From contig NZ_CP154351.1 of the NCBI RefSeq assembly GCF_039519235.1, positions 682,001-746,000 of the forward strand: 64,000 nucleotides of DNA, given 5' to 3'. Shown one piece after another: positions 1 through 64,000 of this stretch. The stretch is from Micrococcus sp. 2A (lineage in GTDB: Bacteria > Actinomycetota > Actinomycetes > Actinomycetales > Micrococcaceae). The stretch's first letter is position 1. The number at the start of each line of letters is the position of its first letter. The notes beneath the pieces are model-generated. The model did no database searches. It saw only the letters and a program-made list of their open reading frames with translations, and had not been told where the DNA came from. Position numbers and translations under genes: made by a program.

Positions 1-2
1 CC

Positions 3-296
3 GACGTCGAGCCGGCGTGGATCACGCGGGTACGGGCCCTGGGCGAGGCCATGGAGGCGACGGCGGCGGACCCCGTCCGCGTCTCCACGCACCCGGGCGG
101 CGGCAGCAAGGGCGCGGCGGCCGTGAAACTCGCGCTCGCAGACCGCTTCGGCCTGCCGCGCCGGTACGCCAAGGGCTGGCCGGACGAGTTCCTCGGCGTG
201 CGGACGAGCCCCGTCCCGGGGGAGCGGTACGGGGAGTTCGCCCGGGCGCTCGCCGCCCAGGTCCGGGTGCTGGACGCCGCCCCTTCACAGGCCTGA
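3..296 (+). CDS. C-terminal fragment of an unidentified protein (cut by window start)
   Basis: An open frame runs in from the window edge and ends at TGA 294-296, giving 97 visible residues. It contains a Gly-rich stretch (HPGGGSKGAAAVKLALADRFG) followed by an Arg/Tyr-rich segment. I do not recognise the family. It lies 36 nt upstream of dusB on the same strand and could be in the same transcription unit. The codons are GC-rich at third positions, which supports a real gene. Confidence 0.5.
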   Translation, partial: DVEPAWITRVRALGEAMEATAADPVRVSTHPGGGSKGAAAVKLALADRFGLPRRYAKGWPDEFLGVRTSPVPGERYGEFARALAAQVRVLDAAPSQA

Positions 297-332
297 CGCG
301 TCCCTCGCGAGGTCTGGGAGAATGGGCGGGAT

Positions 333-1640
333 ATGACTGCTTCCCCTGACACCGCCGCGCGGCCCGCCTCGGACACCCGCGCCGCAGACCCGAACGCCGT
401 CCACTACGCCAAGTCCGCCGGAGCCGGCCGCCGCATCGCGGACGACGACCAGCTGCACGAGGGCCGCCACGCGGCCCCCACCACGGATCGCCTGAGCCTG
501 CCCGCGCTGAAGCTCGGCCCCATCACCGTGGACGTGCCCGTGGTGCTCGCGCCGATGGCCGGCATCACCAACACGGCCTTCCGCCGCCTGTGCCGCGAGT
601 ACGGCGGCGGCCTCTACGTGAACGAGATGGTGACAGCCCGCGCCCTCGTGGAGCGCAAACCCGAGTCCATGCGCATCATCAAGCACGATCCGGACGAGGT
701 GCCCCGCTCGGTGCAGCTCTACTCGGTGGACCCCGTCACCACGGCCGCCGCCGTCCGCATGCTCGTGGAGGAGGACCGCGCCGACCACATCGACATGAAC
801 TTCGGCTGCCCCGTCCCCAAGGTCACCCGCCGCGGCGGCGGCTCCGCGCTGCCCTGGAAGTCGGAGCTCTTCGCCTCGATCGTGAAGGCCGCCGTCACGG
901 AGGCCTCCAAGAAGGACATCCCGGTCACCGTCAAGATGCGCCGCGGCATCGACGAGGACCACCTCACCTTCCTCGACGCCGGCCGCACCGCGCGGGACCT
1001 CGGCGTCGCCGCTGTGGCGCTCCACGGCCGCACGACGCGCCAGTTCTACTCCGGCACCGCCGTGTGGGAGGACATCGCGCGCCTGCGTGAGGCGCTGCCG
1101 GACATCCCGGTGCTCGGCAACGGGGACATCTGGTCCGCCGAGGACGCGATCGCGATGGTCGAGCAGACCGGCGTCGACGGCGTCGTGATCGGGCGCGGCT
1201 GCCAGGGCCGCCCGTGGCTGTTCGGGGACCTGCAGGCCGCGTTCGAGGGACGTCAGGAGCGCTTCCAGCCCACGCTCGGGCAGGTGGCGGACACGCTGTA
1301 CCGCCACGCGGAGCTGCTCGTGGACACCTTCGAGGGGGACGAGCTCAAGGCGCTGCGGGACATCCGCAAGCATGTGGCCTGGTACTTCAAGGGCTACCCC
1401 GTGGGCTCCGAGATCCGCACGGCGCTCTCCACGGTGCCCACCCTGGAGGCCATGCGCGAGATCCTCGCGCGCGTGGACCGGGAGCAGCCGTACCCGGGCC
1501 TGGACGCCGAGGGCCCGCGCGGCCGCTCCGGCGCCCCCAAGCGGCCCCACCTGCCGGACGGCTGGCTGGACTCCCGCGAGCTCAACGCGGAGCAGAAGGC
1601 CATGATCTCGGCTGCCGAGCTGGACGTCTCCGGTGGCTGA
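333..1640 (+). CDS. dusB: tRNA-dihydrouridine synthase
   Basis: Flavin-dependent enzyme that reduces specific uridines to dihydrouridine in tRNA, in the cytoplasm. The 435-residue protein has the DUS TIM-barrel signatures in order: LAPMAGITNTAFRRL (about 72-86), DMNFGCPVPK with the catalytic Cys at 159, VKMR near 202, ALHGRT, GNGDI, and GRGCQGRPW in the FMN phosphate-binding region. About 55 N-terminal residues precede the conserved core, as is common in actinobacterial homologues. Its stop overlaps the dgt start by 8 nt, so the two are probably translated together. Identification is secure; DusB is the usual name for this actinobacterial group. Confidence 0.95.
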   Translation: MTASPDTAARPASDTRAADPNAVHYAKSAGAGRRIADDDQLHEGRHAAPTTDRLSLPALKLGPITVDVPVVLAPMAGITNTAFRRLCREYGGGLYVNEMVTARALVERKPESMRIIKHDPDEVPRSVQLYSVDPVTTAAAVRMLVEEDRADHIDMNFGCPVPKVTRRGGGSALPWKSELFASIVKAAVTEASKKDIPVTVKMRRGIDEDHLTFLDAGRTARDLGVAAVALHGRTTRQFYSGTAVWEDIARLREALPDIPVLGNGDIWSAEDAIAMVEQTGVDGVVIGRGCQGRPWLFGDLQAAFEGRQERFQPTLGQVADTLYRHAELLVDTFEGDELKALRDIRKHVAWYFKGYPVGSEIRTALSTVPTLEAMREILARVDREQPYPGLDAEGPRGRSGAPKRPHLPDGWLDSRELNAEQKAMISAAELDVSGG

Positions 1641-3042
1641 GCCCACGACGCCGGCGCGCGCCGCCGCGTACGGGCCCGCCTCGCCGTCGTCGCCCTGGAC
1701 CGGGGCCGCCCACCAGCCGGTGCTGTTCGGCTCCGAGGGCCGGCCCCCGTACGCCGGCCGCGCTGTGCAGACCCCCGGCTACACGCCGTGGGACCGGGAG
1801 CGGTGGCTGCCCGAGCCGCCCAAGTCCTCCTACCGTTCGGACTTCGAGCGGGACCGTGCCCGCGTGCTGCACTCCGCGGGCCTGCGTCGGCTGGGGGCCA
1901 AGACCCAGGTGGTCGCCCCGGACGCGGACGACTTCGCCCGCACCCGCCTGACGCACTCGCTCGAGGTGGCCCAGGTGGGGCGTGAACTCGGCCGGTCGCT
2001 GGGCTGCGACCCCGACCTCGTGGACACCGCCTGCCTGTCCCACGACCTCGGCCATCCGCCCTTCGGGCACAACGGGGAGAAGGCGCTCGACGCGGTCAGC
2101 GAGGACGTTGGCGGCTTCGAGGGCAACGCCCAGACCCTGCGGCTGCTGGCCCGCCTCGAGCAGAAGAAGCTCTTCGCGGACGGCTCCTCCGCGGGCCTGA
2201 ACCTCACGCGCGCCGCCCTCGACGCCGCGTGCAAGTACCCCTGGACCCGTGAGGACGCCCCGCTGCGCCCCGACGGCACGCGTTCGCGCAAGTTCGGCGT
2301 CTATGCGGACGACCTGCCCGTGTTCCGCTGGTTCCGCGCCGGTGTGCCCGGCCCCCGGAAGTCCATGGAGGCCCAGGTCATGGACCTCGCGGACGACATC
2401 TCCTACTCCGTGCACGACGTCGAGGACGGCGTGGTCAACGCCGCGTTCCAGCTCAAGTGGCTGGCCATCCCGGAGCACCGGGAGCGCGTCGTGGAGACCA
2501 CCCGCCAGTGGTACCTGCCGCACACGGACCCGGCCGAGGTCGACGCGGCCCTGGCCCGCCTCGAGGCCACCGACGTGTGGGTCTCCAAGATGGACGGCTC
2601 CCGGCGGGCGCTCGCGGCGATGAAGGACATGACGAGTCAGCTGATCGGCCGGTTCTGCAGCGCCGCCTTCGACGCCACGCGCCAGGTGTTCGGCAACGAG
2701 CCGCTGACCCGCCACGGCGCCGACGTCGTGGTGCCCGAGGAGACGGAGACCGAGATCGCCGTGATGAAGGGCATCGCGGCGGCCTACGTGATGACCGCGG
2801 AGCAGCGCCAGCCGCTCTACGCGCGGCAGCGCGAGGTGCTCGCGGAGCTCGTGGCGCTGCTGGACGCCACGGGGGACCGGTACCTCGAGCCGATGTTCGC
2901 GTTCGACTGGGCGCAGGCCCCCGACGACGCAGCCCGGCGCCGCGTGCTGATCGACCAGATCGCCTCGCTCACCGATTCGACCGCCGTCGAGTGGCACCAC
3001 ACCCTGGTGCGCGGCGAGCCGTTCACCCGCGTCTGGGTCTGA
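1633..3042 (+). CDS. dgt: deoxyguanosinetriphosphate triphosphohydrolase (dGTPase)
   Basis: HD-superfamily phosphohydrolase that cleaves dGTP (and often other dNTPs) to the nucleoside and triphosphate, adjusting dNTP pools. The metal ligands of the HD domain are visible: His108 in TRLTHSLEVAQ and His137-Asp138 in LSHDLGHPPFGHNGE. The length (469 aa) fits the family. The GTG start at 1633 overlaps the last 8 nt of dusB; this start keeps the whole N-terminus and indicates translational coupling. The dusB-dgt-dnaG neighbourhood is typical of Actinobacteria, here interrupted by other genes. Confidence 0.93.
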   Translation: MAEPTTPARAAAYGPASPSSPWTGAAHQPVLFGSEGRPPYAGRAVQTPGYTPWDRERWLPEPPKSSYRSDFERDRARVLHSAGLRRLGAKTQVVAPDADDFARTRLTHSLEVAQVGRELGRSLGCDPDLVDTACLSHDLGHPPFGHNGEKALDAVSEDVGGFEGNAQTLRLLARLEQKKLFADGSSAGLNLTRAALDAACKYPWTREDAPLRPDGTRSRKFGVYADDLPVFRWFRAGVPGPRKSMEAQVMDLADDISYSVHDVEDGVVNAAFQLKWLAIPEHRERVVETTRQWYLPHTDPAEVDAALARLEATDVWVSKMDGSRRALAAMKDMTSQLIGRFCSAAFDATRQVFGNEPLTRHGADVVVPEETETEIAVMKGIAAAYVMTAEQRQPLYARQREVLAELVALLDATGDRYLEPMFAFDWAQAPDDAARRRVLIDQIASLTDSTAVEWHHTLVRGEPFTRVWV

Positions 3043-3059
3043 GCGCCTGGGCTGGAACG

Positions 3060-3077
3060 CGCAGCCGACGGGCTGCG
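3060..3077. terminator. hairpin between convergent dgt and tetR genes
   Basis: CGCAGCC and GGCTGCG form a 7-bp stem around a 4-nt loop, between the ends of two convergent genes. There is no T-tract, so it may be a weak bidirectional terminator; the call rests on structure and position only. Confidence 0.4.
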
Positions 3078-3089
3078 GCCCGGTGACGA

Positions 3090-3752
3090 TCAGTCCAGGT
3101 GGATCTCAAGGGCCGCCTCCAGCAGCGCGGCGCCGTCGTCGGGGGACAGTGGCCCGAAGTGGCCGAAGACCTCGGCGCTGACCGCACCGAGCAGAGCCGT
3201 CCAGGCACGGGTGGCCGCGGTGACCTGAGGCGCCGTGGCCTCCACCTGAAGCTCCTCGACGGCCTGCGCCACGAACGGCGGGCTGAGCCGGGCGGCGTCG
3301 TCGTCCTCGGTGCCGGGGGTTCGGAAGGCGCCGTCGGCGGCGGCCTGCAGACCGTGCCGGGTCAACCGCAGCCCGGGGCCTGAGGTGCGTTCGGCCGGGG
3401 CGTGGTAGCCGGGAACCGGTGAGCCGTAGATCAGCGCCCACTGCGCCGGGTGGGCCAGCGCCCAGGTGCGCATGGCGTGGGCGAGCGTCCGCATCCGGGT
3501 CCGCGGCTCGGTGATTCCCGCGATGTCCTGTTCCACCGCATCGGCCAGGGAAGAGAAGGCGTCCTCCAGCAGCCGGGTGAGCAGCTCGTCGCGGCTGGCC
3601 ACGTACCGGTAGACGCCGGAGGGCACCACCCCGAGTTCGCGGGCGACCTCGCGCAGGGACAGTCCGGCGGCGCCGTGCTCGGCCAGCTGCCGCCGCCCGA
3701 CAGCGAGCACCAGCTCATCCATCTCGGCACGGGTGCGGCGGGGGCGGGGCAT
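3090..3752 (-). CDS. TetR-family transcriptional repressor
   Basis: A 220-residue one-component regulator. The N-terminal helix-turn-helix lies at about residues 25-55 (LSLREVARELGVVPSGVYRYVASRDEL), followed by an all-helical ligand domain of the type seen with WHG-like C-termini. I chose the ATG at 3752 (MPRPRRTRAEMDE); an upstream GTG at 3824 would run the gene into the operator. The gene is divergent from the epimerase-like gene at 3893 and shares with it a large symmetrical operator at 3808-3847, so autoregulation plus control of the epimerase gene is the likely role. The ligand is unknown. Confidence 0.88.
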   Translation of the reverse strand: MPRPRRTRAEMDELVLAVGRRQLAEHGAAGLSLREVARELGVVPSGVYRYVASRDELLTRLLEDAFSSLADAVEQDIAGITEPRTRMRTLAHAMRTWALAHPAQWALIYGSPVPGYHAPAERTSGPGLRLTRHGLQAAADGAFRTPGTEDDDAARLSPPFVAQAVEELQVEATAPQVTAATRAWTALLGAVSAEVFGHFGPLSPDDGAALLEAALEIHLD

Positions 3753-3807
3753 GGATCCATCATGGCATCCGCTCGCAGAGGCTCCGGCGTGGGGTGCAGA
3801 GGCGATA

Positions 3808-3847
3808 GAGTGAGCACCGCTCACTCACTGGTGAGCGGTGCTCACTC
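3808..3847. promoter_or_regulatory. double palindromic TetR operator
   Basis: Two perfect 17-nt inverted arms (GAGTGAGCACCGCTCAC and its complement) flank a 6-nt spacer. Each arm is itself a palindrome of the form GTGAGC-NNN-GCTCAC, so the site offers two adjacent operators. It sits in the intergenic region between the TetR gene and its divergent neighbour. Confidence 0.8.
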
Positions 3848-3892
3848 CCGGCTCGTGGGGTGCGCGTCTTCGCCGTCGTCCCGGGAGTCCCC

Positions 3893-4795
3893 ATGCATGC
3901 CGCCGTCTTCGGTGCCGGTCAGATCAGCTCCGCCCTCGTCCCCCTGTTGCTCTCCGCTGGCCACTCCGTCAGCATCGTCCGCCGCCGCGCCTGGACGGAC
4001 GAGGACGCCGCACGGCTGTCTCCGGCCGGTCAGCGCGGCGCGCTCACCCTGCTCACCGGCGACGTCGGCGACCCGGCTCTGCTGCGGCAGGCATTGGACG
4101 GTGCCGACGTGGTCTTCCACCTGATCCATGCCGCCTACTCCACCGAGGTGTGGCGCCGCGAGCTTCCGCCGCGGGAGCGGGCCGTCATGGACGCGGCCGC
4201 CGAGCGTGAGATCCCCGTCGTGTTCCCGGAGTCCGTCTACGCCTGGGGGCATCAGGCCGAGGACCTCCATGAGGGCCAAGCGGTCAGCCCGTGCTCTCCG
4301 CTGGGTCAGGTGCGCGCCGAGCTGCTGGCCGCGCGTCGAGAGCACCCGGCCCGGACCCTGTCCGTGGTTGCCTCCGACTTCATCGGGCCCACCGCGGCCG
4401 CCACCAGCGTGCAGGCCCTCGTCCTGGATCGCGCCGCCGCCGGCCGGCGTGCGGTGGTGTTCGGCGACCCGGACCAGCCGCACTCGCTGACACGGCTGCC
4501 GGACCTGGCCGCCGCCCTGCTGCGCTGCGCGGAGCACGCCGAGGACCTGGCCCCGTCCGGGGACGCGGTGCTGCACGCCCCGACGCCGCCGGCGCGCAGC
4601 CTGCGCGCCGGGGCCCACCAGGCGGCGACGACGGCCGGTGTGCCGCTGCGGGGGATGCTCGCCGTGCCCGGCCCCCTGCTGCGGGGCGCGGGACGGTTCT
4701 CCGCGACGGCGCGGGAGCTGCACCGGCAGCGCTACCTGTGGACGCGGCCCTGTGTGCTGCGGCCCGGCGTGCTCGGGCAGGCCCCGATCAGCTGA
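3893..4795 (+). CDS. NAD(P)-binding epimerase/dehydratase-like protein
   Basis: A Rossmann-fold protein of about 300 residues with an N-terminal dinucleotide-binding start (MHAAVFGAGQISSALV). It has features of the extended or atypical short-chain dehydrogenase group (PESVYAWG, with a Tyr in the expected active-site region). The start at 3893 follows a GGGAG ribosome-binding site and puts the Rossmann motif at the N-terminus; a GTG at 3860 is also in frame. Its promoter region overlaps the TetR double operator, so it is probably the repressor's main target. The 3' end overlaps the convergent sirtuin gene by 8 nt. The substrate is unknown. Confidence 0.8.
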   Translation: MHAAVFGAGQISSALVPLLLSAGHSVSIVRRRAWTDEDAARLSPAGQRGALTLLTGDVGDPALLRQALDGADVVFHLIHAAYSTEVWRRELPPRERAVMDAAAEREIPVVFPESVYAWGHQAEDLHEGQAVSPCSPLGQVRAELLAARREHPARTLSVVASDFIGPTAAATSVQALVLDRAAAGRRAVVFGDPDQPHSLTRLPDLAAALLRCAEHAEDLAPSGDAVLHAPTPPARSLRAGAHQAATTAGVPLRGMLAVPGPLLRGAGRFSATARELHRQRYLWTRPCVLRPGVLGQAPIS

Positions 4796-5591
4796 GCAGC
4801 GCGGGCAGGATCACCCCTGCCGGGCCGGCCAGGCGGTGGGTCACCGCGGGGGACAGCTCCGTGAGGTCCGGGTTGATCTCCACGACGGCGGCGCCGGCCC
4901 CCAGCGCGACGAACGGCAGGGACGCCGCCGGCTGCACGACGCCCGAGGTGCCGATCACGACGGCCAGATCGCACGCCTCGAGCGCGGCGAAGGTTCGGTC
5001 CCAGGGCTCGGCCGGCAGCATCTCCCCGAACCACACGATCCCCGGGCGGACCAGCCCGTCCCCGCACACAGTGCAGGCCGGCGGTGCCTCGCGGAGCATC
5101 GCCTCGAGGTCGGCCTCGGAGCCCGCCGCGCCGTCGTCGGCGGTGCCGGGGTCCACGTCCGCGGGCGCCCCGCACTCCGCGCACCGGAACGCGAACAGGG
5201 ACCCGTGCAGGTGGGAGAGCACGCGGGAGCCGGCGCGCTCGTGGAGGTCGTCCACGTTCTGCGTGACGACCTCGAGCGCGGGCACCCGCTCCTGCCAGGC
5301 CGCGACGGCCGCGTGCCCCGCGTTCGGGGCGACGGCCCGGACCATGCGGGCGCGCCAGCGGTACCAGGACCACACCAGCGCGGGATCGGCGAGGAACGCC
5401 TCCTCCGTGGCGAGCGCCTCGGGGGAGAAGCGCTCCCACAGGCCGGTCTGCGCGTCGCGGAAGGTCGGCACGCCGGACTCGGCGCTCATGCCCGCGCCGG
5501 TGAGCACCACGGGGCGCTCGGCGGCGCGGATCAGGCGGCGGACGGCCTCGAGGTCGGGGGAGTCGAGCGGGGCGGAGGTCTGGTCGCTCAT
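4788..5591 (-). CDS. cobB: NAD-dependent protein deacylase, sirtuin family
   Basis: Sir2 enzyme that removes acyl groups from protein lysines using NAD+. Visible motifs: GAGMSAESGVPTFRD (32-46), TQNVDDLHERAG (110-121), the catalytic His129 in LHGS, and four zinc-binding cysteines (137, 140, 173, 176). Residues Tyr77 and Arg80 (WYRWR) match the Y-x-x-R pair that class III sirtuins (SIRT5, E. coli CobB) use to bind succinyl or malonyl lysine, so desuccinylase activity is plausible. Length 267 aa fits the family. It lies 9 nt downstream of pabB on the same strand and may be cotranscribed with it. Confidence 0.93.
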   Translation of the reverse strand: MSDQTSAPLDSPDLEAVRRLIRAAERPVVLTGAGMSAESGVPTFRDAQTGLWERFSPEALATEEAFLADPALVWSWYRWRARMVRAVAPNAGHAAVAAWQERVPALEVVTQNVDDLHERAGSRVLSHLHGSLFAFRCAECGAPADVDPGTADDGAAGSEADLEAMLREAPPACTVCGDGLVRPGIVWFGEMLPAEPWDRTFAALEACDLAVVIGTSGVVQPAASLPFVALGAGAAVVEINPDLTELSPAVTHRLAGPAGVILPALLS

Positions 5592-5600
5592 GAGCCCAGC

Positions 5601-7217
5601 CTACGAGGGGCGCGCGTCCCCGCTGCCGGTCACCCGTGCGAACGCCCGGCGCAGCGCCCCCGCCTTGAGAAGCACCTCCTCGTACTCCGCGTCGGCGTCC
5701 GAGTCGGCGACGATCGCCCCGCCCGCGCCGATCGACCAGCGGCCTGAGCCTCCGGTCGCGTCGTCGTCGGCTCCCGGGGCGAGGACCGCCGTGCGGATCA
5801 CGATGCTCAGCTCGCACGCCCCGTCCGCGCTGAGCAGCCCGAGCGCCCCCGAATAGACCCCGCGCGGCGCCCCCTCCCACTGCGCCAGCAGCTCGACCGT
5901 GCGCCGCTTCGGCGCGCCCGTCATGGACCCGCCGGGGAAGAGGGAGCGGGCCACGTCCACGGCGGTCAGCCCCGGGAGGGCACGGCCCGTGACGGTGGAG
6001 ACCAGCTGGTGCACGGACGCGTACGACTCGACCGCCATGAGCGAGGGCACCTGCACGGAGCCGGGCACGCACACGCGCGTGAGGTCGTTGCGCAGCAGGT
6101 CCACGATCATGAGGTTCTCGGCGCGCGTCTTGGGGTCGGAGGCGAGCGCGCGGGCCGCGGCGGCGTCCTCGGCCGGATCCGCGTGCCGGGCCGCGGTGCC
6201 CTTGATCGGCTTGGTGCTGTACCTCCCGTCCCGGCCGGAGAGGAAGCGCTCGGGGGAGGCGGAGACCACGGCCCAGCGGTCCGGGCCGGCGCCGTGCTCG
6301 ATCAGCGCCGCGTACGGGGTGGGGTGGTGCGCCGCGAGGTCCCGGAACAGGACGAGCGGGTCCACGCGCACGGCCGGGTCCACGTCGAAGCGGGTGGTCA
6401 GGCACAGCTCGTAGGACTCGCCCTCGCGCAGCGCTCCGTGGCTCCGCTCGATCAGGGCGGTGTACGCAGCCCGGTCCTCGCGCCATCGCCCGGCCACCTG
6501 GGCCCCTCCGGCTGCCCCCGCCACCCCCGACGACGACGGCGCGCGCCCGCCGTCCCCGGCCGGTGCCGCGTGCGCCCGGGGGACGGTGAGGGCGTCGCGC
6601 ACGCGGGCCGCCCACGCCTCGACGCCCCGCTCCGCCGCGGCCGCGTCCAGGGAGACGACGCAGCAGGTGAGCGAGCCGTCGTGATGGTCCACGACCGCGT
6701 ACCGGCTGGGACGCAGCCAGAACAGCGCGGGCAGCGGCGCCGGGTCCGCCGGACCGGCTGCGGGCGGGGCGACGCCGAGGTCGGCGAGGCCAAGCTCGTA
6801 GCCGAGGAAGCCGACGTGCCCGCCGCGCAGCGGCAGGCCCTCCCCGCCGACCACGGGGCGCGGGGCCGACGCCGCGGCCAGCTCAGCCCAGGCTGCCTCG
6901 GCGTCGCGGGGGTCCGGCCGGCGGAGCACGCGCGGCCCCGGCGAGGGGACGGCCTCGGGGGAGCCGTCGGCGGCGTCCTCGCCAAGGACGTCGACGGCGT
7001 CGCCCACGATGCTCCAGCGCGCCTCGCCCGCGTCCGGCAGGGCGGAGTCGAGCCAGAACGAGGGGGCGCCGCGCACGACGGCGTGCTCGGCGACGGCGCC
7101 GGCCGCGCTCGCGGCGGTGTGCCCGAGCCCCGTGAGGGCGCCCGCGTCCAGGACCCGGGTGGCGACGTGCAGCGGCGCGGACGCGTGGGGCCGAGGCGGG
7201 GTGGGCATGGGGACCAC
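5601..7217 (-). CDS. pabB: aminodeoxychorismate synthase component I
   Basis: Chorismate-utilising enzyme that aminates chorismate to 4-amino-4-deoxychorismate in folate synthesis. The C-terminal chorismate-binding domain is complete: YSTKPIKGT, MIVDLLRNDL, FPGGSMTGAPK, YSGALG and a C-terminal IGAGGAIVADSD. Lys339 in PIKGT is the residue that separates PabB from anthranilate synthase TrpE, which has Ala there. The 538-residue length fits. Either of two near N-terminal starts (7217 or 7208) is possible. A glutaminase partner is not in the window. Confidence 0.9.
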   Translation of the reverse strand: MVPMPTPPRPHASAPLHVATRVLDAGALTGLGHTAASAAGAVAEHAVVRGAPSFWLDSALPDAGEARWSIVGDAVDVLGEDAADGSPEAVPSPGPRVLRRPDPRDAEAAWAELAAASAPRPVVGGEGLPLRGGHVGFLGYELGLADLGVAPPAAGPADPAPLPALFWLRPSRYAVVDHHDGSLTCCVVSLDAAAAERGVEAWAARVRDALTVPRAHAAPAGDGGRAPSSSGVAGAAGGAQVAGRWREDRAAYTALIERSHGALREGESYELCLTTRFDVDPAVRVDPLVLFRDLAAHHPTPYAALIEHGAGPDRWAVVSASPERFLSGRDGRYSTKPIKGTAARHADPAEDAAAARALASDPKTRAENLMIVDLLRNDLTRVCVPGSVQVPSLMAVESYASVHQLVSTVTGRALPGLTAVDVARSLFPGGSMTGAPKRRTVELLAQWEGAPRGVYSGALGLLSADGACELSIVIRTAVLAPGADDDATGGSGRWSIGAGGAIVADSDADAEYEEVLLKAGALRRAFARVTGSGDARPS

Positions 7218-7296
7218 TGTAGGAGCCCCACCCGCGTCGATCGTGACTGAACCGTGCCCTCGCCGTGATCGGCCTCATGCGTGGCGTCTGCCTAGG

Positions 7297-8414
7297 TGTT
7301 GTGGGTCATGAGGTTCTTGGCACGAGGGCCGGGCTGAGATGAGACGAGTGGGCCTCTCCCGCAGGATGGAAGTTCCTACACCACCCATCCGCGCAAAGAG
7401 ACCCACTCATGACTCACGCTAATGCACCCCTGACTCCCACCGGCCGTCTCAGGATGGTCCAACGCCACCTGAACGACGGCATCCCCCAAGCGCACGTGGC
7501 CGCCGAGTTCCGCGTCAGCCGCCCCACGGTGGCCACCTGGGTAGCCCGCTACCGCGCCGAGGGCGAGGCCGGGCTGCTCGACCGGCCCAGCCGTCCGCGC
7601 CGTTCACCTGCCCAGCTCGACCCCGAGGTGGTGGCTCAGATCCAGACCCTGCGTCGCAGGGAGAAGTGGTCGGCCCGCCGGATCCATCACCACCTCGTCT
7701 CCGAGGGCCACCGGGTGTGTCTTCGTACCGTGGGACGGTGGCTGCACCGGGCCGGGCTCTCCCGGCTACGGGACCTGACCCCGGCCGGGGAAGACCTGCG
7801 CCAGCAGCCGGCCCAGAGGATCACCGCGCGGGGGCCGGGGCACATGGTGCACCTGGACGTGAAGAAGATCGGGAAGATCCCTGACGGGGGAGGCTGGCGT
7901 GCTCACGGACGGGACTCCGAGAACGCGCGAGCGGCCAAGCGCGGGCCTGGCCGACGGGTCGGGTACACGTACCTGCACTCGGCGATCGACGGGTTCACCC
8001 GCCTGGCCTACACCGAGGCGTTGGAGGATGAGCGGACGGTGACCACGATCGGGTTCTTCTGCCGGGCGCGGGCGTTCTTCGCCGCCCACGGCATCACCGT
8101 GGACCGGGTGGTCACGGACAACGGGAACAACTACCGGGCCGTGGACTTCACCCGGAAGGTGGTCTCGCTCGGGGGTCGGCACCACCGGATCCGGCCCTAC
8201 ACCCCGCGCCATAACGGGAAGGTCGAACGCTACAACCGGCTGATGGTCGATGAGGTCCTCTACGCCCGCCCGTACTCCTCAGAGACGGCCCGGCGTGAGG
8301 CCCTGGCGGTGTGGGTGAACCACTACAACTACCATCGGCCTCATACCTCCTGCGGGGACGCCCCGCCGGCCTCACTGGCCCCGGCGCGAGTCAACAACGT
8401 CATGACCTCTTACA
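7297..8414 (+). mobile_element. IS481-family insertion sequence, copy A
   Basis: The element starts TGT and ends ACA, with imperfect terminal inverted repeats of about 25 bp sharing GTCATGA-GTT-TTG. It is flanked by identical 6-bp CCTAGG copies (7291-7296 and 8415-8420), the NCTAGN target duplication reported for IS481. It lies between pabB and a lipoprotein gene and ends 13 nt before that gene's start codon. Confidence 0.9.
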
Positions 8415-8419
8415 CCTAG
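7409..8419 (+). CDS. IS481-family transposase (copy A)
   Basis: DDE transposase of 336 aa with an N-terminal helix-turn-helix (about residues 10-60), a second HTH region, and an rve-type catalytic core. Likely catalytic acidic residues lie in HLDVKKIGKI, VVTDNGNNY and NGKVERYNR. The frame is intact. Its stop codon TAG (8417-8419) lies outside the element, within the target-site duplication. It is more distantly related to the two other IS481 transposases here (32,271 and 44,868), which closely resemble each other. Confidence 0.93.
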   Translation: MTHANAPLTPTGRLRMVQRHLNDGIPQAHVAAEFRVSRPTVATWVARYRAEGEAGLLDRPSRPRRSPAQLDPEVVAQIQTLRRREKWSARRIHHHLVSEGHRVCLRTVGRWLHRAGLSRLRDLTPAGEDLRQQPAQRITARGPGHMVHLDVKKIGKIPDGGGWRAHGRDSENARAAKRGPGRRVGYTYLHSAIDGFTRLAYTEALEDERTVTTIGFFCRARAFFAAHGITVDRVVTDNGNNYRAVDFTRKVVSLGGRHHRIRPYTPRHNGKVERYNRLMVDEVLYARPYSSETARREALAVWVNHYNYHRPHTSCGDAPPASLAPARVNNVMTSYT

Positions 8420-8427
8420 GGTGGGGC

Positions 8428-9099
8428 ATGGCCCTCTCGCACTCCTCGCCTCTCCGCCGGCACCGCCGCAGCCGCTTCGCGGCGCTGGCGGCCGTCGCCA
8501 TGCTGGCCGGGGCCGGGTGTGCCGCGGAGCCCACTCCGTCCGAGGCGGCGCTGCCCACGGAGCGCGGCGCGGAGGTGCGCGAGCCCGACGTGCGCGAGAC
8601 CGCGGAGAGCGTCCCAGGGGTCTCCGCGACTGCGCTCGAGTTCTGGCGGCCCGCGGAGTTGGTCATCGCCGAGGAGGTCGAACCCGCCGGCTCCCTCGTG
8701 GACCTGGCGGAACGGTCGGAGCTGGTGGTGTGCGGGACCGTCGCCGCGGTCCGCGAACGCGCCGGTGGCTTCGAGGGTGCCACGACACTGATGGTGGACG
8801 TGGGACAGGTCCTCAAGGGCTCGGCCGCGGGCCAGGTGCGCGTGGACGTCCACGTGCGGGTGGGGCAGACGATGGCGGGGGACGCCCTCGCGGCCCCGGA
8901 CGAGGACTACCTCTGGTTCCTCACTCCGGGCGACGGCGAGGGCGTCTGGTACGCCACCACCGTGACGGGCGTCCTGGGCCCGGGCACGGACGGACCCGTC
9001 ACCGCCGTGCTCCAGCCGCAGGACACCACGATGGTGGTGCCGGCCGACGTCGCCTCCCTGGACGCCGCCGCCCAGCGCGCCGGCCTGGCGGACGCCTGA
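8428..9099 (+). CDS. putative secreted lipoprotein
   Basis: A 223-residue protein with an Arg-rich N-terminus, a hydrophobic segment and a lipobox LAGAGC ending near residue 31, so it should be lipid-anchored on the outer face of the membrane. The mature part is acidic and has no motif I recognise. The ATG at 8428 is preceded by a GTGGGG ribosome-binding site. The IS481 copy ends immediately upstream, so the native promoter has probably been separated from the gene. Confidence 0.75.
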   Translation: MALSHSSPLRRHRRSRFAALAAVAMLAGAGCAAEPTPSEAALPTERGAEVREPDVRETAESVPGVSATALEFWRPAELVIAEEVEPAGSLVDLAERSELVVCGTVAAVRERAGGFEGATTLMVDVGQVLKGSAAGQVRVDVHVRVGQTMAGDALAAPDEDYLWFLTPGDGEGVWYATTVTGVLGPGTDGPVTAVLQPQDTTMVVPADVASLDAAAQRAGLADA

Positions 9100-9201
9100 G
9101 GCCGACGCGGCTCCTGCACCGCCAGCGCGGCCTCGGCTCTCGTCCCCACCCGTGCGTCCGCCCGGGGCTGAGCGCGTCGCCGCCTCCCTAGAATGGTCCG
9201 C

Positions 9202-11139
9202 ATGGCCGGACTGATCGTGCGCAAGGACATCGACCTCGTCCGCGAGCGCGCCGATCTGAAGGCCGTCGTGGAGGAGTTCGTCACGCTGCGCTCGGCAGGC
9301 GTCGGCTCTTACAAGGGCCTGTGCCCGTTCCACGACGAGCGGACCCCGTCCTTCCACGTGCGCCCCGGCGTCGGGACCTACCACTGCTTCGGGTGCGGCG
9401 AGCACGGGGACGTCATCGCGTTCCTCATGGCGCAGGAGCACACCACGTTCACCGAGACGGTCGAGCGCCTGGCCGCGCGGGTGGGCGTCGAACTGCACTA
9501 CGAGGACGGCGCCGGTCCTGACCGCGCCGAGGTGGGCAGACGCCAGCGCCTGCTCGAGGCCAACAAGATCGCGGACGAGTTCTACCGGCGCGCCCTCGGC
9601 TCGAAGGAGGCCCAGACCGCGCGGGACTTCCTCACCGGCCGCGGCTTCACCCAGGAGCACGCCGAGCGCTTCGCTAACGGCTACGCGCCCCAGGGCTGGT
9701 CCACGCTCCTGGACCACCTGCGCCAGCGCGGCTTCCGCGACGACGAGCTGCGGGCCACTGGCCTGTTCTCGGAGGGCCAGCGCGGCCTCTATGACCGCTT
9801 CCGTGGCCGCCTGCTGTGGCCTATCCGGGACATGACGGGCGCGACCATCGGCTTCGGCGCGCGCAAGCTCTACGAGGACGACCAGGGCCCCAAGTACCTC
9901 AACACCCCGGAGACGCAGCTCTACAAGAAGTCGCAGGTGCTCTACGGCATCGACCTGGCGAAGCGGGCCATCGCGAAGGAGCGCCAGCTCGTGCTCGTGG
10001 AGGGCTACACGGACGTCATGGCCGCGCACCTGGCGGGCGTCGGGACGGCCGTGGCCACGTGCGGCACCGCGTTCGGCGCGGACCACATCAAGGTGGCGCG
10101 CCGGCTGATCTCGGACGATGGCACGGGCGGCGAGGTGATCTTCACCTTCGACGGCGACGAAGCCGGGCAGAAGGCCGCGCTCAAGGCGTTCGACGAGGAC
10201 CACCGCTTCCTCGCCAAGACCTTCGTGGCGGTGGAGCCGAGCGGCATGGACCCCTGCGACCTGCGTCAGCAGAAGGGCGACGAGGCCGTGCGCGCGCTCA
10301 TCGCCTCCCGCCGCCCGCTCTTCGAGTTCGCCATCCGCGCCGGTCTGAAGGACTACGATCTGGACACCGTGGAGGGCCGCGCCGGCGCCCTGCGCCATGC
10401 CGCGCCCATCGTGGCCGGCATCAGGGACTCCGTGCTGCGCCCCGGGTATGAGCGCGAGCTCGCGGGCTGGCTCGGGCTCGATCCGAACGCGGTGCACCGG
10501 GCCGTCGCCGCCGCGGCGCGCTCCACCCCACGCTCCGAGCGCGGCGAACGGGGAGAGCAGGCGACGCCCGCCGCCTCGATGTCGGCGAACCCCACCTCGG
10601 CCACCCCCACGTCGGGGGATCCGGCGTCGGGCGAGGCCCCGCAGGTCCCCGTGGAGTCGCTGGTCGTGCGCGTGGACCCGCGCGATCCGGTGGCCCGGCG
10701 CGAGCGCGAGTCGCTCGAGGTGGTGCTGCAGCACCCCACACTGCTCTCCGCCGAGCAGTGGACGGCGCTGTACGAGGCGCGCTTCACCGTGCCGCAGTTC
10801 GCGGCCGTGCACCGGGGCGTCATGGCGGCGGGCTCCTCCGGCGCCACGCCCGCGCGCTGGGTGGACGCCGTGCGGGACGCGGTCCCCGAGGAGGTGGGCG
10901 GCGTCGTCTCCGAGCTGGCGGTCCGGGACCTGCCCGCCCGCACCGAGGCGGACGTGGACCGCTACTGCCGGGACATCATGAACCGCCTCTTCGCCCTCCA
11001 GATCGTGCACCGCAAGGAGGAGCTGCTGGGTCAGCTGCAGCGTCTGGGCCCGCAGGGCGATCCGGCCGAGTTCATGCGCCTCAACAGCGAGCTCATGGAA
11101 CTCGAGGCCCGGCGACGGGCCCTGCGCGCCGACGACTGA
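9202..11139 (+). CDS. dnaG: DNA primase
   Basis: Makes RNA primers at the replication fork. The CHC2 zinc-binding motif is present (Cys41, His44, Cys62, Cys65), followed by the primase core and a TOPRIM domain (Glu267 in LVEGYTD; Asp317 and Asp319 in FDGDEAG), then a low-complexity linker at about 450-480 and a C-terminal DnaB-interacting region. The 645-residue length is normal. I chose ATG 9202 (MAGLIVRKD), the usual actinobacterial N-terminus; ATG 9193 is also in frame. Confidence 0.96.
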
Positions 11140-11189
11140 GGGGCCACGGGCAGCGCGGATCGGTGGCGTACCAATCAGTGGCGCGCCGT

Positions 11190-11303
11190 TCAGTCGATCT
11201 CGACGACCTCGTTGCTCTCGGCGTCGATCACATCGAAGGCGGCGTCGTGCCCGGCGGCCTCAGACGAGGAGGCGGCGACGGCGCTCGGGTAGCGCAGACC
11301 CAT
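11190..11303 (-). CDS. possible small acidic protein
   Basis: A 37-codon frame (starting MGLRYPSAVAAS) ends in an acidic tail, DAESNEVVEID. It sits alone between dnaG and tRNA-Asn. Composition and codon use look coding, but I know no family and cannot rule out chance. Confidence 0.35.
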   Translation of the reverse strand: MGLRYPSAVAASSSEAAGHDAAFDVIDAESNEVVEID

Positions 11304-11358
11304 CGGGTCTGGTAGTGTTTCCTCCGTTGCTCGGGCGGCTGGATCGCCCGAGACGCAT

Positions 11359-11431
11359 TCCTCCGTAGCTCAATTGGCAGAGCATTCGACTGTTAATCGA
11401 AGGGTTGTTGGTTCGAGTCCAACCGGAGGAG
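11359..11431 (+). tRNA. tRNA-Asn (anticodon GUU)
   Basis: A complete 73-nt cloverleaf without encoded CCA. The acceptor stem pairs TCCTCCG with CGGAGGA, the anticodon loop CTGTTAA gives GUU, and the T-loop is GTTCGAGTC. The conjugative region begins directly after it, so the 3' half is a likely integration site. Confidence 0.97.
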
Positions 11432-11719
11432 CCCACTCGAAGCCCCTGCACCGACCAGTTCGGTGTGGGGGCTTCGTCGTGCCTGGAGGATGTTCCGGCC
11501 CAGCAAGTCGCCAAGCGTAAGCTCCAGCAGTTCTGCCACTTGTGCCAGCTCGGTGATAGAGAAGGCCATCACTCCACGAAGCCGCCGCGAAAGTGCGCTG
11601 GGGGTGATGTCTAGCGCCTCGGCCAGTTGCCGCTGAGACATGCCCCTGCGCGTCAACCACACGCGGACCTCCGTACCTACGTCCGCTGCTGTGAAGGCAG
11701 GTTCTGGGTGTCGTTTCAT
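11393..11719 (-). CDS. XRE-type helix-turn-helix regulator at the element's left end
   Basis: A 108-residue DNA-binding protein. The HTH (MSQRQLAEALDITPSALSRRLRG) lies at about residues 27-49. The last 30 or so residues are read antisense through the terminator and tRNA-Asn and end in DSNQQPFD, so the C-terminus is supplied by the integration site. The ATG at 11719 is the first that gives a normal XRE N-terminus. It is divergent from a second XRE gene at 11830, with two palindromes between them, a layout like a phage or ICE lysogeny switch. Confidence 0.75.
   Translation of the reverse strand: MKRHPEPAFTAADVGTEVRVWLTRRGMSQRQLAEALDITPSALSRRLRGVMAFSITELAQVAELLELTLGDLLGRNILQARRSPHTELVGAGASSGLLRLDSNQQPFD
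11400..11431 (+). other. candidate attL of an integrative element (tRNA-Asn 3' end)
   Basis: Tyrosine-recombinase elements commonly insert at tRNA 3' ends. Here everything downstream is conjugation, regulation and cargo, while everything upstream is housekeeping. The first element gene reads antisense into the tRNA. The matching attR and the integrase are not in the window, so this is an inference. Confidence 0.5.
11439..11475. terminator. long hairpin after tRNA-Asn
   Basis: GAAGCCCC and GGGGCTTC, extended inward by eight more pairs (two of them G-U), give a 16-bp stem with a 5-nt loop, 8 nt after the tRNA. There is no T-tract. It may terminate the tRNA transcript or act at the element end. 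Confidence 0.6.
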
Positions 11720-11768
11720 GTCTTCAACATAACGGAGACGGACCCAAAATGTCCATGAGGAACATGAC

Positions 11769-11819
11769 GTGTCGCTGAGCGACACGGCGTGAATTGACAG
11801 GTCATGCCGCTGAGCGGCA
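11769..11819. promoter_or_regulatory. paired palindromic operators between divergent XRE genes
   Basis: Two related palindromes, GTGTCGCTGAGCGACAC (11769-11785) and TGCCGCTGAGCGGCA (11805-11819), share the core CGCTGAGCG. A TTGACA at 11794-11799 between them could be a -35 box for the rightward gene. I did not find a convincing -10. Confidence 0.7.
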
Positions 11820-11829
11820 CGCTGTGCTT

Positions 11830-12060
11830 ATGAGTATCGCAAAGGCGCTAAGCCTCAACATTCGAGAACGACTGGTTCGGTTAGAGATGACGCAGGGTCA
11901 GCTTGCTGCCGCAGTAGGAATGACGCCCACAGCGCTGTCGGCGCGGATGCGAGGGCAACGAGAGTTCCGCTTGTCTGAGATGGCTGCAATCGCAGAGGCC
12001 CTGGAGGTGGAGCTTCCCTATCTGGTTGCCAACGCGCCGGAGATGGAGGTGGCCCGATGA
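11830..12060 (+). CDS. XRE-type helix-turn-helix regulator
   Basis: A 76-residue protein made almost entirely of a Cro/CI-type HTH domain (MTQGQLAAAVGMTPTALSAR at about 20-39). It is first in a run of overlapping genes: its stop overlaps the next start by ATGA. The opposing XRE protein and paired operators suggest mutual control of the element's replication genes. Confidence 0.85.
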   Translation: MSIAKALSLNIRERLVRLEMTQGQLAAAVGMTPTALSARMRGQREFRLSEMAAIAEALEVELPYLVANAPEMEVAR

Positions 12061-12938
12061 GCGAGGAGATCATCCAGAGCGCGGAGTTGCGAGGCGCTGT
12101 GTTGACACAGGCGGCAGCTCGGGATCTGACAGATCAGATCAGGACCGGCATGGAGTCGATTTACCACCTCATTCGCACGGCATACAGCGGTCGGGCGTGG
12201 AGTGCACTGGGATACGGGAGCTGGGACGAGTACGTCACCAGGGAGTTTGGCAACCTGCACCTACGCCCGCCGCTGGAGGACCGGCAGGACGTCGTGCTGT
12301 CGCTCCGTGAGGTCGGCATGAGCACGCGAGCCATCGCCGCCGCAACGCACTTGTCGCCCCGGACTGTCCGCCGCGAACTGGACGAAGCAGGTGGGGCATT
12401 TGCCCCACCTGCTGGACGCCATGACGTCGTGGGCACGGACGGCAAGACGTACCAAGCCCAGCAGGAGCGGGCTGTGCCCCCTGTGGTGCAGAACGAGGCG
12501 GCCGCGGTCATCGAGGTCGAGGAAGCGGTGACGGTGCTTGACGGTCAGTCCTCGCTGGATGACGTGCTGGACATGCCGGCTGCCGACTTCGGGATCGAGC
12601 CGCTGGACTTGAAGGCCCGCCAGGCAGATGACCGGGACCGTGCCCGCCGGACGCTGGCCGCGTTCAACGGGGGCGGCGCCGCGGCGGTGCCGATGCTCCT
12701 GAAGGCTGCGCCGGCGGTGGCATCCCTGGTGTCCCCGCTGACGGGCAAGGCCTCCGTGGCAGATGAGGACCTGCATGGGGTCGTGTGGGACTCAGCGCGA
12801 TGCGTGCGGACGCTGGCGCACGTCCTCCGGTCGGTCGGCCACCACGAGGGGCAGTCCATGCCGGAGATCCGCTCGACGTTGCAAGACGCAGTGAACGACC
12901 TGGAACAGGTGCTGAACAAGATCGAGGAGGTCGCGTGA
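12057..12938 (+). CDS. ParB-like/helix-turn-helix plasmid-type protein
   Basis: A 293-residue protein with a HTH at about 88-110 (MSTRAIAAATHLSPRTVRREL) and the VGTDGKTYQ segment seen in many actinobacterial plasmid and phage ParB-like DNA-binding proteins. The C-terminal third is helical. It overlaps both neighbours by 4 nt and 1 nt, so it is in an operon. A role in partition or in control of replication is likely; no catalytic motif is visible. Confidence 0.6.
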   Translation: MSEEIIQSAELRGAVLTQAAARDLTDQIRTGMESIYHLIRTAYSGRAWSALGYGSWDEYVTREFGNLHLRPPLEDRQDVVLSLREVGMSTRAIAAATHLSPRTVRRELDEAGGAFAPPAGRHDVVGTDGKTYQAQQERAVPPVVQNEAAAVIEVEEAVTVLDGQSSLDDVLDMPAADFGIEPLDLKARQADDRDRARRTLAAFNGGGAAAVPMLLKAAPAVASLVSPLTGKASVADEDLHGVVWDSARCVRTLAHVLRSVGHHEGQSMPEIRSTLQDAVNDLEQVLNKIEEVA

Positions 12939-14053
12939 TGAGCGCAGAACAGAGCACATGGCTACACGAAGTCGTGGAAGACACTGGACATGGCGAAGCC
13001 CCGACCACCGGGCAGGAAATCGGGGCTGTCGCTAATACACCGGTTGAGACGATGCACCTAGCACGAAGCTCGGAACGTGGCCAGAATAGCACCACGATCC
13101 TGGAGGAGTCAGCACCGGCACTGGGTCTGCCTCGGCGGGTGAATCCCAACGACGGTCGGTTCATCCGGGCTGTGGTCATCGGGACCTCCATCGCGGGCCT
13201 GGTGGCGTTCTCCATCTCGTTCGCGGCGCTGTACGAGGTGGCGGCGTGGTTGGGGTTGCCGCCGTTCATGCACTGGGCGGTCCCGGTGTTCATCGACTTG
13301 GCGATCCTGACCTACGCGGGCTCTGTGCTGGTGCACGAGTCACGGGGTGAGCCGGCGCGGGCGTCATGGTGGGCGCTGGGCGCGTTCACGGGCCTGTCGG
13401 TGGTGGCGAACGGGGCGCACGCCTGGTCGGCGGAGAACGCGACAGTGTGGCAGTCGGTGGTCGGTGTGCTGATCGCGGCCATGGTGCCGGTGGCGGTGTT
13501 CGTGGCCACGGATCAGTTGGCTCGTGTGGCCGTGGAGAACCCGGCCTCTCGGCGGGCTGAGCGTGCCGCGGAGATGGACGAGGAAGCCGAGGTCCTGCGC
13601 GCGCAGGCCGAGCTCGCCGCGCGTCGGGAGGAGCTGGAGGCCGAGCGTGAGGCACGCCGCGTGGAGCGGGCGCGTGAGCGGCGCCAGGCCGAGTTCGAGG
13701 CAGAGCTGGAACACGCCCGACACCGCCGTGAGCTCGAGGCGGTGGCGCGGGAGGCCGAACAGGTCCAGGAGCCGGTGCAGGAGGACGAGGGCACGCCGTC
13801 GTCGCCGGTGGTGTCCGTCCGGGCGCTGGAGCCGGTGAAGGCTGTGGAGGATGAGCCGGCGGCGCCGGTAAAGGCTCCGTCGGGCGCTGAGGTCACGGCG
13901 TGGATCGTGGCGGGGTGCGAGGCGGGGGAGTGCCCGTCGGCGGTGGAGGTCGCGGAGTGGGCTGGGTGCTCGGAGCGGACGGGGCGGCGGCGGCTGGCTG
14001 ATGTGCGTGCAGACCGTCCTGAGCTGTTCACGGATGAGGAGGAGCAGGTATGA
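12938..14053 (+). CDS. DUF2637-like membrane protein with C-terminal HTH
   Basis: A 371-residue protein. About 60 N-terminal polar residues are followed by roughly four hydrophobic segments (about 70-190), matching DUF2637 proteins of actinobacterial plasmids and ICEs. Then comes a highly charged coiled coil (about 205-270, Glu/Arg-rich) and a C-terminal helix-turn-helix-like segment (AVEVAEWAGCSERTGRRRLA). The start ATG overlaps the previous TGA. Such proteins sit beside replication and spread genes; function is not established. Confidence 0.65.
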   Translation: MSAEQSTWLHEVVEDTGHGEAPTTGQEIGAVANTPVETMHLARSSERGQNSTTILEESAPALGLPRRVNPNDGRFIRAVVIGTSIAGLVAFSISFAALYEVAAWLGLPPFMHWAVPVFIDLAILTYAGSVLVHESRGEPARASWWALGAFTGLSVVANGAHAWSAENATVWQSVVGVLIAAMVPVAVFVATDQLARVAVENPASRRAERAAEMDEEAEVLRAQAELAARREELEAEREARRVERARERRQAEFEAELEHARHRRELEAVAREAEQVQEPVQEDEGTPSSPVVSVRALEPVKAVEDEPAAPVKAPSGAEVTAWIVAGCEAGECPSAVEVAEWAGCSERTGRRRLADVRADRPELFTDEEEQV

Positions 14054-15174
14054 GCTGGCAGGCAACGAATTTGGCCCGGCAGGCCGCTGCTGCCGGTGTG
14101 CTGCGGACGGGGGAGGCATACCTCCTGCTTCTGCTGGCTGACCATGTGCACCCCGACACCTGGGAGTGCTGGCCCAGCCAGGAGCGGCTTGCCTTGGAGA
14201 CGGGGCAGGGGATGAGAACTGTTGAGCGTCAGATCGCGCGCCTGCGCGAGCTGGACCTGATCCGCACGGAGAGCCGCTACGGCGCTGGGCGGGGCCGTGT
14301 GGGGCTGAAGTATCTGCTGAACCCGGACGCGCTGATCCCGTTAGCAGCGCTCGGAGAGGAGCGGATCGAGGTGCTGAAGGAGAGCTGGAGGAGTCCGCGA
14401 TCCAACGGGACCCGGCAGGGCGAGAACCGCGAGAACACGCGACCCGCCAATTTGGCGGGTGAAACCGAGAACCGCGAGAACACGCGACCCGCCAATTTGG
14501 CGGGTGAAACCGAGAACCGCGAGAACACGCGACCCGCCAATTTGGCGGGTGAAACCGTGAACCGCGAGAACACGCGACCCGCCAATTTGGCGGGTGAAAC
14601 GACTCACCCGCCACTGACGACGGACTCACCCGCCAATCACGACTTGGTGCATATAAAGGATCGCGCGCGGACTAATCACCAAGAGAATCATCAGTCAGTC
14701 CGTCAGTCTGTCGACGTGCACGAGCGCGAGGACGAGGCTACGACGACGGATGAGCCGGTGGTGCATCGGGGTGTGGACCTGAGCTCGCTTCGCTCGCTGG
14801 TCCCGTCAATCCAGGCTTGGGAGCTCCCGGATGCACAGGTGCGCCGGATCGTGGATGTCGTGCTGGCTCGAGCCTCGGGCGCTGTGCAGTCCCCGACGCG
14901 GTACGTGGCTCGGGCTATGGCTTCGGAGCTGGGGCCGTTGGTCCAGCTCACCAGTGAGCGCCCGCCGCTGGCGGTGGTGCCGACCATGGCGTCACCAGCC
15001 TCACCGGGGCTGGCTGTGGGCGCGGTGCGGGAGATGGTCTCGGGGGAGCCGTGTGAGAGCCCGGATGTGCACGTGGCCAACTACGGCGAGTCCGTGCTGC
15101 GGGACTGCCCGCATTGCCGGATTGAGCGGCGTGCGATGCCCCGGGTCGAGGCTCAGGCCGGGGCGGGGAGGTGA
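14050..15174 (+). CDS. replication-initiator-like protein with internal iterons
   Basis: A 374-residue protein. The N-terminal 100 residues form a winged-helix domain of the kind found in plasmid and phage initiators and DnaA-partner proteins (GEAYLLLLLADHVHPDTWECWPSQ; TVERQIARLRELDLI). Residues about 124-183 are four near-identical 15-residue repeats (RENTRPANLAGET core) encoded by 45-bp DNA repeats, each carrying a 19-bp palindrome. The C-terminal half has a helical segment and a CPHC pair. The architecture parallels lambda O, whose gene also contains the iterons it binds. It overlaps the preceding gene by 4 nt. Confidence 0.65.
   Translation: MSWQATNLARQAAAAGVLRTGEAYLLLLLADHVHPDTWECWPSQERLALETGQGMRTVERQIARLRELDLIRTESRYGAGRGRVGLKYLLNPDALIPLAALGEERIEVLKESWRSPRSNGTRQGENRENTRPANLAGETENRENTRPANLAGETENRENTRPANLAGETVNRENTRPANLAGETTHPPLTTDSPANHDLVHIKDRARTNHQENHQSVRQSVDVHEREDEATTTDEPVVHRGVDLSSLRSLVPSIQAWELPDAQVRRIVDVVLARASGAVQSPTRYVARAMASELGPLVQLTSERPPLAVVPTMASPASPGLAVGAVREMVSGEPCESPDVHVANYGESVLRDCPHCRIERRAMPRVEAQAGAGR
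14422..14640 (+). repeat. four 45-bp iterons, candidate replication origin
   Basis: Four direct repeats with centres exactly 45 bp apart. Each contains the perfect palindrome ACCCGCCAATTTGGCGGGT (14442-14460, 14487-14505, 14532-14550, 14577-14595). Two further half-sites (CACCCGCCA) follow to about 14635, and then a stretch richer in A and T (14640-14700). Repeats beside an AT-rich segment inside an initiator gene are typical of iteron origins. Confidence 0.7.
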
Positions 15175-15180
15175 GCGGCG

Positions 15181-16017
15181 ATGACTGACGCCGTGGGCGC
15201 CGTGGAGGCCACCGAGCTGACGGGTGAGGGCCTGTTCGAGGCTGTGCAGGAGGCCCGGGGTGCTGCGCTGGTGGTGCTGGGGCCGGCGGGGGAGCGTGAC
15301 GCGCTGGATGACGTGCTCCAGGCCGCGTGGGAGTCCGCGTGGTCGGGCCGGCATGGGTTCGATGTGGAGCGGGGCTCGTTGCGGACGTGGGTGTCGGTGA
15401 TCGTGCGCCGTCGGGCGGTGGATCACCTGCGTCGGGTCCAGAGGGCCTGGGAGGGGCAGGACGTGGTGGAGGCCGCGGCGATGGGCCGGGAGCAGTCCGT
15501 GGCGTCGGCTGTGGCGTGGGATCACGCAGACCAGGTGCTGGATGCACTGACGGCGCGGCAGGAGCTCGCCTCGGTGATGTGCGTGCTGGAGCGGGTCATG
15601 GACTCGCCGCAGGTCACTGCGCGGGCGCTGGCGGTGACGCTGGTCTTCGACGACGACGTGGCCGAGGCGGCGGCGGCGATGGGCGTGAGCGCGGATGTGC
15701 TGCGTCAGGCCCGCCGGGAGCTGGTGCGGTGTGCGCGGGTGGTCCGTGCCGCGCAGGAGGTGGCCCGTTCGGGGGTGGAAGTGACGATGCGGGTGCTGAT
15801 CGGGTGTCTGCCGGCTGACGGGGACGCGGGGGACTGGTCGCGTGGAGTCGCACTGGCGTGTGCGCAGGCGGGGGGCCGGATGGAGCACGTGCAGGTCGAG
15901 CACGTCATGCGCGCTACGGGGCACTCGCATTCGACCGCGAGGCAGTACTTGGCGGAGGTGCGTTACCTGCTTCGGGTGGCGGCCACGGTGATTCAGGACG
16001 AAAGGGCAGCGGCATGA
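15181..16017 (+). CDS. ECF-like RNA polymerase sigma factor
   Basis: A 278-residue protein with a sigma-70 region 2-like block at about 41-85 (ALDDVLQAAWESAW...GSLRTWVSVIVRRRAVDHLRR), the part that melts and reads the -10. A region 4-like HTH may lie at about 155-185 (ALAVTLVFDDDVAEAAAAMGV); a second HTH-like segment is near the C-terminus. A GGGAGG site precedes the ATG. It is encoded within the element's regulatory operon. Four bipartite promoter-like motifs elsewhere in the element (16.3, 21.6, 54.5, 55.9 kb) are its likely targets. The family call rests on region 2; the promoter link is inference. Confidence 0.65.
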   Translation: MTDAVGAVEATELTGEGLFEAVQEARGAALVVLGPAGERDALDDVLQAAWESAWSGRHGFDVERGSLRTWVSVIVRRRAVDHLRRVQRAWEGQDVVEAAAMGREQSVASAVAWDHADQVLDALTARQELASVMCVLERVMDSPQVTARALAVTLVFDDDVAEAAAAMGVSADVLRQARRELVRCARVVRAAQEVARSGVEVTMRVLIGCLPADGDAGDWSRGVALACAQAGGRMEHVQVEHVMRATGHSHSTARQYLAEVRYLLRVAATVIQDERAAA

Positions 16018-16307
16018 GCAAGCACACGAACAATCAGGTGGCGGGCGAGAGGGCAGGCGTCGTGGACGAGGAGGACCGGGAGGTCGTCTACGTCGAGGTG
16101 CCCCGTCGCCGGGACCCGCTGGGTCAGCGGGTGCGCCGGTGGAGTCAGGCGTGGACGGAGGCCTCGGTGGACGCGGAGCTGCCTGCCCGGTGGCGGGCGC
16201 GTCTGCCCGAGGAGTGGGACGGGCCAGCAGGGCGGGCGGGGATGGCTGTGGTCGCGTTGCTCGTCCTGGCGCTGTGGGTGGCGGTGGTGCTCTGGCTGAT
16301 GGGCTGA
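16014..16307 (+). CDS. small membrane protein
   Basis: A 97-residue protein overlapping the sigma gene by 4 nt. The first 70 residues are charged (Arg/Glu-rich), and a single transmembrane helix ends the protein (MAVVALLVLALWVAVVLWLMG). Its place directly after a sigma gene is where membrane anti-sigma factors are often found, but I see no anti-sigma zinc motif, so this is only a possibility. Confidence 0.6.
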   Translation: MSKHTNNQVAGERAGVVDEEDREVVYVEVPRRRDPLGQRVRRWSQAWTEASVDAELPARWRARLPEEWDGPAGRAGMAVVALLVLALWVAVVLWLMG

Positions 16308-16314
16308 GCGGCGG

Positions 16315-16347
16315 TGTCACACATCCGTGAGGGAGTAGCACGAATCC
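16315..16347 (+). promoter_or_regulatory. ECF-type promoter motif 1
   Basis: TGTCACAC, 18 nt, CGAATCC. It lies about 50 nt upstream of the ATG at 16398 and matches three other sites in the element. TGTCACA is a known -35 for some ECF groups. Confidence 0.6.
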
Positions 16348-16397
16348 AGTTACGAGAGCGTCGGCACTAGATGCAGACCATGAGCAAGGAGAGCAAC

Positions 16398-17066
16398 ATG
16401 TTGGATGGGATCAATCCGGACGGCCTTGAGGGCTGGAACACGATCGCGGGCTTCCTGCTCGGGTCGGCCGTGGTGCTGCTGATGGTGGCGGTGGCTGCGG
16501 GTGTGGCGATGGCGGTGTGGGGTCGGGCGATGATGTCGCACCATGCCGCGCGGAAGGGCTGGGCGGTCGTTGCGATGGCCGGACTCGGGGCGGTGATCAT
16601 CGGCTCCGTGGGTGGCGGGATCACCTGGGGCAAGGGTCTGGGGACGGCAGAGCTCATGCCGGTCGGTGCGCGCCCAGGGTCTGTGACGGTGGAGAAGCAG
16701 GCACCGAAGCAGACCTGCAACCGGCAGGCCGTGCGGGACTTCGTCAAGGAGAGCCCTGTCCCTGATCGCGCGGAGAAGGAGCGGGTGGTCTCCACCGTGC
16801 TGGGTGGGCAGAAGGAGCTGGACGGCTACACGTGGGGCCAGGATCCCGGTGACATGGACACCTCGCGCCAGGTCATCACGGGGATCAAGTGGTACGCGCA
16901 GGCCTCCGCGAATGGCAGCAGTGAGCCTGACTGCTCGGCCAACAACATGACCACGCCCGAGTGCTCCCCGGTGGAGGTGCATGTGGCGCGTCAGTCGATG
17001 ACGAACGGTGCGCAGACGGGCCGGACGGTGACGCTAACGAAGGGCGAGAACTGCAAGTCTTCCTAG
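16398..17066 (+). CDS. conjugation-associated membrane protein
   Basis: A 222-residue protein starting at ATG 16398 behind an AAGGAG site; in-frame ATGs at 16371 and 16380 lack one. It has two transmembrane helices (about 15-40 and 55-80), then an extracytoplasmic domain of about 140 residues with four cysteines (NRQAV region; EPDCSANNMTTPECS; GENCKSS), suggesting disulfides outside the cell. It has its own ECF-type promoter motif. Its TAG stop (17064-17066) is formed at the junction with the IS5 element; removing the IS restores TCC TAG G, so the gene is not truncated. Confidence 0.65.
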   Translation: MLDGINPDGLEGWNTIAGFLLGSAVVLLMVAVAAGVAMAVWGRAMMSHHAARKGWAVVAMAGLGAVIIGSVGGGITWGKGLGTAELMPVGARPGSVTVEKQAPKQTCNRQAVRDFVKESPVPDRAEKERVVSTVLGGQKELDGYTWGQDPGDMDTSRQVITGIKWYAQASANGSSEPDCSANNMTTPECSPVEVHVARQSMTNGAQTGRTVTLTKGENCKSS

Positions 17067-17082
17067 AGCCTGTCCTGTAACT

Positions 17083-17574
17083 TCATCGGAGCCAGAGCAC
17101 GATGGCCGCGAGAGTGAGTTCCGCAACGTAGTACGCGGCCCGTTTCGCATACCGGGTCGCCAGATCCCGGAACTGCTTCAACCGGGCGAAAGCCCGTTCC
17201 ACGACGTTGCGCCGGGCGTACTCCTCCCGATCAAAGGCCGGGGGGCGCCCACCCCTGGCCCCTTTGGCCCGTCGCCGGGCGGCTTGATCAGACTTCTCAG
17301 GGCTGGTGAACCTCACCCCGCGGCGCCGCATCGCTTGCCGAGTCGAGGGATGCGAGTAGGCCTTGTCCGCGATCACCGACTCAGGCCTGCACCGTGGCCG
17401 GCCCACCCCCTGGCGGCGCACCCGGATCTTCTCCAGCAACGGCAGCAACTGAGGGTTGTCACCAGCCTGTCCCGGGGTGAGGACCACACTCATCGGTAAC
17501 CCGCGCCCGTCCACGGCCAAGTGGATCTTGCTGCTCAGCCCTCCCCGGGAGCGTCCGAGGTGCTCTCCGGCCAC
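17083..17574 (-). CDS. IS5-family transposase, ORF B
   Basis: C-terminal part of the DDE transposase, with the second Asp in VIADKAYSHPST and the Glu in NVVERAFARLKQFRDLATRY. The first residues shown (MAGEHLGRSRGGLSSKIH) belong to the fusion protein; the part beginning RSRGGLSSKIHLAVDG is conserved. It is probably expressed only as a frameshift fusion with ORF A. Confidence 0.85.
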   Translation of the reverse strand: MAGEHLGRSRGGLSSKIHLAVDGRGLPMSVVLTPGQAGDNPQLLPLLEKIRVRRQGVGRPRCRPESVIADKAYSHPSTRQAMRRRGVRFTSPEKSDQAARRRAKGARGGRPPAFDREEYARRNVVERAFARLKQFRDLATRYAKRAAYYVAELTLAAIVLWLR

Positions 17575-17948
17575 AGCGATGGCCTCGACCGGGTCAGAGC
17601 AGCCCCTCTTTTCCGGGCACCAGCAGCATGCTGATGAGCCCGGACCACGGTGGAGTCAATCGAGAGGACCCATTCGATCTCGCCCACCGCGTCGTCCTTG
17701 ACCACGGCTTCCTCGAGGATCTTCTGCCAGGTCCCATCCATCGTCCAGCGCCGCAGGCGTTCGTGTGCGGTCTTCCACGGCCCGTAGCGTTCGGGCACGT
17801 CCCGCCACGGGGCCCCGGTGCGCAGCTTCCACAGGATCGCGTTGATCACCTGCCGGTGATCCCGCCACCGCCGCCCCGACCTGTTCACCGGCAGCAACGG
17901 TTCGATCCGTTCCCAGGCCTTGTCTGTGAGCTCTCCACGACCAACCAT
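17535..17948 (-). CDS. IS5-family transposase, ORF A
   Basis: N-terminal part of a DDE transposase. It contains the DUF4096-type domain (LTDKAWERIEPLLP; ILWKLRTGAPWRDVPERYGPW) and the first catalytic Asp in LSIDSTVVRAHQH. It starts at ATG 17948 and overlaps ORF B by about 40 nt in another frame, so a full transposase would need ribosomal frameshifting, as in the IS427 group of IS5. Confidence 0.85.
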   Translation of the reverse strand: MVGRGELTDKAWERIEPLLPVNRSGRRWRDHRQVINAILWKLRTGAPWRDVPERYGPWKTAHERLRRWTMDGTWQKILEEAVVKDDAVGEIEWVLSIDSTVVRAHQHAAGARKRGAALTRSRPSLWPESTSDAPGEG

Positions 17949-18016
17949 CGGCTCAGTGAACACCACCGTGCGCGAAGCCGGCCACGCCACGCCGACCACT
18001 TACAGGACAGGCTCTA

Positions 18017-18161
18017 GGCGGCGGCCGGCATAGCGGCCGCCGCCGTCGGAGATGTCGCCGAGCCCCTTCACATCCACGCGCACCCAGAACCCGGGGTGCG
18101 CGTACTCACCCCAGCGGACTGACTCGCCCGTGGCGAACCCTCCCGGTGGTGTCGATGTGCA
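18017..18161 (-). pseudogene. short gene remnant with strong hairpin
   Basis: Downstream of the MFS gene on the minus strand the frame stays open for about 48 codons after the MFS stop (GESVRWGEYAHPGFWVRV and on to GGGRYAGRR) with coding-like composition, but it has no start and is cut by the IS5 end. It is probably a remnant of a gene disrupted when the resistance cassette or IS arrived. Its end, 18017-18044, is an 11-bp perfect GC stem (GGCGGCGGCCG / CGGCCGCCGCC) with a 6-nt loop that could also stop transcription from either side. Confidence 0.4.
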
Positions 18162-19406
18162 TCACGCCCCGTCCGCCACGCCAACGGTCGTCCGCGGCAT
18201 TCTCAGTTGACCCAGGGTTGCGAGGAGGACTGCCGTGACTAAGGGCACCAGTCCAGCGCTGATGAACAGCGTGTGGGTGTCGATGTGCCGGCTGAGCAGC
18301 CCGGTGAGGGCAATGGACAGCGGCATGAAAGCGATGGAAATGAAGAAGTCGAGGCTGGCGACCCGGCCAAGCATCTCAAGCGGGACATGCTCCTGGAGGA
18401 CTGTGCCCCAGATGACCATTCCGATCCCGATCAGCGCGCCGTAGATCGCGAGCCCCACACCGATGGCCCACGGGTTGCTGGTCAGTGCAGGGATGGTCAA
18501 AGGCAGGCAACCGAGCGCCCAGGCGCCGATCATGGCGGGGAGGAAGCGTTCCGGTGTGCACCACGACCCCGCCAGCAGGGACCCCACCAGTCCACCGACG
18601 CCGAGAGCCGCGAGGACGGCCCCGTACAGGGCTGGCCCGTTCTCGTGTGAAGAGCGCATGAGGGCGGGCAGGAGCACTTCAAGCGGTCCGGTCACGACCA
18701 GCCCCATGACGGCCGCGAACAGGACACTGGTGCGGACCCAGCGTGTGCGGGCGGCGTAGCCGAACCCGTCGAGCAGGTCGCCGATCGGCGAGGCAGCCGA
18801 CGCGTCAGCCTCACTCTCGGCGGGCGTAGGGGCAGGCAATTGCAGAGCGGCGAGCAATGCGACAGCGAGTGCCGCTGCGATGAGATACCCGCCAGCGGCG
18901 GGCATGCTGACGCCGATGACTGCTCCGACGGCGGCGGGCGCGAGCGCCTGGCCGACTAGGGGGCGGGTGGCACCCTCGAGGCCGTTGACAGCCATCAGGT
19001 CATCGCTTTCCACCAGGACTGGCACGAGGGCGGTGTACGCGGGGAAGAAGAACGCGGTGGAAACGCCGATGAAGAACGCGGAAGCCGCGAGCATCCAGAA
19101 GGCGACCATGCCGAAGACGGCGACTGTGGAGGTTGCCGTCGCGATGGCCAGGTTCAGAGAGAGCACGCCCACGATGACGGACTTGTTGGGGATCCGGTCA
19201 GCAAGGACACCGGCCGGCAGGGACCCGGCGAGAAGGCCGATGCCGCTCCAGACCACGACTCCCGAGAGCGTGGCGGGCGTGGCACCCAAGTCGAGGGTCT
19301 GCATGGCCAAGTAGAGGGCCCAGGCGCCCTGGGCGAAGATGGTCAACACCATCGCGGCGAACAGCCAGCGGTAGGTGGGAATGGTCAAGGGGCGCAGCGG
19401 ATTCAC
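18162..19406 (-). CDS. MFS efflux transporter (Mef-like)
   Basis: A 414-residue major facilitator protein with about 12 hydrophobic segments, and the family loop motif after helix 2 ([11 protein letters not shown]). The gene starts 4 nt inside the end of the ABC-F gene (ATGA overlap), so the two form one operon. An MFS pump coupled to an ABC-F ribosomal protection factor is the mef-msr arrangement of macrolide resistance. The drug specificity here is inferred from that pairing and from the upstream leader peptide, not from sequence identity I can measure. Confidence 0.8.
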
Positions 19407-21055
19407 GGCATGTCCTTCGGGTCGAGATCAAGGTGGGGCCAATCGGCCAAGTCGTCGAGCATCTGCCGGTCATGCGTGGCGACGATCACCGCGCAAGGGG
19501 TCTGCAGAAGCTCTGTGGTGATGTCATCGACGAGGCTCGACGACAGATGGTTGGTGGGCTCGTCCAGGAGCAGCAGGTCCGGGTCCTGCGCGAGGCACAG
19601 GGCCAGGTGGAGACGGCGTTGCTGTCCTTGCGACAGGCGCCCCACGGGGGTGCTGGTCGCGGAGGTCTCGAGCAGTCCCAGTGAGCCGAGAGAGGGTGCC
19701 TGAGATCGGCAGCCCAGCTTCGCCAGGTACGTCTCGTAGGCCACGTGGGCAGGGCTGGTCCGGTCCCAGTCGGGGACCTCCTGGGACAACAGGGCGATGC
19801 GTGCGCTGGGGTTCACCTGCACGTACCCGGTGGTGGGGACTAACCGCTGTCCGAGAACCGCCAGCAAGGTGGACTTGCCCGCGCCGTTCGGCCCGGTGAC
19901 GACCAGCCGGTCTCCCCCGTTGACTCCGATCGAGACAGGTGTGTCCAACCGGCGCTCCACGGTGAGCATGGAGGCGTTCACGATGCTCATTCCGCGTCGT
20001 GCCGAGGACTTCGGCCACGCCAAGCGCAAAGGGGGTTCCGGCACGTCGATCTCGTGCCGCTCCAGGTCTTCGACACGTCGCTTGAAGGCCTGTACCACCC
20101 CCGCGGCGCGGGTGGCGCGTTGGTGCTTGCCGGTGCCCTTGTCAGGTCGCCATCCGCCCTGGGACAGGCGGGAGCGCGCCTCGGCTGCAGCACGTGTCAG
20201 CTGCGCATGCCGGGCGACCTGGGCGGCATGGTCCTGCTCCCACGAGACTCGTTCCCGTTGCCGGCCTTCGACCCATCCCTGGTACCCGCCCGCATAGGTC
20301 CGAGGCCGGCCGTCACGGGTCGGATCGAGATCCAGGAAGGTGGTCGCCACGTCGCGCAGCAGAGCGCGATCGTGGCTGACCAGGGCCAGACCGCCGGCGT
20401 GGTCCCGCAAACGTTCGGTCAGGAAGGACAGCCCTGCGGCGTCCAGGTGGTTGGTGGGCTCGTCCAACAGGAGCAGGTCAGGGGTCGAACCGAGGGCGAC
20501 GGCCAGCCGGACCCGGTACCGCTGGCCGACCGACAAGGTCGACAGGACGCGATCGCGGTCGCTGCAGGCGTTCAGGCCTTCCAGAGTGATGTCCACACGT
20601 CGTTCGGCATCCCACGCGTCCAGCAACGTGGCCCTCTCGAGCGCAGCCGAGTAGGCATCGGCTGCGTCGTCCCCTTCGGCGAGGGCAGCGCTCGTCGCGT
20701 CCAGTGCCTCGAGGGCAGACCTGGAGGGGCCAGTCGCCTCGGCGATGAGGTCGCCCACCGTGCAGTCGCCTTCGGTGGCCATGTCCTGTTTGACCAGGAC
20801 GAGGGAACCCGCCTGGGTCACGACGCCTGAGTCAGGTTGCAGGATTCCGGCCAGCAGATGGAGCAAGGTGGTCTTGCCCCGGCCGTTGTCGCCGACGATC
20901 GCCAGACGCGACCCGACAGAGACCGTGACGTCCACCCCGTTCAGGACATGCCTGTCCCCCAGGGTGATGTGAATGGATTCAGCGCGGATGTGTGCGGCGT
21001 GCCCCTGGGGCGTCCCGTTCCACACACACGACCGCAAGGATCGTGAAGTTGGCAT
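19403..21055 (-). CDS. ABC-F ribosomal protection protein
   Basis: A 550-residue protein with two ATP-binding domains and no membrane segments: Walker [10 protein letters not shown] (55-63), signature LSVGQR, Walker [13 protein letters not shown]; then an Arg/Lys-rich interdomain linker (about 245-330); then [17 protein letters not shown] and [17 protein letters not shown] proteins of this type (Msr, TlrC, OleB) dislodge antibiotics from the ribosome. The annotated start gives about 20 extra residues before the conserved [10 protein letters not shown]; a later start is possible. A leader-peptide ORF and hairpins precede it. Confidence 0.85.
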
Positions 21056-21079
21056 TGCGTACTCTCAGCTCGTCATGGA

Positions 21080-21162
21080 GCCGGGCACCACAAAGTGACC
21101 GCCCGGCAGATGGCCAGGACGGCAGACGAGAGATCAGAAGGGGTCCCGCCGCCGTCAGCGGG
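21080..21162 (-). promoter_or_regulatory. attenuator-type hairpins upstream of the ABC-F gene
   Basis: One stem, GCCGGGC (21080-21086) with GCCCGGC (21101-21107), lies just before the ABC-F gene. A second, CCCGC (21145-21149) with GCGGG (21158-21162), spans the stop codon of the leader peptide. Stalling on the leader would prevent the second stem and could free the downstream gene. Confidence 0.45.
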
Positions 21163-21199
21163 CGGAACGCAGCTTCATCGAGGCGATGCCTGAGTACAT
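21155..21199 (-). CDS. leader peptide of the resistance operon
   Basis: A 14-codon frame, MYSGIASMKLRSAR, lies about 100 nt upstream of the ABC-F start on the same strand. Lys9-Leu10-Arg11 fits the +X+ motif (Arg/Lys-X-Arg/Lys) at which macrolide-bound ribosomes stall. The likely -10 ends only 11 nt before its ATG, so the transcript would be nearly leaderless. Hairpins overlap its 3' end and the region before ABC-F, as expected for attenuation. Confidence 0.6.
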   Translation of the reverse strand: MYSGIASMKLRSAR

Positions 21200-21210
21200 G
21201 GGGCTGAGGA

Positions 21211-21241
21211 TACCTAACCGGGTGAGTCTTGGGCGAACCAA
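21211..21241 (-). promoter_or_regulatory. promoter of the leader/ABC-F/MFS operon
   Basis: On the minus strand TTGGTT (21236-21241) and TAGGTA (21211-21216) are 19 nt apart, a plausible -35/-10 pair placing the start of transcription a few bases before the leader ATG. Confidence 0.4.
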
Positions 21242-21281
21242 TTAACCTCCCCGATCATTCCAGCTTAAGTCGGGATCCTCG

Positions 21282-21320
21282 AGGCCCCCTTTCCTGCCGC
21301 TGGCGGGGGAGGGGGCCTTT
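21282..21320 (+). terminator. terminator-like hairpin
   Basis: AGGCCCCC (21282-21289) pairs with GGGGGCCT (21311-21318) and is followed by TT. It separates the resistance operon from the transfer operon. The remaining sequence from 21321 to about 21570 holds no gene I can support. Confidence 0.6.
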
Positions 21321-21574
21321 CCGTGTCCGGGGTGCATGGTTCCCGGGGTGGTGGTGAGCCTGTCCCTGCCCTCGGCCTCCCGTGCTGGTTGGTTCCCATG
21401 GTGAGCACCTCCCCGGCCACCTCAATCAGGTGCGTGTTCGCGCTCGCCCAGCCGAGGTCCCGGCCGTCTCCGGTAGGTGCCCACGGTCTTTCCGAGGCAA
21501 CCGGAGCGCAGCGGAGGGCGGCAGCCGTTCTTCGGCTCTTTCTTGGGTACTGAGTGAGGCTGGGTGAGGAGGTG

Positions 21575-21600
21575 CGTGTGTCAGGGGTGTGTGACACACG
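21575..21600. repeat. inverted repeat overlapping promoter motif 2
   Basis: CGTGTGTCA and TGACACACG form a perfect 9-nt inverted repeat with an 8-nt spacer; the right arm is also the -35 of the ECF-type motif. It could be an operator. Confidence 0.5.
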
Positions 21601-21623
21601 CAGGAGGCCAAGGGGCGCGAATC
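21592..21623 (+). promoter_or_regulatory. ECF-type promoter motif 2 (transfer operon)
   Basis: TGACACAC, 18 nt, CGAATC. It lies about 78 nt upstream of the first transfer gene (21702), in the same orientation as that operon. Confidence 0.6.
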
Positions 21624-21701
21624 ATCCTCAGCGAGCGGAGGTCTCGCCGGTCACCGGGGGCTAACCGGGGGTCTACTACCGCGTTCCAGGAGGAACACAT
21701 C

Positions 21702-22013
21702 ATGAGCACTTCCATTCTGAGCCTGGCCCAGAGCACGGTCATCGGCATGCCGGCGATCGCGCCGTCCTACGACGCGCCGTGGATGCCGACGCTGGAGAAC
21801 ATCACCGGCATGGCCATCGGCACGGCCCTGGTGGCCATCGTGGCCGCCGTTGCCATCGGCGGCATGCTCTGGCTGTTCGGCAAGCTCTCCTCGTCCGGCC
21901 GTGCCCAGGAGGTCGGCATCTCGATCTTCCTGTGGGGTGTGGTCGGTGGCGCCCTGATCGCGGGTGCTTCCGCTCTGGTGCGCTGGGGTACGGGCCTGCC
22001 GCTGTTCGCCTGA
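21702..22013 (+). CDS. small two-helix transfer protein (pilin/PrgI-like position)
   Basis: A 103-residue protein with two hydrophobic helices (about 35-60 and 75-97) after a polar N-terminus; the start follows a strong AGGAGGA site. Its size, topology and place just ahead of a TrbL/VirB6-like gene match small VirB2-like or accessory membrane components of type IV secretion. First gene of the transfer operon. Confidence 0.65.
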   Translation: MSTSILSLAQSTVIGMPAIAPSYDAPWMPTLENITGMAIGTALVAIVAAVAIGGMLWLFGKLSSSGRAQEVGISIFLWGVVGGALIAGASALVRWGTGLPLFA

Positions 22014-22055
22014 TTCGATCCGGTCTAGCAACTCACTCACGGAGGAGGTGTCCCA

Positions 22056-23099
22056 ATGGGATGGGAAGACGATTTTCATGATTTCCTGCGCGGCTCGATC
22101 GAGGGCCTGGCGAAGTCGGCGTGGCGCCTCATTCAGGACGCCTTCTCCGTGGGGGCGCTCACCCCGGAGTGGTGGACCACGGTGGTCGGTGGCACGGTCA
22201 CCACCACCGTGGCCGGGGGGAGCTCGGCCACGATCAATCACCCCGGGATGCTGAACGTCGTGGTCATGGCGATGCTGCCGCTGCTGGGGGTGTTCGTGGC
22301 GGTGCAGGTGATCCGCTCGGCGTTGCGCGGCTCGACGGCGGGCATGGTTCGCGCCCTGGTGGTGGCCGTTTTCAGCGTTCCGGCGGTCTACGTGGTCGTG
22401 GGTCTGGTGTGGCTGGCGTTGGGGGCTACCCAGCAGATGACGATGTGGATTCTGCGGGTCGGGGCGGAGGGGGAGGCGGAGGACACGGCAGTGGCCGGCG
22501 TGCTCTCCCTGTTCGGGCTGTCCTGGGATGGGCAGAACGACAAGGTCTTGCTGGATGAGAACTACGCGCAGTGGGAGATGGCGTCCGACCAGGGCGAGAA
22601 CGGCATGATCTTGGTGTCCTGGATCGTGGCGTTGGTGATCTTCCTGTCCTGCTTGGTGCTGATGGCGATGATGATCTTCCGCCTGGTGGTGATCCTCGTG
22701 CTGGCTACGTTCGCCCCGCCGGTGATCTTCGCGTTGGCTCTGGAGCCGGCGAAGGCCGTGTTCTCGAAGTGGTTGGCCATGCTGATGGGGTTGCTGATGG
22801 CGGCCCCGATGGCGGCGGTGATCGTGCGGATGGGCATGATCGCGGCCTCCATGTCCACGGACTGGGTGCAGACCGTGGCCGGTGTCGTGTTGGTGCTGCT
22901 GGCTTCGGCGATGCCGCTGACGATGCTCTCGATGATGTCGTTCCTGACGGGGGGTGCCTCCGATGGTGTGGAGCGCGCTGGTGTCGGTGCGGCCCAGGGT
23001 GCTGGCCGGGCTGCGTCCCGGTCGATGAGGGGTGCGCAGGCGCGTGCCTCACAGATGAGACAGCGTGCGGCGTCCGCCGTCATGCGGAAGGGAGTTTGA
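22056..23099 (+). CDS. TrbL/VirB6-like channel protein
   Basis: A 347-residue polytopic protein with about six membrane segments, an extracellular loop around 130-170, and a basic cytoplasmic tail rich in Ala, Arg, Gln and Ser (about 300-347). This is the inner-membrane channel component expected next to the VirB4 ATPase in a Gram-positive mating apparatus. It is separated from the previous gene by 42 nt and from the next by 1 nt. Confidence 0.75.
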   Translation: MGWEDDFHDFLRGSIEGLAKSAWRLIQDAFSVGALTPEWWTTVVGGTVTTTVAGGSSATINHPGMLNVVVMAMLPLLGVFVAVQVIRSALRGSTAGMVRALVVAVFSVPAVYVVVGLVWLALGATQQMTMWILRVGAEGEAEDTAVAGVLSLFGLSWDGQNDKVLLDENYAQWEMASDQGENGMILVSWIVALVIFLSCLVLMAMMIFRLVVILVLATFAPPVIFALALEPAKAVFSKWLAMLMGLLMAAPMAAVIVRMGMIAASMSTDWVQTVAGVVLVLLASAMPLTMLSMMSFLTGGASDGVERAGVGAAQGAGRAASRSMRGAQARASQMRQRAASAVMRKGV

Positions 23100-23100
23100 G

Positions 23101-24696
23101 ATGGCGGTCATGGAGTCGATCCAGCAGGAGACCTCGGAGTTCGACGGGGTGCATTTCGCGCAGGAGCGCCACCCTGGTGTAGTCCTCGGGCTGACCTGGG
23201 AGCAGCTGGCCGTGGTCGCGCTCGGCGCGGTGTTCGCCCTCGGCGGGATCGTGTTGCAGGGACGGATGCTGATCATCGGGATCGTCATGCTTCTGGTGTG
23301 CGCGGCGGTCGGTGTGATCCGGCTCCAGGGCCGGTCGATCCCGGAATGGACGCTGCTGTTCGTCCGTCAGCTGGTGCGCCAGGCCAGCGGTCAGCTGACG
23401 TACCGGCAGGGCGTGGAGCCGGGACATCAGCTTCAGCTCGTGGATGGGGAGCCGCAGGCTGTGGTCCTGGAGGCCGGGCAGGCGGCGGTCCGTGATGCCA
23501 AGGGGCGGATCAAACCGGGTGCGCCGGCACGGCTGCGTCTGCCCGGTGGAGCCGACGAGCTGCGCCTGTACGGGCTTCCTGGTGGGGCCGGGTTCGTGTG
23601 GGATCCGCGCACGAAGGAAGCTTCGGTCTGCGCGAAGGTGCTGACCACGCGTGGCTTCGAGCTGGAGTCGTTCGACTCGCAGGAGGAGCGGTCCCTGTCC
23701 TGGGGTGGAGCGCTGGCGGCCATGGGCCGGCTGCCGGGTGTGGTGCGCGTGCAGGCGGCGGACCAGACCACGCTGATCTCCGGCTCCAACGTGCTGGGCT
23801 ACTACGACTCCAAGCAGGAGGGGGCGGGCATCGAGTCCAAGACGGTGGACCCGTTCCTGGACGCGGCGTTCCGTGAGCTGATGGCGGAGGCGCAGGCCAT
23901 GCCGGTGCATGAGCAGTGGCTGACCATCGTGCTCTCCCCGGCCCGGATCGGGTCTCAGCTGAAGTCGCTGGGCGGCGGCGTGCCGGCCCTGATGGACCAC
24001 GCGCTGAAGGTCATGTCCACGGTGGAGGGTCTGCTTCCGCGTTCGGGGACGCGGGTGGCGGCGTGGCATTCCCCGCGGTCGCTGGCGGGGCTGTCTCGGG
24101 CGGCGTTCGATCCGGATGCGGCCCTGATGGTGTCCTCTACGGACCCCTCGGGTGCGGTGCAGGGTGCGTCCCCGAACGGGGGTGGGGGGCCGATGGCGGT
24201 GGAGGTCCATGCCGGGCACATGCGCACGGATGGGCACATGCACCGGACGTACAAGGTCTCGGAGCTGCCCCAGCAGCTGGCGCGGCTGGGGTTCCTGGAT
24301 GAGTTGATCTTCGCGGGCGACTTCCGGCACACCGTGTCGGTGTTCATGTCGCCGGTGGATCGGTCGTCTGCGATGCGGGCGACGAAGCGGCGCATGGCGA
24401 CGTGGCGTTCGGACTCCAAGGTGATGGAGCGGATGGACCGGCCGCCGTCCCCGGAGCACGAGCAGGAGAAGGATGACATCGAGCGGGAGCAGGGGGAGCT
24501 GATGAAGCGGCACGCCGGGTTGGAGATGGCCGTGCTGGTCACGGTGACGGGGCGCAATGAGTCTGAGCTGGAGGCGGCCTCGAACGAGATCATGACCTCG
24601 TCTATCACTGCCGGGTGTGAGCTGCGCCCGCTGTACCTGGAGCAGGATTCGGCGTTCATGGCCGCGGCGCTGCCGTTCGGGATGGTGAAGCTCTGA
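23101..24696 (+). CDS. SCO6880-like type IV secretion protein
   Basis: A 531-residue protein with two transmembrane helices near the N-terminus (about 35-75; GLTWEQLAVVALGAVFALGG), as in PrgI-like proteins, then a large soluble domain. The pattern matches SCO6880-family proteins that precede the VirB4-like ATPase in actinobacterial conjugative elements; the C-terminal part resembles the N-terminal region of VirB4. Its TGA overlaps the next ATG by 1 nt. Confidence 0.75.
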   Translation: MAVMESIQQETSEFDGVHFAQERHPGVVLGLTWEQLAVVALGAVFALGGIVLQGRMLIIGIVMLLVCAAVGVIRLQGRSIPEWTLLFVRQLVRQASGQLTYRQGVEPGHQLQLVDGEPQAVVLEAGQAAVRDAKGRIKPGAPARLRLPGGADELRLYGLPGGAGFVWDPRTKEASVCAKVLTTRGFELESFDSQEERSLSWGGALAAMGRLPGVVRVQAADQTTLISGSNVLGYYDSKQEGAGIESKTVDPFLDAAFRELMAEAQAMPVHEQWLTIVLSPARIGSQLKSLGGGVPALMDHALKVMSTVEGLLPRSGTRVAAWHSPRSLAGLSRAAFDPDAALMVSSTDPSGAVQGASPNGGGGPMAVEVHAGHMRTDGHMHRTYKVSELPQQLARLGFLDELIFAGDFRHTVSVFMSPVDRSSAMRATKRRMATWRSDSKVMERMDRPPSPEHEQEKDDIEREQGELMKRHAGLEMAVLVTVTGRNESELEAASNEIMTSSITAGCELRPLYLEQDSAFMAAALPFGMVKL

Positions 24697-26207
24697 TGGC
24701 CGAGACCAAGCACGCGGTGATCGAGTTCATCGAGCCGGGCAGGACGCAGACCAAGGACGCTAAGCGTGCGGCGCGTCAGCTGCGCCGTCGGCTGGAGAAG
24801 GAGCGCGCGGCGGCGCGCAAGGCTGAACAGCTGGACAAGTTCCCGGAGCAGGAGTGGTCCTCGAAAGGGCCGAGGGGCAAGCAGAAACTGCGGGGGTTGA
24901 AGGTGCTCGCCCCCCGGCCGGTGCGCACGACCAGTCACACGGCGGCCACGGCGTACCCGTTCGTGGCCGGCCCCGGTGTGGGCGCCAACGGCCTCTACCT
25001 GGGCCGGGATCAGCACGGCGGTGGAGCGTTCTGCTTCGACCCGTGGAGCCTGTACGAAGCTGGGGTCATCTCGGGCATGTCGATGATGCTGTTCGGGCAG
25101 GTCGGCACGGGGAAGTCCTCGTTGGCGAAGTCGCTGGCGGTGCGGCAGGTGCTGGCCGGGCGCAAGCTGTCGGTGGCCTCGGACAAGAAGGGTGAGTGGA
25201 CGCGTGTGGTCAAAGCCCTGGGCGGGACGGTCATCCAGGTCGGTCCGGGCCTGAGCACTCGGCTCAATCCCCTGGACCCGGGGACTCGTCCGTCCACGGA
25301 CGTGCAGGGGCACCTGATGACGGATGAGGCGTGGGCGATGATGGTCCGCACCCGGCGGATGTCGATCATCGTGACCCTGGCGAAGATCCTCACGGACCGT
25401 GACCTGACTTCCCCGGAGCATCACATGCTCTCCCAGGCGTTGGATGAGGCCGTGCGCATCTCCGGGGAGCAGGGTCGGGTGCCGGTGATCCCGGACGTGA
25501 TCGACGCGCTCGAGGCCATGCGCCAGGACGGGGACGTCATGGCCGCGGAGGCGGCCTCGGTGATGATGATGACCATGGCGCGGGTGTCCTCGGGTGACCT
25601 GGCGGGCATGTTCGACGGGGAGACCACCGTGATGATGAGCGCGGAGGCCCGTGCCACGAGCATCGACACCTCGGCCCTGCGTGGGGCGTCCCCGGAGGCG
25701 GTGCGCGTGGTCAACGCGTGCGCCGGCGCGTGGACGGAGGCGATGGTGACCACGCGCGACGGTGGCCAGCGCATCGTGATCTACGAGGAGGGCTGGGACA
25801 ACATCTCCTCGGAGGCGGACCTGCGGCGCATGGTGGAGCAATGGAAGCTGGCCCGCGCCTACGGCATCTTCAACATCCTGGTGCTGCACAAGATCGCGGA
25901 CCTGGACATGGCCGGTGACCGCAGCTCGCGCATGGCCGCGATGGCGAAGTCGTTGCTGGCCGACGCGGACGTGAAGGTCATCTACCGGCAGGACCGGTCG
26001 GCGTTGCAGGTGACGTCCTCGGAAATGGAACTGTCCGACCGGGAGGTGTCCCTGGTGCGGTCTCTGCCCAAGGGCACCGGGCTGTGGCGGCTGGGGGATT
26101 CCTCCTTCGAGGTGAAGAACGAGCTCACGAAGGCGGAGCTGCCGCTGTTCGACACGGACGAGCGGATGGACAGGACCGCGACAGGAGCTGGATCACATGC
26201 GGCGTGA
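24696..26207 (+). CDS. VirB4/TraE-like conjugation ATPase
   Basis: A 503-residue motor protein. Walker A is GQVGTGKSS (134-142); the Walker B-type segment is IVIYEEGWDNI at about 360. It energises assembly of the mating channel at the membrane. The N-terminal domain is short compared with classic VirB4, which fits a split in which the preceding gene supplies that part. It overlaps both neighbours (1 nt and 11 nt). Confidence 0.85.
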   Translation: MAETKHAVIEFIEPGRTQTKDAKRAARQLRRRLEKERAAARKAEQLDKFPEQEWSSKGPRGKQKLRGLKVLAPRPVRTTSHTAATAYPFVAGPGVGANGLYLGRDQHGGGAFCFDPWSLYEAGVISGMSMMLFGQVGTGKSSLAKSLAVRQVLAGRKLSVASDKKGEWTRVVKALGGTVIQVGPGLSTRLNPLDPGTRPSTDVQGHLMTDEAWAMMVRTRRMSIIVTLAKILTDRDLTSPEHHMLSQALDEAVRISGEQGRVPVIPDVIDALEAMRQDGDVMAAEAASVMMMTMARVSSGDLAGMFDGETTVMMSAEARATSIDTSALRGASPEAVRVVNACAGAWTEAMVTTRDGGQRIVIYEEGWDNISSEADLRRMVEQWKLARAYGIFNILVLHKIADLDMAGDRSSRMAAMAKSLLADADVKVIYRQDRSALQVTSSEMELSDREVSLVRSLPKGTGLWRLGDSSFEVKNELTKAELPLFDTDERMDRTATGAGSHAA

Positions 26208-28080
26208 ACAGGCAGGGGCGCTCAGCGGCGCCGACGAGAAAGAGCGGATCGTCATCTTCACGCTCCTGCCGGCCATGGCGCTGTTCGGCGCGTACATCCT
26301 GGCGGGCTTCCTGGCTGGGCGGGTGGAGTGCGGGGCGCCGACCCGTCCGGAGTCGCTGTTCGACACCCTCGGGTTCCTGGGGACCGGGGACCCGGCGGCG
26401 TTCGGGGCCACGGCCCAAGGCTGCACGGCCACTCAGGGCGGGGTGATCGGATGGATGATCGGGCTGGGGGTGGCCGTGCTCATCACGGCCGTGACCGCGA
26501 TGGTGGCCTGGAACCGCTACCAGCAGTCCGATAAGAAGTTCATCAAGGACCTGCGTCAGCGTGAGGGCTTGGCCCGTGCGGCTGAGATCTCCCGGGCCGT
26601 GGGCCGCTCGGCGGTGGTGAAGCGGGTGAAGAAGGTCCGTCCGTCCATCAAGAAGCCGAAGATCACCGACGGGGCCATGCGCCTGGGCAAGGCCGAGGGG
26701 GTGGACGTCTATGCCTCCTACGAGGAGTCCCTGGCGCTGATCGGTCCGCCGCGCTCGGGCAAGGGTGTGCACCTGCTGATCGGTGCGATCCTGGACGCGC
26801 CGGGGCCGGTGATCACGACGAGCTCGCGCGCGGACAACCTCGGGGCGACCGCGGAGCTGCGCCGGGCGAAGGGCCCGGTGGCGCTGTTCGATCCGCAGGG
26901 CCTGACGGGCCAGCCGTCCACGTTGAAGTGGTCTCCGATCACCGGGTGCGGCGAGCCGCGGGTGGCGAACCAGCGTGCGGCCTCGCTGATCGGGGCCTCG
27001 GGTCTGGGGTCCTCGAGCTCGAACGCGGAGTGGCAGGCGCCGGCGATCACGATCATGGAGTGCCTGCTCCACGCCGCCGCGCTGGGGGAGCGCACGGTGG
27101 ACGACCTCATGCGCTGGGGCAACAACCCTGCCGAGGCGAAGGAGGCCGTGACGATCCTCTCGGAGCATCCGAAGGCGGCGATGAACTGGAATCTGGTGCT
27201 GAAGGGCATCATCGAGGGCGATCCGAAGCTGCTCCAGTCGAAGTGGTTCGGCGTGGAAGGCGCGGTGAAGGGCCTGTCCGTCCCGGAGGTGCGCGATGTG
27301 CTCCGCCCGGGCGAGTTCGAGGAAGTCCTGGACATCGACAAGTTCCTGCGCGAGTCCGGCACGCTCTACATCGTGGGCACCAAGACCGGCGGGTCCTCGG
27401 CCGGCCCGTTCCTGATCGCCATGATGGACGCGATCACCGAGCGCGCCCGCGAGCTGGCCGCGAAGTCCCCGGGCAACCGGTTGGACCCGCCGCTGGCACT
27501 CGTGCTCGATGAGATCGCGAACATCTCCGGGGCCTGGCCGGGGCTGACCCAGCTCATGGCCGACGGCGGCGGTGTGGGCATCTGCCCATTCGCGGTGTTC
27601 CAGTCCCTGGCCCAGGCGCGCAACGAGTGGGGCGACCAGCAGGCCCAGGCACTCTTCGACGCGGCCACGGTGAAGCTCCAGCTCGGCGGCGCCTCGAACG
27701 TGTCCGACCTCGAGGCGTTCGCCAAGCTGGCGGGCACACGCCAGGTGATGCGGTCCTCGCGCTCGCGCGGGAAGGACTCGCACTCGGTCTCGGAGCAGGT
27801 GCATGACACCGAGGTCGTCACGGTCGCGGAGCTGCGGCGGCTGCCGTTCGGGTGGGGCATGATGATGAACCGCAACGGCCGGCCGATCCTGATGCAGATG
27901 ACCCGGTGGTGGGACCGCAAGGACGGCAAGGCGATCAAGGAGGCCGCGGGCCGGTACTCCAAGGCGCTGCTGGCCGAGCTGGAGTCCTCCGACCCGGTGC
28001 CCTCGACCCCGACGGCGGCAGACAAGGCCGAGACGCCGGCGCAGGTGCCGGCTGAGGTCGCCGCGATCCCGGTGCGGTGA
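26197..28080 (+). CDS. type IV coupling protein (VirD4/TraG-like)
   Basis: A 627-residue ATPase that links the relaxosome to the channel. Two N-terminal membrane helices (about 15-40 and 75-100) precede the motor. Walker A is GPPRSGKG (183-190); Walker B is LALVLDEIANI with Asp438-Glu439; a QSLAQARNEWG segment follows, as in TraG/TraD proteins. The start overlaps the VirB4-like gene by 11 nt. Confidence 0.9.
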   Translation: MRREQAGALSGADEKERIVIFTLLPAMALFGAYILAGFLAGRVECGAPTRPESLFDTLGFLGTGDPAAFGATAQGCTATQGGVIGWMIGLGVAVLITAVTAMVAWNRYQQSDKKFIKDLRQREGLARAAEISRAVGRSAVVKRVKKVRPSIKKPKITDGAMRLGKAEGVDVYASYEESLALIGPPRSGKGVHLLIGAILDAPGPVITTSSRADNLGATAELRRAKGPVALFDPQGLTGQPSTLKWSPITGCGEPRVANQRAASLIGASGLGSSSSNAEWQAPAITIMECLLHAAALGERTVDDLMRWGNNPAEAKEAVTILSEHPKAAMNWNLVLKGIIEGDPKLLQSKWFGVEGAVKGLSVPEVRDVLRPGEFEEVLDIDKFLRESGTLYIVGTKTGGSSAGPFLIAMMDAITERARELAAKSPGNRLDPPLALVLDEIANISGAWPGLTQLMADGGGVGICPFAVFQSLAQARNEWGDQQAQALFDAATVKLQLGGASNVSDLEAFAKLAGTRQVMRSSRSRGKDSHSVSEQVHDTEVVTVAELRRLPFGWGMMMNRNGRPILMQMTRWWDRKDGKAIKEAAGRYSKALLAELESSDPVPSTPTAADKAETPAQVPAEVAAIPVR

Positions 28081-28084
28081 CCTG

Positions 28085-28486
28085 GTGGGCAGGTTTGGAC
28101 TGCACCGCACCGGCTCGACGTCGTATCGGGAGTACCTGCGGAGCCAGGCGTGGGGATACCGCAGGGTGCGGTGGTTCGAGCAGTGCCGGCAGGCCGGCGT
28201 CGAGCCGGCCTGCCAGGTCTGCCAGGTGCGCCTGGACGAGGCGGGGACGTTGGACCTGCACCACCTCTCCTATGAGGGCGTGCACCAGGACCCGCAGACC
28301 GGGACGTGGCAGGCGCGGGAGAAGGACGAGGAGCTCATGCCGCTGTGCCGGGAACACCACCAGCGGCTGCACGAAATCATGGACGGACGGAAGGAGTTCT
28401 TCGGATGGAACAGGGCGCGGGCCACGGTAGTGATCGTGGCAAGGATGATCCGTCAGCGACGCCGGAAGGCGGCGGTGACCTCGTGA
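28085..28486 (+). CDS. HNH-type nuclease domain protein
   Basis: A 133-residue protein with a CQVC pair (54-57), LDLHHLSY (about 65-72) and a C..HHQRLH block (about 97-104): the zinc and metal centres of an HNH endonuclease. The start is GTG 28085, 4 nt after the coupling protein. Nuclease genes of this kind are common near coupling proteins; whether it processes element DNA is unknown. Confidence 0.7.
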   Translation: MGRFGLHRTGSTSYREYLRSQAWGYRRVRWFEQCRQAGVEPACQVCQVRLDEAGTLDLHHLSYEGVHQDPQTGTWQAREKDEELMPLCREHHQRLHEIMDGRKEFFGWNRARATVVIVARMIRQRRRKAAVTS

Positions 28487-28746
28487 GCGATCAGAGGTGC
28501 GCGGTCTGCCAGCGGCAGGTGCCGTTGCGGTGGCACTGCACGAGCGAGGACCACCTGGACCGGGCCGCGTGTGCACGGGCCGGCGGGACGGGCGTGTGGT
28601 TGTGCGCCACGTGCGAGGAGGCCGCGCACCGCCACATGCGTATTACGGGCGCCAGCGCGGACGAGGCGCTGGCCGAGGTGCTGGACCGGCTGGCGAGACT
28701 GCTCACCCAGCGGCGCACCTACCGGCGCCATCGCAAGGAGGCCTGA
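28405..28746 (+). CDS. small zinc-ribbon protein
   Basis: A 113-residue protein with CAVC...C and CATC pairs suited to zinc binding, then a helical basic tail. The ATG at 28405 lies 8 nt after AAGGAG, giving an 82-nt overlap with the HNH gene; a GTG at 28483 that overlaps the HNH stop is the alternative start. Function unknown. Confidence 0.55.
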   Translation: MEQGAGHGSDRGKDDPSATPEGGGDLVSDQRCAVCQRQVPLRWHCTSEDHLDRAACARAGGTGVWLCATCEEAAHRHMRITGASADEALAEVLDRLARLLTQRRTYRRHRKEA

Positions 28747-28747
28747 G

Positions 28748-29581
28748 ATGGCATCCCCATGGAGCCAGGACGAAGAAGACGACGCCTGGGACGAGATGGC
28801 CGCAGGGACAGACCGACCGACCGACGGACAGGGGACTCCGCTGCCGTTCGTGGACCCGTCGGTGGCCGCTGAGCTGAGCCAGGACGGGCCGCCGGCGTGG
28901 ATGGGCACCCGGTGGCGGGACATCGAGGCTGAGCACCAGTGGGACGCCTGGAACACGCTGCGCCGCTGGGTCGACTGGCTCGTGGGCGAGTACCGGCTGG
29001 GGACCTCGGTGGTCCCGGTCTGCTGGTTCCGTCACCCAGACGTCACAGCTGAGCTGTACGCGGCGATGTGCATGGAGTACAAGGTCTGGGAGGAGCAGGC
29101 CCCCGGGCTGGGGCCGATGATGATGTGGCACCCGCATGTGGAGATGCTCCAGATGCGGCTGCGCCGCATGGTGGACGAGGCCGGCTGCACGAAGACCGGG
29201 GCGCACAAGGAGCCCGAGGCCTACGGGCAGCGAGGCGCCTACGAGATCGCCTATGACGAGACGGACTGGCTGCGCTGGGCGTCCACGGAGCGTGAGCACG
29301 AGACGGTGGAACGTCCCGAGGCGGGGGTGCGGTACGTGCGAGCGAAGGTCGTGGACTCCGACGGCGCCGCGGTGGGGACCTCGAACGTGGTGGCGCTCGG
29401 CGCGGCCGCACAGGTGCAGGACGTCGCCGCGGAGCTCGTAGTGGCCTCGTCCACACCGTCGGCGCCGCGACTGTCCATTGCGGTGGCCAGTGGCCGGGAC
29501 GACCTCGGGGTGGAGTGGGAGGCCTCGACGGACGGGGACGAGTGGGCAGTCTTGTCGGAAGACCACTCGAAAAGAGACTGA
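28748..29581 (+). CDS. DUF4913-domain protein
   Basis: A 277-residue protein. The central part (about 60-170) has VCWFRHPDVTAELYAAMCMEY and a WHPHVEMLQMRLRRM block, which match DUF4913 proteins carried by actinobacterial plasmids and ICEs. The C-terminal 80 residues are acidic and low-complexity. It starts 2 nt after the preceding gene and is the last gene of the transfer operon. Role unknown. Confidence 0.65.
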   Translation: MASPWSQDEEDDAWDEMAAGTDRPTDGQGTPLPFVDPSVAAELSQDGPPAWMGTRWRDIEAEHQWDAWNTLRRWVDWLVGEYRLGTSVVPVCWFRHPDVTAELYAAMCMEYKVWEEQAPGLGPMMMWHPHVEMLQMRLRRMVDEAGCTKTGAHKEPEAYGQRGAYEIAYDETDWLRWASTEREHETVERPEAGVRYVRAKVVDSDGAAVGTSNVVALGAAAQVQDVAAELVVASSTPSAPRLSIAVASGRDDLGVEWEASTDGDEWAVLSEDHSKRD

Positions 29582-29653
29582 AGAATCGCGGGTATGAATG
29601 AGGTTGTGACCGTTGGATTCCCCTCGTGTCAGGGTTATCCGGTGGGCCTGGCT

Positions 29654-30541
29654 CTAGTTTGCGTCCTCGATAGTTACGCCGTCGCTAGTGTGGTCTGAAA
29701 AAACTACTTCATACATCTGCCATATTTCTTGATCCGTTCGTTGATTCGAAGTGCTCACCTCGATGAGCGTGTCGGAGAGACCCTTTAGTAATTTGACGCC
29801 GGCCTCTTGGTCGGGCCAAGCTCGGGCCAGTGAAGAGTAGGATGCCACGATACTCTCCGTTGCCCTAAAGAAGAGCATGGCGAATTCATAGTCATACCCT
29901 TCCTTTTCGGACCAAAATTGCGCCTTCCCGTTTATCAGCAAGCATCTCGTCCCCTTCGTCTGCTGATTTGTATCCCGGCGCGCGTCTATCTGCTCGAGGG
30001 CGGCGGATGTGCTCTGGATATATTTCGAGTACTGGGAGATTATTCCACCAAAAGCGCTACGGCAGAACTCTGAGGTCTGTACCACCTCGACTGCATCGAA
30101 ATTGAGTTCTACCAAACGACAGGCGTGGATCCAGTCCTCATTCAGGTGTGCTGGTGAGGCGTTTGAAAAGTTAGTCATCCGAAGTTTATCTAGACAGCCG
30201 ATCATGGACGCGATTGCTTCATTAAGTGAGGCTTGACGAGGCATCAAGCGAGCATGGGAAATCTCTTCATCAAAACGAGCTCTTGCATCTTTTAACTCTG
30301 CTTCCGATAGCTCGGCGGCTTTTGCAATCTGACGGTTTGCATCTCGCCGGGCGTTTTTAGATGTAACTTGCGCAGCTAGAACGGCCGATCCAACCGCACC
30401 CGTGGCGCCAATGAGGGCAATAAATAATGCCGCTACAATAGATGTGCTGCCATCCTTCTCAGTTAGGAATGAAAGTTCTATTTGGTATCCATGGCTGCGT
30501 AGGTAGGAGAACAATTTAATAAGCGCAACGAGAATATCCAT
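29654..30541 (-). CDS. AT-rich membrane protein of unknown function (foreign cargo)
   Basis: A 295-residue protein with one clear transmembrane helix at about 34-60 (SIVAALFIALIGATGAVGSAVLAA), a charged coiled-coil-like stretch (65-100) and a soluble C-terminal domain with no motif I know. Base composition and codons are strikingly richer in A and T than the surrounding genes, so it arrived separately. It faces the transfer operon tail-to-tail. Its position next to defence genes makes an anti-phage role conceivable, but the sequence does not show one. Confidence 0.65.
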   Translation of the reverse strand: MDILVALIKLFSYLRSHGYQIELSFLTEKDGSTSIVAALFIALIGATGAVGSAVLAAQVTSKNARRDANRQIAKAAELSEAELKDARARFDEEISHARLMPRQASLNEAIASMIGCLDKLRMTNFSNASPAHLNEDWIHACRLVELNFDAVEVVQTSEFCRSAFGGIISQYSKYIQSTSAALEQIDARRDTNQQTKGTRCLLINGKAQFWSEKEGYDYEFAMLFFRATESIVASYSSLARAWPDQEAGVKLLKGLSDTLIEVSTSNQRTDQEIWQMYEVVFSDHTSDGVTIEDAN

Positions 30542-30620
30542 GGCCCTTTCATATCCCTCGGCGGTTTAAGCGTGGGCTTGAGTGTACGTGAGATGGGCGG
30601 TAACGACCGTTTGGGCGGGC

Positions 30621-30977
30621 TCAACGCGAGCAACTCGTCTGCACGGCACATATGAGCTGCTCGGCCTGGCTGAGGTCGTCGACAACCACGACGAAGCGCA
30701 GTCCCTCAGTGGTGCTCATGTCGATCCGGGCCTGGCCTCCATTGTTGATCCGCAGCCCGGCTGGGGAGGTGGCCCGCCCGGTGACGAACCAGTTGAGCGG
30801 GCCCCGGTTCGTCCCGTCGTCAGGCGCACAGGTGATTGTGGCGATCTGATGGACGGGGATGGTGCGAGAGTAGAACGGCGCGTGCACGTGGAGCTCGGGG
30901 TCGACCCCCTCAGTGAGCTCGAGACTGATTCTCGCTCCGAGGCTGGCCAGGCGGTTGCCGTGGACGGTGAGCTTCAT
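30621..30977 (-). CDS. hypothetical small beta-rich protein
   Basis: A 118-residue protein from ATG 30977, with alternating beta-like strands and a C-terminal helix (DDLSQAEQLICAVQTS), a pattern like small bacterial PH-type domains. A longer frame upstream reads into short repeats and is unlikely. No family assigned. Confidence 0.45.
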   Translation of the reverse strand: MKLTVHGNRLASLGARISLELTEGVDPELHVHAPFYSRTIPVHQIATITCAPDDGTNRGPLNWFVTGRATSPAGLRINNGGQARIDMSTTEGLRFVVVVDDLSQAEQLICAVQTSCSR

Positions 30978-31070
30978 GTGGACATGATGACCGCAGGAGG
31001 GCGCCGTTCGGGCATGTCCTGCAGCTGACCCGCCAGTGGCATCAGCACCGAGGCCGGCGCGCCCCACGGG

Positions 31071-31110
31071 TCCAGGTCGGTGCATGTCCAGGTCGGTGCA
31101 TGTCCAGGGC
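31071..31110. repeat. 16-bp tandem repeat
   Basis: TCCAGGTCGGTGCATG occurs twice in tandem (31071-31086, 31087-31102) and again in part, in the space between two hypothetical genes. Confidence 0.7.
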
Positions 31111-31174
31111 GGCGCTCTCACCATGGCCACTCAGTTCAGGGCTTGGATCCGAGGCGGCCGTGGAGGATCCCCGC

Positions 31175-31462
31175 TCAGTCGCGGCGGGCCTTCGCCATCC
31201 TTTTTTGGAGCACGCGTCGGTCCCGGTGCAGCTTCCACCAGGAGAACATGTGACGAAGCTGCTTCCGCCCCAGCTCTTCCAGGCCGGGAAGTCCGCGCGA
31301 TGCGAGGACGGCATCGACGGCATCGGCGTCCTTTCCCGTGGACTGGGCCACGATGCGCAGGGATTCTGCGATGCCCGGTAACTGAAAGAGGTGGTGGGAG
31401 ATCCTCGTCTCCACCGCCTCGAGCTTCTGGCGGAGGGCTTGGTGTGAGTCCCTGCGGGGCAT
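31175..31462 (-). CDS. hypothetical helical protein
   Basis: A 95-residue, basic, mostly helical protein (QALRQKLEAVETRISHHLFQ; ends with a cluster of Arg and Lys). GAAGG precedes the ATG. I do not recognise it; size and charge would suit a nucleic-acid-binding accessory protein. Confidence 0.45.
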   Translation of the reverse strand: MPRRDSHQALRQKLEAVETRISHHLFQLPGIAESLRIVAQSTGKDADAVDAVLASRGLPGLEELGRKQLRHMFSWWKLHRDRRVLQKRMAKARRD

Positions 31463-31635
31463 GGGGAGCCCTTCGTCTGGAAGGCGGAGAGTCCCGGTGT
31501 CGGGGGCGGACTTCTTGGGGACAGGATCCCACGAGGTGAGCAGCGCCGGGTAAGGCCCGGGCTGATATCTCCTATCACGGCGTCTTCCGATCCGCCCAGG
31601 GATTACGGTGAGCGTTCTCGGGGGCGGGGTGGAAT

Positions 31636-31662
31636 TTGACGTCCACTTGATAAGGGAATACT
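31636..31662 (+). promoter_or_regulatory. promoter upstream of lsr2
   Basis: TTGACG (31636-31641) and AATACT (31657-31662) with a 15-nt gap, about 40 nt before the lsr2 start, in an AT-richer stretch. Confidence 0.35.
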
Positions 31663-31700
31663 GTCATCATGAAAGAATCCATTTCGTGGAAGGAAAGACA

Positions 31701-32057
31701 ATGGCAATCATCTCCACTGTGGCCGATGACTTCGACGGCTCGACCCCTGCTGAGGCAGTGCGTTTCTCCGTGGCGGGGCGTGATTACGAGATCGACCTGT
31801 CCAAGGAGCACCGGGCCGAGCTGGAGGCGATCATGGCCGAGTCCCAGGATCGGCTGAAGAAGTTCACCGACGTCGCCCGCCCGGCCGGCCGCGCCGCGTC
31901 CACTGGGCGGACCCCGGCTCGTCGTTCCTCGGGTTCCGGCGTGGATGCCTCCCAGGTGCGGCTGTGGGCCGTGGAGAACGGGTTCGACGTCAAGGACCGC
32001 GGACGCATCCCGGTCGAGGTCATGGACGCCTACCGCAACCGCGGGAAGAAGGGCTGA
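31701..32057 (+). CDS. lsr2: Lsr2-family nucleoid protein
   Basis: A 118-residue H-NS-like protein that bridges AT-rich DNA and silences foreign genes in Actinobacteria. The N-terminal oligomerisation domain (VADDFDGSTPAEAVRFSVAG, YEIDLSKEHRAEL) and the C-terminal DNA-binding domain (VRLWAVENGFDVKDRGRIP, with the RGR AT-hook-like core at about 101-103) are both present. The ATG at 31701 follows an AAGGA site. A copy on a mobile element could hide the element or its AT-rich cargo from, or substitute for, the host silencer. Confidence 0.92.
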   Translation: MAIISTVADDFDGSTPAEAVRFSVAGRDYEIDLSKEHRAELEAIMAESQDRLKKFTDVARPAGRAASTGRTPARRSSGSGVDASQVRLWAVENGFDVKDRGRIPVEVMDAYRNRGKKG

Positions 32058-32167
32058 GCCCGCAACTCGCTTGGACGACTGCCCATGCGCTGCAGGGGCC
32101 GGCGTCCAAGCGGGTATCGCGGGGCCTGCCCGGCGTTGTGGTGACCAGATTCGTAGCGCGCTCTAGG

Positions 32168-33261
32168 TGTGATGTCCAGGGACGTTGTTGCCTGAGCAGC
32201 TGACAGGCGAAGGCCTCCTGTTGCGAGAGTGGAGTTGTCGAGAAACCGCTCACGCGAACAGAAGGCCTTCATGTCCCACGCTAACGCCGCCCTGACCCCA
32301 CGCGCTCGTCTGCGTCTGGCCAAACTCATCGTCGAAGAGCACTGGCCCGTGGCCGTGGCCGCGAAGATGTTCATGGTCTCCACGCCCACTGCACGCAAAT
32401 GGGCGGCACGCTACCGGACTGAGGGCCCGGCAGGGATGCGTGATCGTTCCAGCCGGCCCAGCGCGATGCCCACGAGGACACCACCGGCCGTGGTGAAGCA
32501 GATCGTGACCGCTCGCTGGCGCCGCCGCCTGGGCCCGGCCCAGATCGCCGGGGAACTGGGCATGGCCGCCTCCACCGTGCATGCGGTGCTCGTGCGTTGC
32601 CGACTCAACCGGCTCAGCCGCATCGACCGGGTCAGTGCCGAGCCGATCCGCCGCTACGAGCACCCCCACCCCGGTGCGCTGCTGCACATGGACGTCACGA
32701 AGTTCGGGCGTATCCCTGACGGGGGCGGACACCGGTTCGTGGGGCGGGCGCAGGGATTGAAGCACCGTGCGGTGACCGCGGATTGGGAGGGGACCCGGGA
32801 CGCCCTGCACCATCCACGGTTGGGCGTGGGGTTTCTGCACACCGTGATCGATGATCACTCCCGGTTCGCCTACGTGGAGATGCATGCCAATGAACGCGCC
32901 CAGACCGCGATCGGGGTCCTGCACCGTGCGGTGGCCTATTTCGCGGGCCTGGGCGTGGAGGTGGAGCGGGTCCTGATGGACAACGGCTCGGCCTACGTCT
33001 CTCATGCCTGGCGGGATGCCTGCGCCGACCTGGGAATCAAGCACAAGCGGACCCGGCCCTACCGGCCGCAGACGAACGGGAAGATTGAGCGGTTCCATCG
33101 CACGCTCGCCGAGGGGTGGGCCTACGCCCGGTTCTACAGCTCAGAGACGGAGCGCAGGGCCGCGTTGCCTGGGTGGATGCACTTCTACAATCATCACCGG
33201 ATCCGCTCCGCGATCGGGGGCCCGCCGGCCAGCAGGATCAACAACCTCCCTGGACATCACA
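32168..33261 (+). mobile_element. IS481-family insertion sequence, copy B
   Basis: The ends match perfectly as inverted repeats (TGTGATGTCCAGGGA / TCCCTGGACATCACA). Flanking 6-mers are TCTAGG on the left and CCTAGA on the right: both contain CTAG but they are not direct repeats, unlike copies A and C. Confidence 0.9.
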
Positions 33262-33266
33262 CCTAG
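32271..33266 (+). CDS. IS481-family transposase (copy B)
   Basis: A 331-residue intact DDE transposase from ATG 32271 (MSHANAALTPRARL). HTH at the N-terminus; catalytic motifs HMDVTKFGRI, VLMDNGSAY and NGKIERFHR. The stop codon TAG lies in the flanking CTAG. It is close to, but not identical with, copy C at 43,873-44,868, so both are members of one IS481 subgroup that arrived independently or diverged. Confidence 0.93.
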   Translation: MSHANAALTPRARLRLAKLIVEEHWPVAVAAKMFMVSTPTARKWAARYRTEGPAGMRDRSSRPSAMPTRTPPAVVKQIVTARWRRRLGPAQIAGELGMAASTVHAVLVRCRLNRLSRIDRVSAEPIRRYEHPHPGALLHMDVTKFGRIPDGGGHRFVGRAQGLKHRAVTADWEGTRDALHHPRLGVGFLHTVIDDHSRFAYVEMHANERAQTAIGVLHRAVAYFAGLGVEVERVLMDNGSAYVSHAWRDACADLGIKHKRTRPYRPQTNGKIERFHRTLAEGWAYARFYSSETERRAALPGWMHFYNHHRIRSAIGGPPASRINNLPGHHT

Positions 33267-33314
33267 AGTACGTGCGAGTATGAGCAACAAGCAAGCAACA
33301 GGGGGCCGGAGTTC

Positions 33315-34298
33315 ATGAGCGAGGACGAGGTGGAGTCGCCAAGGCGCACTAAGGTCCAGCATCCCAGCCAACGACGCGGAGATGCTGGCGAGCGGTTAGT
33401 TGAGGCGCTTCTGCCCGACTACTGGTCGGTGCGCAAGGTCGGCCCTGACTTCGGCTTGGACTTCCACATCGAGGTTTTCGACATGCTCCCAGATGGCTCC
33501 GACTGGGCACAGACCGCGGGCGAACATTTATACGCCCAGGTAAAGACGGACTCTAACCTCGTTCAATACGGCTCGGTAGCGCGCCCCAGGCTCAACGTTG
33601 CCAAGTTCAGGAGCAAGAAAGGTCGCGACGAAGACCTTAGTCACATCCCGGTCGTCTCATTGCCGATTGAAGTCTCTGAGCTAACGACCATAGAGGCGAT
33701 GGGGTCTTCGGTTCCTGTGTTGCTCTTCTGGGTTGACCTCGCAGCACACGCGGCCTACTTCGTGTGTATGAACGACTACATCGCCAAGGTCTTGGTTCCT
33801 GAAAATCCGGACTACGAGACCCAGAAGACCGTGAACATCAGGATTCCGATGTCCAACCGGATAGATGAAGGTACAACTGACTTCACCTACTTCTGGCTCC
33901 TTGCTCGCCGGTCGAAGCTCTACTCGCTGTTCAACTTGTTCAACTTCCAGTTTCACGAGCTGAACATCGTCTGCCAGGACCATGCGGAACGCGCGAATGG
34001 CTCAGCTTCCGAGACTTTCGAAATGATCGATGTCTTCGTAAAGGCCGTCCTTCGTCTGGACGTGTGGAAGAGGCGCAGCTGCGGCTGGTGGGCACCACTT
34101 GAAGACATCCACGTGGCTTTGACCGACATCGAGCAACAGCTGAAAGTACGTGATTCTAAGCCGTTCGAACAGATTGACGAGAAGCTGCTCTTCTCCGCAT
34201 GGGACACCTTTCGTAAGGGAGCCAATCTGGGGCGGATGTACGAGGAGCTCGTTCGAGAGTGGTATTTACCGACCCACCTCGCCGAGCTACTCAGATGA
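33315..34298 (+). CDS. DUF4365-type nuclease-like protein
   Basis: A 327-residue protein. The N-terminal 130 residues show a PD-(D/E)XK-like pattern typical of DUF4365: GDAGERLVEALL (22-33), VGPDFGLDFHIEV (Asp45, Asp49), and YAQVKTDS (Gln75, Lys77). The rest is helical with no known motif. Codons are less GC-biased than the ICE backbone. It follows an IS481 copy and belongs to the cargo region; DUF4365 domains occur in restriction and other defence loci, so a DNA-cutting role is likely but unproven. Confidence 0.65.
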   Translation: MSEDEVESPRRTKVQHPSQRRGDAGERLVEALLPDYWSVRKVGPDFGLDFHIEVFDMLPDGSDWAQTAGEHLYAQVKTDSNLVQYGSVARPRLNVAKFRSKKGRDEDLSHIPVVSLPIEVSELTTIEAMGSSVPVLLFWVDLAAHAAYFVCMNDYIAKVLVPENPDYETQKTVNIRIPMSNRIDEGTTDFTYFWLLARRSKLYSLFNLFNFQFHELNIVCQDHAERANGSASETFEMIDVFVKAVLRLDVWKRRSCGWWAPLEDIHVALTDIEQQLKVRDSKPFEQIDEKLLFSAWDTFRKGANLGRMYEELVREWYLPTHLAELLR

Positions 34299-34560
34299 CA
34301 TCCCTCGTTGTCACTACTTCACCCCCGGTGCCTTCTAGGATCGCCAGGGTAGTGACGGTTACCAGATCGCATGCATCACGTGATCGCCTCGCCAGCGTGC
34401 CGAGTCGCCGCACGATAAAGTCAGATGCATCGGCCAGAATGACGCCACGGTAAAAAGGTGGTGCTGTGCCCGACCTCGGGTGGCGGCACAAGCCCGAACA
34501 TCAAGAGCCCTGAACGCTGTGGCTCTTGTCCGGTGGGTAGCTGGCCACGACACCGCCCTA

Positions 34561-35502
34561 GGGCGTGTCTGACAATGAGTCCAGGGGCCGGCTGACACCC
34601 TGAAAGGCATGTCCCGGTTCCAGATGCTCTCCGATGCCCAGTGGGAACTGATCGCCCCGACCCTTCCGACCCGGACCGGCCGCGCCGGCAGGCCGTTCGC
34701 CGATGCCCGCACGATGGTCGAGGCAATCATCTACCGGTACCGGTGCTTCGATTCCGTGGCGTGATCTGCCCGAGGTCTACGGGCCCTGGCAGAGAAGTGT
34801 GGACCTGGCACCGGCGCATGGCCGAAGAAGGCACCTGGGACACGGTGCTGACAAAGCTGACCGCTGCCGCGGACGCCGAAGGCCTGATCGATTGGTCGGT
34901 CTCGGTGGACTCCACGATCGCCCGCGCCCATCAGCACGCGACGAACATCACCCGCCTCACAGGGGGCTGGATCGAACTACAAGAATCTGCGTGAGGAGCC
35001 GGCCGATCACGGCATCGGGCGCTCACGGGGCGGGTTGAGCACGAAGATCCATCAGCTCGTCGACGGGACCGGGCTGCCACTGGTCAGCCTGATCACCCCT
35101 GGCCAAGCCGGGGACTCCCCGATGCTGCTGCCCCTACTGGGGCAGCTGCGCGTGACCCGGCCGGCAGGCCGGCCCCGGACCCGCCCCGAGGCGGTGCTGG
35201 GCGACACGGCGTACTCCTCCCGGGCGATCCGCACCCACCTGCGCGCCCGCCGGATCAAAGCCGTCATCCCCGAACCGGCTGACCAGCAGGGCCACCGCAG
35301 ACGCCGCGGCTCAGCCGGCGGCCGACCCGTAGGCCTCGACGCGAACGCTTACAAGGGCCGGAACGTGATCGAGCGCCAGTACGCGCACCTGAAGCAATGG
35401 CGGGGCCTGGCGACCCGGTACGACAAGTACGCGATCGTCTACCGCGCCGCCGTGGTGTTGAACGCTGTGCTCGCGTGGTCCAAACGATTGTCAGACATGC
35501 CC
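34561..35502 (+). mobile_element. IS5-family element (type 2), copy 1, decayed
   Basis: Ends GGGCGTGTCTGACAAT and ATTGTCAGACATGCCC form near-perfect inverted repeats, flanked by TA on both sides within CTAG. The transposase is frameshifted. The preceding gap, 34299-34560, holds no gene I can support. Confidence 0.85.
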
Positions 35503-35505
35503 TAG
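34609..35505 (+). pseudogene. frameshifted IS5-family transposase
   Basis: The product starts MSRFQMLSDAQWELIAPTLP. Near 34,747, after YRYRC, the frame shifts by one base relative to the sister copy and hits a TGA; the rest continues in another frame (TWHRRMAEEGTWDTVL; VDSTIARAHQH), and a second frame change, probably the natural ORF A/B shift, leads into RGGLSTKIHQLVDGTGLP and on to the end. It keeps the catalytic Asp residues and the NVIERQYAHLKQ motif but cannot make a full protein. Confidence 0.85.
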
Positions 35506-35553
35506 GCGAGTCTGATTGCTGCGTCGATCTATGGGGTGAGGGCAGTGGCCGAC

Positions 35554-35650
35554 ATCGCGGTCCGAACTATCGCGGTCCGAACTATCGCGGTCCGAACTAT
35601 CGCGGTCCGAACCTACCGGAGTCCGAAAGTACCGCGGTCCGAAACTATCT
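35554..35650 (+). repeat. 15-bp tandem repeats upstream of dld
   Basis: ATCGCGGTCCGAACT occurs four times head-to-tail (35554-35613, last base varied), followed by two degenerate copies carrying the GGTCCGAAA or AGTCCGAAA core. There are no spacers, so this is not a CRISPR. It is possibly an operator array, or slippage next to the IS end. Confidence 0.75.
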
Positions 35651-35663
35651 GATGCGCATCTTC

Positions 35664-35695
35664 TACAATGAGGATGCGCGTATGCACATGCATAC
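35664..35695 (+). promoter_or_regulatory. possible dld promoter and operator
   Basis: A -10-like TACAAT (35664-35669) is followed by the palindrome GTATGCA-CA-TGCATAC (35680-35695), about 180 nt before dld. A matching -35 is not clear. Confidence 0.4.
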
Positions 35696-35876
35696 GCACA
35701 CGCACACTCCTTGGACGCCGTAGCGAGCTTCCGGGCAGACGGTCGCAGACGTCGTCCCCCTGGCTCGTTTCCCCGCCCATCAAAAAATGAACGACCGCGG
35801 ACTAGCTCGGATCAAGGCGACATCCCCTCAGCATCATGACGCGCTTGTGATGCAACTGAATATAGGAAGCTTAGAG

Positions 35877-37592
35877 ATGACGCAACCAGGACAGACCACC
35901 ACGACTTCGCACGAAGCGATCGATGCGTTCAAGAGAATCGTCGGCGACGAACATGTACTGACCTCTGAGCGTGCCACGATGCCATTCAGCAAAGGCTATC
36001 GATTCGGCGGAGGACCAGTCTTCGCCGTGGTGCGCCCCGGCACGCTGGTCGAGATGTGGCGGGCGCTGCAGGTATCCGTCGACAACAACCTCATCGTCAT
36101 CCCGCAGGCATCGAACACGGGCCTGACTGGTGGATCCGGCCCCGGCTTCCAAGACTACGATCGCCCCATTGTGATCATCTCGACTCACCGCATCGATGAG
36201 GTGCACCTCATCAACGACGCGCGCGAGGCGATCTCGCTCGCGGGCACCCCGCTGACACACCTGACCGACGCGCTCGCCAAGCACCAGCGCGAGCCGCACT
36301 CGGTGATCGGGTCGACATCAATCGGCGCCTCGGTCATCGGCGGCATCGCGAACAACTCGGGCGGCAGCCAGATTCGCAAGGGTCCGGCATTCACGCGCGA
36401 AGCGATCTTCGCCCGCGTCAACGACGACGGCAAGGTCGAGCTGGTCAATCACCTGGGCATCTCGCTCGGAGACGACCCTGAGGTCGCACTCGACCGTCTA
36501 GAGCGCGGCGAGTGGTCTCCCGAGGATGTCACCCCAGCTCCCGAAGACTCGAACGAGACCGAGTACGCCGAGCACTTGCGCAAGATCGTGCCTTCGCCTG
36601 CTCGCTACAATGCGAACCCCGAGTACCTGTTCGAGGCTTCCGGCTCGGCCGGCAAGCTGATGGTGTTCGCGGTGCGCACTCGCACCTTCCCTCGCGAAGT
36701 GCACCCGACCGTGTTTTACATCGGCACGAACAACACGCACGAGCTCGAAGAGATCCGTCGGTTGTTCCTCGAAGCCGACATGCCGCTGCCTATCTCTGGT
36801 GAGTACATGGGCCGCAGTGCCTTCGACTTGGCCGAGAAGTACGGCAAAGACACCTTCGTCTTCCTGAAGTTCATGAGTCCAGCGCTGCAGACGCGCATGT
36901 TCTCGTTCAAGACGTGGGCCAACGGCTTGTTCTCGAAGATTCCCGGCATTGGTCCGACCTTCGCCGACACGGTATCGCAAGCCATGTTCAGCGTGCTGCC
37001 CAACCAGCTGCCCAAGCGCATGATGGAGTACCGCAACCGTTTCGAGCATCACCTGCTGCTCACCGTCAGCGAGTCGCAGAAGGCCGCGAGCGAGAAGATG
37101 CTCAAGGAGTTCTTCGCAGAGCCCGAGCACACTGGTGAGTTCTTCATCTGCACGTCTGATGAAGAAAAGAGCGCGTCGCTCAACCGGTTCGGCGCGGCCA
37201 GTGCCGCCACTCGCTACGCCGCGTTGAAGCGCCGGCACATCGCAGGGCTCATCCCCATCGATGTGGCCCTGCGTCGCGACGATTGGAACTGGCTCGAGGT
37301 GCTGCCGGAGGAGATCGACGACCAGCTTGAGGTCAAGGCGTATTACGGGCACTTCTTCTGCCATGTGATGCACCAGGACTATGTCGCCAAGCAGGGCGTG
37401 GATCCCGAGGCGCTGCACGACCGCATCCAGCACCTGCTGGAGGAGCGCGGCGCGAAGCTGCCCGCCGAGCACAACTACGGTCGCATCTACAAGCTGCCGG
37501 AGTCCATGGAAGAGCACTTCAAGGAGCTCGATCCGACGAATACGTTCAACGCCGGTATCGGCGGCACGTCGCCGCACAAGGACTGGGCCTAA
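35877..37592 (+). CDS. dld: quinone-dependent D-lactate dehydrogenase
   Basis: A 571-residue membrane-associated flavoprotein that oxidises D-lactate to pyruvate and passes electrons to quinone. The FAD-binding PCMH domain is at the N-terminus (VVRPGTLVEMWRAL; IPQASNTGLTGGSGP; IGSTSIGASVIGGIANNSGG), followed by the membrane-binding domain of Dld (GEYMGRSAFDLAEKYGKDTF; PNQLPKRMMEYRNRFEHHLLL) and a C-terminal HNYGRIYKLPESM with Tyr and His near the active site. The ATG at 35877 has AGGAAG 8 nt upstream. Base composition is lower in GC than neighbours, and IS sequence lies on both sides, so it is acquired cargo. Confidence 0.92.
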   Translation: MTQPGQTTTTSHEAIDAFKRIVGDEHVLTSERATMPFSKGYRFGGGPVFAVVRPGTLVEMWRALQVSVDNNLIVIPQASNTGLTGGSGPGFQDYDRPIVIISTHRIDEVHLINDAREAISLAGTPLTHLTDALAKHQREPHSVIGSTSIGASVIGGIANNSGGSQIRKGPAFTREAIFARVNDDGKVELVNHLGISLGDDPEVALDRLERGEWSPEDVTPAPEDSNETEYAEHLRKIVPSPARYNANPEYLFEASGSAGKLMVFAVRTRTFPREVHPTVFYIGTNNTHELEEIRRLFLEADMPLPISGEYMGRSAFDLAEKYGKDTFVFLKFMSPALQTRMFSFKTWANGLFSKIPGIGPTFADTVSQAMFSVLPNQLPKRMMEYRNRFEHHLLLTVSESQKAASEKMLKEFFAEPEHTGEFFICTSDEEKSASLNRFGAASAATRYAALKRRHIAGLIPIDVALRRDDWNWLEVLPEEIDDQLEVKAYYGHFFCHVMHQDYVAKQGVDPEALHDRIQHLLEERGAKLPAEHNYGRIYKLPESMEEHFKELDPTNTFNAGIGGTSPHKDWA

Positions 37593-37656
37593 GTCCCCAA
37601 GGTAGCGCGACGCCGTGAGAGCCTGAGCGATGTCTTATCCATCTCGGGTGGACCTA

Positions 37657-37682
37657 GGGCGTGTCTGAGAAACCGTCCAGTC
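37657..37682 (+). mobile_element. solitary IS5 (type 2)-like end
   Basis: TA followed by GGGCGTGTCTGAGAAAC resembles the left end of the decayed IS5 copies at 34,561 and 40,576, but no transposase follows. It is probably a deletion scar; with the copy at 34,561 it brackets dld. Confidence 0.55.
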
Positions 37683-37781
37683 GGGTATACCCCTTTACAC
37701 GCCCCCCGCCGCCACGAGAGGATCACGTCAGAGTAGGTCCATTTTGGACCCGTTGGACACACCTGACGGAGGGTCTAAGGC
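37682..37781 (+). promoter_or_regulatory. possible resolution (res) site
   Basis: Short palindromes GGGTATACCC and GGTCCA-TTT-TGGACC lie just upstream of a resolvase gene, the usual place for its binding and crossover sites. Confidence 0.4.
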
Positions 37782-38354
37782 ATGGTTGGACAGACTGTGG
37801 GGTATGTGCGGGTCAGCTCGGCCGAGCAGAACCTGGACCGCCAGCTCGAGGCGGTGGGGGAGTGTGACCGGATCTTCCAAGACAAGATCTCCGGCAGCTC
37901 CCGCGCCAAGCGCGCCGGGTTGGCGGAGCTGATGCGGTACGTGCGGGAGGGGGACCTGGTGAAGGTCGCCTCCATGGACCGCCTCGGCCGGGACACCCGG
38001 GACCTGTACGCGATCGTGGACGAGCTGACCGACAAGGGGTGCGCGGTGCAGTTCATGTCCGAGCGGATCACCGTGGACAAGTCCGGCACCTCCCCGGTGG
38101 ATGGGCTGATGCTGGGCGTCCTGGCAGCGTTCGCTGAGTTCGAGCGTCGAAGGATTAAGGAGCGCCAGGCTGAGGGCATCGCGTTGGCCAAGGCCCGCGG
38201 TAAGTACGTGCAGGCCCCGAAGCTCTCGGACACCGACGTGGAGCAGGCGCGCGTGATGATCGACATGGGGATTCCGAAGGCCGAGGTGGCGCGCACGTTC
38301 GGGGTAAGCCGGCAGACGCTGTACACCTCGTTCGGTCGCGTTATCCTTCCTTGA
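37782..38354 (+). CDS. serine recombinase (Tn3-type resolvase/invertase)
   Basis: A 190-residue small serine recombinase. Ser12 in GYVRVSSAEQ is the nucleophile; VASMDRLGRDTRDL and the long E-helix region AAFAEFERRRIKERQAEG follow; the C-terminal HTH is at about 160-182 (IPKAEVARTFGVSRQTLYTSF). No Tn3 transposase is in view, so it is a remnant of a transposon or a stand-alone resolvase. A GTG two codons downstream could also start it. Confidence 0.88.
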   Translation: MVGQTVGYVRVSSAEQNLDRQLEAVGECDRIFQDKISGSSRAKRAGLAELMRYVREGDLVKVASMDRLGRDTRDLYAIVDELTDKGCAVQFMSERITVDKSGTSPVDGLMLGVLAAFAEFERRRIKERQAEGIALAKARGKYVQAPKLSDTDVEQARVMIDMGIPKAEVARTFGVSRQTLYTSFGRVILP

Positions 38355-38429
38355 AGGTAGATGTAGCCACACACTGATCGTGGAAGCTAAAAAGTCGCCG
38401 GGGTCGCGGTCCACAACCTCCTCGCTAAA

Positions 38430-39506
38430 TCAGCGTCGCAACGACGGATCGTCAGGTTTCACGAGCATTGTGGCGGCTGGATCGACATCGTCAGCCCAAG
38501 CCAGCGTCGGGAGTTCTGATCCCTCGAGGCCATCGAGCTCGAGACGAACCTTGCCGGCAAGATGAGCTGACTGGATGGACTGGCCATTGGCCACTGACGC
38601 ATAGAACCGGGCTGCATAGTTGATTGCATCGGCGTCACCGACCTCATCGGCCATCCCGATGGCGAAGGGCACAACCTGCTCCACAAGCGCATCGATCTGC
38701 GCGGCGGACTTGCAAGAGTTCAGCAAGACCAGCAACGGAGGGTCATCGGTGGCTTGAATCGCCTTCGCGAAGACACGAGCGTTGACGACCACTCCTTCAT
38801 GAGGTTCATCTCTTTCATCCTCGAAGAGGATGAGGTCCTCGTTGCTGTGCCCCGAGAAGTGCACGATATGGGGGCGAAACCTGCTCAGACCGTCTAGCAG
38901 GTCATGCGTGGTGGCAGCTGCTCGGGCATCGAGTTCGATCTGGTCGCGATGTAAGGCTGACTCGACTGCGGCCCGAATGCGCTTCTGTTCGCGCCCTACC
39001 CGGAGGTCTCTTTCTGAAGATGCTCCAAGCATGAGAATTCGAAGTTTCTCAGGTTTGGGTGCGGGAAGCTGGCGTAAGACGTCACTCACAGCAGTCTCGG
39101 CGTGACTAACTCGCAAGTCGAAAGCCGCCTTCTCGGCGGCCGCTTGACGCTCGGCCTGCTGGAGGTCGCGCTGACGCCGCTTCTCGGCCGCAATCGCTTC
39201 GGCTCGTTCAGCCCGTGCAAGCTTCTCCTGTAACCCGGCCTCAGCTTTCGCATAGTCGGCAGCTTTTCCTTGCCAGCGTGCCGCTTCTTTACCAGCTGTT
39301 ACAGCTTCTCCCTCCCTGCGTTCGGCCTCGCGCATCTTGCTCCGGACGGTTGCCTCAGACTTGAGCCGTCCAGCCGACTGTCGCGCCTGCGCCGCCTGTG
39401 CTCTCTTGGAAGACTCCTTCACGCGGTAGCTAGCGGCCTTCTTCTCAGCCTCGACCCGTTGTTTGCGCTTGCGCTCGAGCTCGCTCCGGTACTGGTTGGC
39501 ACTCAT
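38430..39506 (-). CDS. coiled-coil CHAT-domain protease
   Basis: A 358-residue protein. Residues 1-135 are a long charged coiled coil (Lys/Arg/Glu/Ala-rich). Residues about 155-345 form a CHAT caspase-like peptidase with His220 in VHFSGHSNE and Cys265 in LLNSCKS as the probable catalytic dyad. CHAT proteases act in several bacterial immune systems (for example with gasdermin-like or TPR-type partners). No dedicated substrate gene is evident; the nearest neighbours are a resolvase and an IS5 copy. The coiled coil could be its sensor or assembly part. Confidence 0.75.
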   Translation of the reverse strand: MSANQYRSELERKRKQRVEAEKKAASYRVKESSKRAQAAQARQSAGRLKSEATVRSKMREAERREGEAVTAGKEAARWQGKAADYAKAEAGLQEKLARAERAEAIAAEKRRQRDLQQAERQAAAEKAAFDLRVSHAETAVSDVLRQLPAPKPEKLRILMLGASSERDLRVGREQKRIRAAVESALHRDQIELDARAAATTHDLLDGLSRFRPHIVHFSGHSNEDLILFEDERDEPHEGVVVNARVFAKAIQATDDPPLLVLLNSCKSAAQIDALVEQVVPFAIGMADEVGDADAINYAARFYASVANGQSIQSAHLAGKVRLELDGLEGSELPTLAWADDVDPAATMLVKPDDPSLRR

Positions 39507-39633
39507 CCGTGGTCTCCTCGTGGCATCGCTGTATTACTCACACGCTATGGCGGGGGCGGACATCTCAACAAGACCGGCCCTCACCTGAAGATGAGAAAGC
39601 CGGTGATTCTGCCAGCTTCGACGGATCGCATCC

Positions 39634-40528
39634 CTAGGGCATGTCTGACAATAGCTTCGACCACGCGAGCACCGCGTTCAGCACCACGGCGGCGCGGTAG
39701 ACGATCGCGTACTTGTCGTACCGGGTCGCCAGGCCCCGCCATTGCTTCAGGTGCGCGTACTGGCGCTCGATCACGTTCCGGCCCTTGTAAGCGTTCGCGT
39801 CGAGGCCTACGGGTCGGCCGCCGGCTGAGCCGCGGCGTGTGCGGTGGCCCTGCTGGTCGGCCGGTTCGGGGATGACGGCTTTGATCCGGCGGGCGCGCAG
39901 GTGGGTGCGGATCGCCCGGGAGGAGTACGCCTTGTCGCCCAGCACCGCCTCGGGGCGGGTGCGGGGCCGGCCTGCCGGCCGGGTCACGCGCAGCTGCCCC
40001 AGTAGGGGCAGCAGCATCGGGGAGTCCCCGGCTTGGCCAGGGGTGATCAGGCTGACCAGCGGCAGCCCTGCACCGTCGACGAGCTGATGGATCTTCGTGC
40101 TCAGCCCGCCCCGTGAGCGCCCGATGCCGTGATCGGCCGGCTCTTCATGCGGATTCTTGTAGTTCGATCCAGCCCCCTGTGAGGCGGGTGGTGTTCGTGG
40201 CGTACTGGTGGGCGCGGGCGATCGTGGAGTTCACCGCCACCGACCAGTCGATCAGGCCTTCGGCATCCGCTGCGGCGGTCAGTGTTGCCAGCACTGTGTC
40301 CCAGGTGCCCTCGGCCGCCATTCGGCGGTGCCAGGTCCACACGGTCTGCCAGGGCCCGTAGACCTCGGGCAGATCCCTCCAAGCGATTCCGCACCGGTAC
40401 CGGTAGATGATTGCCTCCACCATGGTGCGGGCGTCGGCGAACGGCCTGCCGGCCCGGCCGGTCTGGGTCGGGAGCAGCGGGGCGATCAGCTCCCATTGGG
40501 TGCCGGAGAGGATCTAGAAGCGGGACAT
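39634..40528 (-). pseudogene. inactive IS5-family transposase
   Basis: Starting at ATG 40528 the product would read MSRF then TAG, a stop at codon 5. Further on, the first catalytic aspartate is changed to Asn (VAVNSTIARAHQY instead of VDST). The ORF A/ORF B frame change is as in copy 1. The C-terminal part (RVTRPAGRPRTRPEAVLGDK; NVIERQYAHLKQ) is nearly identical to copy 1. Confidence 0.85.
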
Positions 40529-40576
40529 GCCTTCCAGGGTGTCAGCCGGCCCCTGGATTCTTTGTGAGACACGCCC
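39637..40576 (-). mobile_element. IS5-family element (type 2), copy 2, decayed
   Basis: Inverted-repeat ends (GGGCATGTCTGACAAT; GGGCGTGTCTCACAAAG read on the other strand) with TA on each side. The transposase has a stop codon and a catalytic substitution. Confidence 0.85.
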
Positions 40577-40788
40577 TAGCGGCCTATGTGGGGAGGTGCC
40601 CCGCGACAGACTCTATGCACCGTGCGCGGCAAGCGCTTCGAGTGCGACGAGATGGCCGGAGGTCACGTCGTACGATGAAGTCAGGACGGCAAGACAGTGC
40701 CCGAGAACTGCTAAATGCTTTCCGCGTTCGACAACGCAAGCAAGGGTACCCGGTAGCCACAGGGCGCCCGAGCCAAGAGGAGTGAGCA

Positions 40789-42936
40789 ATGACGCCCGCC
40801 AGTGAGCAGGACGCTTCAACTGAAGTCAGGCCCGACTACAAGATCACGATCCGTAACTGCAACAGCATCACTGAAGCATCCATCGTGCTGCGCCCCAACG
40901 CGCTCAACATCAAGTATGGCCCCAACGGTATTGGCAAGAGCACCATCGCGAGAGCTCTTCGCTATCGCGCGGAGGGGGAGGCGCAGCTCGAGCAGCTCAC
41001 ACCCTTCATGCACAGGGCAGACAAGAACGGGCCGCGCCCGTCAGTCACGGGTGCAGACGAGATTACCCACGTCATGACGTTCGATGACCAGTACGTGTCT
41101 GGTTTCGTTTTCAAGCGGGACGAAGTACTTGAGAACAGCTTCGAGATCTTTATCAACACGGAAGACTTCCAAGACGGCATCGCCCAGATCGAGTCCCTGT
41201 TTGAGGCACTCAAGAAGACGTTCGATGAGGAAGCGGAGTTCAACGAAGCGCTGACAGGCCTTAGGGACCTCAAGGACGCCTTCAACGTCACCAAGAACGG
41301 TGCTATGGCCAAGACGAGCAAGGGCTATAAGGCCCTCGCCGTTGGCGGCAAGCTCGATAACGTGCCGGAGCACTTTCACGGCTACAAGAGCTTCATTCAG
41401 AGCGGCGACCCGGCGGGGTGGATCTCCTGGCAAGCCAAGGGCAAGGAGTACCTAGAGCTCTCGGACAACTGCCCTTTCTGCTCAGTAGAGAGCGTGGACA
41501 AAGAAACCGCCACAAAGGTCTCCCAAGAGTATGAGACCGCAGCGGTGCGCAACATGACCCAGCTCCGTGACGTGATCGAGCGCCTAGGCGACTACTTCGA
41601 AAGGACCGAACTTCAGAACTTGAAAGCAGTCACAGGTTCTCTCTCAGGCGTTAGCCCGGAGCAGGAGCACTTCCTGGTCAACTTGCGTGGACAAATCGAG
41701 ACGCTCCTCAGCAAACTTTCAGACATAAAGACCCTGTCTTTCCATGCTCTTCAGGAAGAGGAAAACCTTGCGGCATTCCTCAGCGATCTCAAGATTAATG
41801 TGCAGTTCCTGCCCGCGTTACGCTCCGAGAAGACAACTTCAGTGGCCACTCTCATCAACGAGAAGCTAGACGAAGTGGCGGCTAAGATCGGTGATGTTCA
41901 AGGACGCATTAACCTGCAGAAAAACCGTGTGGCCAGGCTCATCAAGAAGAACCAGGAGGAGGTCAACGCCTTCCTTCGCTCAGCCGGCTATCGCTACACG
42001 GTGCGTATCGTTCCCACCGATGACACGTATCGCATGCTTCTCGATCACGTAGACGCACCCGGCCAGCACATCCAGGACGCGGGAAGCCACCTCAGCTACG
42101 GCGAGAAGAACGCCTTCGCGATGGTGCTTTTCATGCATGATGTGCAGCACCAGAAGCCTGACCTTGTGGTGCTTGATGACCCTGTGTCGAGCTTCGACAA
42201 GACCAAGAAGTTTGCCATCATCAACGAGCTGTTTCGAGGCAAAAACACACTTCGAGGCACGACGACCTTGCTACTTACTCACGACATTGAACCGGCTATC
42301 GACATGGTCCGGGTCGGAACCAAGGGATTGTTCACGGCGGCTGAGCCCGTGGTGCACTTCCTCAACGGTCGTAAAGGCACCGTAACCGAAAAGCTCATTG
42401 AACCCAATGACCTTTTGACCTTCACCAAGGTCTGCGAAGAGAACATCGCCTCGGCGTCATTTTCGATCATTAAGTGCATATATTTGCGGCGCTTGTACGA
42501 AGTGCACGGCACCGTCGATAAAGTCTACGAACTTCTGTCCAACCTGTTCCATGGTCGTGACGATCCCATCTTCAAGCTCACCAACAACCACTATAAGCCC
42601 ATGTCGACAGACGAAGTCGCGATGGCCACCTCGGAGATTCAGAAACACATCCCCGACTTCAACTACGCCGGTCTAGTGGCCGAGCTGAAGACAGAAGGTT
42701 TCCTCAAGGCGCGCTTCCAAGACACGACTGTGGGCTATGAGAAGGTGCAACTGTTCCGCATCATGACCGACCTCGACCCTGACCTCCCGAAGGGCGATGC
42801 GGTGTTCACCAAGTTCGTCAACACGACGTACCACATCGAAAATGAGTACGTGCTCCAGCTCAACCCTCGCGAGTTCGACACGGTGCCGGAGTTCGTCATC
42901 AACCGATGCACGGAACTTCTTGCCAACGTGGCCTAG
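40789..42936 (+). CDS. PrrC/RloC-like ATPase, candidate anticodon nuclease
   Basis: A 715-residue ABC/Rad50-type ATPase of the AAA_13 kind. Walker A is GPNGIGKST (44-52), signature LSYGEKN (435-441), Walker B LVVLDDPVSSFD (459-470), H-loop His498. A CPFC pair at 228-231 in the helical insert resembles the zinc hook of RloC. After the ATPase core, Arg567-x3-Glu571 followed by a LSNLFHG block (His588) looks like the Arg-Glu-His set of HEPN anticodon nucleases PrrC and RloC. Third-position GC is lower than in backbone genes. Its TAG stop lies in the CTAG into which an IS481 remnant and then IS5 copy 3 inserted. Confidence 0.65.
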   Translation: MTPASEQDASTEVRPDYKITIRNCNSITEASIVLRPNALNIKYGPNGIGKSTIARALRYRAEGEAQLEQLTPFMHRADKNGPRPSVTGADEITHVMTFDDQYVSGFVFKRDEVLENSFEIFINTEDFQDGIAQIESLFEALKKTFDEEAEFNEALTGLRDLKDAFNVTKNGAMAKTSKGYKALAVGGKLDNVPEHFHGYKSFIQSGDPAGWISWQAKGKEYLELSDNCPFCSVESVDKETATKVSQEYETAAVRNMTQLRDVIERLGDYFERTELQNLKAVTGSLSGVSPEQEHFLVNLRGQIETLLSKLSDIKTLSFHALQEEENLAAFLSDLKINVQFLPALRSEKTTSVATLINEKLDEVAAKIGDVQGRINLQKNRVARLIKKNQEEVNAFLRSAGYRYTVRIVPTDDTYRMLLDHVDAPGQHIQDAGSHLSYGEKNAFAMVLFMHDVQHQKPDLVVLDDPVSSFDKTKKFAIINELFRGKNTLRGTTTLLLTHDIEPAIDMVRVGTKGLFTAAEPVVHFLNGRKGTVTEKLIEPNDLLTFTKVCEENIASASFSIIKCIYLRRLYEVHGTVDKVYELLSNLFHGRDDPIFKLTNNHYKPMSTDEVAMATSEIQKHIPDFNYAGLVAELKTEGFLKARFQDTTVGYEKVQLFRIMTDLDPDLPKGDAVFTKFVNTTYHIENEYVLQLNPREFDTVPEFVINRCTELLANVA

Positions 42937-43873
42937 GGTGTGTCTGACAAATGTTGGTAGCGGGGTCTGAAATGATCGTGGCGTGTCACGCTTTCCGGCT
43001 CTCCTGGGTGCCCAGTGGTCACTGATCGCGGAGTTGTTGCCGCGCCTGACGGGCAAGCCAGGCCGGAAGTTCTCCGACGCGCGCACGATGGTTGAAGGCG
43101 TCGTGTATCGCTACCGCACCGGCGTCGCCTGGCGCGATCTGCTCGAGGTGTACGGGCCGTAACAAACGGTATGGACCTGGCATCGACGTCTGGCCGATGA
43201 CGGCACCTGGGACCGCATCCACGCGGCACTGACCGCTGCCGCCGACGCGGCGGGGTTGATCAGCTGGTCGTTGGCAGCCGACTCGACGATCGCGCGCCCA
43301 TCGGCACGCGAGGAACACGACCCGCATCACCGGGGGATTGGATCGAACTACAAGAATCCGGGATGCGGGGCGCCTGACTACGCCGTTGGTCGCACACGCG
43401 GTGAGTTGTCAGCGAAGATCCACCAACTCCTCGACGTGCGCGGACGATCCCTGGTCACGTTGCTGACGCCCGGACAAGCATGCGACTCGCCCATGCTGTT
43501 GCTCTTGCTGAACGAATTGCGCGTCGCGTGCGCATCGGGTCGGCCCCGCACCCGGCCTGAGGCGCTTCGGGGCGACAAGGCCCCCTCCTCACGAGCGATC
43601 CGCACGCACCTGCGATCCCGTGGAATCAAAGCCGTCATTTCCGAACCCGAGGACCAGAAAGGCCACCGGCGACGGGGCGGCTCTCGCGGCGGCAGGCCCG
43701 TCGGCCTCGACGCCGCCGACTACAAGAACCGCAAGGTCATCGAACGCAGCTACTGCCAGCTCGAGCAATGGCGCGCCATCACGACCCGATACGACAGACA
43801 CGCTGTGACCTATCGCGCCGCCATCATCCTGCACTCCGTCATCACCTGGACGAAGGCTTTGCCAGACACGCTC
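42936..43873 (+). mobile_element. IS5-family element (type 2), copy 3, decayed
   Basis: Ends GGGTGTGTCTGACAA and (other strand) GAGCGTGTCTGGCAA, flanked by TA (42934-42935 and 43874-43875). It is inserted in the CTAG that holds the stop codon of the upstream ATPase gene, and its right-hand CTAG is itself the target of IS481 copy C. Confidence 0.85.
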
Positions 43874-43876
43874 TAG
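42983..43876 (+). pseudogene. IS5-family transposase with internal stop
   Basis: From GTG 42983 the frame reads MSRFPALLGAQWSLIAELLP and so on, is interrupted by TAA at 43160-43162 in the conserved VYGPWQ segment, then continues in the same frame through AADSTIARPS to IERSYCQLEQ and its end. Unlike copies 1 and 2 it has no ORF A/B frame change. It is more divergent than they are. Confidence 0.85.
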
Positions 43877-44868
43877 GTGTGATGTCCAGGGAGGTTGTTG
43901 AGCCTGGTGGCAGGCACGGCACCGATCGCGGAGTGGACGCGATGATGATTGTAGAAGTGCAGCCATCCAGGCAACGCGGCCCTGCGCTCCGTCTCTGAGC
44001 TGTAGAACCGGGCGTAGGCCCACCCGTCAGCGAGCGTGCGATGGAACCGCTCAATCTTCCCGTTCGTCTGCGGCCGGTAGGGCCGAGTCCGCTTGGGCTT
44101 GATCCCGAGCTCGGCACAGGCATCACGCCAGGCATGCGAGCGGTAGGCCGAGCCGTTGTCCGAGAGCACCCGCTCCACCTCCACGCCCAGGCGCGCGAAG
44201 TGGGCGACCGCGCGGCGCAACACCGCGATGGCCGTCTGGCTGCGTTCATCGGAGTGCATCTCGACATAGGCGAAGCGGGAGTGATCATCGATCACGGTGT
44301 GCAGAAAGCCCACCCCGAGCCGGGGCTGGTATCGGGCATCACGGGTTCCTTCGCGGTCCGAGGTCGCCGCGCGGTGCTTCAGGCCCTGCTGGCGCCCGAC
44401 GAATCGGTGTCCGCCCCCGTCGGGGATGCGCCCGAACTTGGTGACGTCGACGTGGATCAGCGACCCGGGGTGGGGGTGCTCGTAGCGGCGGATCGGCTCG
44501 CCGGTGACCCGGTCCAGACGGGCGAGGCGGTTGATCCGGCAGCGCACGAGCACGGCATGGACGGTGGAGGCCGGCATCCTGAGTTCTCCGGCGATCTGTG
44601 CCGGCCCCAGGCGTCGGCGCCATCGGGCGGCCACGATCTGTTTCACCACCGCCGGCGGTGTTCTGGTCGGCATCGTGGACGGCCGGCTGGACCGGTCTGC
44701 CATCCCTGCAGGTCCCTCGGCCCGGAAGCGTGTGGCCCATTTGCGTGCGGTGGGTGGGGAGACCATGAACATCTTGGCCGCGGTGGCGACCGGCCAGTGC
44801 TCCTCGACGATGAGCTTGGCCAGGCGTAGGCGGGCGCGAGGGGTCAGGGCGGCGTTAGCGTGGGACAT
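43873..44868 (-). CDS. IS481-family transposase (copy C)
   Basis: A 331-residue intact transposase (MSHANAALTPRARL start) with catalytic motifs HVDVTKFGRI, VLSDNGSAY and NGKIERFHR. As in the other copies, the TAG stop is outside the element in the CTAG target duplication. Strongly similar to copy B over its whole length. Confidence 0.93.
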   Translation of the reverse strand: MSHANAALTPRARLRLAKLIVEEHWPVATAAKMFMVSPPTARKWATRFRAEGPAGMADRSSRPSTMPTRTPPAVVKQIVAARWRRRLGPAQIAGELRMPASTVHAVLVRCRINRLARLDRVTGEPIRRYEHPHPGSLIHVDVTKFGRIPDGGGHRFVGRQQGLKHRAATSDREGTRDARYQPRLGVGFLHTVIDDHSRFAYVEMHSDERSQTAIAVLRRAVAHFARLGVEVERVLSDNGSAYRSHAWRDACAELGIKPKRTRPYRPQTNGKIERFHRTLADGWAYARFYSSETERRAALPGWLHFYNHHRVHSAIGAVPATRLNNLPGHHT

Positions 44869-44971
44869 GAAGGCCTTCTGTTCGCGTGAGCGGTTTCTCG
44901 ACAACTCCACTCTCGCAACAGGAGGCCTTCGCCTGTCAGCTGTTCACGCAACAACGTCCCTGGACATCACA
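43878..44971 (-). mobile_element. IS481-family insertion sequence, copy C
   Basis: Ends TGTGATGTCCAGGGA / TCCCTGGACATCACA, flanked by identical TCTAGG 6-mers (43872-43877 and 44972-44977). It is inserted at the right edge of IS5 copy 3. Confidence 0.92.
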
Positions 44972-44976
44972 TCTAG

Positions 44977-45086
44977 GTGTACTGACCGGGGACGGTGGTC
45001 ATTCCTGAGAAGGGCGGCTGGTCCCCGCAGGCTGTGTGGGGTCGGTGATGGTTGTCGTAGGACCGCCAACCGCCTGGGTATGGACC
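44977..45086 (-). pseudogene. remnant of a fourth IS481-type element
   Basis: Read on the minus strand, the last 30 or so codons of an IS481 transposase are visible (GGWRSYDNHHRPHTACGDQP, ending PGQYT and TAG), including the conserved NHHRPHT block. The TAG is again part of the CTAG at 44973-44976. The rest has been deleted up to the end of the Clp-N gene. Confidence 0.75.
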
Positions 45087-46061
45087 TCATCCATCCTCGG
45101 CCACCTGCACCAAGTTCTGGATGGTCGGGTTGACGCTCAACCGGGACAGCTCAGCGCTGAGTCGGGCGATCACGCGCCCGCCCCGACCGAAGCCACGAAA
45201 CCCCCGGGTGAACGTGATGCGCGTGCCCATCCCGGCCGGCTGCATAAGCAGGTGCAGGTAGTAGCCGCGTGGGTCGTGGTGCTTCCCGCCGCTCCAGTGC
45301 TCCTGCCAGGCGATCGCCAACCGGTCGCCGGTGCGCTCGTCGACGACCTTGCGCAGTTCGATCGTGGCCGCCTTCTGCTCGCGCAGGATGCGGTGCTGCT
45401 CGTCGAGGTGCACATCCGGGCCGCCGTAGAACCACTGGACCACCAGTTCCGGACTGCGGGCCACCGTTGCAAGGCGCTTGATATCCACCGGCACGAAGCG
45501 CGTCACCGCGACCGTGGACTCAACCAGTCCGTCGAGCAGCCCGGGGATTGGGGCCACGTGCCGGATGCCGTGGGCAATGGCAGACGTGTCGGCGTCCAGG
45601 TCTGTCCGTAAGGCCTCGACGTCGACCCCGCAGCCACGCAGTGCCTCGGCGGCACCCGTGGTGGGGTGATCGATGAGGGTGCGCAGCGCCTCCATCTCGC
45701 CGCCTGCCTCCTGCAAGGACGTGACCAGCTGCTCGGTGAGCGGGCTCATCTCAAGCTTAGGAGTGGTGCTCCACAGTTGGGCGATCGAGCGCCGCCGCGG
45801 CTGCCCGAGGGTGCTCGCATCGATTCCCAGGCTGGCCAGATCGTTGACGTCGCGAGTGTGGGTGGCCTCGCGCAGCGCCGCGACGGTCACGCCATGGCGG
45901 GCCAACAGCTCGGCGGCAGGACCCCCCGAGACTGCCAGGGCCGTGAGTAGGTGGTCAGGGGTGACCTCCTGGGCGCCGGCCAGCAGCGCCTCGCGCCAGG
46001 CGGTCACGATGATGCCCATGTTGCGGCCGGTGCCCATGAAGAGTCTCTGGATGCGATTCAT
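45087..46061 (-). CDS. Clp N-terminal-domain protein
   Basis: A 324-residue protein. The first 150 residues carry two Clp-N-like repeats (VTAWREALLAGAQEVTPDHLLTALAVSGGPAAELLARHGV; EMEALRTLIDHPTTGAAEALRGCGV), the substrate- and adaptor-binding module of ClpA/ClpC. No AAA domain follows; the C-terminal half is an unrelated beta-rich domain. It overlaps the upstream HTH gene by 4 nt. Such Clp-N/HTH pairs occur in Actinobacteria and may modulate proteolysis or stress control; the exact role is unknown. Confidence 0.7.
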   Translation of the reverse strand: MNRIQRLFMGTGRNMGIIVTAWREALLAGAQEVTPDHLLTALAVSGGPAAELLARHGVTVAALREATHTRDVNDLASLGIDASTLGQPRRRSIAQLWSTTPKLEMSPLTEQLVTSLQEAGGEMEALRTLIDHPTTGAAEALRGCGVDVEALRTDLDADTSAIAHGIRHVAPIPGLLDGLVESTVAVTRFVPVDIKRLATVARSPELVVQWFYGGPDVHLDEQHRILREQKAATIELRKVVDERTGDRLAIAWQEHWSGGKHHDPRGYYLHLLMQPAGMGTRITFTRGFRGFGRGGRVIARLSAELSRLSVNPTIQNLVQVAEDG

Positions 46062-46309
46062 GGCTTCTCCTGACGGGTGGGGTGGAGCAGGGTCGGGTCG
46101 ATCCGCTTGGCGAACTTCTTGTGGACGGCCTGCCGGGTGACGCCCAGGGCGTCGGCGATCTCCGGCCAGCCCATGCCCTGGGCCAGCGCGGCCTCCACCT
46201 GCTGCAGTTCCAGCTCATCGGCGAGCCGCCGCAGGGCCGAGACGGCGCGCAGGCCACGGCGGGGATCGTTGGTGTCGGCTGCCGAGTTGGCGAGATCTTG
46301 TCCATCCAT
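46058..46309 (-). CDS. small HTH regulator paired with the Clp-N protein
   Basis: An 83-residue protein, mostly one helix-turn-helix (VEAALAQGMGWPEIADALGVTRQAVHKKFAKR at about 39-70). First gene of a two-gene operon. Two near-identical operator-like sites lie immediately upstream of its start, suggesting autoregulation. Confidence 0.8.
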   Translation of the reverse strand: MDGQDLANSAADTNDPRRGLRAVSALRRLADELELQQVEAALAQGMGWPEIADALGVTRQAVHKKFAKRIDPTLLHPTRQEKP

Positions 46310-46311
46310 GC

Positions 46312-46354
46312 GTCAACCTTGGTTGCTATCCCCCCGCTTGTCAACTATGGTTGC
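46312..46354. promoter_or_regulatory. twin operators upstream of the HTH/Clp-N operon
   Basis: GTCAACCTTGGTTGC (46312-46326) and GTCAACTATGGTTGC (46340-46354), 28 nt apart centre to centre. Each has CAAC...GTTG symmetry. The first begins 3 nt before the HTH start codon, so binding would block initiation of a nearly leaderless transcript. Confidence 0.65.
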
Positions 46355-46557
46355 TCTACGGGTTTGAGCGGGCGCGGCCGTCGCCGGGGTGCGGGCATCT
46401 GCCGATGGAACTGCGACTACTAGCCTCCTGTCATAGTCGCTGACCACTTGATCAACGTCTCCGGTAAGTGCGCCTAGGAGTGTGTGGCCGTCCTCGTGTG
46501 AGACTGTCAACAAATTGACCGGTTACCTACAGGTCAGCTTGAGCGTGAGGAGACGGC

Positions 46558-48075
46558 GTGTCCCTGGAGAGCACCCACGGCACCTACATGACCCAGCGGC
46601 AGCTGGAGTCCACCCTGTGGGCTGCTGCGAACGCGCTGCGCGGCCCGGTCGAACCCGGGGACTTCAAGGCGTACGTCTTCCCTGTGATGTTCTTCAAGTG
46701 GATCTCCGACACCTGGGACTTCCATCACGCGACCGCGCTCGAGGAGTGGGGTGACGAGCTGACCGAGGAGATCGAGGCCGACTACCAGCCCTTCACGATC
46801 CCGGACGGCTGCCACTGGAGCGACGTTCACAACAAGACGACGAACGTCGGCGTAGAACTCAACAGCGCCCTCCAGCGCATCGAACAGGCCAACCCCGACC
46901 TCACCGGCGTCTTCGGCGACGTGAACTGGGCGAACAAGGACCGCCTGCCGGAGACGGCCCTGGTGACCCTCCTGGACACCTTCCACGAAGTGCAGCTCGA
47001 TCCGAACCACGTCCGCGGCGACATGCTCGGCGCCGCCTACGAGTACCTGCTGCGCGAGTTCGCCGAGGCCTCGGGTAAGAAGGCCGGCGAGTTCTTCACG
47101 CCCCGCCACGTCGTGCACCTGCTCGTGAAGATCCTTGACCCTCAGCCCGGCGAGTCTGTCATCGATCCGGCCTGTGGTTCCGGCGGCATGCTCGTGGAGA
47201 CCGTCAACGCCGTGCGCGCCGCGGGTGGAGACCCCCGCACCCTCAAGTTGCGCGGTCAGGAGGTCAACCTCACGACCTCGGCGATCGCCAAGATGAATCT
47301 GTACCTTCACGGGCTGCACGACTTCTCGATTCGCCGCGGCGACACCTTCCGCGAGCCTCGCTTCGTGGCCGGCGGCCGGCTGGACCAATTCGATGTGGTC
47401 ATCGCCAACCCACCGTTCAGCCTGCAGAACTGGGGGGCGGCGCAGTGGTCGAACGACCCGTGGGGGCGGGCGTTCTGCGGCGTCCCGCCGGCTAAGAACG
47501 GCGACTTCGCTTGGATCCAGCACATGGTCGCCACGATGAAAGACGACACGGGCCGAGTCGGCGTCGTGGTGCCGCACGGCGTGCTGTTCCGCGGAGGCAA
47601 GGAGGGGGCAATCCGGCAGTGCCTGCTGGAGAAGGACCTGATCGAGGCCGTGATCGGCTTGCCGACCAATTTGTTCTACTCCACCTCGATCCCGGTGTGC
47701 CTGCTCATCCTGCGCAAGACGCAGCCGGCCCAGAGGCAGGGCAAGGTCCTGGTCGTGGACGCCTCAGCGAAGTTCCAGCCGGGGAAGAACCAGAACACGA
47801 TGGACGAGAAGGACATCGAGGCGATCCACGCGGCTTACGCCCGGGGCGCGGACATCGACGGTGAGGATCAGGGGCTGCACCTTCGACTGGTTGAGATGGA
47901 CGAGATCGCGGACAACGGGTTTGACCTCAACATTGGCCGGTACATCACGACCGAGGCCGCGGCCGAGGTCAACGTGGAGGCGGCCCTGGCGGCCTACCAG
48001 GACGCCCGCGCCGAGTTGCGCGCAGCCGAGCGCGTTCTGGATGAGAAGTTGAAGGCGGCGGGGTTCAATGCGTGA
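46558..48075 (+). CDS. hsdM: type I restriction-modification methyltransferase subunit
   Basis: A 505-residue N6-adenine methyltransferase. SAM motif I is DPACGSGGM (203-211) and the catalytic motif IV is NPPFS (284-288). The HsdM N-terminal helical domain is present (MTQRQLESTLWAAANALRGPV). The GTG at 46558 follows GAGGAGA. It modifies host DNA with HsdS and is needed for the restriction complex. Its 3' end overlaps hsdS by 8 nt. GC content is close to that of the backbone. Confidence 0.95.
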   Translation: MSLESTHGTYMTQRQLESTLWAAANALRGPVEPGDFKAYVFPVMFFKWISDTWDFHHATALEEWGDELTEEIEADYQPFTIPDGCHWSDVHNKTTNVGVELNSALQRIEQANPDLTGVFGDVNWANKDRLPETALVTLLDTFHEVQLDPNHVRGDMLGAAYEYLLREFAEASGKKAGEFFTPRHVVHLLVKILDPQPGESVIDPACGSGGMLVETVNAVRAAGGDPRTLKLRGQEVNLTTSAIAKMNLYLHGLHDFSIRRGDTFREPRFVAGGRLDQFDVVIANPPFSLQNWGAAQWSNDPWGRAFCGVPPAKNGDFAWIQHMVATMKDDTGRVGVVVPHGVLFRGGKEGAIRQCLLEKDLIEAVIGLPTNLFYSTSIPVCLLILRKTQPAQRQGKVLVVDASAKFQPGKNQNTMDEKDIEAIHAAYARGADIDGEDQGLHLRLVEMDEIADNGFDLNIGRYITTEAAAEVNVEAALAAYQDARAELRAAERVLDEKLKAAGFNA

Positions 48076-49285
48076 AGGATGGCGTGAGTTCGCATTGGGC
48101 GATCTCTTCGAGACGACAAACAAGCGGCTCGGGGCTCACAGAGAGGAGCCTGAAGTTTTCTCCGTCACCAAGAGCGACGGCTTTGTGCCGGCGGCCGACT
48201 ACTTCGGAAAGCGCGTTGCCTCTGCAAAGCTCGACACGTATAAGGTAGTTGAGCCTGATGAATGGGCTTACTCCACCATCCACATCGACGAGGGATCTAT
48301 CGCGCGAAACCGCCTTGGCCGTACAGGGGTGGTCAGCCCGATGTACACGACGATGCGGTTGCGCGGCGGGCGTCTCGATCCTTATTTGGCGGAACTCGTC
48401 CTGCGATCTCCCGAGATGCTCGCAACGTACGGCGACGCCCAGCAGGGAAGCATCAACCGTCGACGTAGTCTCCCTTGGAAGTCCTTTGAAACTCTGATGG
48501 TAAACCTCCCGCCGCTGGAAGAGCAGCGCCGGATCGTAGATCTCATGACTGCCGTGGATGACGCCTTCGAGTCCACGACGCAGCTCGCCGACACCGCCGA
48601 AGTCCTGTGGTGGGAACTCACCCGGGACCTGGAAACCGCCTGTGACGGACTGGATCTGAAACCCTTGGGTGACATCTCCGACATCCACGGAGGTCTGACG
48701 AAGAACAAGAATGACGCGCTTCGACCTGACGTTCTTGAGGCCCCGTACTTGCGGGTCGCAAACGTCTATCGACGCTACTTAAACCTCGACGAAGTTAGCA
48801 CCATCGTGGCCAGTCAGAAGCGCATCGAAGGTGCGATCCTCCAGCCTGGTGACCTGCTGATGAACGAGGGGGGCGACCGGGACAAGCTCGGCCGTGGAAC
48901 CGTGTGGCGCGGACAGATCGACGGTTGCACCCACCAGAACCACGTATTCCGGGTTCGGGTCACCGATGCCGAGTTCGTGCCTGAGTTCGTGTCAGCCTGG
49001 GCGAACAGCTACGGCAAGAAGTGGTTCGACATCAACGCATCGCAGACTACCGGCATCGCCTCGATCAGCAAGACGACCCTGTCGAAGTTCCCCGTCCCGG
49101 TGTTGCCCTACGCGGATCAGGAACGTTGGGCGGACCTGCTGGACACGCTGACTACTCATGAGTGGGAGCTGCGGGTCCAGCTGAAGAACCTCCGCGACCT
49201 CCGCTCCAACCTGCTCACCGCCTTGCTGTCCGGTGAGCACGAGATCCCCGACGCCTACGACGAAATCATGGAAGTGTCTTCATGA
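48068..49285 (+). CDS. hsdS: type I restriction-modification specificity subunit
   Basis: A 405-residue protein with two target-recognition domains (about 1-150 and 195-350), each followed by a conserved helix (LPPLEEQRRIVDLMTAVDDAFE; LPYADQERWADLLDTLTTHEWE). It determines the two halves of the DNA recognition sequence. The first domain's codons are less GC-biased than those of hsdM and hsdR, a usual sign of domain exchange. It overlaps the next gene by 4 nt. Confidence 0.92.
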   Translation: MREGWREFALGDLFETTNKRLGAHREEPEVFSVTKSDGFVPAADYFGKRVASAKLDTYKVVEPDEWAYSTIHIDEGSIARNRLGRTGVVSPMYTTMRLRGGRLDPYLAELVLRSPEMLATYGDAQQGSINRRRSLPWKSFETLMVNLPPLEEQRRIVDLMTAVDDAFESTTQLADTAEVLWWELTRDLETACDGLDLKPLGDISDIHGGLTKNKNDALRPDVLEAPYLRVANVYRRYLNLDEVSTIVASQKRIEGAILQPGDLLMNEGGDRDKLGRGTVWRGQIDGCTHQNHVFRVRVTDAEFVPEFVSAWANSYGKKWFDINASQTTGIASISKTTLSKFPVPVLPYADQERWADLLDTLTTHEWELRVQLKNLRDLRSNLLTALLSGEHEIPDAYDEIMEVSS

Positions 49286-49764
49286 ACGACTCGGACCTGA
49301 TTGTCTATTACTCCCGGAGCATCCCCGTCGACGAGGAGATGCTTGCTCCTCTCGGGCTCGTGACGTGGGCTGCGATCCGTCTGCATTCCACGATCCGAGA
49401 CATCCTTACCCGCGACCTTGGAGACGGCCTGAGCGACAAGCCCTTCGACATGACCTTGGGCAGGGCTATGAGCGCCTTGGGTCGGACAGCGTCTGAAACC
49501 GGTGAGCCCTGGGCGGCCATGATCCGCGACTGGTACGTAAAGTACGGCTCCCCGGCGCTTGACAAGCGCAACAGCGTTACCCATGCGATCGTCTACACCG
49601 CCGAAGACGGCAAGCAGGCCCTCATGAGACCCCGCAGGCATGGCGGTACCCGTCTCACCGTGGACGATCTCCATGACGCTGCCGGACATCTCACCCTCGC
49701 ATCTGTTCGCCTGGGCGAGGCGCGGGATGCCTGCATCACCGTTACCAAGGAGTCGACCTCATGA
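49282..49764 (+). CDS. HEPN-like protein inside the type I restriction operon
   Basis: A 160-residue, mostly helical protein. Its core has GLVTWAAIRLHSTIRDILTR and, in the third helix, Arg96-Asn97-x3-His101 (KRNSVTHAIVY): the R-x4-H pattern with polar second residue that marks HEPN RNases. It overlaps both hsdS and hsdR by ATGA junctions, so its translation is tied to the restriction genes. PrrC, an anticodon nuclease held silent by EcoprrI, occupies this same position between hsdS and hsdR, but PrrC is larger and has its own ATPase domain. The HEPN call rests on motif and helical pattern, not on a search. Confidence 0.55.
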   Translation: MNDSDLIVYYSRSIPVDEEMLAPLGLVTWAAIRLHSTIRDILTRDLGDGLSDKPFDMTLGRAMSALGRTASETGEPWAAMIRDWYVKYGSPALDKRNSVTHAIVYTAEDGKQALMRPRRHGGTRLTVDDLHDAAGHLTLASVRLGEARDACITVTKESTS

Positions 49765-52700
49765 ATATTGGGGAGATCCTCAGCGTCCAGACGCCACTCG
49801 TTCAGGCCCTCGCCGGCGTGGGATGGCAGCACATCTCTGGCGACCAGCTGGACCGCACCGATGAGGACCCGTTCCACTCGCGCGAGGTCGAACAGGCCCT
49901 GATTCGGCTGAACCCGGCGATCTCCGAGGACCGGCAGCGGGCCCAGGAGATCCTGCGTCGGCTGCGGACAGTGCCGCTCACGGCACGCGACTCCGGCCTC
50001 GTTGAGGCAAACCGCGATTTCGCAGCCTGGCTCAAGGGCGAAGTCACCCATGAGTATGTCGGAACCAAGGGCTCCGTGCCGGTGACCCTGATCGACTTCG
50101 AGGACTTGTCCAACAACACCTACATAGTTTCGGATGAGGTCCGCTACGGCACACCGGGGCACATCGCCCGGTTCGACGCCGTGCTGTGGGTCAACGGCTT
50201 CCCGCTCGTCGTCGGCGAGCTGAAGACGCCCCTGGAGAAGAACAAGTCGTGGGCCACGGGCGCACGTGAGCTGGTGGACACCTATCAACCGGGATGGGCG
50301 CCCTTCTTCGTGTCGAACGTGTTGTGCTTCGCTACCGAGGGCAAGCAGTACCGGTACGCCGGCGTGGGCACGCCCCTGCAGCACTGGTACATGTGGGGTG
50401 CTGTCCCCGACCAGCCGCGGCTGAGCCACGTCCTGGAGACCGCAGCCTCCATGCTGACGCCGGCCGTCGTGCTGGACTTCCTGCAGGACTTCAGCATCTT
50501 CGAGGCCTCCCAGACAGCAGCGGCGGGCTCGCTGAATAAGCTTCTGGCCCGCTACACCCAGTACGAGGCCGTGAACCGCATCGTGGAGCGCGTGAAGGAC
50601 CCGGACAAGCGCAAGGGTCTGATCTACCACACCCAGGGCTCGGGCAAGACCCTGGCGATGGTCTTCGCCGCCGGCAAGCTGCTGCGCGACCCGGAGCTGA
50701 AGAACCCGACGATCGTGCTGGTCGCGGACCGTGTGCAGCTCGTGCAGCAGTTGTGGGATCAGTTCCGCACCACGTCGATGCCGCGGCTGCAGGTGCCCGG
50801 CAGTGCGGCCGGCCTGCGGTCTGCGCTGTCCTCGGATCGGCGCGGGTTGATCTTCACGACGGTCCACAAGTTCGCCGGCGCCGGTGTGCTGAACACCCGG
50901 GAGAACGTCGTTGTGATGGTCGATGAGGCCCACCGCACCCAGGAGGGCGATCTGGGTCAGACCATGCGCGCGGCCCTGCCGAACGCCAACCTGTTCGCGT
51001 TCACCGGCACGCCGATCGCCGACGTGGACCGCAACACCTTCGCCACGTTCGGGGACGAGTTCGACCCGGGCAGCGCGCTGCACACCTACGGGACGGATGA
51101 GTCCATCCGTGACGGCATGACCGTGCCGATTCACGTGGCCCCGCGCAAGGTGGAGTTCTCCCTCGACAAGGAGGCTTTGGACCAGGCCTTCGCCGTCATG
51201 GCCGCCGATGAGAACCTCAGCGACGAGCAGCAGGACGAGATCGCGCGCAGGGCCTCGCGGGCGGCGACGTTCTTCGCCAACCCGGAGCGCATCCGTGCAG
51301 TCTGCGCCGACATCGTGGACCACTTCTACGAGACGGTGGACCCGCTGGGCATGAAGGCCCAGATCGTGGTGATCGACCGCGCCGCGTGCGTGGCCTACAC
51401 CGAGGAGCTGGACCGTCTGCTCCAGGAACGGTACGAACGCCAGAGCGTCGCCGCGCGCACGGATCCCTCCGCGGAGCCGCCCGTGCGCGATGAGGTCGGC
51501 GTCGTCATGACGGTGGGCACGGCTAAGGGTGAGGAGCCGGCCTGGCAGAAGTACGCCCTCACGGACGCCCAGGAGGCGGCACTGCTCAAGCGGTTCCGCA
51601 CCTTCGATGACCCGCTGAAGTTTCTGGTGTGCACCTCGAAGCTGGGCACCGGGTTCAATGCCCCGATCGAGGGGGTGATGTACCTGGACAAGCCTTTGAA
51701 GGACCACACCCTCTTCCAGACGATCACGCGCGCGAACCGCACGTGGCGCAACCCGCAGACGGACGCGGACAAGCGTTACGGCATCATCGTGGACTACGTG
51801 GGCCTCGGCGCCGGCTTCGCCAAGGCGATGGCCCCGGCCGACCCCGACCAGGTGGCACCGCAGATCGAGGTGTCCGGGCTGATCGAGATGTTCAAGGGCC
51901 AGCTCGAGCACATGATGGCCCGCTTCGCCGGCATTGACATCGACGAGCCCGGGCCCCAGACGCTGATGGACGCCCAGGCGCGCATCCCGGGCCAGGCTGA
52001 CCAGGAGCGGTTCGCCGCGGACTACGCGATGCTCGAGGGCGTATGGGAGTCGCTGTGGCCCACCGATGGCCTGCGGCCTCACCGGGGCGCGTACCGGTTC
52101 CTGTCCCAGGTCTACGCCTCCCTGCAGCCCTCCCCGGGTGAGGGAGAGCACCTGTGGCACCGGCTGGGTGTGAAGACGCTCGAGCTGGTCCACCGTCATA
52201 TGGACGACATCACCGTCACGCGTGCGGATGAAGTCGTGGTCGCCGACGAGGACACGGTGCGCACGCTCATGGACGAGGGCCTCTTGGATGACCCGAAGGA
52301 AGTCGAGGGCAAGAGCGCGGACGACCTCATCGACTCGATCGCTCAGCGCCTGAAGAAGCGGCTGGCCGGGCCCTCGGGACAGAGCCCGCAGTTCAAGTCT
52401 CTGGCGGAGCGGCTCGACCGTCTGCGTGAGCGCACGATGGCGGCCGCCCAGCAGTCCATCGAGTGGCTGCGTGAGGCCTTCACGTTGGCCAAGGACCTCA
52501 CGGCCGCCGAGAAGGCCGACGACGAGGGCACGCTCGAGCTGCTCCCCGACCCCCGCATCGGGGCACTGACGCAGATCTTCATGGAGTTCGCCCCGGAGGA
52601 CGCGCCGATGCTGGTCGAGCGAGTGGTGAAGGACATCGACGCGATCGTGAAGCAGGTGTCCTACGACGGCTGGGAGGCGACGCTGGAAGGCGACAGGCTC

Positions 52701-52799
52701 GTGCGCCGTCATGTGAGGCAGGTGCTGCGCAAGCACCGACTGCACCAGACCGAGGGGCTGTTCGAGAAGGCCTACGCCTACATCGCGGAGCACTACTGA
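49761..52799 (+). CDS. hsdR: type I restriction endonuclease subunit
   Basis: A 1012-residue motor-nuclease. The N-terminal PD-(D/E)XK domain has Glu153-Leu-Lys155 in VVGELKTP. The helicase core has Walker A QGSGKT (293-297 region), DEAH at 388-391, FTGTPI, and motif VI-type segments near 650. It translocates DNA and cuts when blocked, in complex with HsdM and HsdS. The C-terminus is helical, as usual for HsdM binding. Confidence 0.95.
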   Translation: MNIGEILSVQTPLVQALAGVGWQHISGDQLDRTDEDPFHSREVEQALIRLNPAISEDRQRAQEILRRLRTVPLTARDSGLVEANRDFAAWLKGEVTHEYVGTKGSVPVTLIDFEDLSNNTYIVSDEVRYGTPGHIARFDAVLWVNGFPLVVGELKTPLEKNKSWATGARELVDTYQPGWAPFFVSNVLCFATEGKQYRYAGVGTPLQHWYMWGAVPDQPRLSHVLETAASMLTPAVVLDFLQDFSIFEASQTAAAGSLNKLLARYTQYEAVNRIVERVKDPDKRKGLIYHTQGSGKTLAMVFAAGKLLRDPELKNPTIVLVADRVQLVQQLWDQFRTTSMPRLQVPGSAAGLRSALSSDRRGLIFTTVHKFAGAGVLNTRENVVVMVDEAHRTQEGDLGQTMRAALPNANLFAFTGTPIADVDRNTFATFGDEFDPGSALHTYGTDESIRDGMTVPIHVAPRKVEFSLDKEALDQAFAVMAADENLSDEQQDEIARRASRAATFFANPERIRAVCADIVDHFYETVDPLGMKAQIVVIDRAACVAYTEELDRLLQERYERQSVAARTDPSAEPPVRDEVGVVMTVGTAKGEEPAWQKYALTDAQEAALLKRFRTFDDPLKFLVCTSKLGTGFNAPIEGVMYLDKPLKDHTLFQTITRANRTWRNPQTDADKRYGIIVDYVGLGAGFAKAMAPADPDQVAPQIEVSGLIEMFKGQLEHMMARFAGIDIDEPGPQTLMDAQARIPGQADQERFAADYAMLEGVWESLWPTDGLRPHRGAYRFLSQVYASLQPSPGEGEHLWHRLGVKTLELVHRHMDDITVTRADEVVVADEDTVRTLMDEGLLDDPKEVEGKSADDLIDSIAQRLKKRLAGPSGQSPQFKSLAERLDRLRERTMAAAQQSIEWLREAFTLAKDLTAAEKADDEGTLELLPDPRIGALTQIFMEFAPEDAPMLVERVVKDIDAIVKQVSYDGWEATLEGDRLVRRHVRQVLRKHRLHQTEGLFEKAYAYIAEHY

Positions 52800-52818
52800 T
52801 GGACGGTCGGGTGCGAGC

Positions 52819-53376
52819 GTGAAGGTCGGCTACGCCCGGGTGAGCACGCGGGACCAGGAAGGATCCCTCGAGGGCCAGGAGGCAGCCCTGACCACGGCCG
52901 GATGCTCGAAGATCTTCCGGGACCGCCTCTCCGGTGCCAGAGCCGACCGGCCCGGTCTCACCGAGGCGTTGGCCTACCTGCGTGATGGTGAGGACACCCT
53001 CGTCGTCACGCGTCTGGACCGGCTCGGCCGGTCCCTGCCGGATGCGTTGCGCACCGTGCAGGCCCTGGCTGATCGGGGGATCGGCTTGCAGGCCCTGGAC
53101 GTGGACCTGGACACCTCCACGGCCTCGGGACGGCTGATGCTGAACATGCTGCTGATGCTGGCCGAATGGGAACGCGACCTCCTCCGAGAACGCACCCGTG
53201 AAGGTGTGGCCCGCGCCCGAGCTGCCGGAAGACTCCCGGGACCGAGGCCGAAGCTCGACGCGGAGAAGATCGCCGCCGTGCGTGCTGTGGTGGCAGGCGG
53301 GCAGCCCGTGGCAGCGGTGGCCCGCTCGTTCGCAGTCTCCCGGCCCACGATCTACAAGGCGCTGGGGACAGCGTAG
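52819..53376 (+). CDS. serine recombinase
   Basis: A 185-residue small serine recombinase (Ser9 in GYARVSTRDQ; VVTRLDRLGRSLPDALRT; AEWERDLLRERTREG) with a C-terminal HTH (QPVAAVARSFAVSRPTIYKAL). The GTG start is 19 nt after hsdR. It could resolve or invert DNA near the restriction operon; I see no second hsdS cassette that would be its substrate. It is related to, but different from, the recombinase at 55,270. Confidence 0.9.
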   Translation: MKVGYARVSTRDQEGSLEGQEAALTTAGCSKIFRDRLSGARADRPGLTEALAYLRDGEDTLVVTRLDRLGRSLPDALRTVQALADRGIGLQALDVDLDTSTASGRLMLNMLLMLAEWERDLLRERTREGVARARAAGRLPGPRPKLDAEKIAAVRAVVAGGQPVAAVARSFAVSRPTIYKALGTA

Positions 53377-53465
53377 AAGGGCCGTTCATGGGCCCCGGCT
53401 GGTTCTGCTTAGGATCAGCGCTGATGCAGTCGCGCATCCCCATTCACTCGAGCAAGGACCCGCCC

Positions 53466-54131
53466 ATGTCACGACGCTCTCTGGCTTCTCTGGCCACTGC
53501 TGCCGTTTTCGTCGCCACCGCCGTCCTGGGCGGTGCTGCTCCTGCTTCGGCCGGCACCACGTATTCGGCGCCGTTGCGCACGGCTGTGTCGTCTTTGCCG
53601 GTGGCTGCGGAGGTGAATGCCGGCTATGACCGGGCCGCTCAGTTCGGTGACTGGAAGGATGCGAACGGGGACTGCCAGAACACGCGGGCTGAGGTGCTGA
53701 TCGCTGAGTCCAAGACCATTCCGACGTACACCACGACGCGTAAGTGCACGGTGGCCAGGGGCAAGTGGGTGACCGGTTGGGATCTGGTCACGCACACCTC
53801 TGCCTCGACGGTGCAGATCGATCACATGGTGCCTGTGCATGAGGCGTGGGGTTCTGGGGCGCGGTCTTGGACGCAGGCCAAGCGGGTGGCGTTCTACAAC
53901 GATCTGGGCGATGCCCGGTCCTTGAACGCGCAGACTTCGGCGTTGAACTCGGCCAAGCAGGCTCGGGGTCCGGAGGCGTGGCTGCCGCCGAAGAACCAGT
54001 GCCAGTACATCGCTGACTGGACTGCGGTGAAGATCCGTTGGGGGTTGAAGGCTGATGCGACGGAGAAGGCGTTCTTGGTGAAGAAGGCCGCTTCCTGCGC
54101 GAACACCGCGCTGACCGTGACTCGGTACTGA
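53466..54131 (+). CDS. secreted HNH-type nuclease
   Basis: A 221-residue exported protein. The signal peptide (MSRRSLASLATAAVFVATAV and following, cut after APASA) precedes a mature domain with VQIDHMVPVHEAWGSGA, the His-metal motif of extracellular HNH nucleases common in Actinobacteria, and four cysteines that could form disulfides. In an ICE it might degrade competing extracellular DNA or help wall or DNA processing during mating; that is speculation. ATG 53466 is chosen because it starts the signal peptide; upstream ATGs are in frame. Confidence 0.8.
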   Translation: MSRRSLASLATAAVFVATAVLGGAAPASAGTTYSAPLRTAVSSLPVAAEVNAGYDRAAQFGDWKDANGDCQNTRAEVLIAESKTIPTYTTTRKCTVARGKWVTGWDLVTHTSASTVQIDHMVPVHEAWGSGARSWTQAKRVAFYNDLGDARSLNAQTSALNSAKQARGPEAWLPPKNQCQYIADWTAVKIRWGLKADATEKAFLVKKAASCANTALTVTRY

Positions 54132-54147
54132 CCTAACACGTCCCATC

Positions 54148-54187
54148 GCGCCCGCCCCCTAGCCACACTCGGTTAGGGGGCGGGCGC
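54148..54187 (+). terminator. strong hairpin after the HNH nuclease gene
   Basis: A perfect 14-bp stem, GCGCCCGCCCCCTA with TAGGGGGCGGGCGC, and a 12-nt loop, 17 nt after the stop codon. Confidence 0.8.
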
Positions 54188-54190
54188 CGT

Positions 54191-54275
54191 CGTATCTGGA
54201 GGTGCCAGATACGAAGGTTTTTGGCGCACTCCCAGTTGAGTGTCCTCGGAGTCTGGCTCGCCCTGGCAAAACCTT
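54191..54275. other. inverted-repeat cluster, candidate oriT or regulatory region
   Basis: CGTATCTGG / CCAGATACG (54191-54213) is a perfect 9-bp stem followed by a T-run. Then AAGGTTTT (54214-54221) pairs with AAAACCTT (54268-54275), enclosing CACTC / GAGTG (54227-54242). Nested repeats in a 430-bp gene-free gap of a conjugative element are typical of a transfer origin, but the first hairpin could equally be an intrinsic terminator. No relaxase gene is visible in the window. Confidence 0.4.
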
Positions 54276-54490
54276 GGACAGAACCCCCGCGCCTAAACGG
54301 CGGGCTAGTTGGGCATGCTGGCGCACGGCATGGTGGCGGCCGCGCACCTCCTGGCGGTCAAGCCCGAGCGGAGCGAGGGGCTGAGCGCAACGTGGGTCCA
54401 GGGGCCGTGCCCCTGGTGCCTGGGTGCGGGGCGGCATGAGCGCCCGCGACATGCGTCTGTTTCCGACGAATCCTGGGCGTGAGGCTCCGG

Positions 54491-54523
54491 TGACACACAC
54501 GTGGGCCGGCGGCAGACGAATCC
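54491..54523 (+). promoter_or_regulatory. ECF-type promoter motif 3
   Basis: TGACACAC, 18 nt, CGAATCC. It lies about 40 nt upstream of ATG 54563, which favours that start over the GTG at 54527 that would fall right at the promoter. Confidence 0.6.
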
Positions 54524-54562
54524 CCCGTGAACGAATCGAGATTCACGAGAGGGGCCGTGCTG

Positions 54563-55273
54563 ATGACGACGACGCCGGAGATGGTGCAGGTGGGCATGTC
54601 GGGGGTGCCTGCGTGGCTGTGGGAGGAGCTGGGCTGGTTCAGCGACGACGTGCTGAGGCGGTACTTCAGCCACCGTGGCCTCCAGGTCTACTACTCCGAC
54701 GGCGGGAGCCCGCAGTACCTGGAGTCCGTGGGGGTGCTGGCGTGGGAGAGGGCTATCGAGGTGTGGTCCGGGGCGATCACGCAGGGGCAGACCGTGAAGG
54801 GGGTCCTGAGCAAGGGCCGGCTGTCCGAGGCGCTGACGGAGCTGCTGAACGACGAGCTGGACCTGGATCCGGGCGCGGTGTGGCTGGACCGGGACAGTCC
54901 GGGGCCGAGCGTGTTCATCGCGGCGGGCTGGGACGTGGACTGGTGGCGGCCGGAGCTCGGTGTGGAGGTGGCCTCCGAGTACGAGGGTGCTCCGGTGGTC
55001 GAGAAGGTCCGGGAGGCCATGACGACGGCGTGGTCCATGGGCGCCCGCGCCATGCTCGGCGGGACGATCTACGCCACCGACCGGCCGGCCGGGCCGGCGT
55101 TCATGCTCTCGGCCGAGGGGCTGGTCCTGGAGGCCGCGTCGGAGTCTGCGGTCGGGGCGGTCTCGGAGCTGCTGGGACGTGGACCGGACCTGCCCGTTTG
55201 GGAGGTCCCGTTCATCGCGCCGAACGCGGCGCCGACGGGGCCGCTGACGGCTTGGACGTGGGCGTTCGGGTGA
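54563..55273 (+). CDS. unidentified element protein
   Basis: A 236-residue acidic, Trp-rich soluble protein (VPAWLWEELGWFSDDVLRRYF; GWDVDWWRPELG). I recognise no family. It has its own ECF-type promoter motif and overlaps the serine recombinase gene by 4 nt, so it is expressed with it. Confidence 0.65.
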   Translation: MTTTPEMVQVGMSGVPAWLWEELGWFSDDVLRRYFSHRGLQVYYSDGGSPQYLESVGVLAWERAIEVWSGAITQGQTVKGVLSKGRLSEALTELLNDELDLDPGAVWLDRDSPGPSVFIAAGWDVDWWRPELGVEVASEYEGAPVVEKVREAMTTAWSMGARAMLGGTIYATDRPAGPAFMLSAEGLVLEAASESAVGAVSELLGRGPDLPVWEVPFIAPNAAPTGPLTAWTWAFG

Positions 55274-55842
55274 GCGGGGTGTTGGCCGGGTACGCGCGGG
55301 TGTCTACGCGGGATCAGGCGGAGTCGTTGGTGGCCCAGCGGCAGGAGCTCGAGGCGCTGGGGTGTGAGCGGGTGTTCGAGGACGTGGTGTCCGGGGCGCG
55401 GTCTGAGCGGCCGGGGTTGACCGCTGCCCTGGACTGGGTGCGGGAAGGGGACACGCTGGTGGTCACGCGCCTGGACAGGCTTGGCCGGTCCACGGTGGAC
55501 ACGCTGAGGACGGTGACCGCGCTGGAGGAGCGTGGGGTGCGGATCAAGGCGCTGGATCTGGACCTGGACACGGCCACGGCCGGTGGCCGGCTGGTGGTGC
55601 GGACGCTGGCCTCGCTGGCCGAGTGGGAGCGGGACCTGCAGGTGGAGCGGACTCGGGTGGGTCTGGCGCACGCTCGCGCCCAGGGCCGGGTCGGGGGCCG
55701 GCCGCGCAAGCTGAGCGTGGCGGCGGTGGACGCGATCAAGGCGTCGGTGGAGGCCGGCGTGCCGGCTGGGGACGTGGCCGCGATGCACGGGGTGTCCCGG
55801 CGCACGGTCACGCGGGTGCTGGCGGGGGAGTACGAGCGGTGA
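55270..55842 (+). CDS. serine recombinase
   Basis: A 190-residue small serine recombinase from GTG 55270. Ser12 is in GYARVSTRDQ; VVTRLDRLGRSTVDTLRT and AEWERDLQVERTRVG follow; C-terminal HTH (VPAGDVAAMHGVSRRTVTRVL). It sits in the ICE backbone under a transfer-type promoter rather than beside an IS, so it may resolve multimers of the excised element. Confidence 0.88.
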   Translation: MSGVLAGYARVSTRDQAESLVAQRQELEALGCERVFEDVVSGARSERPGLTAALDWVREGDTLVVTRLDRLGRSTVDTLRTVTALEERGVRIKALDLDLDTATAGGRLVVRTLASLAEWERDLQVERTRVGLAHARAQGRVGGRPRKLSVAAVDAIKASVEAGVPAGDVAAMHGVSRRTVTRVLAGEYER

Positions 55843-55855
55843 GCGCGGCGATGTG

Positions 55856-55889
55856 TGTCACACGCGCGGGGGCCGTCGGGGTCGTATCC
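55856..55889 (+). promoter_or_regulatory. ECF-type promoter motif 4
   Basis: TGTCACAC, 19 nt, CGTATCC, about 50 nt before the ssb start. The -35 overlaps a short palindrome, GTGTG-T-CACAC. Confidence 0.55.
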
Positions 55890-55939
55890 CTGGTGCGTGG
55901 GCCGGACGGCCCGGCGGACACGAGCACGAGGAGTGGATC

Positions 55940-56461
55940 ATGAGGCAGCAGATCGACCGGGACAAGACCGTGACCGGGTACGTGGCCACCGAGCCCAAGA
56001 CGGTGGAGACCGCGCGCGGGCAGATGGTCGCCTTCCGGCTGGCCGAGCCCCAGCAGGCGTTCAACAAGGAGACCCGGCAGTACGAGGACCTGGCCCCGCG
56101 GTACTACGACGTGGCCGTGGGTCGGGAGCAGCTGGGCAAGAACGTGCTGGCTTCGGTGGAGGTCGGGCAGCGGGTGTCCGTGACGGGCAACCACTCGATG
56201 GAGGCCTACGTGGACCGGGACGGCAAGGCGGGTCTGGGCAACCGGATCTGGGCGGAGGACGTGTCCGCCTCGATGCAGCACAACACGGTGCAGGTGCGTC
56301 CGGGCGTGCAGGCCGGGGGGCCGGGGCGTGAGGCGGGGCTGGAGCGGCAGTCCCCGGAGCGCGTCGCCGCGGACCCGGGGTGGCAGGCGTCGAACCAGCC
56401 TGTGGAGCAGCACTTCGGTGTCGAGCAGGGCGGGCCGGCGCTGTCCGGCCCGAGCCGCTGA
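55940..56461 (+). CDS. ssb: single-stranded DNA-binding protein
   Basis: A 173-residue OB-fold protein: VTGYVATEPKTVETARGQMVAFRLAEPQQ at the start, then YYDVAVGREQLGKNVLASVEVGQRVSVTGNHSMEAYVDRDGKAGLGNRIWAEDVSAS in shorter recognisable blocks, the usual SSB order of strands. The tail ends GPALSGPSR rather than the acidic DDDIPF of chromosomal SSB. It probably coats transferred or replicating single strands. GAGGAGTGG precedes the ATG; a 15-nt gap separates it from the next gene. Confidence 0.75.
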   Translation: MRQQIDRDKTVTGYVATEPKTVETARGQMVAFRLAEPQQAFNKETRQYEDLAPRYYDVAVGREQLGKNVLASVEVGQRVSVTGNHSMEAYVDRDGKAGLGNRIWAEDVSASMQHNTVQVRPGVQAGGPGREAGLERQSPERVAADPGWQASNQPVEQHFGVEQGGPALSGPSR

Positions 56462-56476
56462 GGCGGGGGCCGACTC

Positions 56477-57226
56477 ATGCGGATGGCGGAGAGCAAGGTG
56501 TCGTGGAGCGGCGAGGTGGCTGCGCCTCCTCGGGTGTTGCGTGAGGACCGGGGCGGCACGCTGGGTCCGGCGTGTGTCGTCGTCCCGCTGATCGCCCCGG
56601 CCCGCGAGGACGGGGGCGACCGGGCGTATGCCGAGATGGTGCTGGTGGCCGGTGAGGTCGGGGACGAGCCAACGTGGCAGTCGCGTGCGGCCGTGGAGGC
56701 GCTGACCACGTTGCAGGTCGGGGACAAGGCGTTTGGGATCGGGGCGTGGGAGCTGTTCGACGCCAACGTGCAGTGGGCCGAGCACGCCGGTGAGCGGACT
56801 GGCCCGGGTGCGGGCGGGTCGGTGCAGGTGGATCGGATCACCGCGCGGGTGTTCGGTCGGGGTGACTACGGCGGCTCCGACTACGAGCGGATGGGCGCCG
56901 AGGGTCAGGGGCTGGTGCTGCGTGAGGAGCACGTCAAGGACGCCTTCGTGGTCCAGGACTGGGGGCAGGCGCTGTGCCCGGCGGGGCTGATCCGTGAGGG
57001 CGAGCAGGGGCCGGACGGTGAGCGTCTGGTGGTGCGTCCGTTGGTCTCGGCGGCCGAGGCGCGTGAGGCGCTGTGGACGACGCCGACGCACACCTACCTG
57101 CCCGCGTGGAAGGTCCAGCAGCAGGTAGCCCGGTCGCAGGTCGATCAGGCCGTCGAGGCGATGACCCGGGGGGAGCTGGGTGTGTCCGCCCTGAGCATGC
57201 CCGGGACCGACGGCGTGAGCCGCTGA
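56477..57226 (+). CDS. SSB-like paralogue 1
   Basis: A 249-residue protein with an N-terminal OB-like start (VSWSGEVAAPPRVLREDRGG) resembling its downstream neighbour, a middle region with EEHVKDAFVVQDWGQALCPAGL, and a tail with VDQAVEAMTRGELG, ending GTDGVSR. The tail matches that of the next gene (IDRAAEAMARGQVP, ending GPSR), showing the two arose by duplication. Single-strand binding is inferred from the family resemblance and position after ssb. Confidence 0.5.
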   Translation: MRMAESKVSWSGEVAAPPRVLREDRGGTLGPACVVVPLIAPAREDGGDRAYAEMVLVAGEVGDEPTWQSRAAVEALTTLQVGDKAFGIGAWELFDANVQWAEHAGERTGPGAGGSVQVDRITARVFGRGDYGGSDYERMGAEGQGLVLREEHVKDAFVVQDWGQALCPAGLIREGEQGPDGERLVVRPLVSAAEAREALWTTPTHTYLPAWKVQQQVARSQVDQAVEAMTRGELGVSALSMPGTDGVSR

Positions 57227-57245
57227 GGACAGAGGAGAGCAGATC

Positions 57246-58229
57246 ATGATGCTGGAGTCGAACAAGTACGTCGTCGGGGAGGTCGCGGGGCCGCCGCGCG
57301 TGCTGGCACCCCAGGGAGCTGGTGAGCTGGGCGACTTCGCCGTGGTCATCCCGCTGAAGGTGAAGAACCGGTTCGAGGGGCAGCCGGACTACTGGGACGT
57401 GGTGATCGACGCGGGCGAGGACCCGACCGAGCCGGGCCCGCTCTCGGCGCGCGGGCAGGCGGTGCTCGAGCAGGTGCACCAGGGTGACCTGGTGGGCGTG
57501 GCGGGTGACTGGCACGTGATGGCCTCGGCGGCGTCGCCGGGCACCGTGTCGATGCAGACGCACCGGCTGTACGCCATGGAGATCAACGACGGCGACGGCA
57601 ACCCGCTGAAGGTGGACCCGGAGGCGGTCATGCCCCCGATGGATCCTCGGGAGCCGTTCGTGGTGGAGGACTGGAATGCTCCGCTGTACCCGCGCGGGGC
57701 GTTCCTGGAGCGGGAGCCGTGGGACGAGAGCCGGCTCGAGCTGGGGCAGGCCTCGAAGCAGGTCATGCGGCCGTTGACCTCGGCGCAGGAGGCCAAGGAG
57801 GCGGTGTGGACCACGCCGATGCACCGGCGGCCGCACGCGCTGGCCGAGCGTGGCGTGGAGCCGCGTGAGCAGCCGGCGCCGCAGGTGCAGGTGCGTGCCA
57901 CCGATGCGGAGCTGGAGCAGGCCGGTGTGGACCGGGAGGAGCTCACGCGCGGGGCGCGCCGGCTGTCCTTGGAGTTGGGGGCGCAGTTCCTGCCGCGTGA
58001 GGCGGATCGCCGCTCGGCGGCCGAGGCGCTGGAGGCCATGGAGCCCCGTCGCGGTGCTCGGCCGGCGCGGGCGACGTGGACGCCGGAGAACCCGCGCGCG
58101 ACGACGGCCCAGCGGCGGGTGCCCAAGGCCGCCGGCTCCGAGATCGACCGGGCGGCCGAGGCCATGGCCCGTGGGCAGGTGCCCAGTCCCGGGGTGTCCG
58201 GGCCGGAGGGATCCGGCCCGTCCCGCTGA
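57246..58229 (+). CDS. SSB-like paralogue 2
   Basis: A 327-residue protein starting NKYVVGEVAGPPRVLAPQG, with YWDVVIDAGED, LVGVAGDWHVMAS and FVVEDWNAPLYPRGAFL: the same blocks as paralogue 1 in the same order. A long Arg/Ala-rich linker (about 200-295) leads to the shared AEAMARGQ tail ending GSGPSR. GAGGAGAG precedes the start. Probably part of a set of element-specific DNA-coating proteins. Confidence 0.5.
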   Translation: MMLESNKYVVGEVAGPPRVLAPQGAGELGDFAVVIPLKVKNRFEGQPDYWDVVIDAGEDPTEPGPLSARGQAVLEQVHQGDLVGVAGDWHVMASAASPGTVSMQTHRLYAMEINDGDGNPLKVDPEAVMPPMDPREPFVVEDWNAPLYPRGAFLEREPWDESRLELGQASKQVMRPLTSAQEAKEAVWTTPMHRRPHALAERGVEPREQPAPQVQVRATDAELEQAGVDREELTRGARRLSLELGAQFLPREADRRSAAEALEAMEPRRGARPARATWTPENPRATTAQRRVPKAAGSEIDRAAEAMARGQVPSPGVSGPEGSGPSR

Positions 58230-58289
58230 CCCTTCGGACCGAGGTGCGGTCCACACGATTCGATCCACAGCACTGGTGAGGCAGTCGTC

Positions 58290-58318
58290 TTGACTTCCCG
58301 CCGGTGTTGTGGAGTTAT
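58290..58318 (+). promoter_or_regulatory. promoter upstream of the giant gene
   Basis: TTGACT (58290-58295), 17 nt, AGTTAT (58313-58318). CTTGAC and GTCAAG form an inverted repeat across it, a possible operator. Confidence 0.45.
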
Positions 58319-58341
58319 GTCAAGTAGTTGCGGAGAGAGCA

Positions 58342-61300
58342 ATGGCACGTAGAAAGTCCGCGGGGCCGGTGTCGGGGCAGATGTCGTTGTTTGACATGGC
58401 CTTAGCGCAGGACGAAGCACAGGGAATCCAGGAGGAACGTGATGGAGCAGTTCGAGAGCGAGACCAGCGACCTGATGCTTCTGCAGCAGTCGGTTCGGGC
58501 ACAAGCGGAGACCGAGTGGGAGGCCGATCCGACCGTGTGGCAGAGGCTGGACGAGGAGACGGCGTACTACGATCCGTCCCCGGATCGGATGGGGGTGTAC
58601 GCGGACCCGGACGTGCTGGAGGAGTACCCGACGGTGGCCGAGGCGATGCTGAGCCTTCCGCGGTACCAGGGGGTGAGCCCGGAGTTCGGGAGGTACCTGC
58701 GGGCGATCGTGCTGACCAGGCACGCACAGCTGGCCCCGGATCGGGTGAGCCCGGTGGGGAGAGCGGAGTTCGAGGCGATGCGGCCGGAGGCTCAGCTGGC
58801 CGCGGGGCTGAGGCTCCAGGCGCTGGCGGACGAGGTGTTCTCCTGGATGAGCGGCCAGGGGATGGACCCGTTCCCGGGTCGGAGCGAGCTGCCGCGTCTG
58901 GTGACCGACGAGGTGCGCGAGGTGATGCTGACGCCGCAGGGCTGACCGGCCAGCCGGGGGCGGACACGCCGGAGGCTGACCGGTCAGACCGGTTCAGCGA
59001 TATGACCCGCCGGGTGCTGGCCGGTGGGCTGCCGTATGAGCCGGACAGTGTGGCCGACCGGCAGGCGCGGGCGAACATGGAGGCGGACACGACCCCGGAC
59101 ACCACGGTATCTGCCCAGGTCAGCGGCCCGGACACGGGCGTGGCCGCCCCGGAGGCGGCGGACAGCGGGGCGGACACCACCGCGGACACAGACACCGCCA
59201 GGACCGGCGTGGTGACCGCCGGTGGCCAACCGTGGACAGGGGGCTCGCGGCGTCCGGCCAGGTGGCAGGACAGGCTGACCGCGAACGTGGCCGCGCTGGA
59301 GGTGCTGGCCACGCTGGAGCAGGAGGCGCGGCCGGCGACCGAGGCCGAGCAGCAGACGCTGGCCGGGTGGTCGGCGTGGGGGGCGCTGCCGTTCGTGTTC
59401 GACGAGGCGGACGAGCGGGTGGCCACGCAGGACCGGGAGCGGGTGCGGGAGCTGCTGGGTCCGGTGGGCTGGTCCCAGGCGCGGGCGACGACGCTGAACG
59501 CGCACTACACGGACCCGGCGGTCGCGGCGGCGATGTGGTCGGCGCTGGGCTCGGCCGGCTTCGAGGACGGGGCGGTGCTGGAGCCGGGGTGCGGGTCCGG
59601 GGAGTTCATGGGCGCCGCCCCGGCGGGGGCGCAGATGGTCGGTGTGGAGCTGGATGAGACGACGGCGCGGGTGGCCGCGTACCTGCACCCCGACCAGCAG
59701 GTGATGGCGGCCGGGTTCGAGAAGACGATGTTCCCGGAGAACTCGTTCTCCGCGGCGGTCGGCAACGTGCCCTTCGGGGGCTACTCGGTGGTGGACAAGA
59801 CCCACAACGGGCAGGGTCACTCGATCCACAACCACTTCATCCTGAAGTCGTTGCGGCTGACCGCGCCGGGTGGGTACGTGGCCGTGATGACCTCCACGCA
59901 CACGATGGACGCCAAGCGCGAGACCGCGCGGCGGGAGATGGCCCGGTACGCCGACCTGGTGGGCGCGGTGCGTCTGCCCAACGGGGCCATGGCGGCCTCG
60001 GCCGGCACGGACGTGAAGACGGACGTGCTCGTGTTCCGCCGGCGCAAGCCCACCGAGAAGGTGGACCAGGACCGGGTGGCCGGGTGGGTGGAGGCGGAAA
60101 CGCTGGCGGTGCGGGACCCGGAGGGCAACGAGCACGAGGTCAACTACTCGAAGTGGTTCAAGGATCACCCCGAGCGGGTGGTCGGAGAGGCCGGCTACGC
60201 CAGTAGCGCGTTCGGGCCGAGCTACGCGGTCCGGGCTGAGGCGGACGTGGATGTGGCCGAGCAGGTGGAGGTGTTGCTGACCGAGCAGATGCTCGACGCC
60301 CGGTTCGGTGGGTCCAGTGCGCTGTCCTACGCCCCCGAGGTGGCTGAGGGGGTGGCGGTGGACACGAGCCCTGGTCTGCGGTTCGCCCCGGAGCCCGAGG
60401 CTCAGATCGGGCATGTGCGGCACAACGCGGGGGGCTGGTTCGAGCAGTACCGTGCGGGGCTGACGTGGGAGCGGGTGAAGATCGCCCGTCCCCTGTTCGC
60501 GCAGGCCAAGTCGTTGCTGGCCATGCGGGACAAGGCCACGGAGGTGCTGGCCGCTCAGCGCACGGGTGCGCCCGAGGCCGAGCGGGAGCAGCTGCGCGGG
60601 GAGCTGCGTGGGCTGTGGGAGTCCTACGTGGGCTACCACGGGCCGATCTCGCGCGGCGAGGACAAGTACGGGCCGCCGTCGAAGGCGGACCGTGATCGGA
60701 TGTTGCGTGAGCTGGAGACGCAGTGGCGTGACAGCCTGCCGCAGGACGGCGACGTCGCGCCGGCGGACGTGCCCGTGCCGGAGGACCTCGCGGCCGAGTG
60801 GTTGGAGGCGGCGACCGCCTCGGAGTTCAAGAAGCGGGAGCAGAAGCACCTGGAGTTCCTGGCCGGGGACCCGAAGCTGGGGCTGATCCGTTCGCTGGAG
60901 GTGTACGACGAGGCCACGAACTCGGCCACGCCGGCACCGATCATGACCCGGGATGTGGTGCAACACCGGACCCGTCCGGAGCGTGCGGAGTCCGTGGAGG
61001 ACGCGATTGCCATCAGCATGGACGAGTCCCGGACCGTGGACGTGGGCCGGGTGGCTGAGCTGCTGGGCGTGGACCGGGCGCAGGCGCGTGAGCGCATGTC
61101 CGGTGAGGTGTTCCAGGTGCCCGGCACTGAGGAGCTGGTGCCCAAGACGACGTACCTGTCCGGGAACGTGCGCGCCAAGCTCGCGGCGGCGCGTGAGGCC
61201 GCGCAGGCCGACGCGGCGTTCCGGGAGAACGTGGCCGCCCTAGAGGCCGTGGTCCCGGCGGAGATCGCGCTGGCGGACGTGTCGGTGAATCCGGGCGTGC

Positions 61301-64000
61301 GGTGGGTGCCCGAGGACGTGTACGCGCAGTTCGTCTCGGAGACGCTGAAAGCCCAATGCCAGGTGCAGCTGAATCCGGGCACGGACGCCTGGGAGATTGA
61401 GGTCCCCAAGGGTGGGGTCGCCCCGGATGTGCGGTATCGGTGGGGCGTGGAGAAGCGCACGCCGGCTCAGCTGATGACCGCGGCGATGAACATGAAGACC
61501 GTGACCGTGACCGTGGAGCTCGAGGAGGGCAAGCGGGTCAAGGACGAAAAGGCCACGGCGGCCGCCCGGGCGAAGGTCGAGGAGATCCGGGCTGAGTTCG
61601 GGGTCTGGATGATGCAGGACCCGGCGCGCGTGGAGCGGTTGCAGGAGCTCTACAACGACGCCTTCAACGCCCACGTGGCCCCGGACTACTCGGGCGCCGG
61701 TGCGCGGCTGTCCCTGCCGGGGCTGAACGAGTCGATGACCCCGTACTCCTACCAGCGGGCGGCGGTGGCCCGGGCGGTGTCCGAGCCGACCGTTCTGCTG
61801 GACCATGTGGTGGGCGCCGGCAAGACCGGCACGATGATCATGTCCGCGATGGAGCTCAAGCGCACCGGGATCGTGGCCAAGCCGTGCATGGTGGTCCCGA
61901 ACCACCTGGTGGACCAGATCGCCACGGAGGCCACGCAGTGGTACCCGGACGCGAACGTGATCGCGGTGCCCACGGGGCTGGCCGCCCCGGCCCGGCAGGA
62001 GTGGATGGCGCAGGTCGGGGCCGGGGACTGGGACCTGGTGGTCATGCCCCAGACCACGTTCGAGAAGGTCCAGATCGACCCGGTGAAGCAGGCCGAGTGG
62101 CTCAAGCAGTCCCAGGACGAGCTCGAGGCGGCCACGGCCGGGCAGGACCAGGACGCCGGCTGGGTGAAGCGGTCGGAGAAGGCGAAGAAGGCGCTGGAGC
62201 GTCAGCACGAAAAGATCGCGGCGAACACCGATCCGGGGGTCACGTTCGAGGAGACGGGCATCGACTACCTGCTGGTGGACGAGGCGCACATGTTCAAGAA
62301 CCTGGCCCGGTCCTCAGACCTGGCCGAGCTGGCATGCTCGGGGTCCCAGCGGGCCATGGACCTGGACTTCAAGCTGCGCGCGCTGCGGGAGGTCAAGACG
62401 GAGGCGGCGGAGCGGGCCGGTGTGGCCGGTCCGGGGTACCTGCCGGCGGTGGCCACGTTCGCCACGGGCACCCCGGTGGCCAACAACATGGCCGAGATGT
62501 GGGTGATGCAGCACTACCTGCGCCCGGACCTGCTGGAGGCCGCTCGCGTGGACACCGTGACCGCCTGGGGTCAGGCGTTCACGAAGGTCAAGCCCCAGCT
62601 GCGGCCCACGGTGACCGGCGACGGCTACCAGCAGGTGATCAAGGTGGCCGAGTACGTGAACGTGCCCGAGCTGCTGTCGATCAACTCCGCGTTCACCGAC
62701 GTCGTGCTCCGGGACCAGCTGGAGACGACCCTGCCGTCCGTGGCCACCGGTGACCGGATCCTGATGGCCCGCCCGCCCTCGGAGCAGGTGGCCCAGTACG
62801 TGGACCAGCTCAAGGAGCGCATCGAGCTGGTGAAGAACACGCCGCCGACGAAGGGGGCGGACAACATGCTCGTGATCGTGGGCGACGGGCGGAAGGTGGC
62901 GCTGGACGCGCGCCTGGTCGGCATGGACGCGGACCCGGACGGTGGACGTGTGGGCGCGGTGGCCGAGCAGATCATGACGATCCACGAGCGCACCAAGGAC
63001 ACCGAGTACCGGCTGCCCAACGGGGAGGTCTCCGAGACCACCGGGGCTCTGCAGATCGTGTTCTGCGACCAGTCCACGCCCACCGAGGACGGGTCCTGGA
63101 ACGTGTACGACCAGCTGCGCGAGGACCTGGCCGCGCGCGGGATGGACCCGGAGAAGGTGGCGTTCATCCACGAGGCCAAGACGGACGAGGCCCGGGCGGC
63201 CTTGTTCGAGAAGTGCCGGGACGGGCGGGTGAACGTGATCATCGGCTCGACCCAGAAGATGGGCACGGGCACGAACATCCAGACCCGCGCGATCGCCCTG
63301 CACCACATGGACGTGCCCTGGCGCCCGGCGGACCTGGAGCAGCGCGAGGGCCGGATCATCCGGCAGGGCAACCAGAATCCCGAGGTGTCGATCTACGCCT
63401 GGGCCACCGAGCAGACCTTCGACGTCTACAGCTGGGACATGATCGCCCGCAAGGCCACGTTCATCGCCCAGGTGAAGGCCGGTCAGCTCAACGGGCGAAC
63501 CATGGAGGACGTGGTGGCCGGGCTGGAGGTCAGCGGCGCCTCGGCCGCGGCGGTGCTCTCCGGGGACCCGCGCATCGAGCAGCTGGCCACGCTGAGCATG
63601 GACGTGGAGCAGCTGACCCGCGCGCAGAGCGCGTGGTCCCAGCAGCGAGCCACCCAGCGGGTCGAGCTGGGCCGGTACGAGGCCCGGCAGGCGTTCCTGG
63701 CCGGACGGCAGGACGCCCTGATCGGGCTGGCCGCGCAGGTGAGCCCTACCGGAGGGGATGCGTTCGCGTTCACGACGACGGACGGACAGACGATCCGCAA
63801 CCGTGGGGAGGCCGGGGAAGTCCTGGTGGCCGAGCTGCGCCGGCAGGCGGCGCGCACGGACCGAACCGACTTCCTGGACGCGACCGACCCGGAGCCGTTG
63901 GGCACCCTCGGCGGTGTCCAGGTGGGCACGGTCCGGCACGCCTCGCAGGTGTACCTGGTGCCGATGCAGGCCCCGAGCGTGCGCCGGGCCTGGTCCACGG
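58342..64000 (+). CDS. giant DNA methyltransferase-helicase (DarB-like), 3' end beyond window
   Basis: An open frame of over 1,886 codons. With the start at 58342 (behind GGAGAG; MARRKSAGPVSGQMSLFDMA), motif I of an N6 methyltransferase is EPGCGSGEF (about 414-422) and its catalytic motif is NVPFG (475-479). A SNF2-type helicase follows: Walker A GAGKTG (1158-1163), DEAH (1313-1316) and motif VI QREGRIIRQGNQ (1667-1678). This pairing is that of phage P1 DarB and related anti-restriction proteins of mobile elements. Codon use in this frame is atypical between about 58,440 and 58,942 and normal afterwards, so an internal start at ATG 59002 is the alternative. Confidence 0.8.
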   Translation, partial: MARRKSAGPVSGQMSLFDMALAQDEAQGIQEERDGAVRERDQRPDASAAVGSGTSGDRVGGRSDRVAEAGRGDGVLRSVPGSDGGVRGPGRAGGVPDGGRGDAEPSAVPGGEPGVREVPAGDRADQARTAGPGSGEPGGESGVRGDAAGGSAGRGAEAPGAGGRGVLLDERPGDGPVPGSERAAASGDRRGARGDADAAGLTGQPGADTPEADRSDRFSDMTRRVLAGGLPYEPDSVADRQARANMEADTTPDTTVSAQVSGPDTGVAAPEAADSGADTTADTDTARTGVVTAGGQPWTGGSRRPARWQDRLTANVAALEVLATLEQEARPATEAEQQTLAGWSAWGALPFVFDEADERVATQDRERVRELLGPVGWSQARATTLNAHYTDPAVAAAMWSALGSAGFEDGAVLEPGCGSGEFMGAAPAGAQMVGVELDETTARVAAYLHPDQQVMAAGFEKTMFPENSFSAAVGNVPFGGYSVVDKTHNGQGHSIHNHFILKSLRLTAPGGYVAVMTSTHTMDAKRETARREMARYADLVGAVRLPNGAMAASAGTDVKTDVLVFRRRKPTEKVDQDRVAGWVEAETLAVRDPEGNEHEVNYSKWFKDHPERVVGEAGYASSAFGPSYAVRAEADVDVAEQVEVLLTEQMLDARFGGSSALSYAPEVAEGVAVDTSPGLRFAPEPEAQIGHVRHNAGGWFEQYRAGLTWERVKIARPLFAQAKSLLAMRDKATEVLAAQRTGAPEAEREQLRGELRGLWESYVGYHGPISRGEDKYGPPSKADRDRMLRELETQWRDSLPQDGDVAPADVPVPEDLAAEWLEAATASEFKKREQKHLEFLAGDPKLGLIRSLEVYDEATNSATPAPIMTRDVVQHRTRPERAESVEDAIAISMDESRTVDVGRVAELLGVDRAQARERMSGEVFQVPGTEELVPKTTYLSGNVRAKLAAAREAAQADAAFRENVAALEAVVPAEIALADVSVNPGVRWVPEDVYAQFVSETLKAQCQVQLNPGTDAWEIEVPKGGVAPDVRYRWGVEKRTPAQLMTAAMNMKTVTVTVELEEGKRVKDEKATAAARAKVEEIRAEFGVWMMQDPARVERLQELYNDAFNAHVAPDYSGAGARLSLPGLNESMTPYSYQRAAVARAVSEPTVLLDHVVGAGKTGTMIMSAMELKRTGIVAKPCMVVPNHLVDQIATEATQWYPDANVIAVPTGLAAPARQEWMAQVGAGDWDLVVMPQTTFEKVQIDPVKQAEWLKQSQDELEAATAGQDQDAGWVKRSEKAKKALERQHEKIAANTDPGVTFEETGIDYLLVDEAHMFKNLARSSDLAELACSGSQRAMDLDFKLRALREVKTEAAERAGVAGPGYLPAVATFATGTPVANNMAEMWVMQHYLRPDLLEAARVDTVTAWGQAFTKVKPQLRPTVTGDGYQQVIKVAEYVNVPELLSINSAFTDVVLRDQLETTLPSVATGDRILMARPPSEQVAQYVDQLKERIELVKNTPPTKGADNMLVIVGDGRKVALDARLVGMDADPDGGRVGAVAEQIMTIHERTKDTEYRLPNGEVSETTGALQIVFCDQSTPTEDGSWNVYDQLREDLAARGMDPEKVAFIHEAKTDEARAALFEKCRDGRVNVIIGSTQKMGTGTNIQTRAIALHHMDVPWRPADLEQREGRIIRQGNQNPEVSIYAWATEQTFDVYSWDMIARKATFIAQVKAGQLNGRTMEDVVAGLEVSGASAAAVLSGDPRIEQLATLSMDVEQLTRAQSAWSQQRATQRVELGRYEARQAFLAGRQDALIGLAAQVSPTGGDAFAFTTTDGQTIRNRGEAGEVLVAELRRQAARTDRTDFLDATDPEPLGTLGGVQVGTVRHASQVYLVPMQAPSVRRAWST
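58439..58945 (+). CDS. possible overlapping gene within the 5' part of the giant gene
   Basis: A 168-residue frame in +2 relative to the giant gene, with an excellent AGGAGGA site before its ATG and strong GC third-position bias, so it looks like the true coding frame here. The protein is acidic and helical (MEQFESETSDLMLLQQSV; PRYQGVSPEFGRYLRAIVLT). No family recognised. Its TGA coincides with the point where the giant frame regains normal codon use. Confidence 0.6.
   Translation: MMEQFESETSDLMLLQQSVRAQAETEWEADPTVWQRLDEETAYYDPSPDRMGVYADPDVLEEYPTVAEAMLSLPRYQGVSPEFGRYLRAIVLTRHAQLAPDRVSPVGRAEFEAMRPEAQLAAGLRLQALADEVFSWMSGQGMDPFPGRSELPRLVTDEVREVMLTPQG

Follow-up and report, generated by a model that had tools for sequence, protein, structure and literature searches.

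The window, by which we mean the entire 64,000-nt stretch of the Micrococcus sp. 2A chromosome that was analysed, samples an element of about 67 kb that is integrated in tRNA-Asn. By gene content and att repeats we identify it as an integrative and conjugative element (ICE): the 3' end of the tRNA-Asn is present twice, 67.3 kb apart, and the element codes for a tyrosine integrase (Pfam Phage_integrase, E 9.5e-19), a type IV secretion system (T4SS) channel with its coupling protein and, to the right of the window, a MobF relaxase. A search of viral contigs did not find relatives. The features relevant to its regulation are collected in Table 1.

Table 1. Genes and predicted regulatory sites of the element (positions are those of the window; L091 denotes positions to the right of it)
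Feature	Position	Strand	Remarks
XRE/Cro-C1-type HTH gene, candidate repressor	11393..11785	-	Divergent from sigma operon; Pfam HTH_3, E 9.5e-11
Two near-identical 15-bp palindromes, candidate operators	11770-11784, 11805-11819		Between the XRE genes
Second XRE-type HTH gene	11794..12060	+	First toward sigma operon; Pfam HTH_3, E 4.4e-11
Genes preceding sigma	12057..15174	+	HTH protein 12057-12938, DUF2637 protein 12785-14053, HTH_36 protein 14050-15174 (Pfam)
ECF-like sigma factor, 278 aa	15181..16017	+	Region 2, region-4-like HTH, additional C-terminal domain of ~80 aa
97-aa tail-anchored membrane protein, candidate anti-sigma factor	16014..16307	+	Start overlaps sigma stop
Site 1	16315..16347	+	TGTCACAC-N18-CGAATC, upstream of geneA; matrix score 19.6
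geneA, membrane protein	16401..17066	+	Follows site 1; no Pfam match
Site 2	21592..21624	+	TGACACAC-N18-CGAATC, upstream of T4SS operon starting with a TrbC-like pilin gene; score 21.6
T4SS operon	21702..28430	+	Follows site 2; TrbC pilin and TraG/VirD4 coupling protein (both pass the cut-off), VirB4-like ATPase (below curated cut-offs), others
Site 3	54491..54523	+	TGACACAC-N18-CGAATC, upstream of unknown gene and serine recombinase; score 21.6
Unknown gene and serine recombinase	54563..55842	+	Follow site 3; second gene Resolvase, E 7.8e-41
Site 4	55856..55889	+	TGTCACAC-N19-CGTATC, upstream of ssb; score 16.5
ssb and two following genes	55940..58229	+	Follow site 4; SSB, E 2.3e-08, other two without Pfam match
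MobF relaxase	L091:1890-5561	-	TrwC relaxase, E 2.3e-70
Further site, relaxase operon	L091:6300	-	Score 22.1
Further site, ATPase-transglycosylase operon	L091:10765	-	Score 15.8

The sigma factor of the element contains region 2 of the extracytoplasmic function (ECF, group 4) type: Pfam Sigma70_r2 is detected in it with an E-value of 1.7e-11 and in 17/17 members of the alignment of its relatives, none of which gave a Pfam match to Sigma70_r4. In profile comparisons its residues 37-175 align with 21 ECF-like proteins, the end of the aligned segment reaching an HTH-like stretch, and the best match is to Mycobacterium tuberculosis SigK (PDB 4nqw), with region 4 of the latter being covered. Folding from the single sequence yielded a model of low confidence (mean pLDDT 46.9), and Pfam recognised no domain family in the C-terminal part. 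A protein with a single C-terminal transmembrane segment follows the sigma gene in 10/10 elements whose sigma is at least 44% identical, and is not general among 6 elements with a more distant sigma. In the present element this protein is without a Pfam match, and is a neighbour both coupled to the sigma gene and equipped with a membrane anchor. We posit that it is a candidate anti-sigma factor, which may restrain the adjoining sigma. The open reading frame of the second XRE-type gene, listed from 11794, has an internal ATG at about 11830. The divergent XRE pair with its palindromic operator-like repeats, lying ahead of the sigma operon, might constitute a cI/Cro-like switch.

An earlier note on this DNA had described four copies of a two-box motif and read them as promoters used by the element's own sigma. 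All four were confirmed as exact matches, on the forward strand and with spacers of 18, 18, 18 and 19 nt; the distance to the genes, put at 40-80 nt, comes close, the start codons lying 54, 78, 37 and 51 nt beyond the end of the -10 boxes. The number four stands as to the presence of these sites and falls as a total, as a matrix points to two more outside the window, before the relaxase and the ATPase-transglycosylase operons. In a scan of the complete 2,621,632-bp genome, which the note had proposed, the pattern TGWCACAC-N17-20-CGWATC has 4 matches, namely the four window sites, with none outside the element. The reversed control pattern has 0 matches, and arithmetic from base composition gives a chance expectation of about 0.07 for the strict pattern. 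The matrix was built from 16 sites of relatives only, with the window sites held out, and scored the latter between 16.5 and 21.6; it gave 2 matches of at least 16 in 436 kb of the host, with the top one at 17.5. Matrices were built on the box letters, with gap weights set by hand. Within the element, matches of at least 16 additionally comprise two positions within genes and an antisense match at 55860(-). This scores 22.5, is the opposite strand of the site 4 palindrome and points into the recombinase gene; it was left out of the site count.

The comparison with related elements suggested in the note likewise bore out its proposal: the motif precedes orthologous operons despite diverged spacers, and the sigma gene and the T4SS co-occur. 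In leave-one-element-out scoring of eleven elements, TGACACAC-N17/18-CGAAYY stands before 33/37 chosen operons at p<=0.01, the operons having partly been picked after motifs were seen, as against 1/95 control genes, the controls including the six trbC genes without a site (Citricoccus, G060, G001, G140, G003 and G034), and gene g28571 counting among the targets solely for Citricoccus, G060 and G034, in which a site had already been noticed, and among the controls for seven further elements. That the motif amounts to a chance occurrence of a few AT-richer words within GC-rich intergenic DNA is exceedingly improbable in light of this contrast, the whole-genome count and the held-out matrix, even though lone matches exist elsewhere, such as one in genome G179 and the two in the host scoring at least 16. 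Of the four misses, three concern ssb (Citricoccus, G060 and G034, none of them significant) and one the relaxase operon of G034, where the start was misplaced in the scoring and the site is present. Across the elements scored, the geneA site is found at the same place in 11/11, and orthologues of geneA in relatives adjoin the sigma or the T4SS; the trbC site is found in 5/11 and is absent in the other 6. The site of the recombinase operon recurs in G044 and G139, and that of ssb in G044; in G139 and G001 the ssb region, left unscored, showed no clear site by eye. An earlier consensus count gave 11-14/14 for geneA in 8/9 elements (p<=0.04) and 10/14 in the ninth, and non-significant scores for trbC in all 8 relatives.

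The architecture of the sites speaks to their nature. Spacers of the 29 listed sites measure 17 nt in 11 cases, 18 in 15, 19 in 2 and 20 in 1; the Citricoccus ssb spacer is 20 and was entered as 18 in the site lists behind the matrix tests. In five orthologous pairs the boxes are kept while the spacers agree at only 6-10 of 18-19 positions. Sites 2 and 4 of the window contain the palindrome GTGTG-W-CACAC, and the element encodes several HTH proteins, both of which would suit a motif that is no promoter and instead an operator for an element-encoded regulator, such as the HTH proteins at 12057 or 14050. In relatives, however, the palindrome lacks its left arm, so that the conserved unit is a directional two-box motif, and a palindromic operator was rejected on these grounds. 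The fixed 17-19 nt between sense-strand boxes, and an ATG placed exactly 6 nt past the -10 box in 5/5 relaxase operons, are also at odds with an operator, and we hold any such role to be very unlikely. Among elements farther removed, the -10 box drifts. By eye, an Arthrobacter plasmid with a sigma 35.6% identical carries TGACACAC upstream of a geneA-like gene, TGACATGC upstream of an AAA gene and TCACACAC-N18-CGAATG upstream of the relaxase operon; given that drift, these are at most suggestive.

A relative of the sigma is present in 18/18 genomes with a close relative of the VirD4 coupling protein and in 1/66 genomes whose VirD4 relative is more distant, a contrast to which sigmas too distant to reach the threshold contribute in part. 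Matrix matches per 100 kb in distant sigma-bearing versus apparently sigma-less elements number 14.1 versus 13.9 at a threshold of 13, and 7.3 versus 3.9 at a threshold of 15; as this separation is weak and several of the apparently sigma-less elements show weak ECF-like matches, we do not use the wider comparison as main evidence. The same genomes bear on whether these ECF-type promoters might be read by a chromosomal sigma of the host, with the sigma-like protein of the element having another role. This would be consistent with G034, which keeps the motif with a single strong sigma match of about 32-33% identity, and with the many weak ECF-like matches that genomes of the family carry outside such elements. 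Nevertheless, the rest of the host genome lacks the strict pattern, the motif occurs on elements bearing this sigma family in hosts of several genera, and 5 of 6 same-genus genomes without a sigma match lack the strict pattern, the sixth, G179, having one match and neither a sigma nor a VirD4 match. We consider recognition by a host sigma unlikely.

The core of the earlier proposal, an element-encoded ECF-like sigma with a private transfer promoter, came through these in silico checks. Judging from sequence comparisons, the sigma encoded by the ICE very probably reads the sites as the private promoters of a conjugation regulon. The four window sites would be -35/-10 promoters of the extracytoplasmic-function type, from which transcription is predicted to start about 6-7 nt past the -10 box; in the relaxase operon, the start would coincide with the A of the start codon, resulting in a leaderless mRNA. 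Once expressed, the sigma would guide RNA polymerase to no fewer than six of the element's operons, the majority of which serve DNA transfer, namely those of geneA, the T4SS channel with its coupling protein, the unknown gene with the recombinase, ssb, the MobF relaxase, and the ATPase-transglycosylase. With one sigma directing all six, conjugation would be switched on as a unit.

We further put forward, with about even odds of its being right, a generalisation to a family of Micrococcaceae elements that comprises both conjugative plasmids and ICEs. In these, a two-box promoter reserved for the purpose would govern the whole transfer programme, together with an ECF-like sigma, encoded by the element and of an undescribed subgroup, that has a further HTH-like domain at its C-terminus and is translationally coupled to a tail-anchored anti-sigma protein; the sigma gene would be under a phage-like XRE repressor switch, the relaxase mRNA would be leaderless, and the sigma would act as a portable transfer switch across host genera. 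If the reading of the sites as private sigma promoters is right, one small protein and one motif would make up a complete transfer regulon. The motif also offers a sequence tag for transfer operons, and here it drew attention to two of them beyond the window, those of the relaxase and the transglycosylase; the sigma with its motif might serve as a natural sigma-promoter set, the strict motif being missing elsewhere in the host genome.

To our knowledge, the timing of transfer in actinobacterial conjugative elements with VirB/VirD-type channels is poorly understood. A plasmid-encoded sigma acting on plasmid promoters is known in SigN of the Bacillus plasmid pBS32, which is tied to plasmid replication and cell death and not to conjugation genes. 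SigK, which has a CGAAT-like -10 box, is similar to the element's sigma over regions 2 and 4, but is chromosomal and, going by the length of its 204-aa chain, is without the extra C-terminal domain. SetCD is a transcriptional activator complex and no sigma factor, and the ECF41 sigmas possess a fused regulatory C-terminal domain that is SnoaL-like. The earlier note had looked to ECF41 for a precedent, and there are likenesses in the -35 TGTCACA, common to two window sites, in the bipartite promoter and in a sigma with a C-terminal extension (available passages of PMC3426412). In the same passages, the ECF41 promoter is TGTCACA-n16 (+/-1)-CGTC and its targets are neighbouring COE genes. The CG with which the -10 box of the element starts fits ECF promoters (PMC3426412). 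In contrast to TGTCACA-n16-CGTC, the element has 18-20 nt between TGWCACA and CGWAYY, and its sigma is adjoined by HTH_36 and membrane-protein genes, with no COE gene. We rejected ECF41 membership in view of the promoter spacing, the -10 box and the lack of a recognised added domain.

Among the matches listed from the open-licence PMC literature, we found no sigma encoded by an ICE or plasmid with a defined conjugation regulon; in the portions available of PMC6540685, for instance, the host sigma-H is the only sigma named, for phrI. In ICEclc transfer is likewise under sigma control, but the RpoS concerned belongs to the host (PMC3395598, in part). In the SXT/R391 ICEs, as proposed here for the sigma, the element itself encodes the master activator of its transfer regulon, SetCD (PMC4344509, in part). 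The Tn916/Tn1549/Tn5397-type conjugative transposons of Clostridioides difficile reside in another phylum, and the available sections of PMC7438776 do not define the promoters and targets of their sigmas; they too are elements that encode sigma-like proteins, which those sections suggest to transcribe genes of the element itself (PMC7438776).

We find that a two-box motif upstream of the transfer operons of this element is well supported as a private ECF-type promoter, as predicted from sequence comparisons. The earlier note had reported it before four operons, those of geneA (a membrane-protein gene, 16401-17066, +), of the type IV secretion system (T4SS) beginning with trbC, of a gene of unknown function with a serine recombinase, and of ssb; the four positions are right to the base, the spacers measuring 18, 18, 18 and 19 nt, and the observation now extends to six operons. 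In a whole-genome pattern scan, TGWCACAC-N17-20-CGWATC matched four times in the 2.62-Mb genome, at these sites only, and the reversed control pattern had no match. The variant GTGWCACAC-N17-20-CGWAT is present in five of 11 genomes of the genus, with four matches in the window genome and one each in three other sigma-bearing genomes and in G179; the sigma-bearing G124 has none. The match in G179 occurs though this genome (assembly 91% complete) lacks a sigma or VirD4 match, and by eye it sits where a LytR-type-like and a glycosyltransferase-like ORF join.

Eight other genomes and one plasmid carry relatives, 44-68% identical, of the element-encoded sigma factor (15181-16017, +), and comparison of related elements, as the earlier note had proposed, places the motif upstream of orthologous operons. 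It precedes geneA, which directly follows the sigma operon, in 11/11 elements scored, a count that takes in G034 with its ~32-33% identical sigma. It also precedes trbC in five elements (the window element, G166, G044, G124 and G139), the recombinase operon in three, ssb in two (the window element and G044), and the relaxase and ATPase-transglycosylase operons in five each. The 29 listed sites have the consensus TGACACAC-N17/18-CGAA(C/T)(C/T); positions G2, C4 and A5 are invariant in the -35 box, and so is the CG that opens the -10 box; between the boxes, five orthologous pairs are identical at just 6-10 of 18-19 spacer positions.

A matrix trained on 16 sites from relatives, the window sites being held out, gave two matches scoring at least 16 in 436 kb of host sequence (best 17.5), versus eight in the 67-kb element: the four sites, the relaxase-operon site, the antisense strand of the ssb site, and two intragenic places, which we take as chance. 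The antisense match arises from a palindrome and points into the recombinase gene; it could be due to chance or be an antisense promoter, as could a similar match at the end of the recombinase gene in G139 (L049:14914). When each element was left out in turn, 33 of 37 operon-upstream regions reached p<=0.01 (500 dinucleotide shuffles), the operons having been chosen partly after earlier looks at motifs, against 1/95 control regions, which lie upstream of further genes in these elements (300 shuffles). The site lists behind the matrices give the Citricoccus ssb spacer as 18 nt; its actual length is 20 nt. Three ssb regions fail this test, which counts against the reading as a private promoter.

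Features of the element and its relatives (bare coordinates, window; L091, sequence right of the window; other L numbers, loci of related elements)
Feature	Position	Strand	Matrix score
Site before geneA	16315-16347	+	19.6
Site before trbC	21592-21624	+	21.6
Site before recombinase operon	54491-54523	+	21.6
Site before ssb	55856-55889	+	16.5
Antisense match at ssb site	55860 to about 55829	-	22.5
Relaxase-operon site	L091:6300	-	22.1
Site before ATPase-transglycosylase operon	L091:10765	-	15.8
Intragenic match, transposase region	17929		17.6
Intragenic match, VirB4-like gene	25082		16.2
Inverted repeat, window element	L091:6319-6333 (window coordinate about 70330)	-	
Inverted repeat, other elements	L055:4469; L057:11636 (-); L090:3015; L173:15745		
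IS4/5-type transposase (two overlapping frames), MFS transporter, two-ABC-domain protein (ABC-F-like), between geneA and T4SS operon	17083-21055	-	
Cargo region	about 29600-54150		
IS481-like transposase (cargo)	32229		
D-lactate dehydrogenase (cargo)	35787		
AAA_13 ATPase (cargo)	40789		
Type I restriction-modification (cargo)	HsdM 46558, HsdS 48068, HsdR 49761		
GmrSD_C protein (cargo)	53388		

The relaxase operon was compared in five elements (the window element, G044, G139, Citricoccus and G034), and in each of them exactly 6 nt separate the end of the -10 hexamer from the ATG, the distance that a leaderless transcript starting at its A would need; counted from such a start, the -10 box has its CG at -12/-11, and the -35 box spans -38 to -31. 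This fixed distance supports a promoter over an operator. An inverted repeat, TGGCACCAAGGTGCA, identical in the same five elements, lies 17-25 nt upstream of the -35 box; it could be part of oriT, or an operator. Inverted repeats of this kind are known from MobF origins.

Pfam detects sigma region 2 in the window protein and in 17/17 family members scanned, and region 4 in none of the 17. When its profile is aligned with those of 21 other ECF-like proteins, the match spans residues 37-175 and extends into a region-4-like HTH (99% probability). The best solved relative is M. tuberculosis SigK. A further 80 C-terminal residues, with 5/12 invariant columns (P211, G247, R254, L263, A267), are helical in a single-sequence model of low confidence (pLDDT 46.9 on average; block values of 75-85 over residues 221-260). 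An ECF-type promoter is well supported; the ECF41 label does not fit, since ECF41 promoters read TGTCACA-n16-CGTC (PMC3426412) and Pfam recognises no domain family in the C-terminal part.

The matrix found no motif upstream of the sigma operon itself. At that place lies a divergent pair of XRE-type HTH genes, separated by two 15-bp palindromes that are nearly identical; this arrangement suggests a putative repressor switch. The next gene after sigma, its start overlapping the sigma stop in the window, encodes a ~100-aa protein with one C-terminal transmembrane segment in 10/10 elements whose sigma has 44% identity or more (another six, more distant, mostly differ); from its position, we guess at a candidate anti-sigma factor.

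Sigma and coupling protein occur together. In the matches listed for 395 genomes of the host family, a VirD4 relative reaches E<=1e-60 in 84; of these, the 18 at E<=1e-150 all carry a relative of sigma at E<=1e-15, versus one of the other 66 (G160), a contrast that may be partly owed to distance, because several VirD4-only loci hold weak ECF-like matches. G082 and G279 have sigma at this threshold with no VirD4 among the matches listed; G036 and G250 have VirD4 on one contig and their best sigma match on another. Identity to the window proteins declines in parallel (VirD4 90 to 46%, sigma 68 to 31%), a trend broken by G034 (71% and 33%). In G034, what appears to be one element has its T4SS, relaxase and sigma genes at the two ends of a single contig (L154, L158, L173), as if the contig began inside the element; the promoters there are nearly the same, yet the sigma is distant.

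This retention of the motif beside a distant sigma counts against the predicted recognition of the motif by the element's own sigma, as do distant elements in which the -35 box stands at some expected places and the -10 box drifts. The matrix, too, barely tells distant elements that bear sigma from those apparently without it: at thresholds of 13, 15 and 17 it gives 14.1 vs 13.9, 7.3 vs 3.9 and 4.2 vs 1.2 matches per 100 kb.

Judged by its parts, the element is a predicted ICE. The 3' part of tRNA-Asn, from 11394 onward, forms its left edge and is repeated ~67.3 kb further at L091:14743, and homology to a same-species genome ends at 11518. Within the window it encodes TrbC pilin, VirD4/TraG coupling protein, SSB, serine recombinases and a VirB4-like ATPase scoring below curated cut-offs; to the right follow a TrwC/MobF relaxase (1223 aa), a transglycosylase/M23 peptidase, a tyrosine integrase and an ATPase with weak, below-cut-off ParA-like matches. 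The transposase, MFS and ABC-F-like genes look like an insertion, because only ~0.2 kb separates geneA from the T4SS operon in G124. On a Citricoccus plasmid, which also encodes a MobF relaxase, the genes around sigma and the T4SS stand in the same order. Conjugative elements are already known to encode sigma-like proteins (PMC7438776); among the matches listed in the open-licence PMC literature, none is an ICE or plasmid sigma factor for which a conjugation regulon has been defined.
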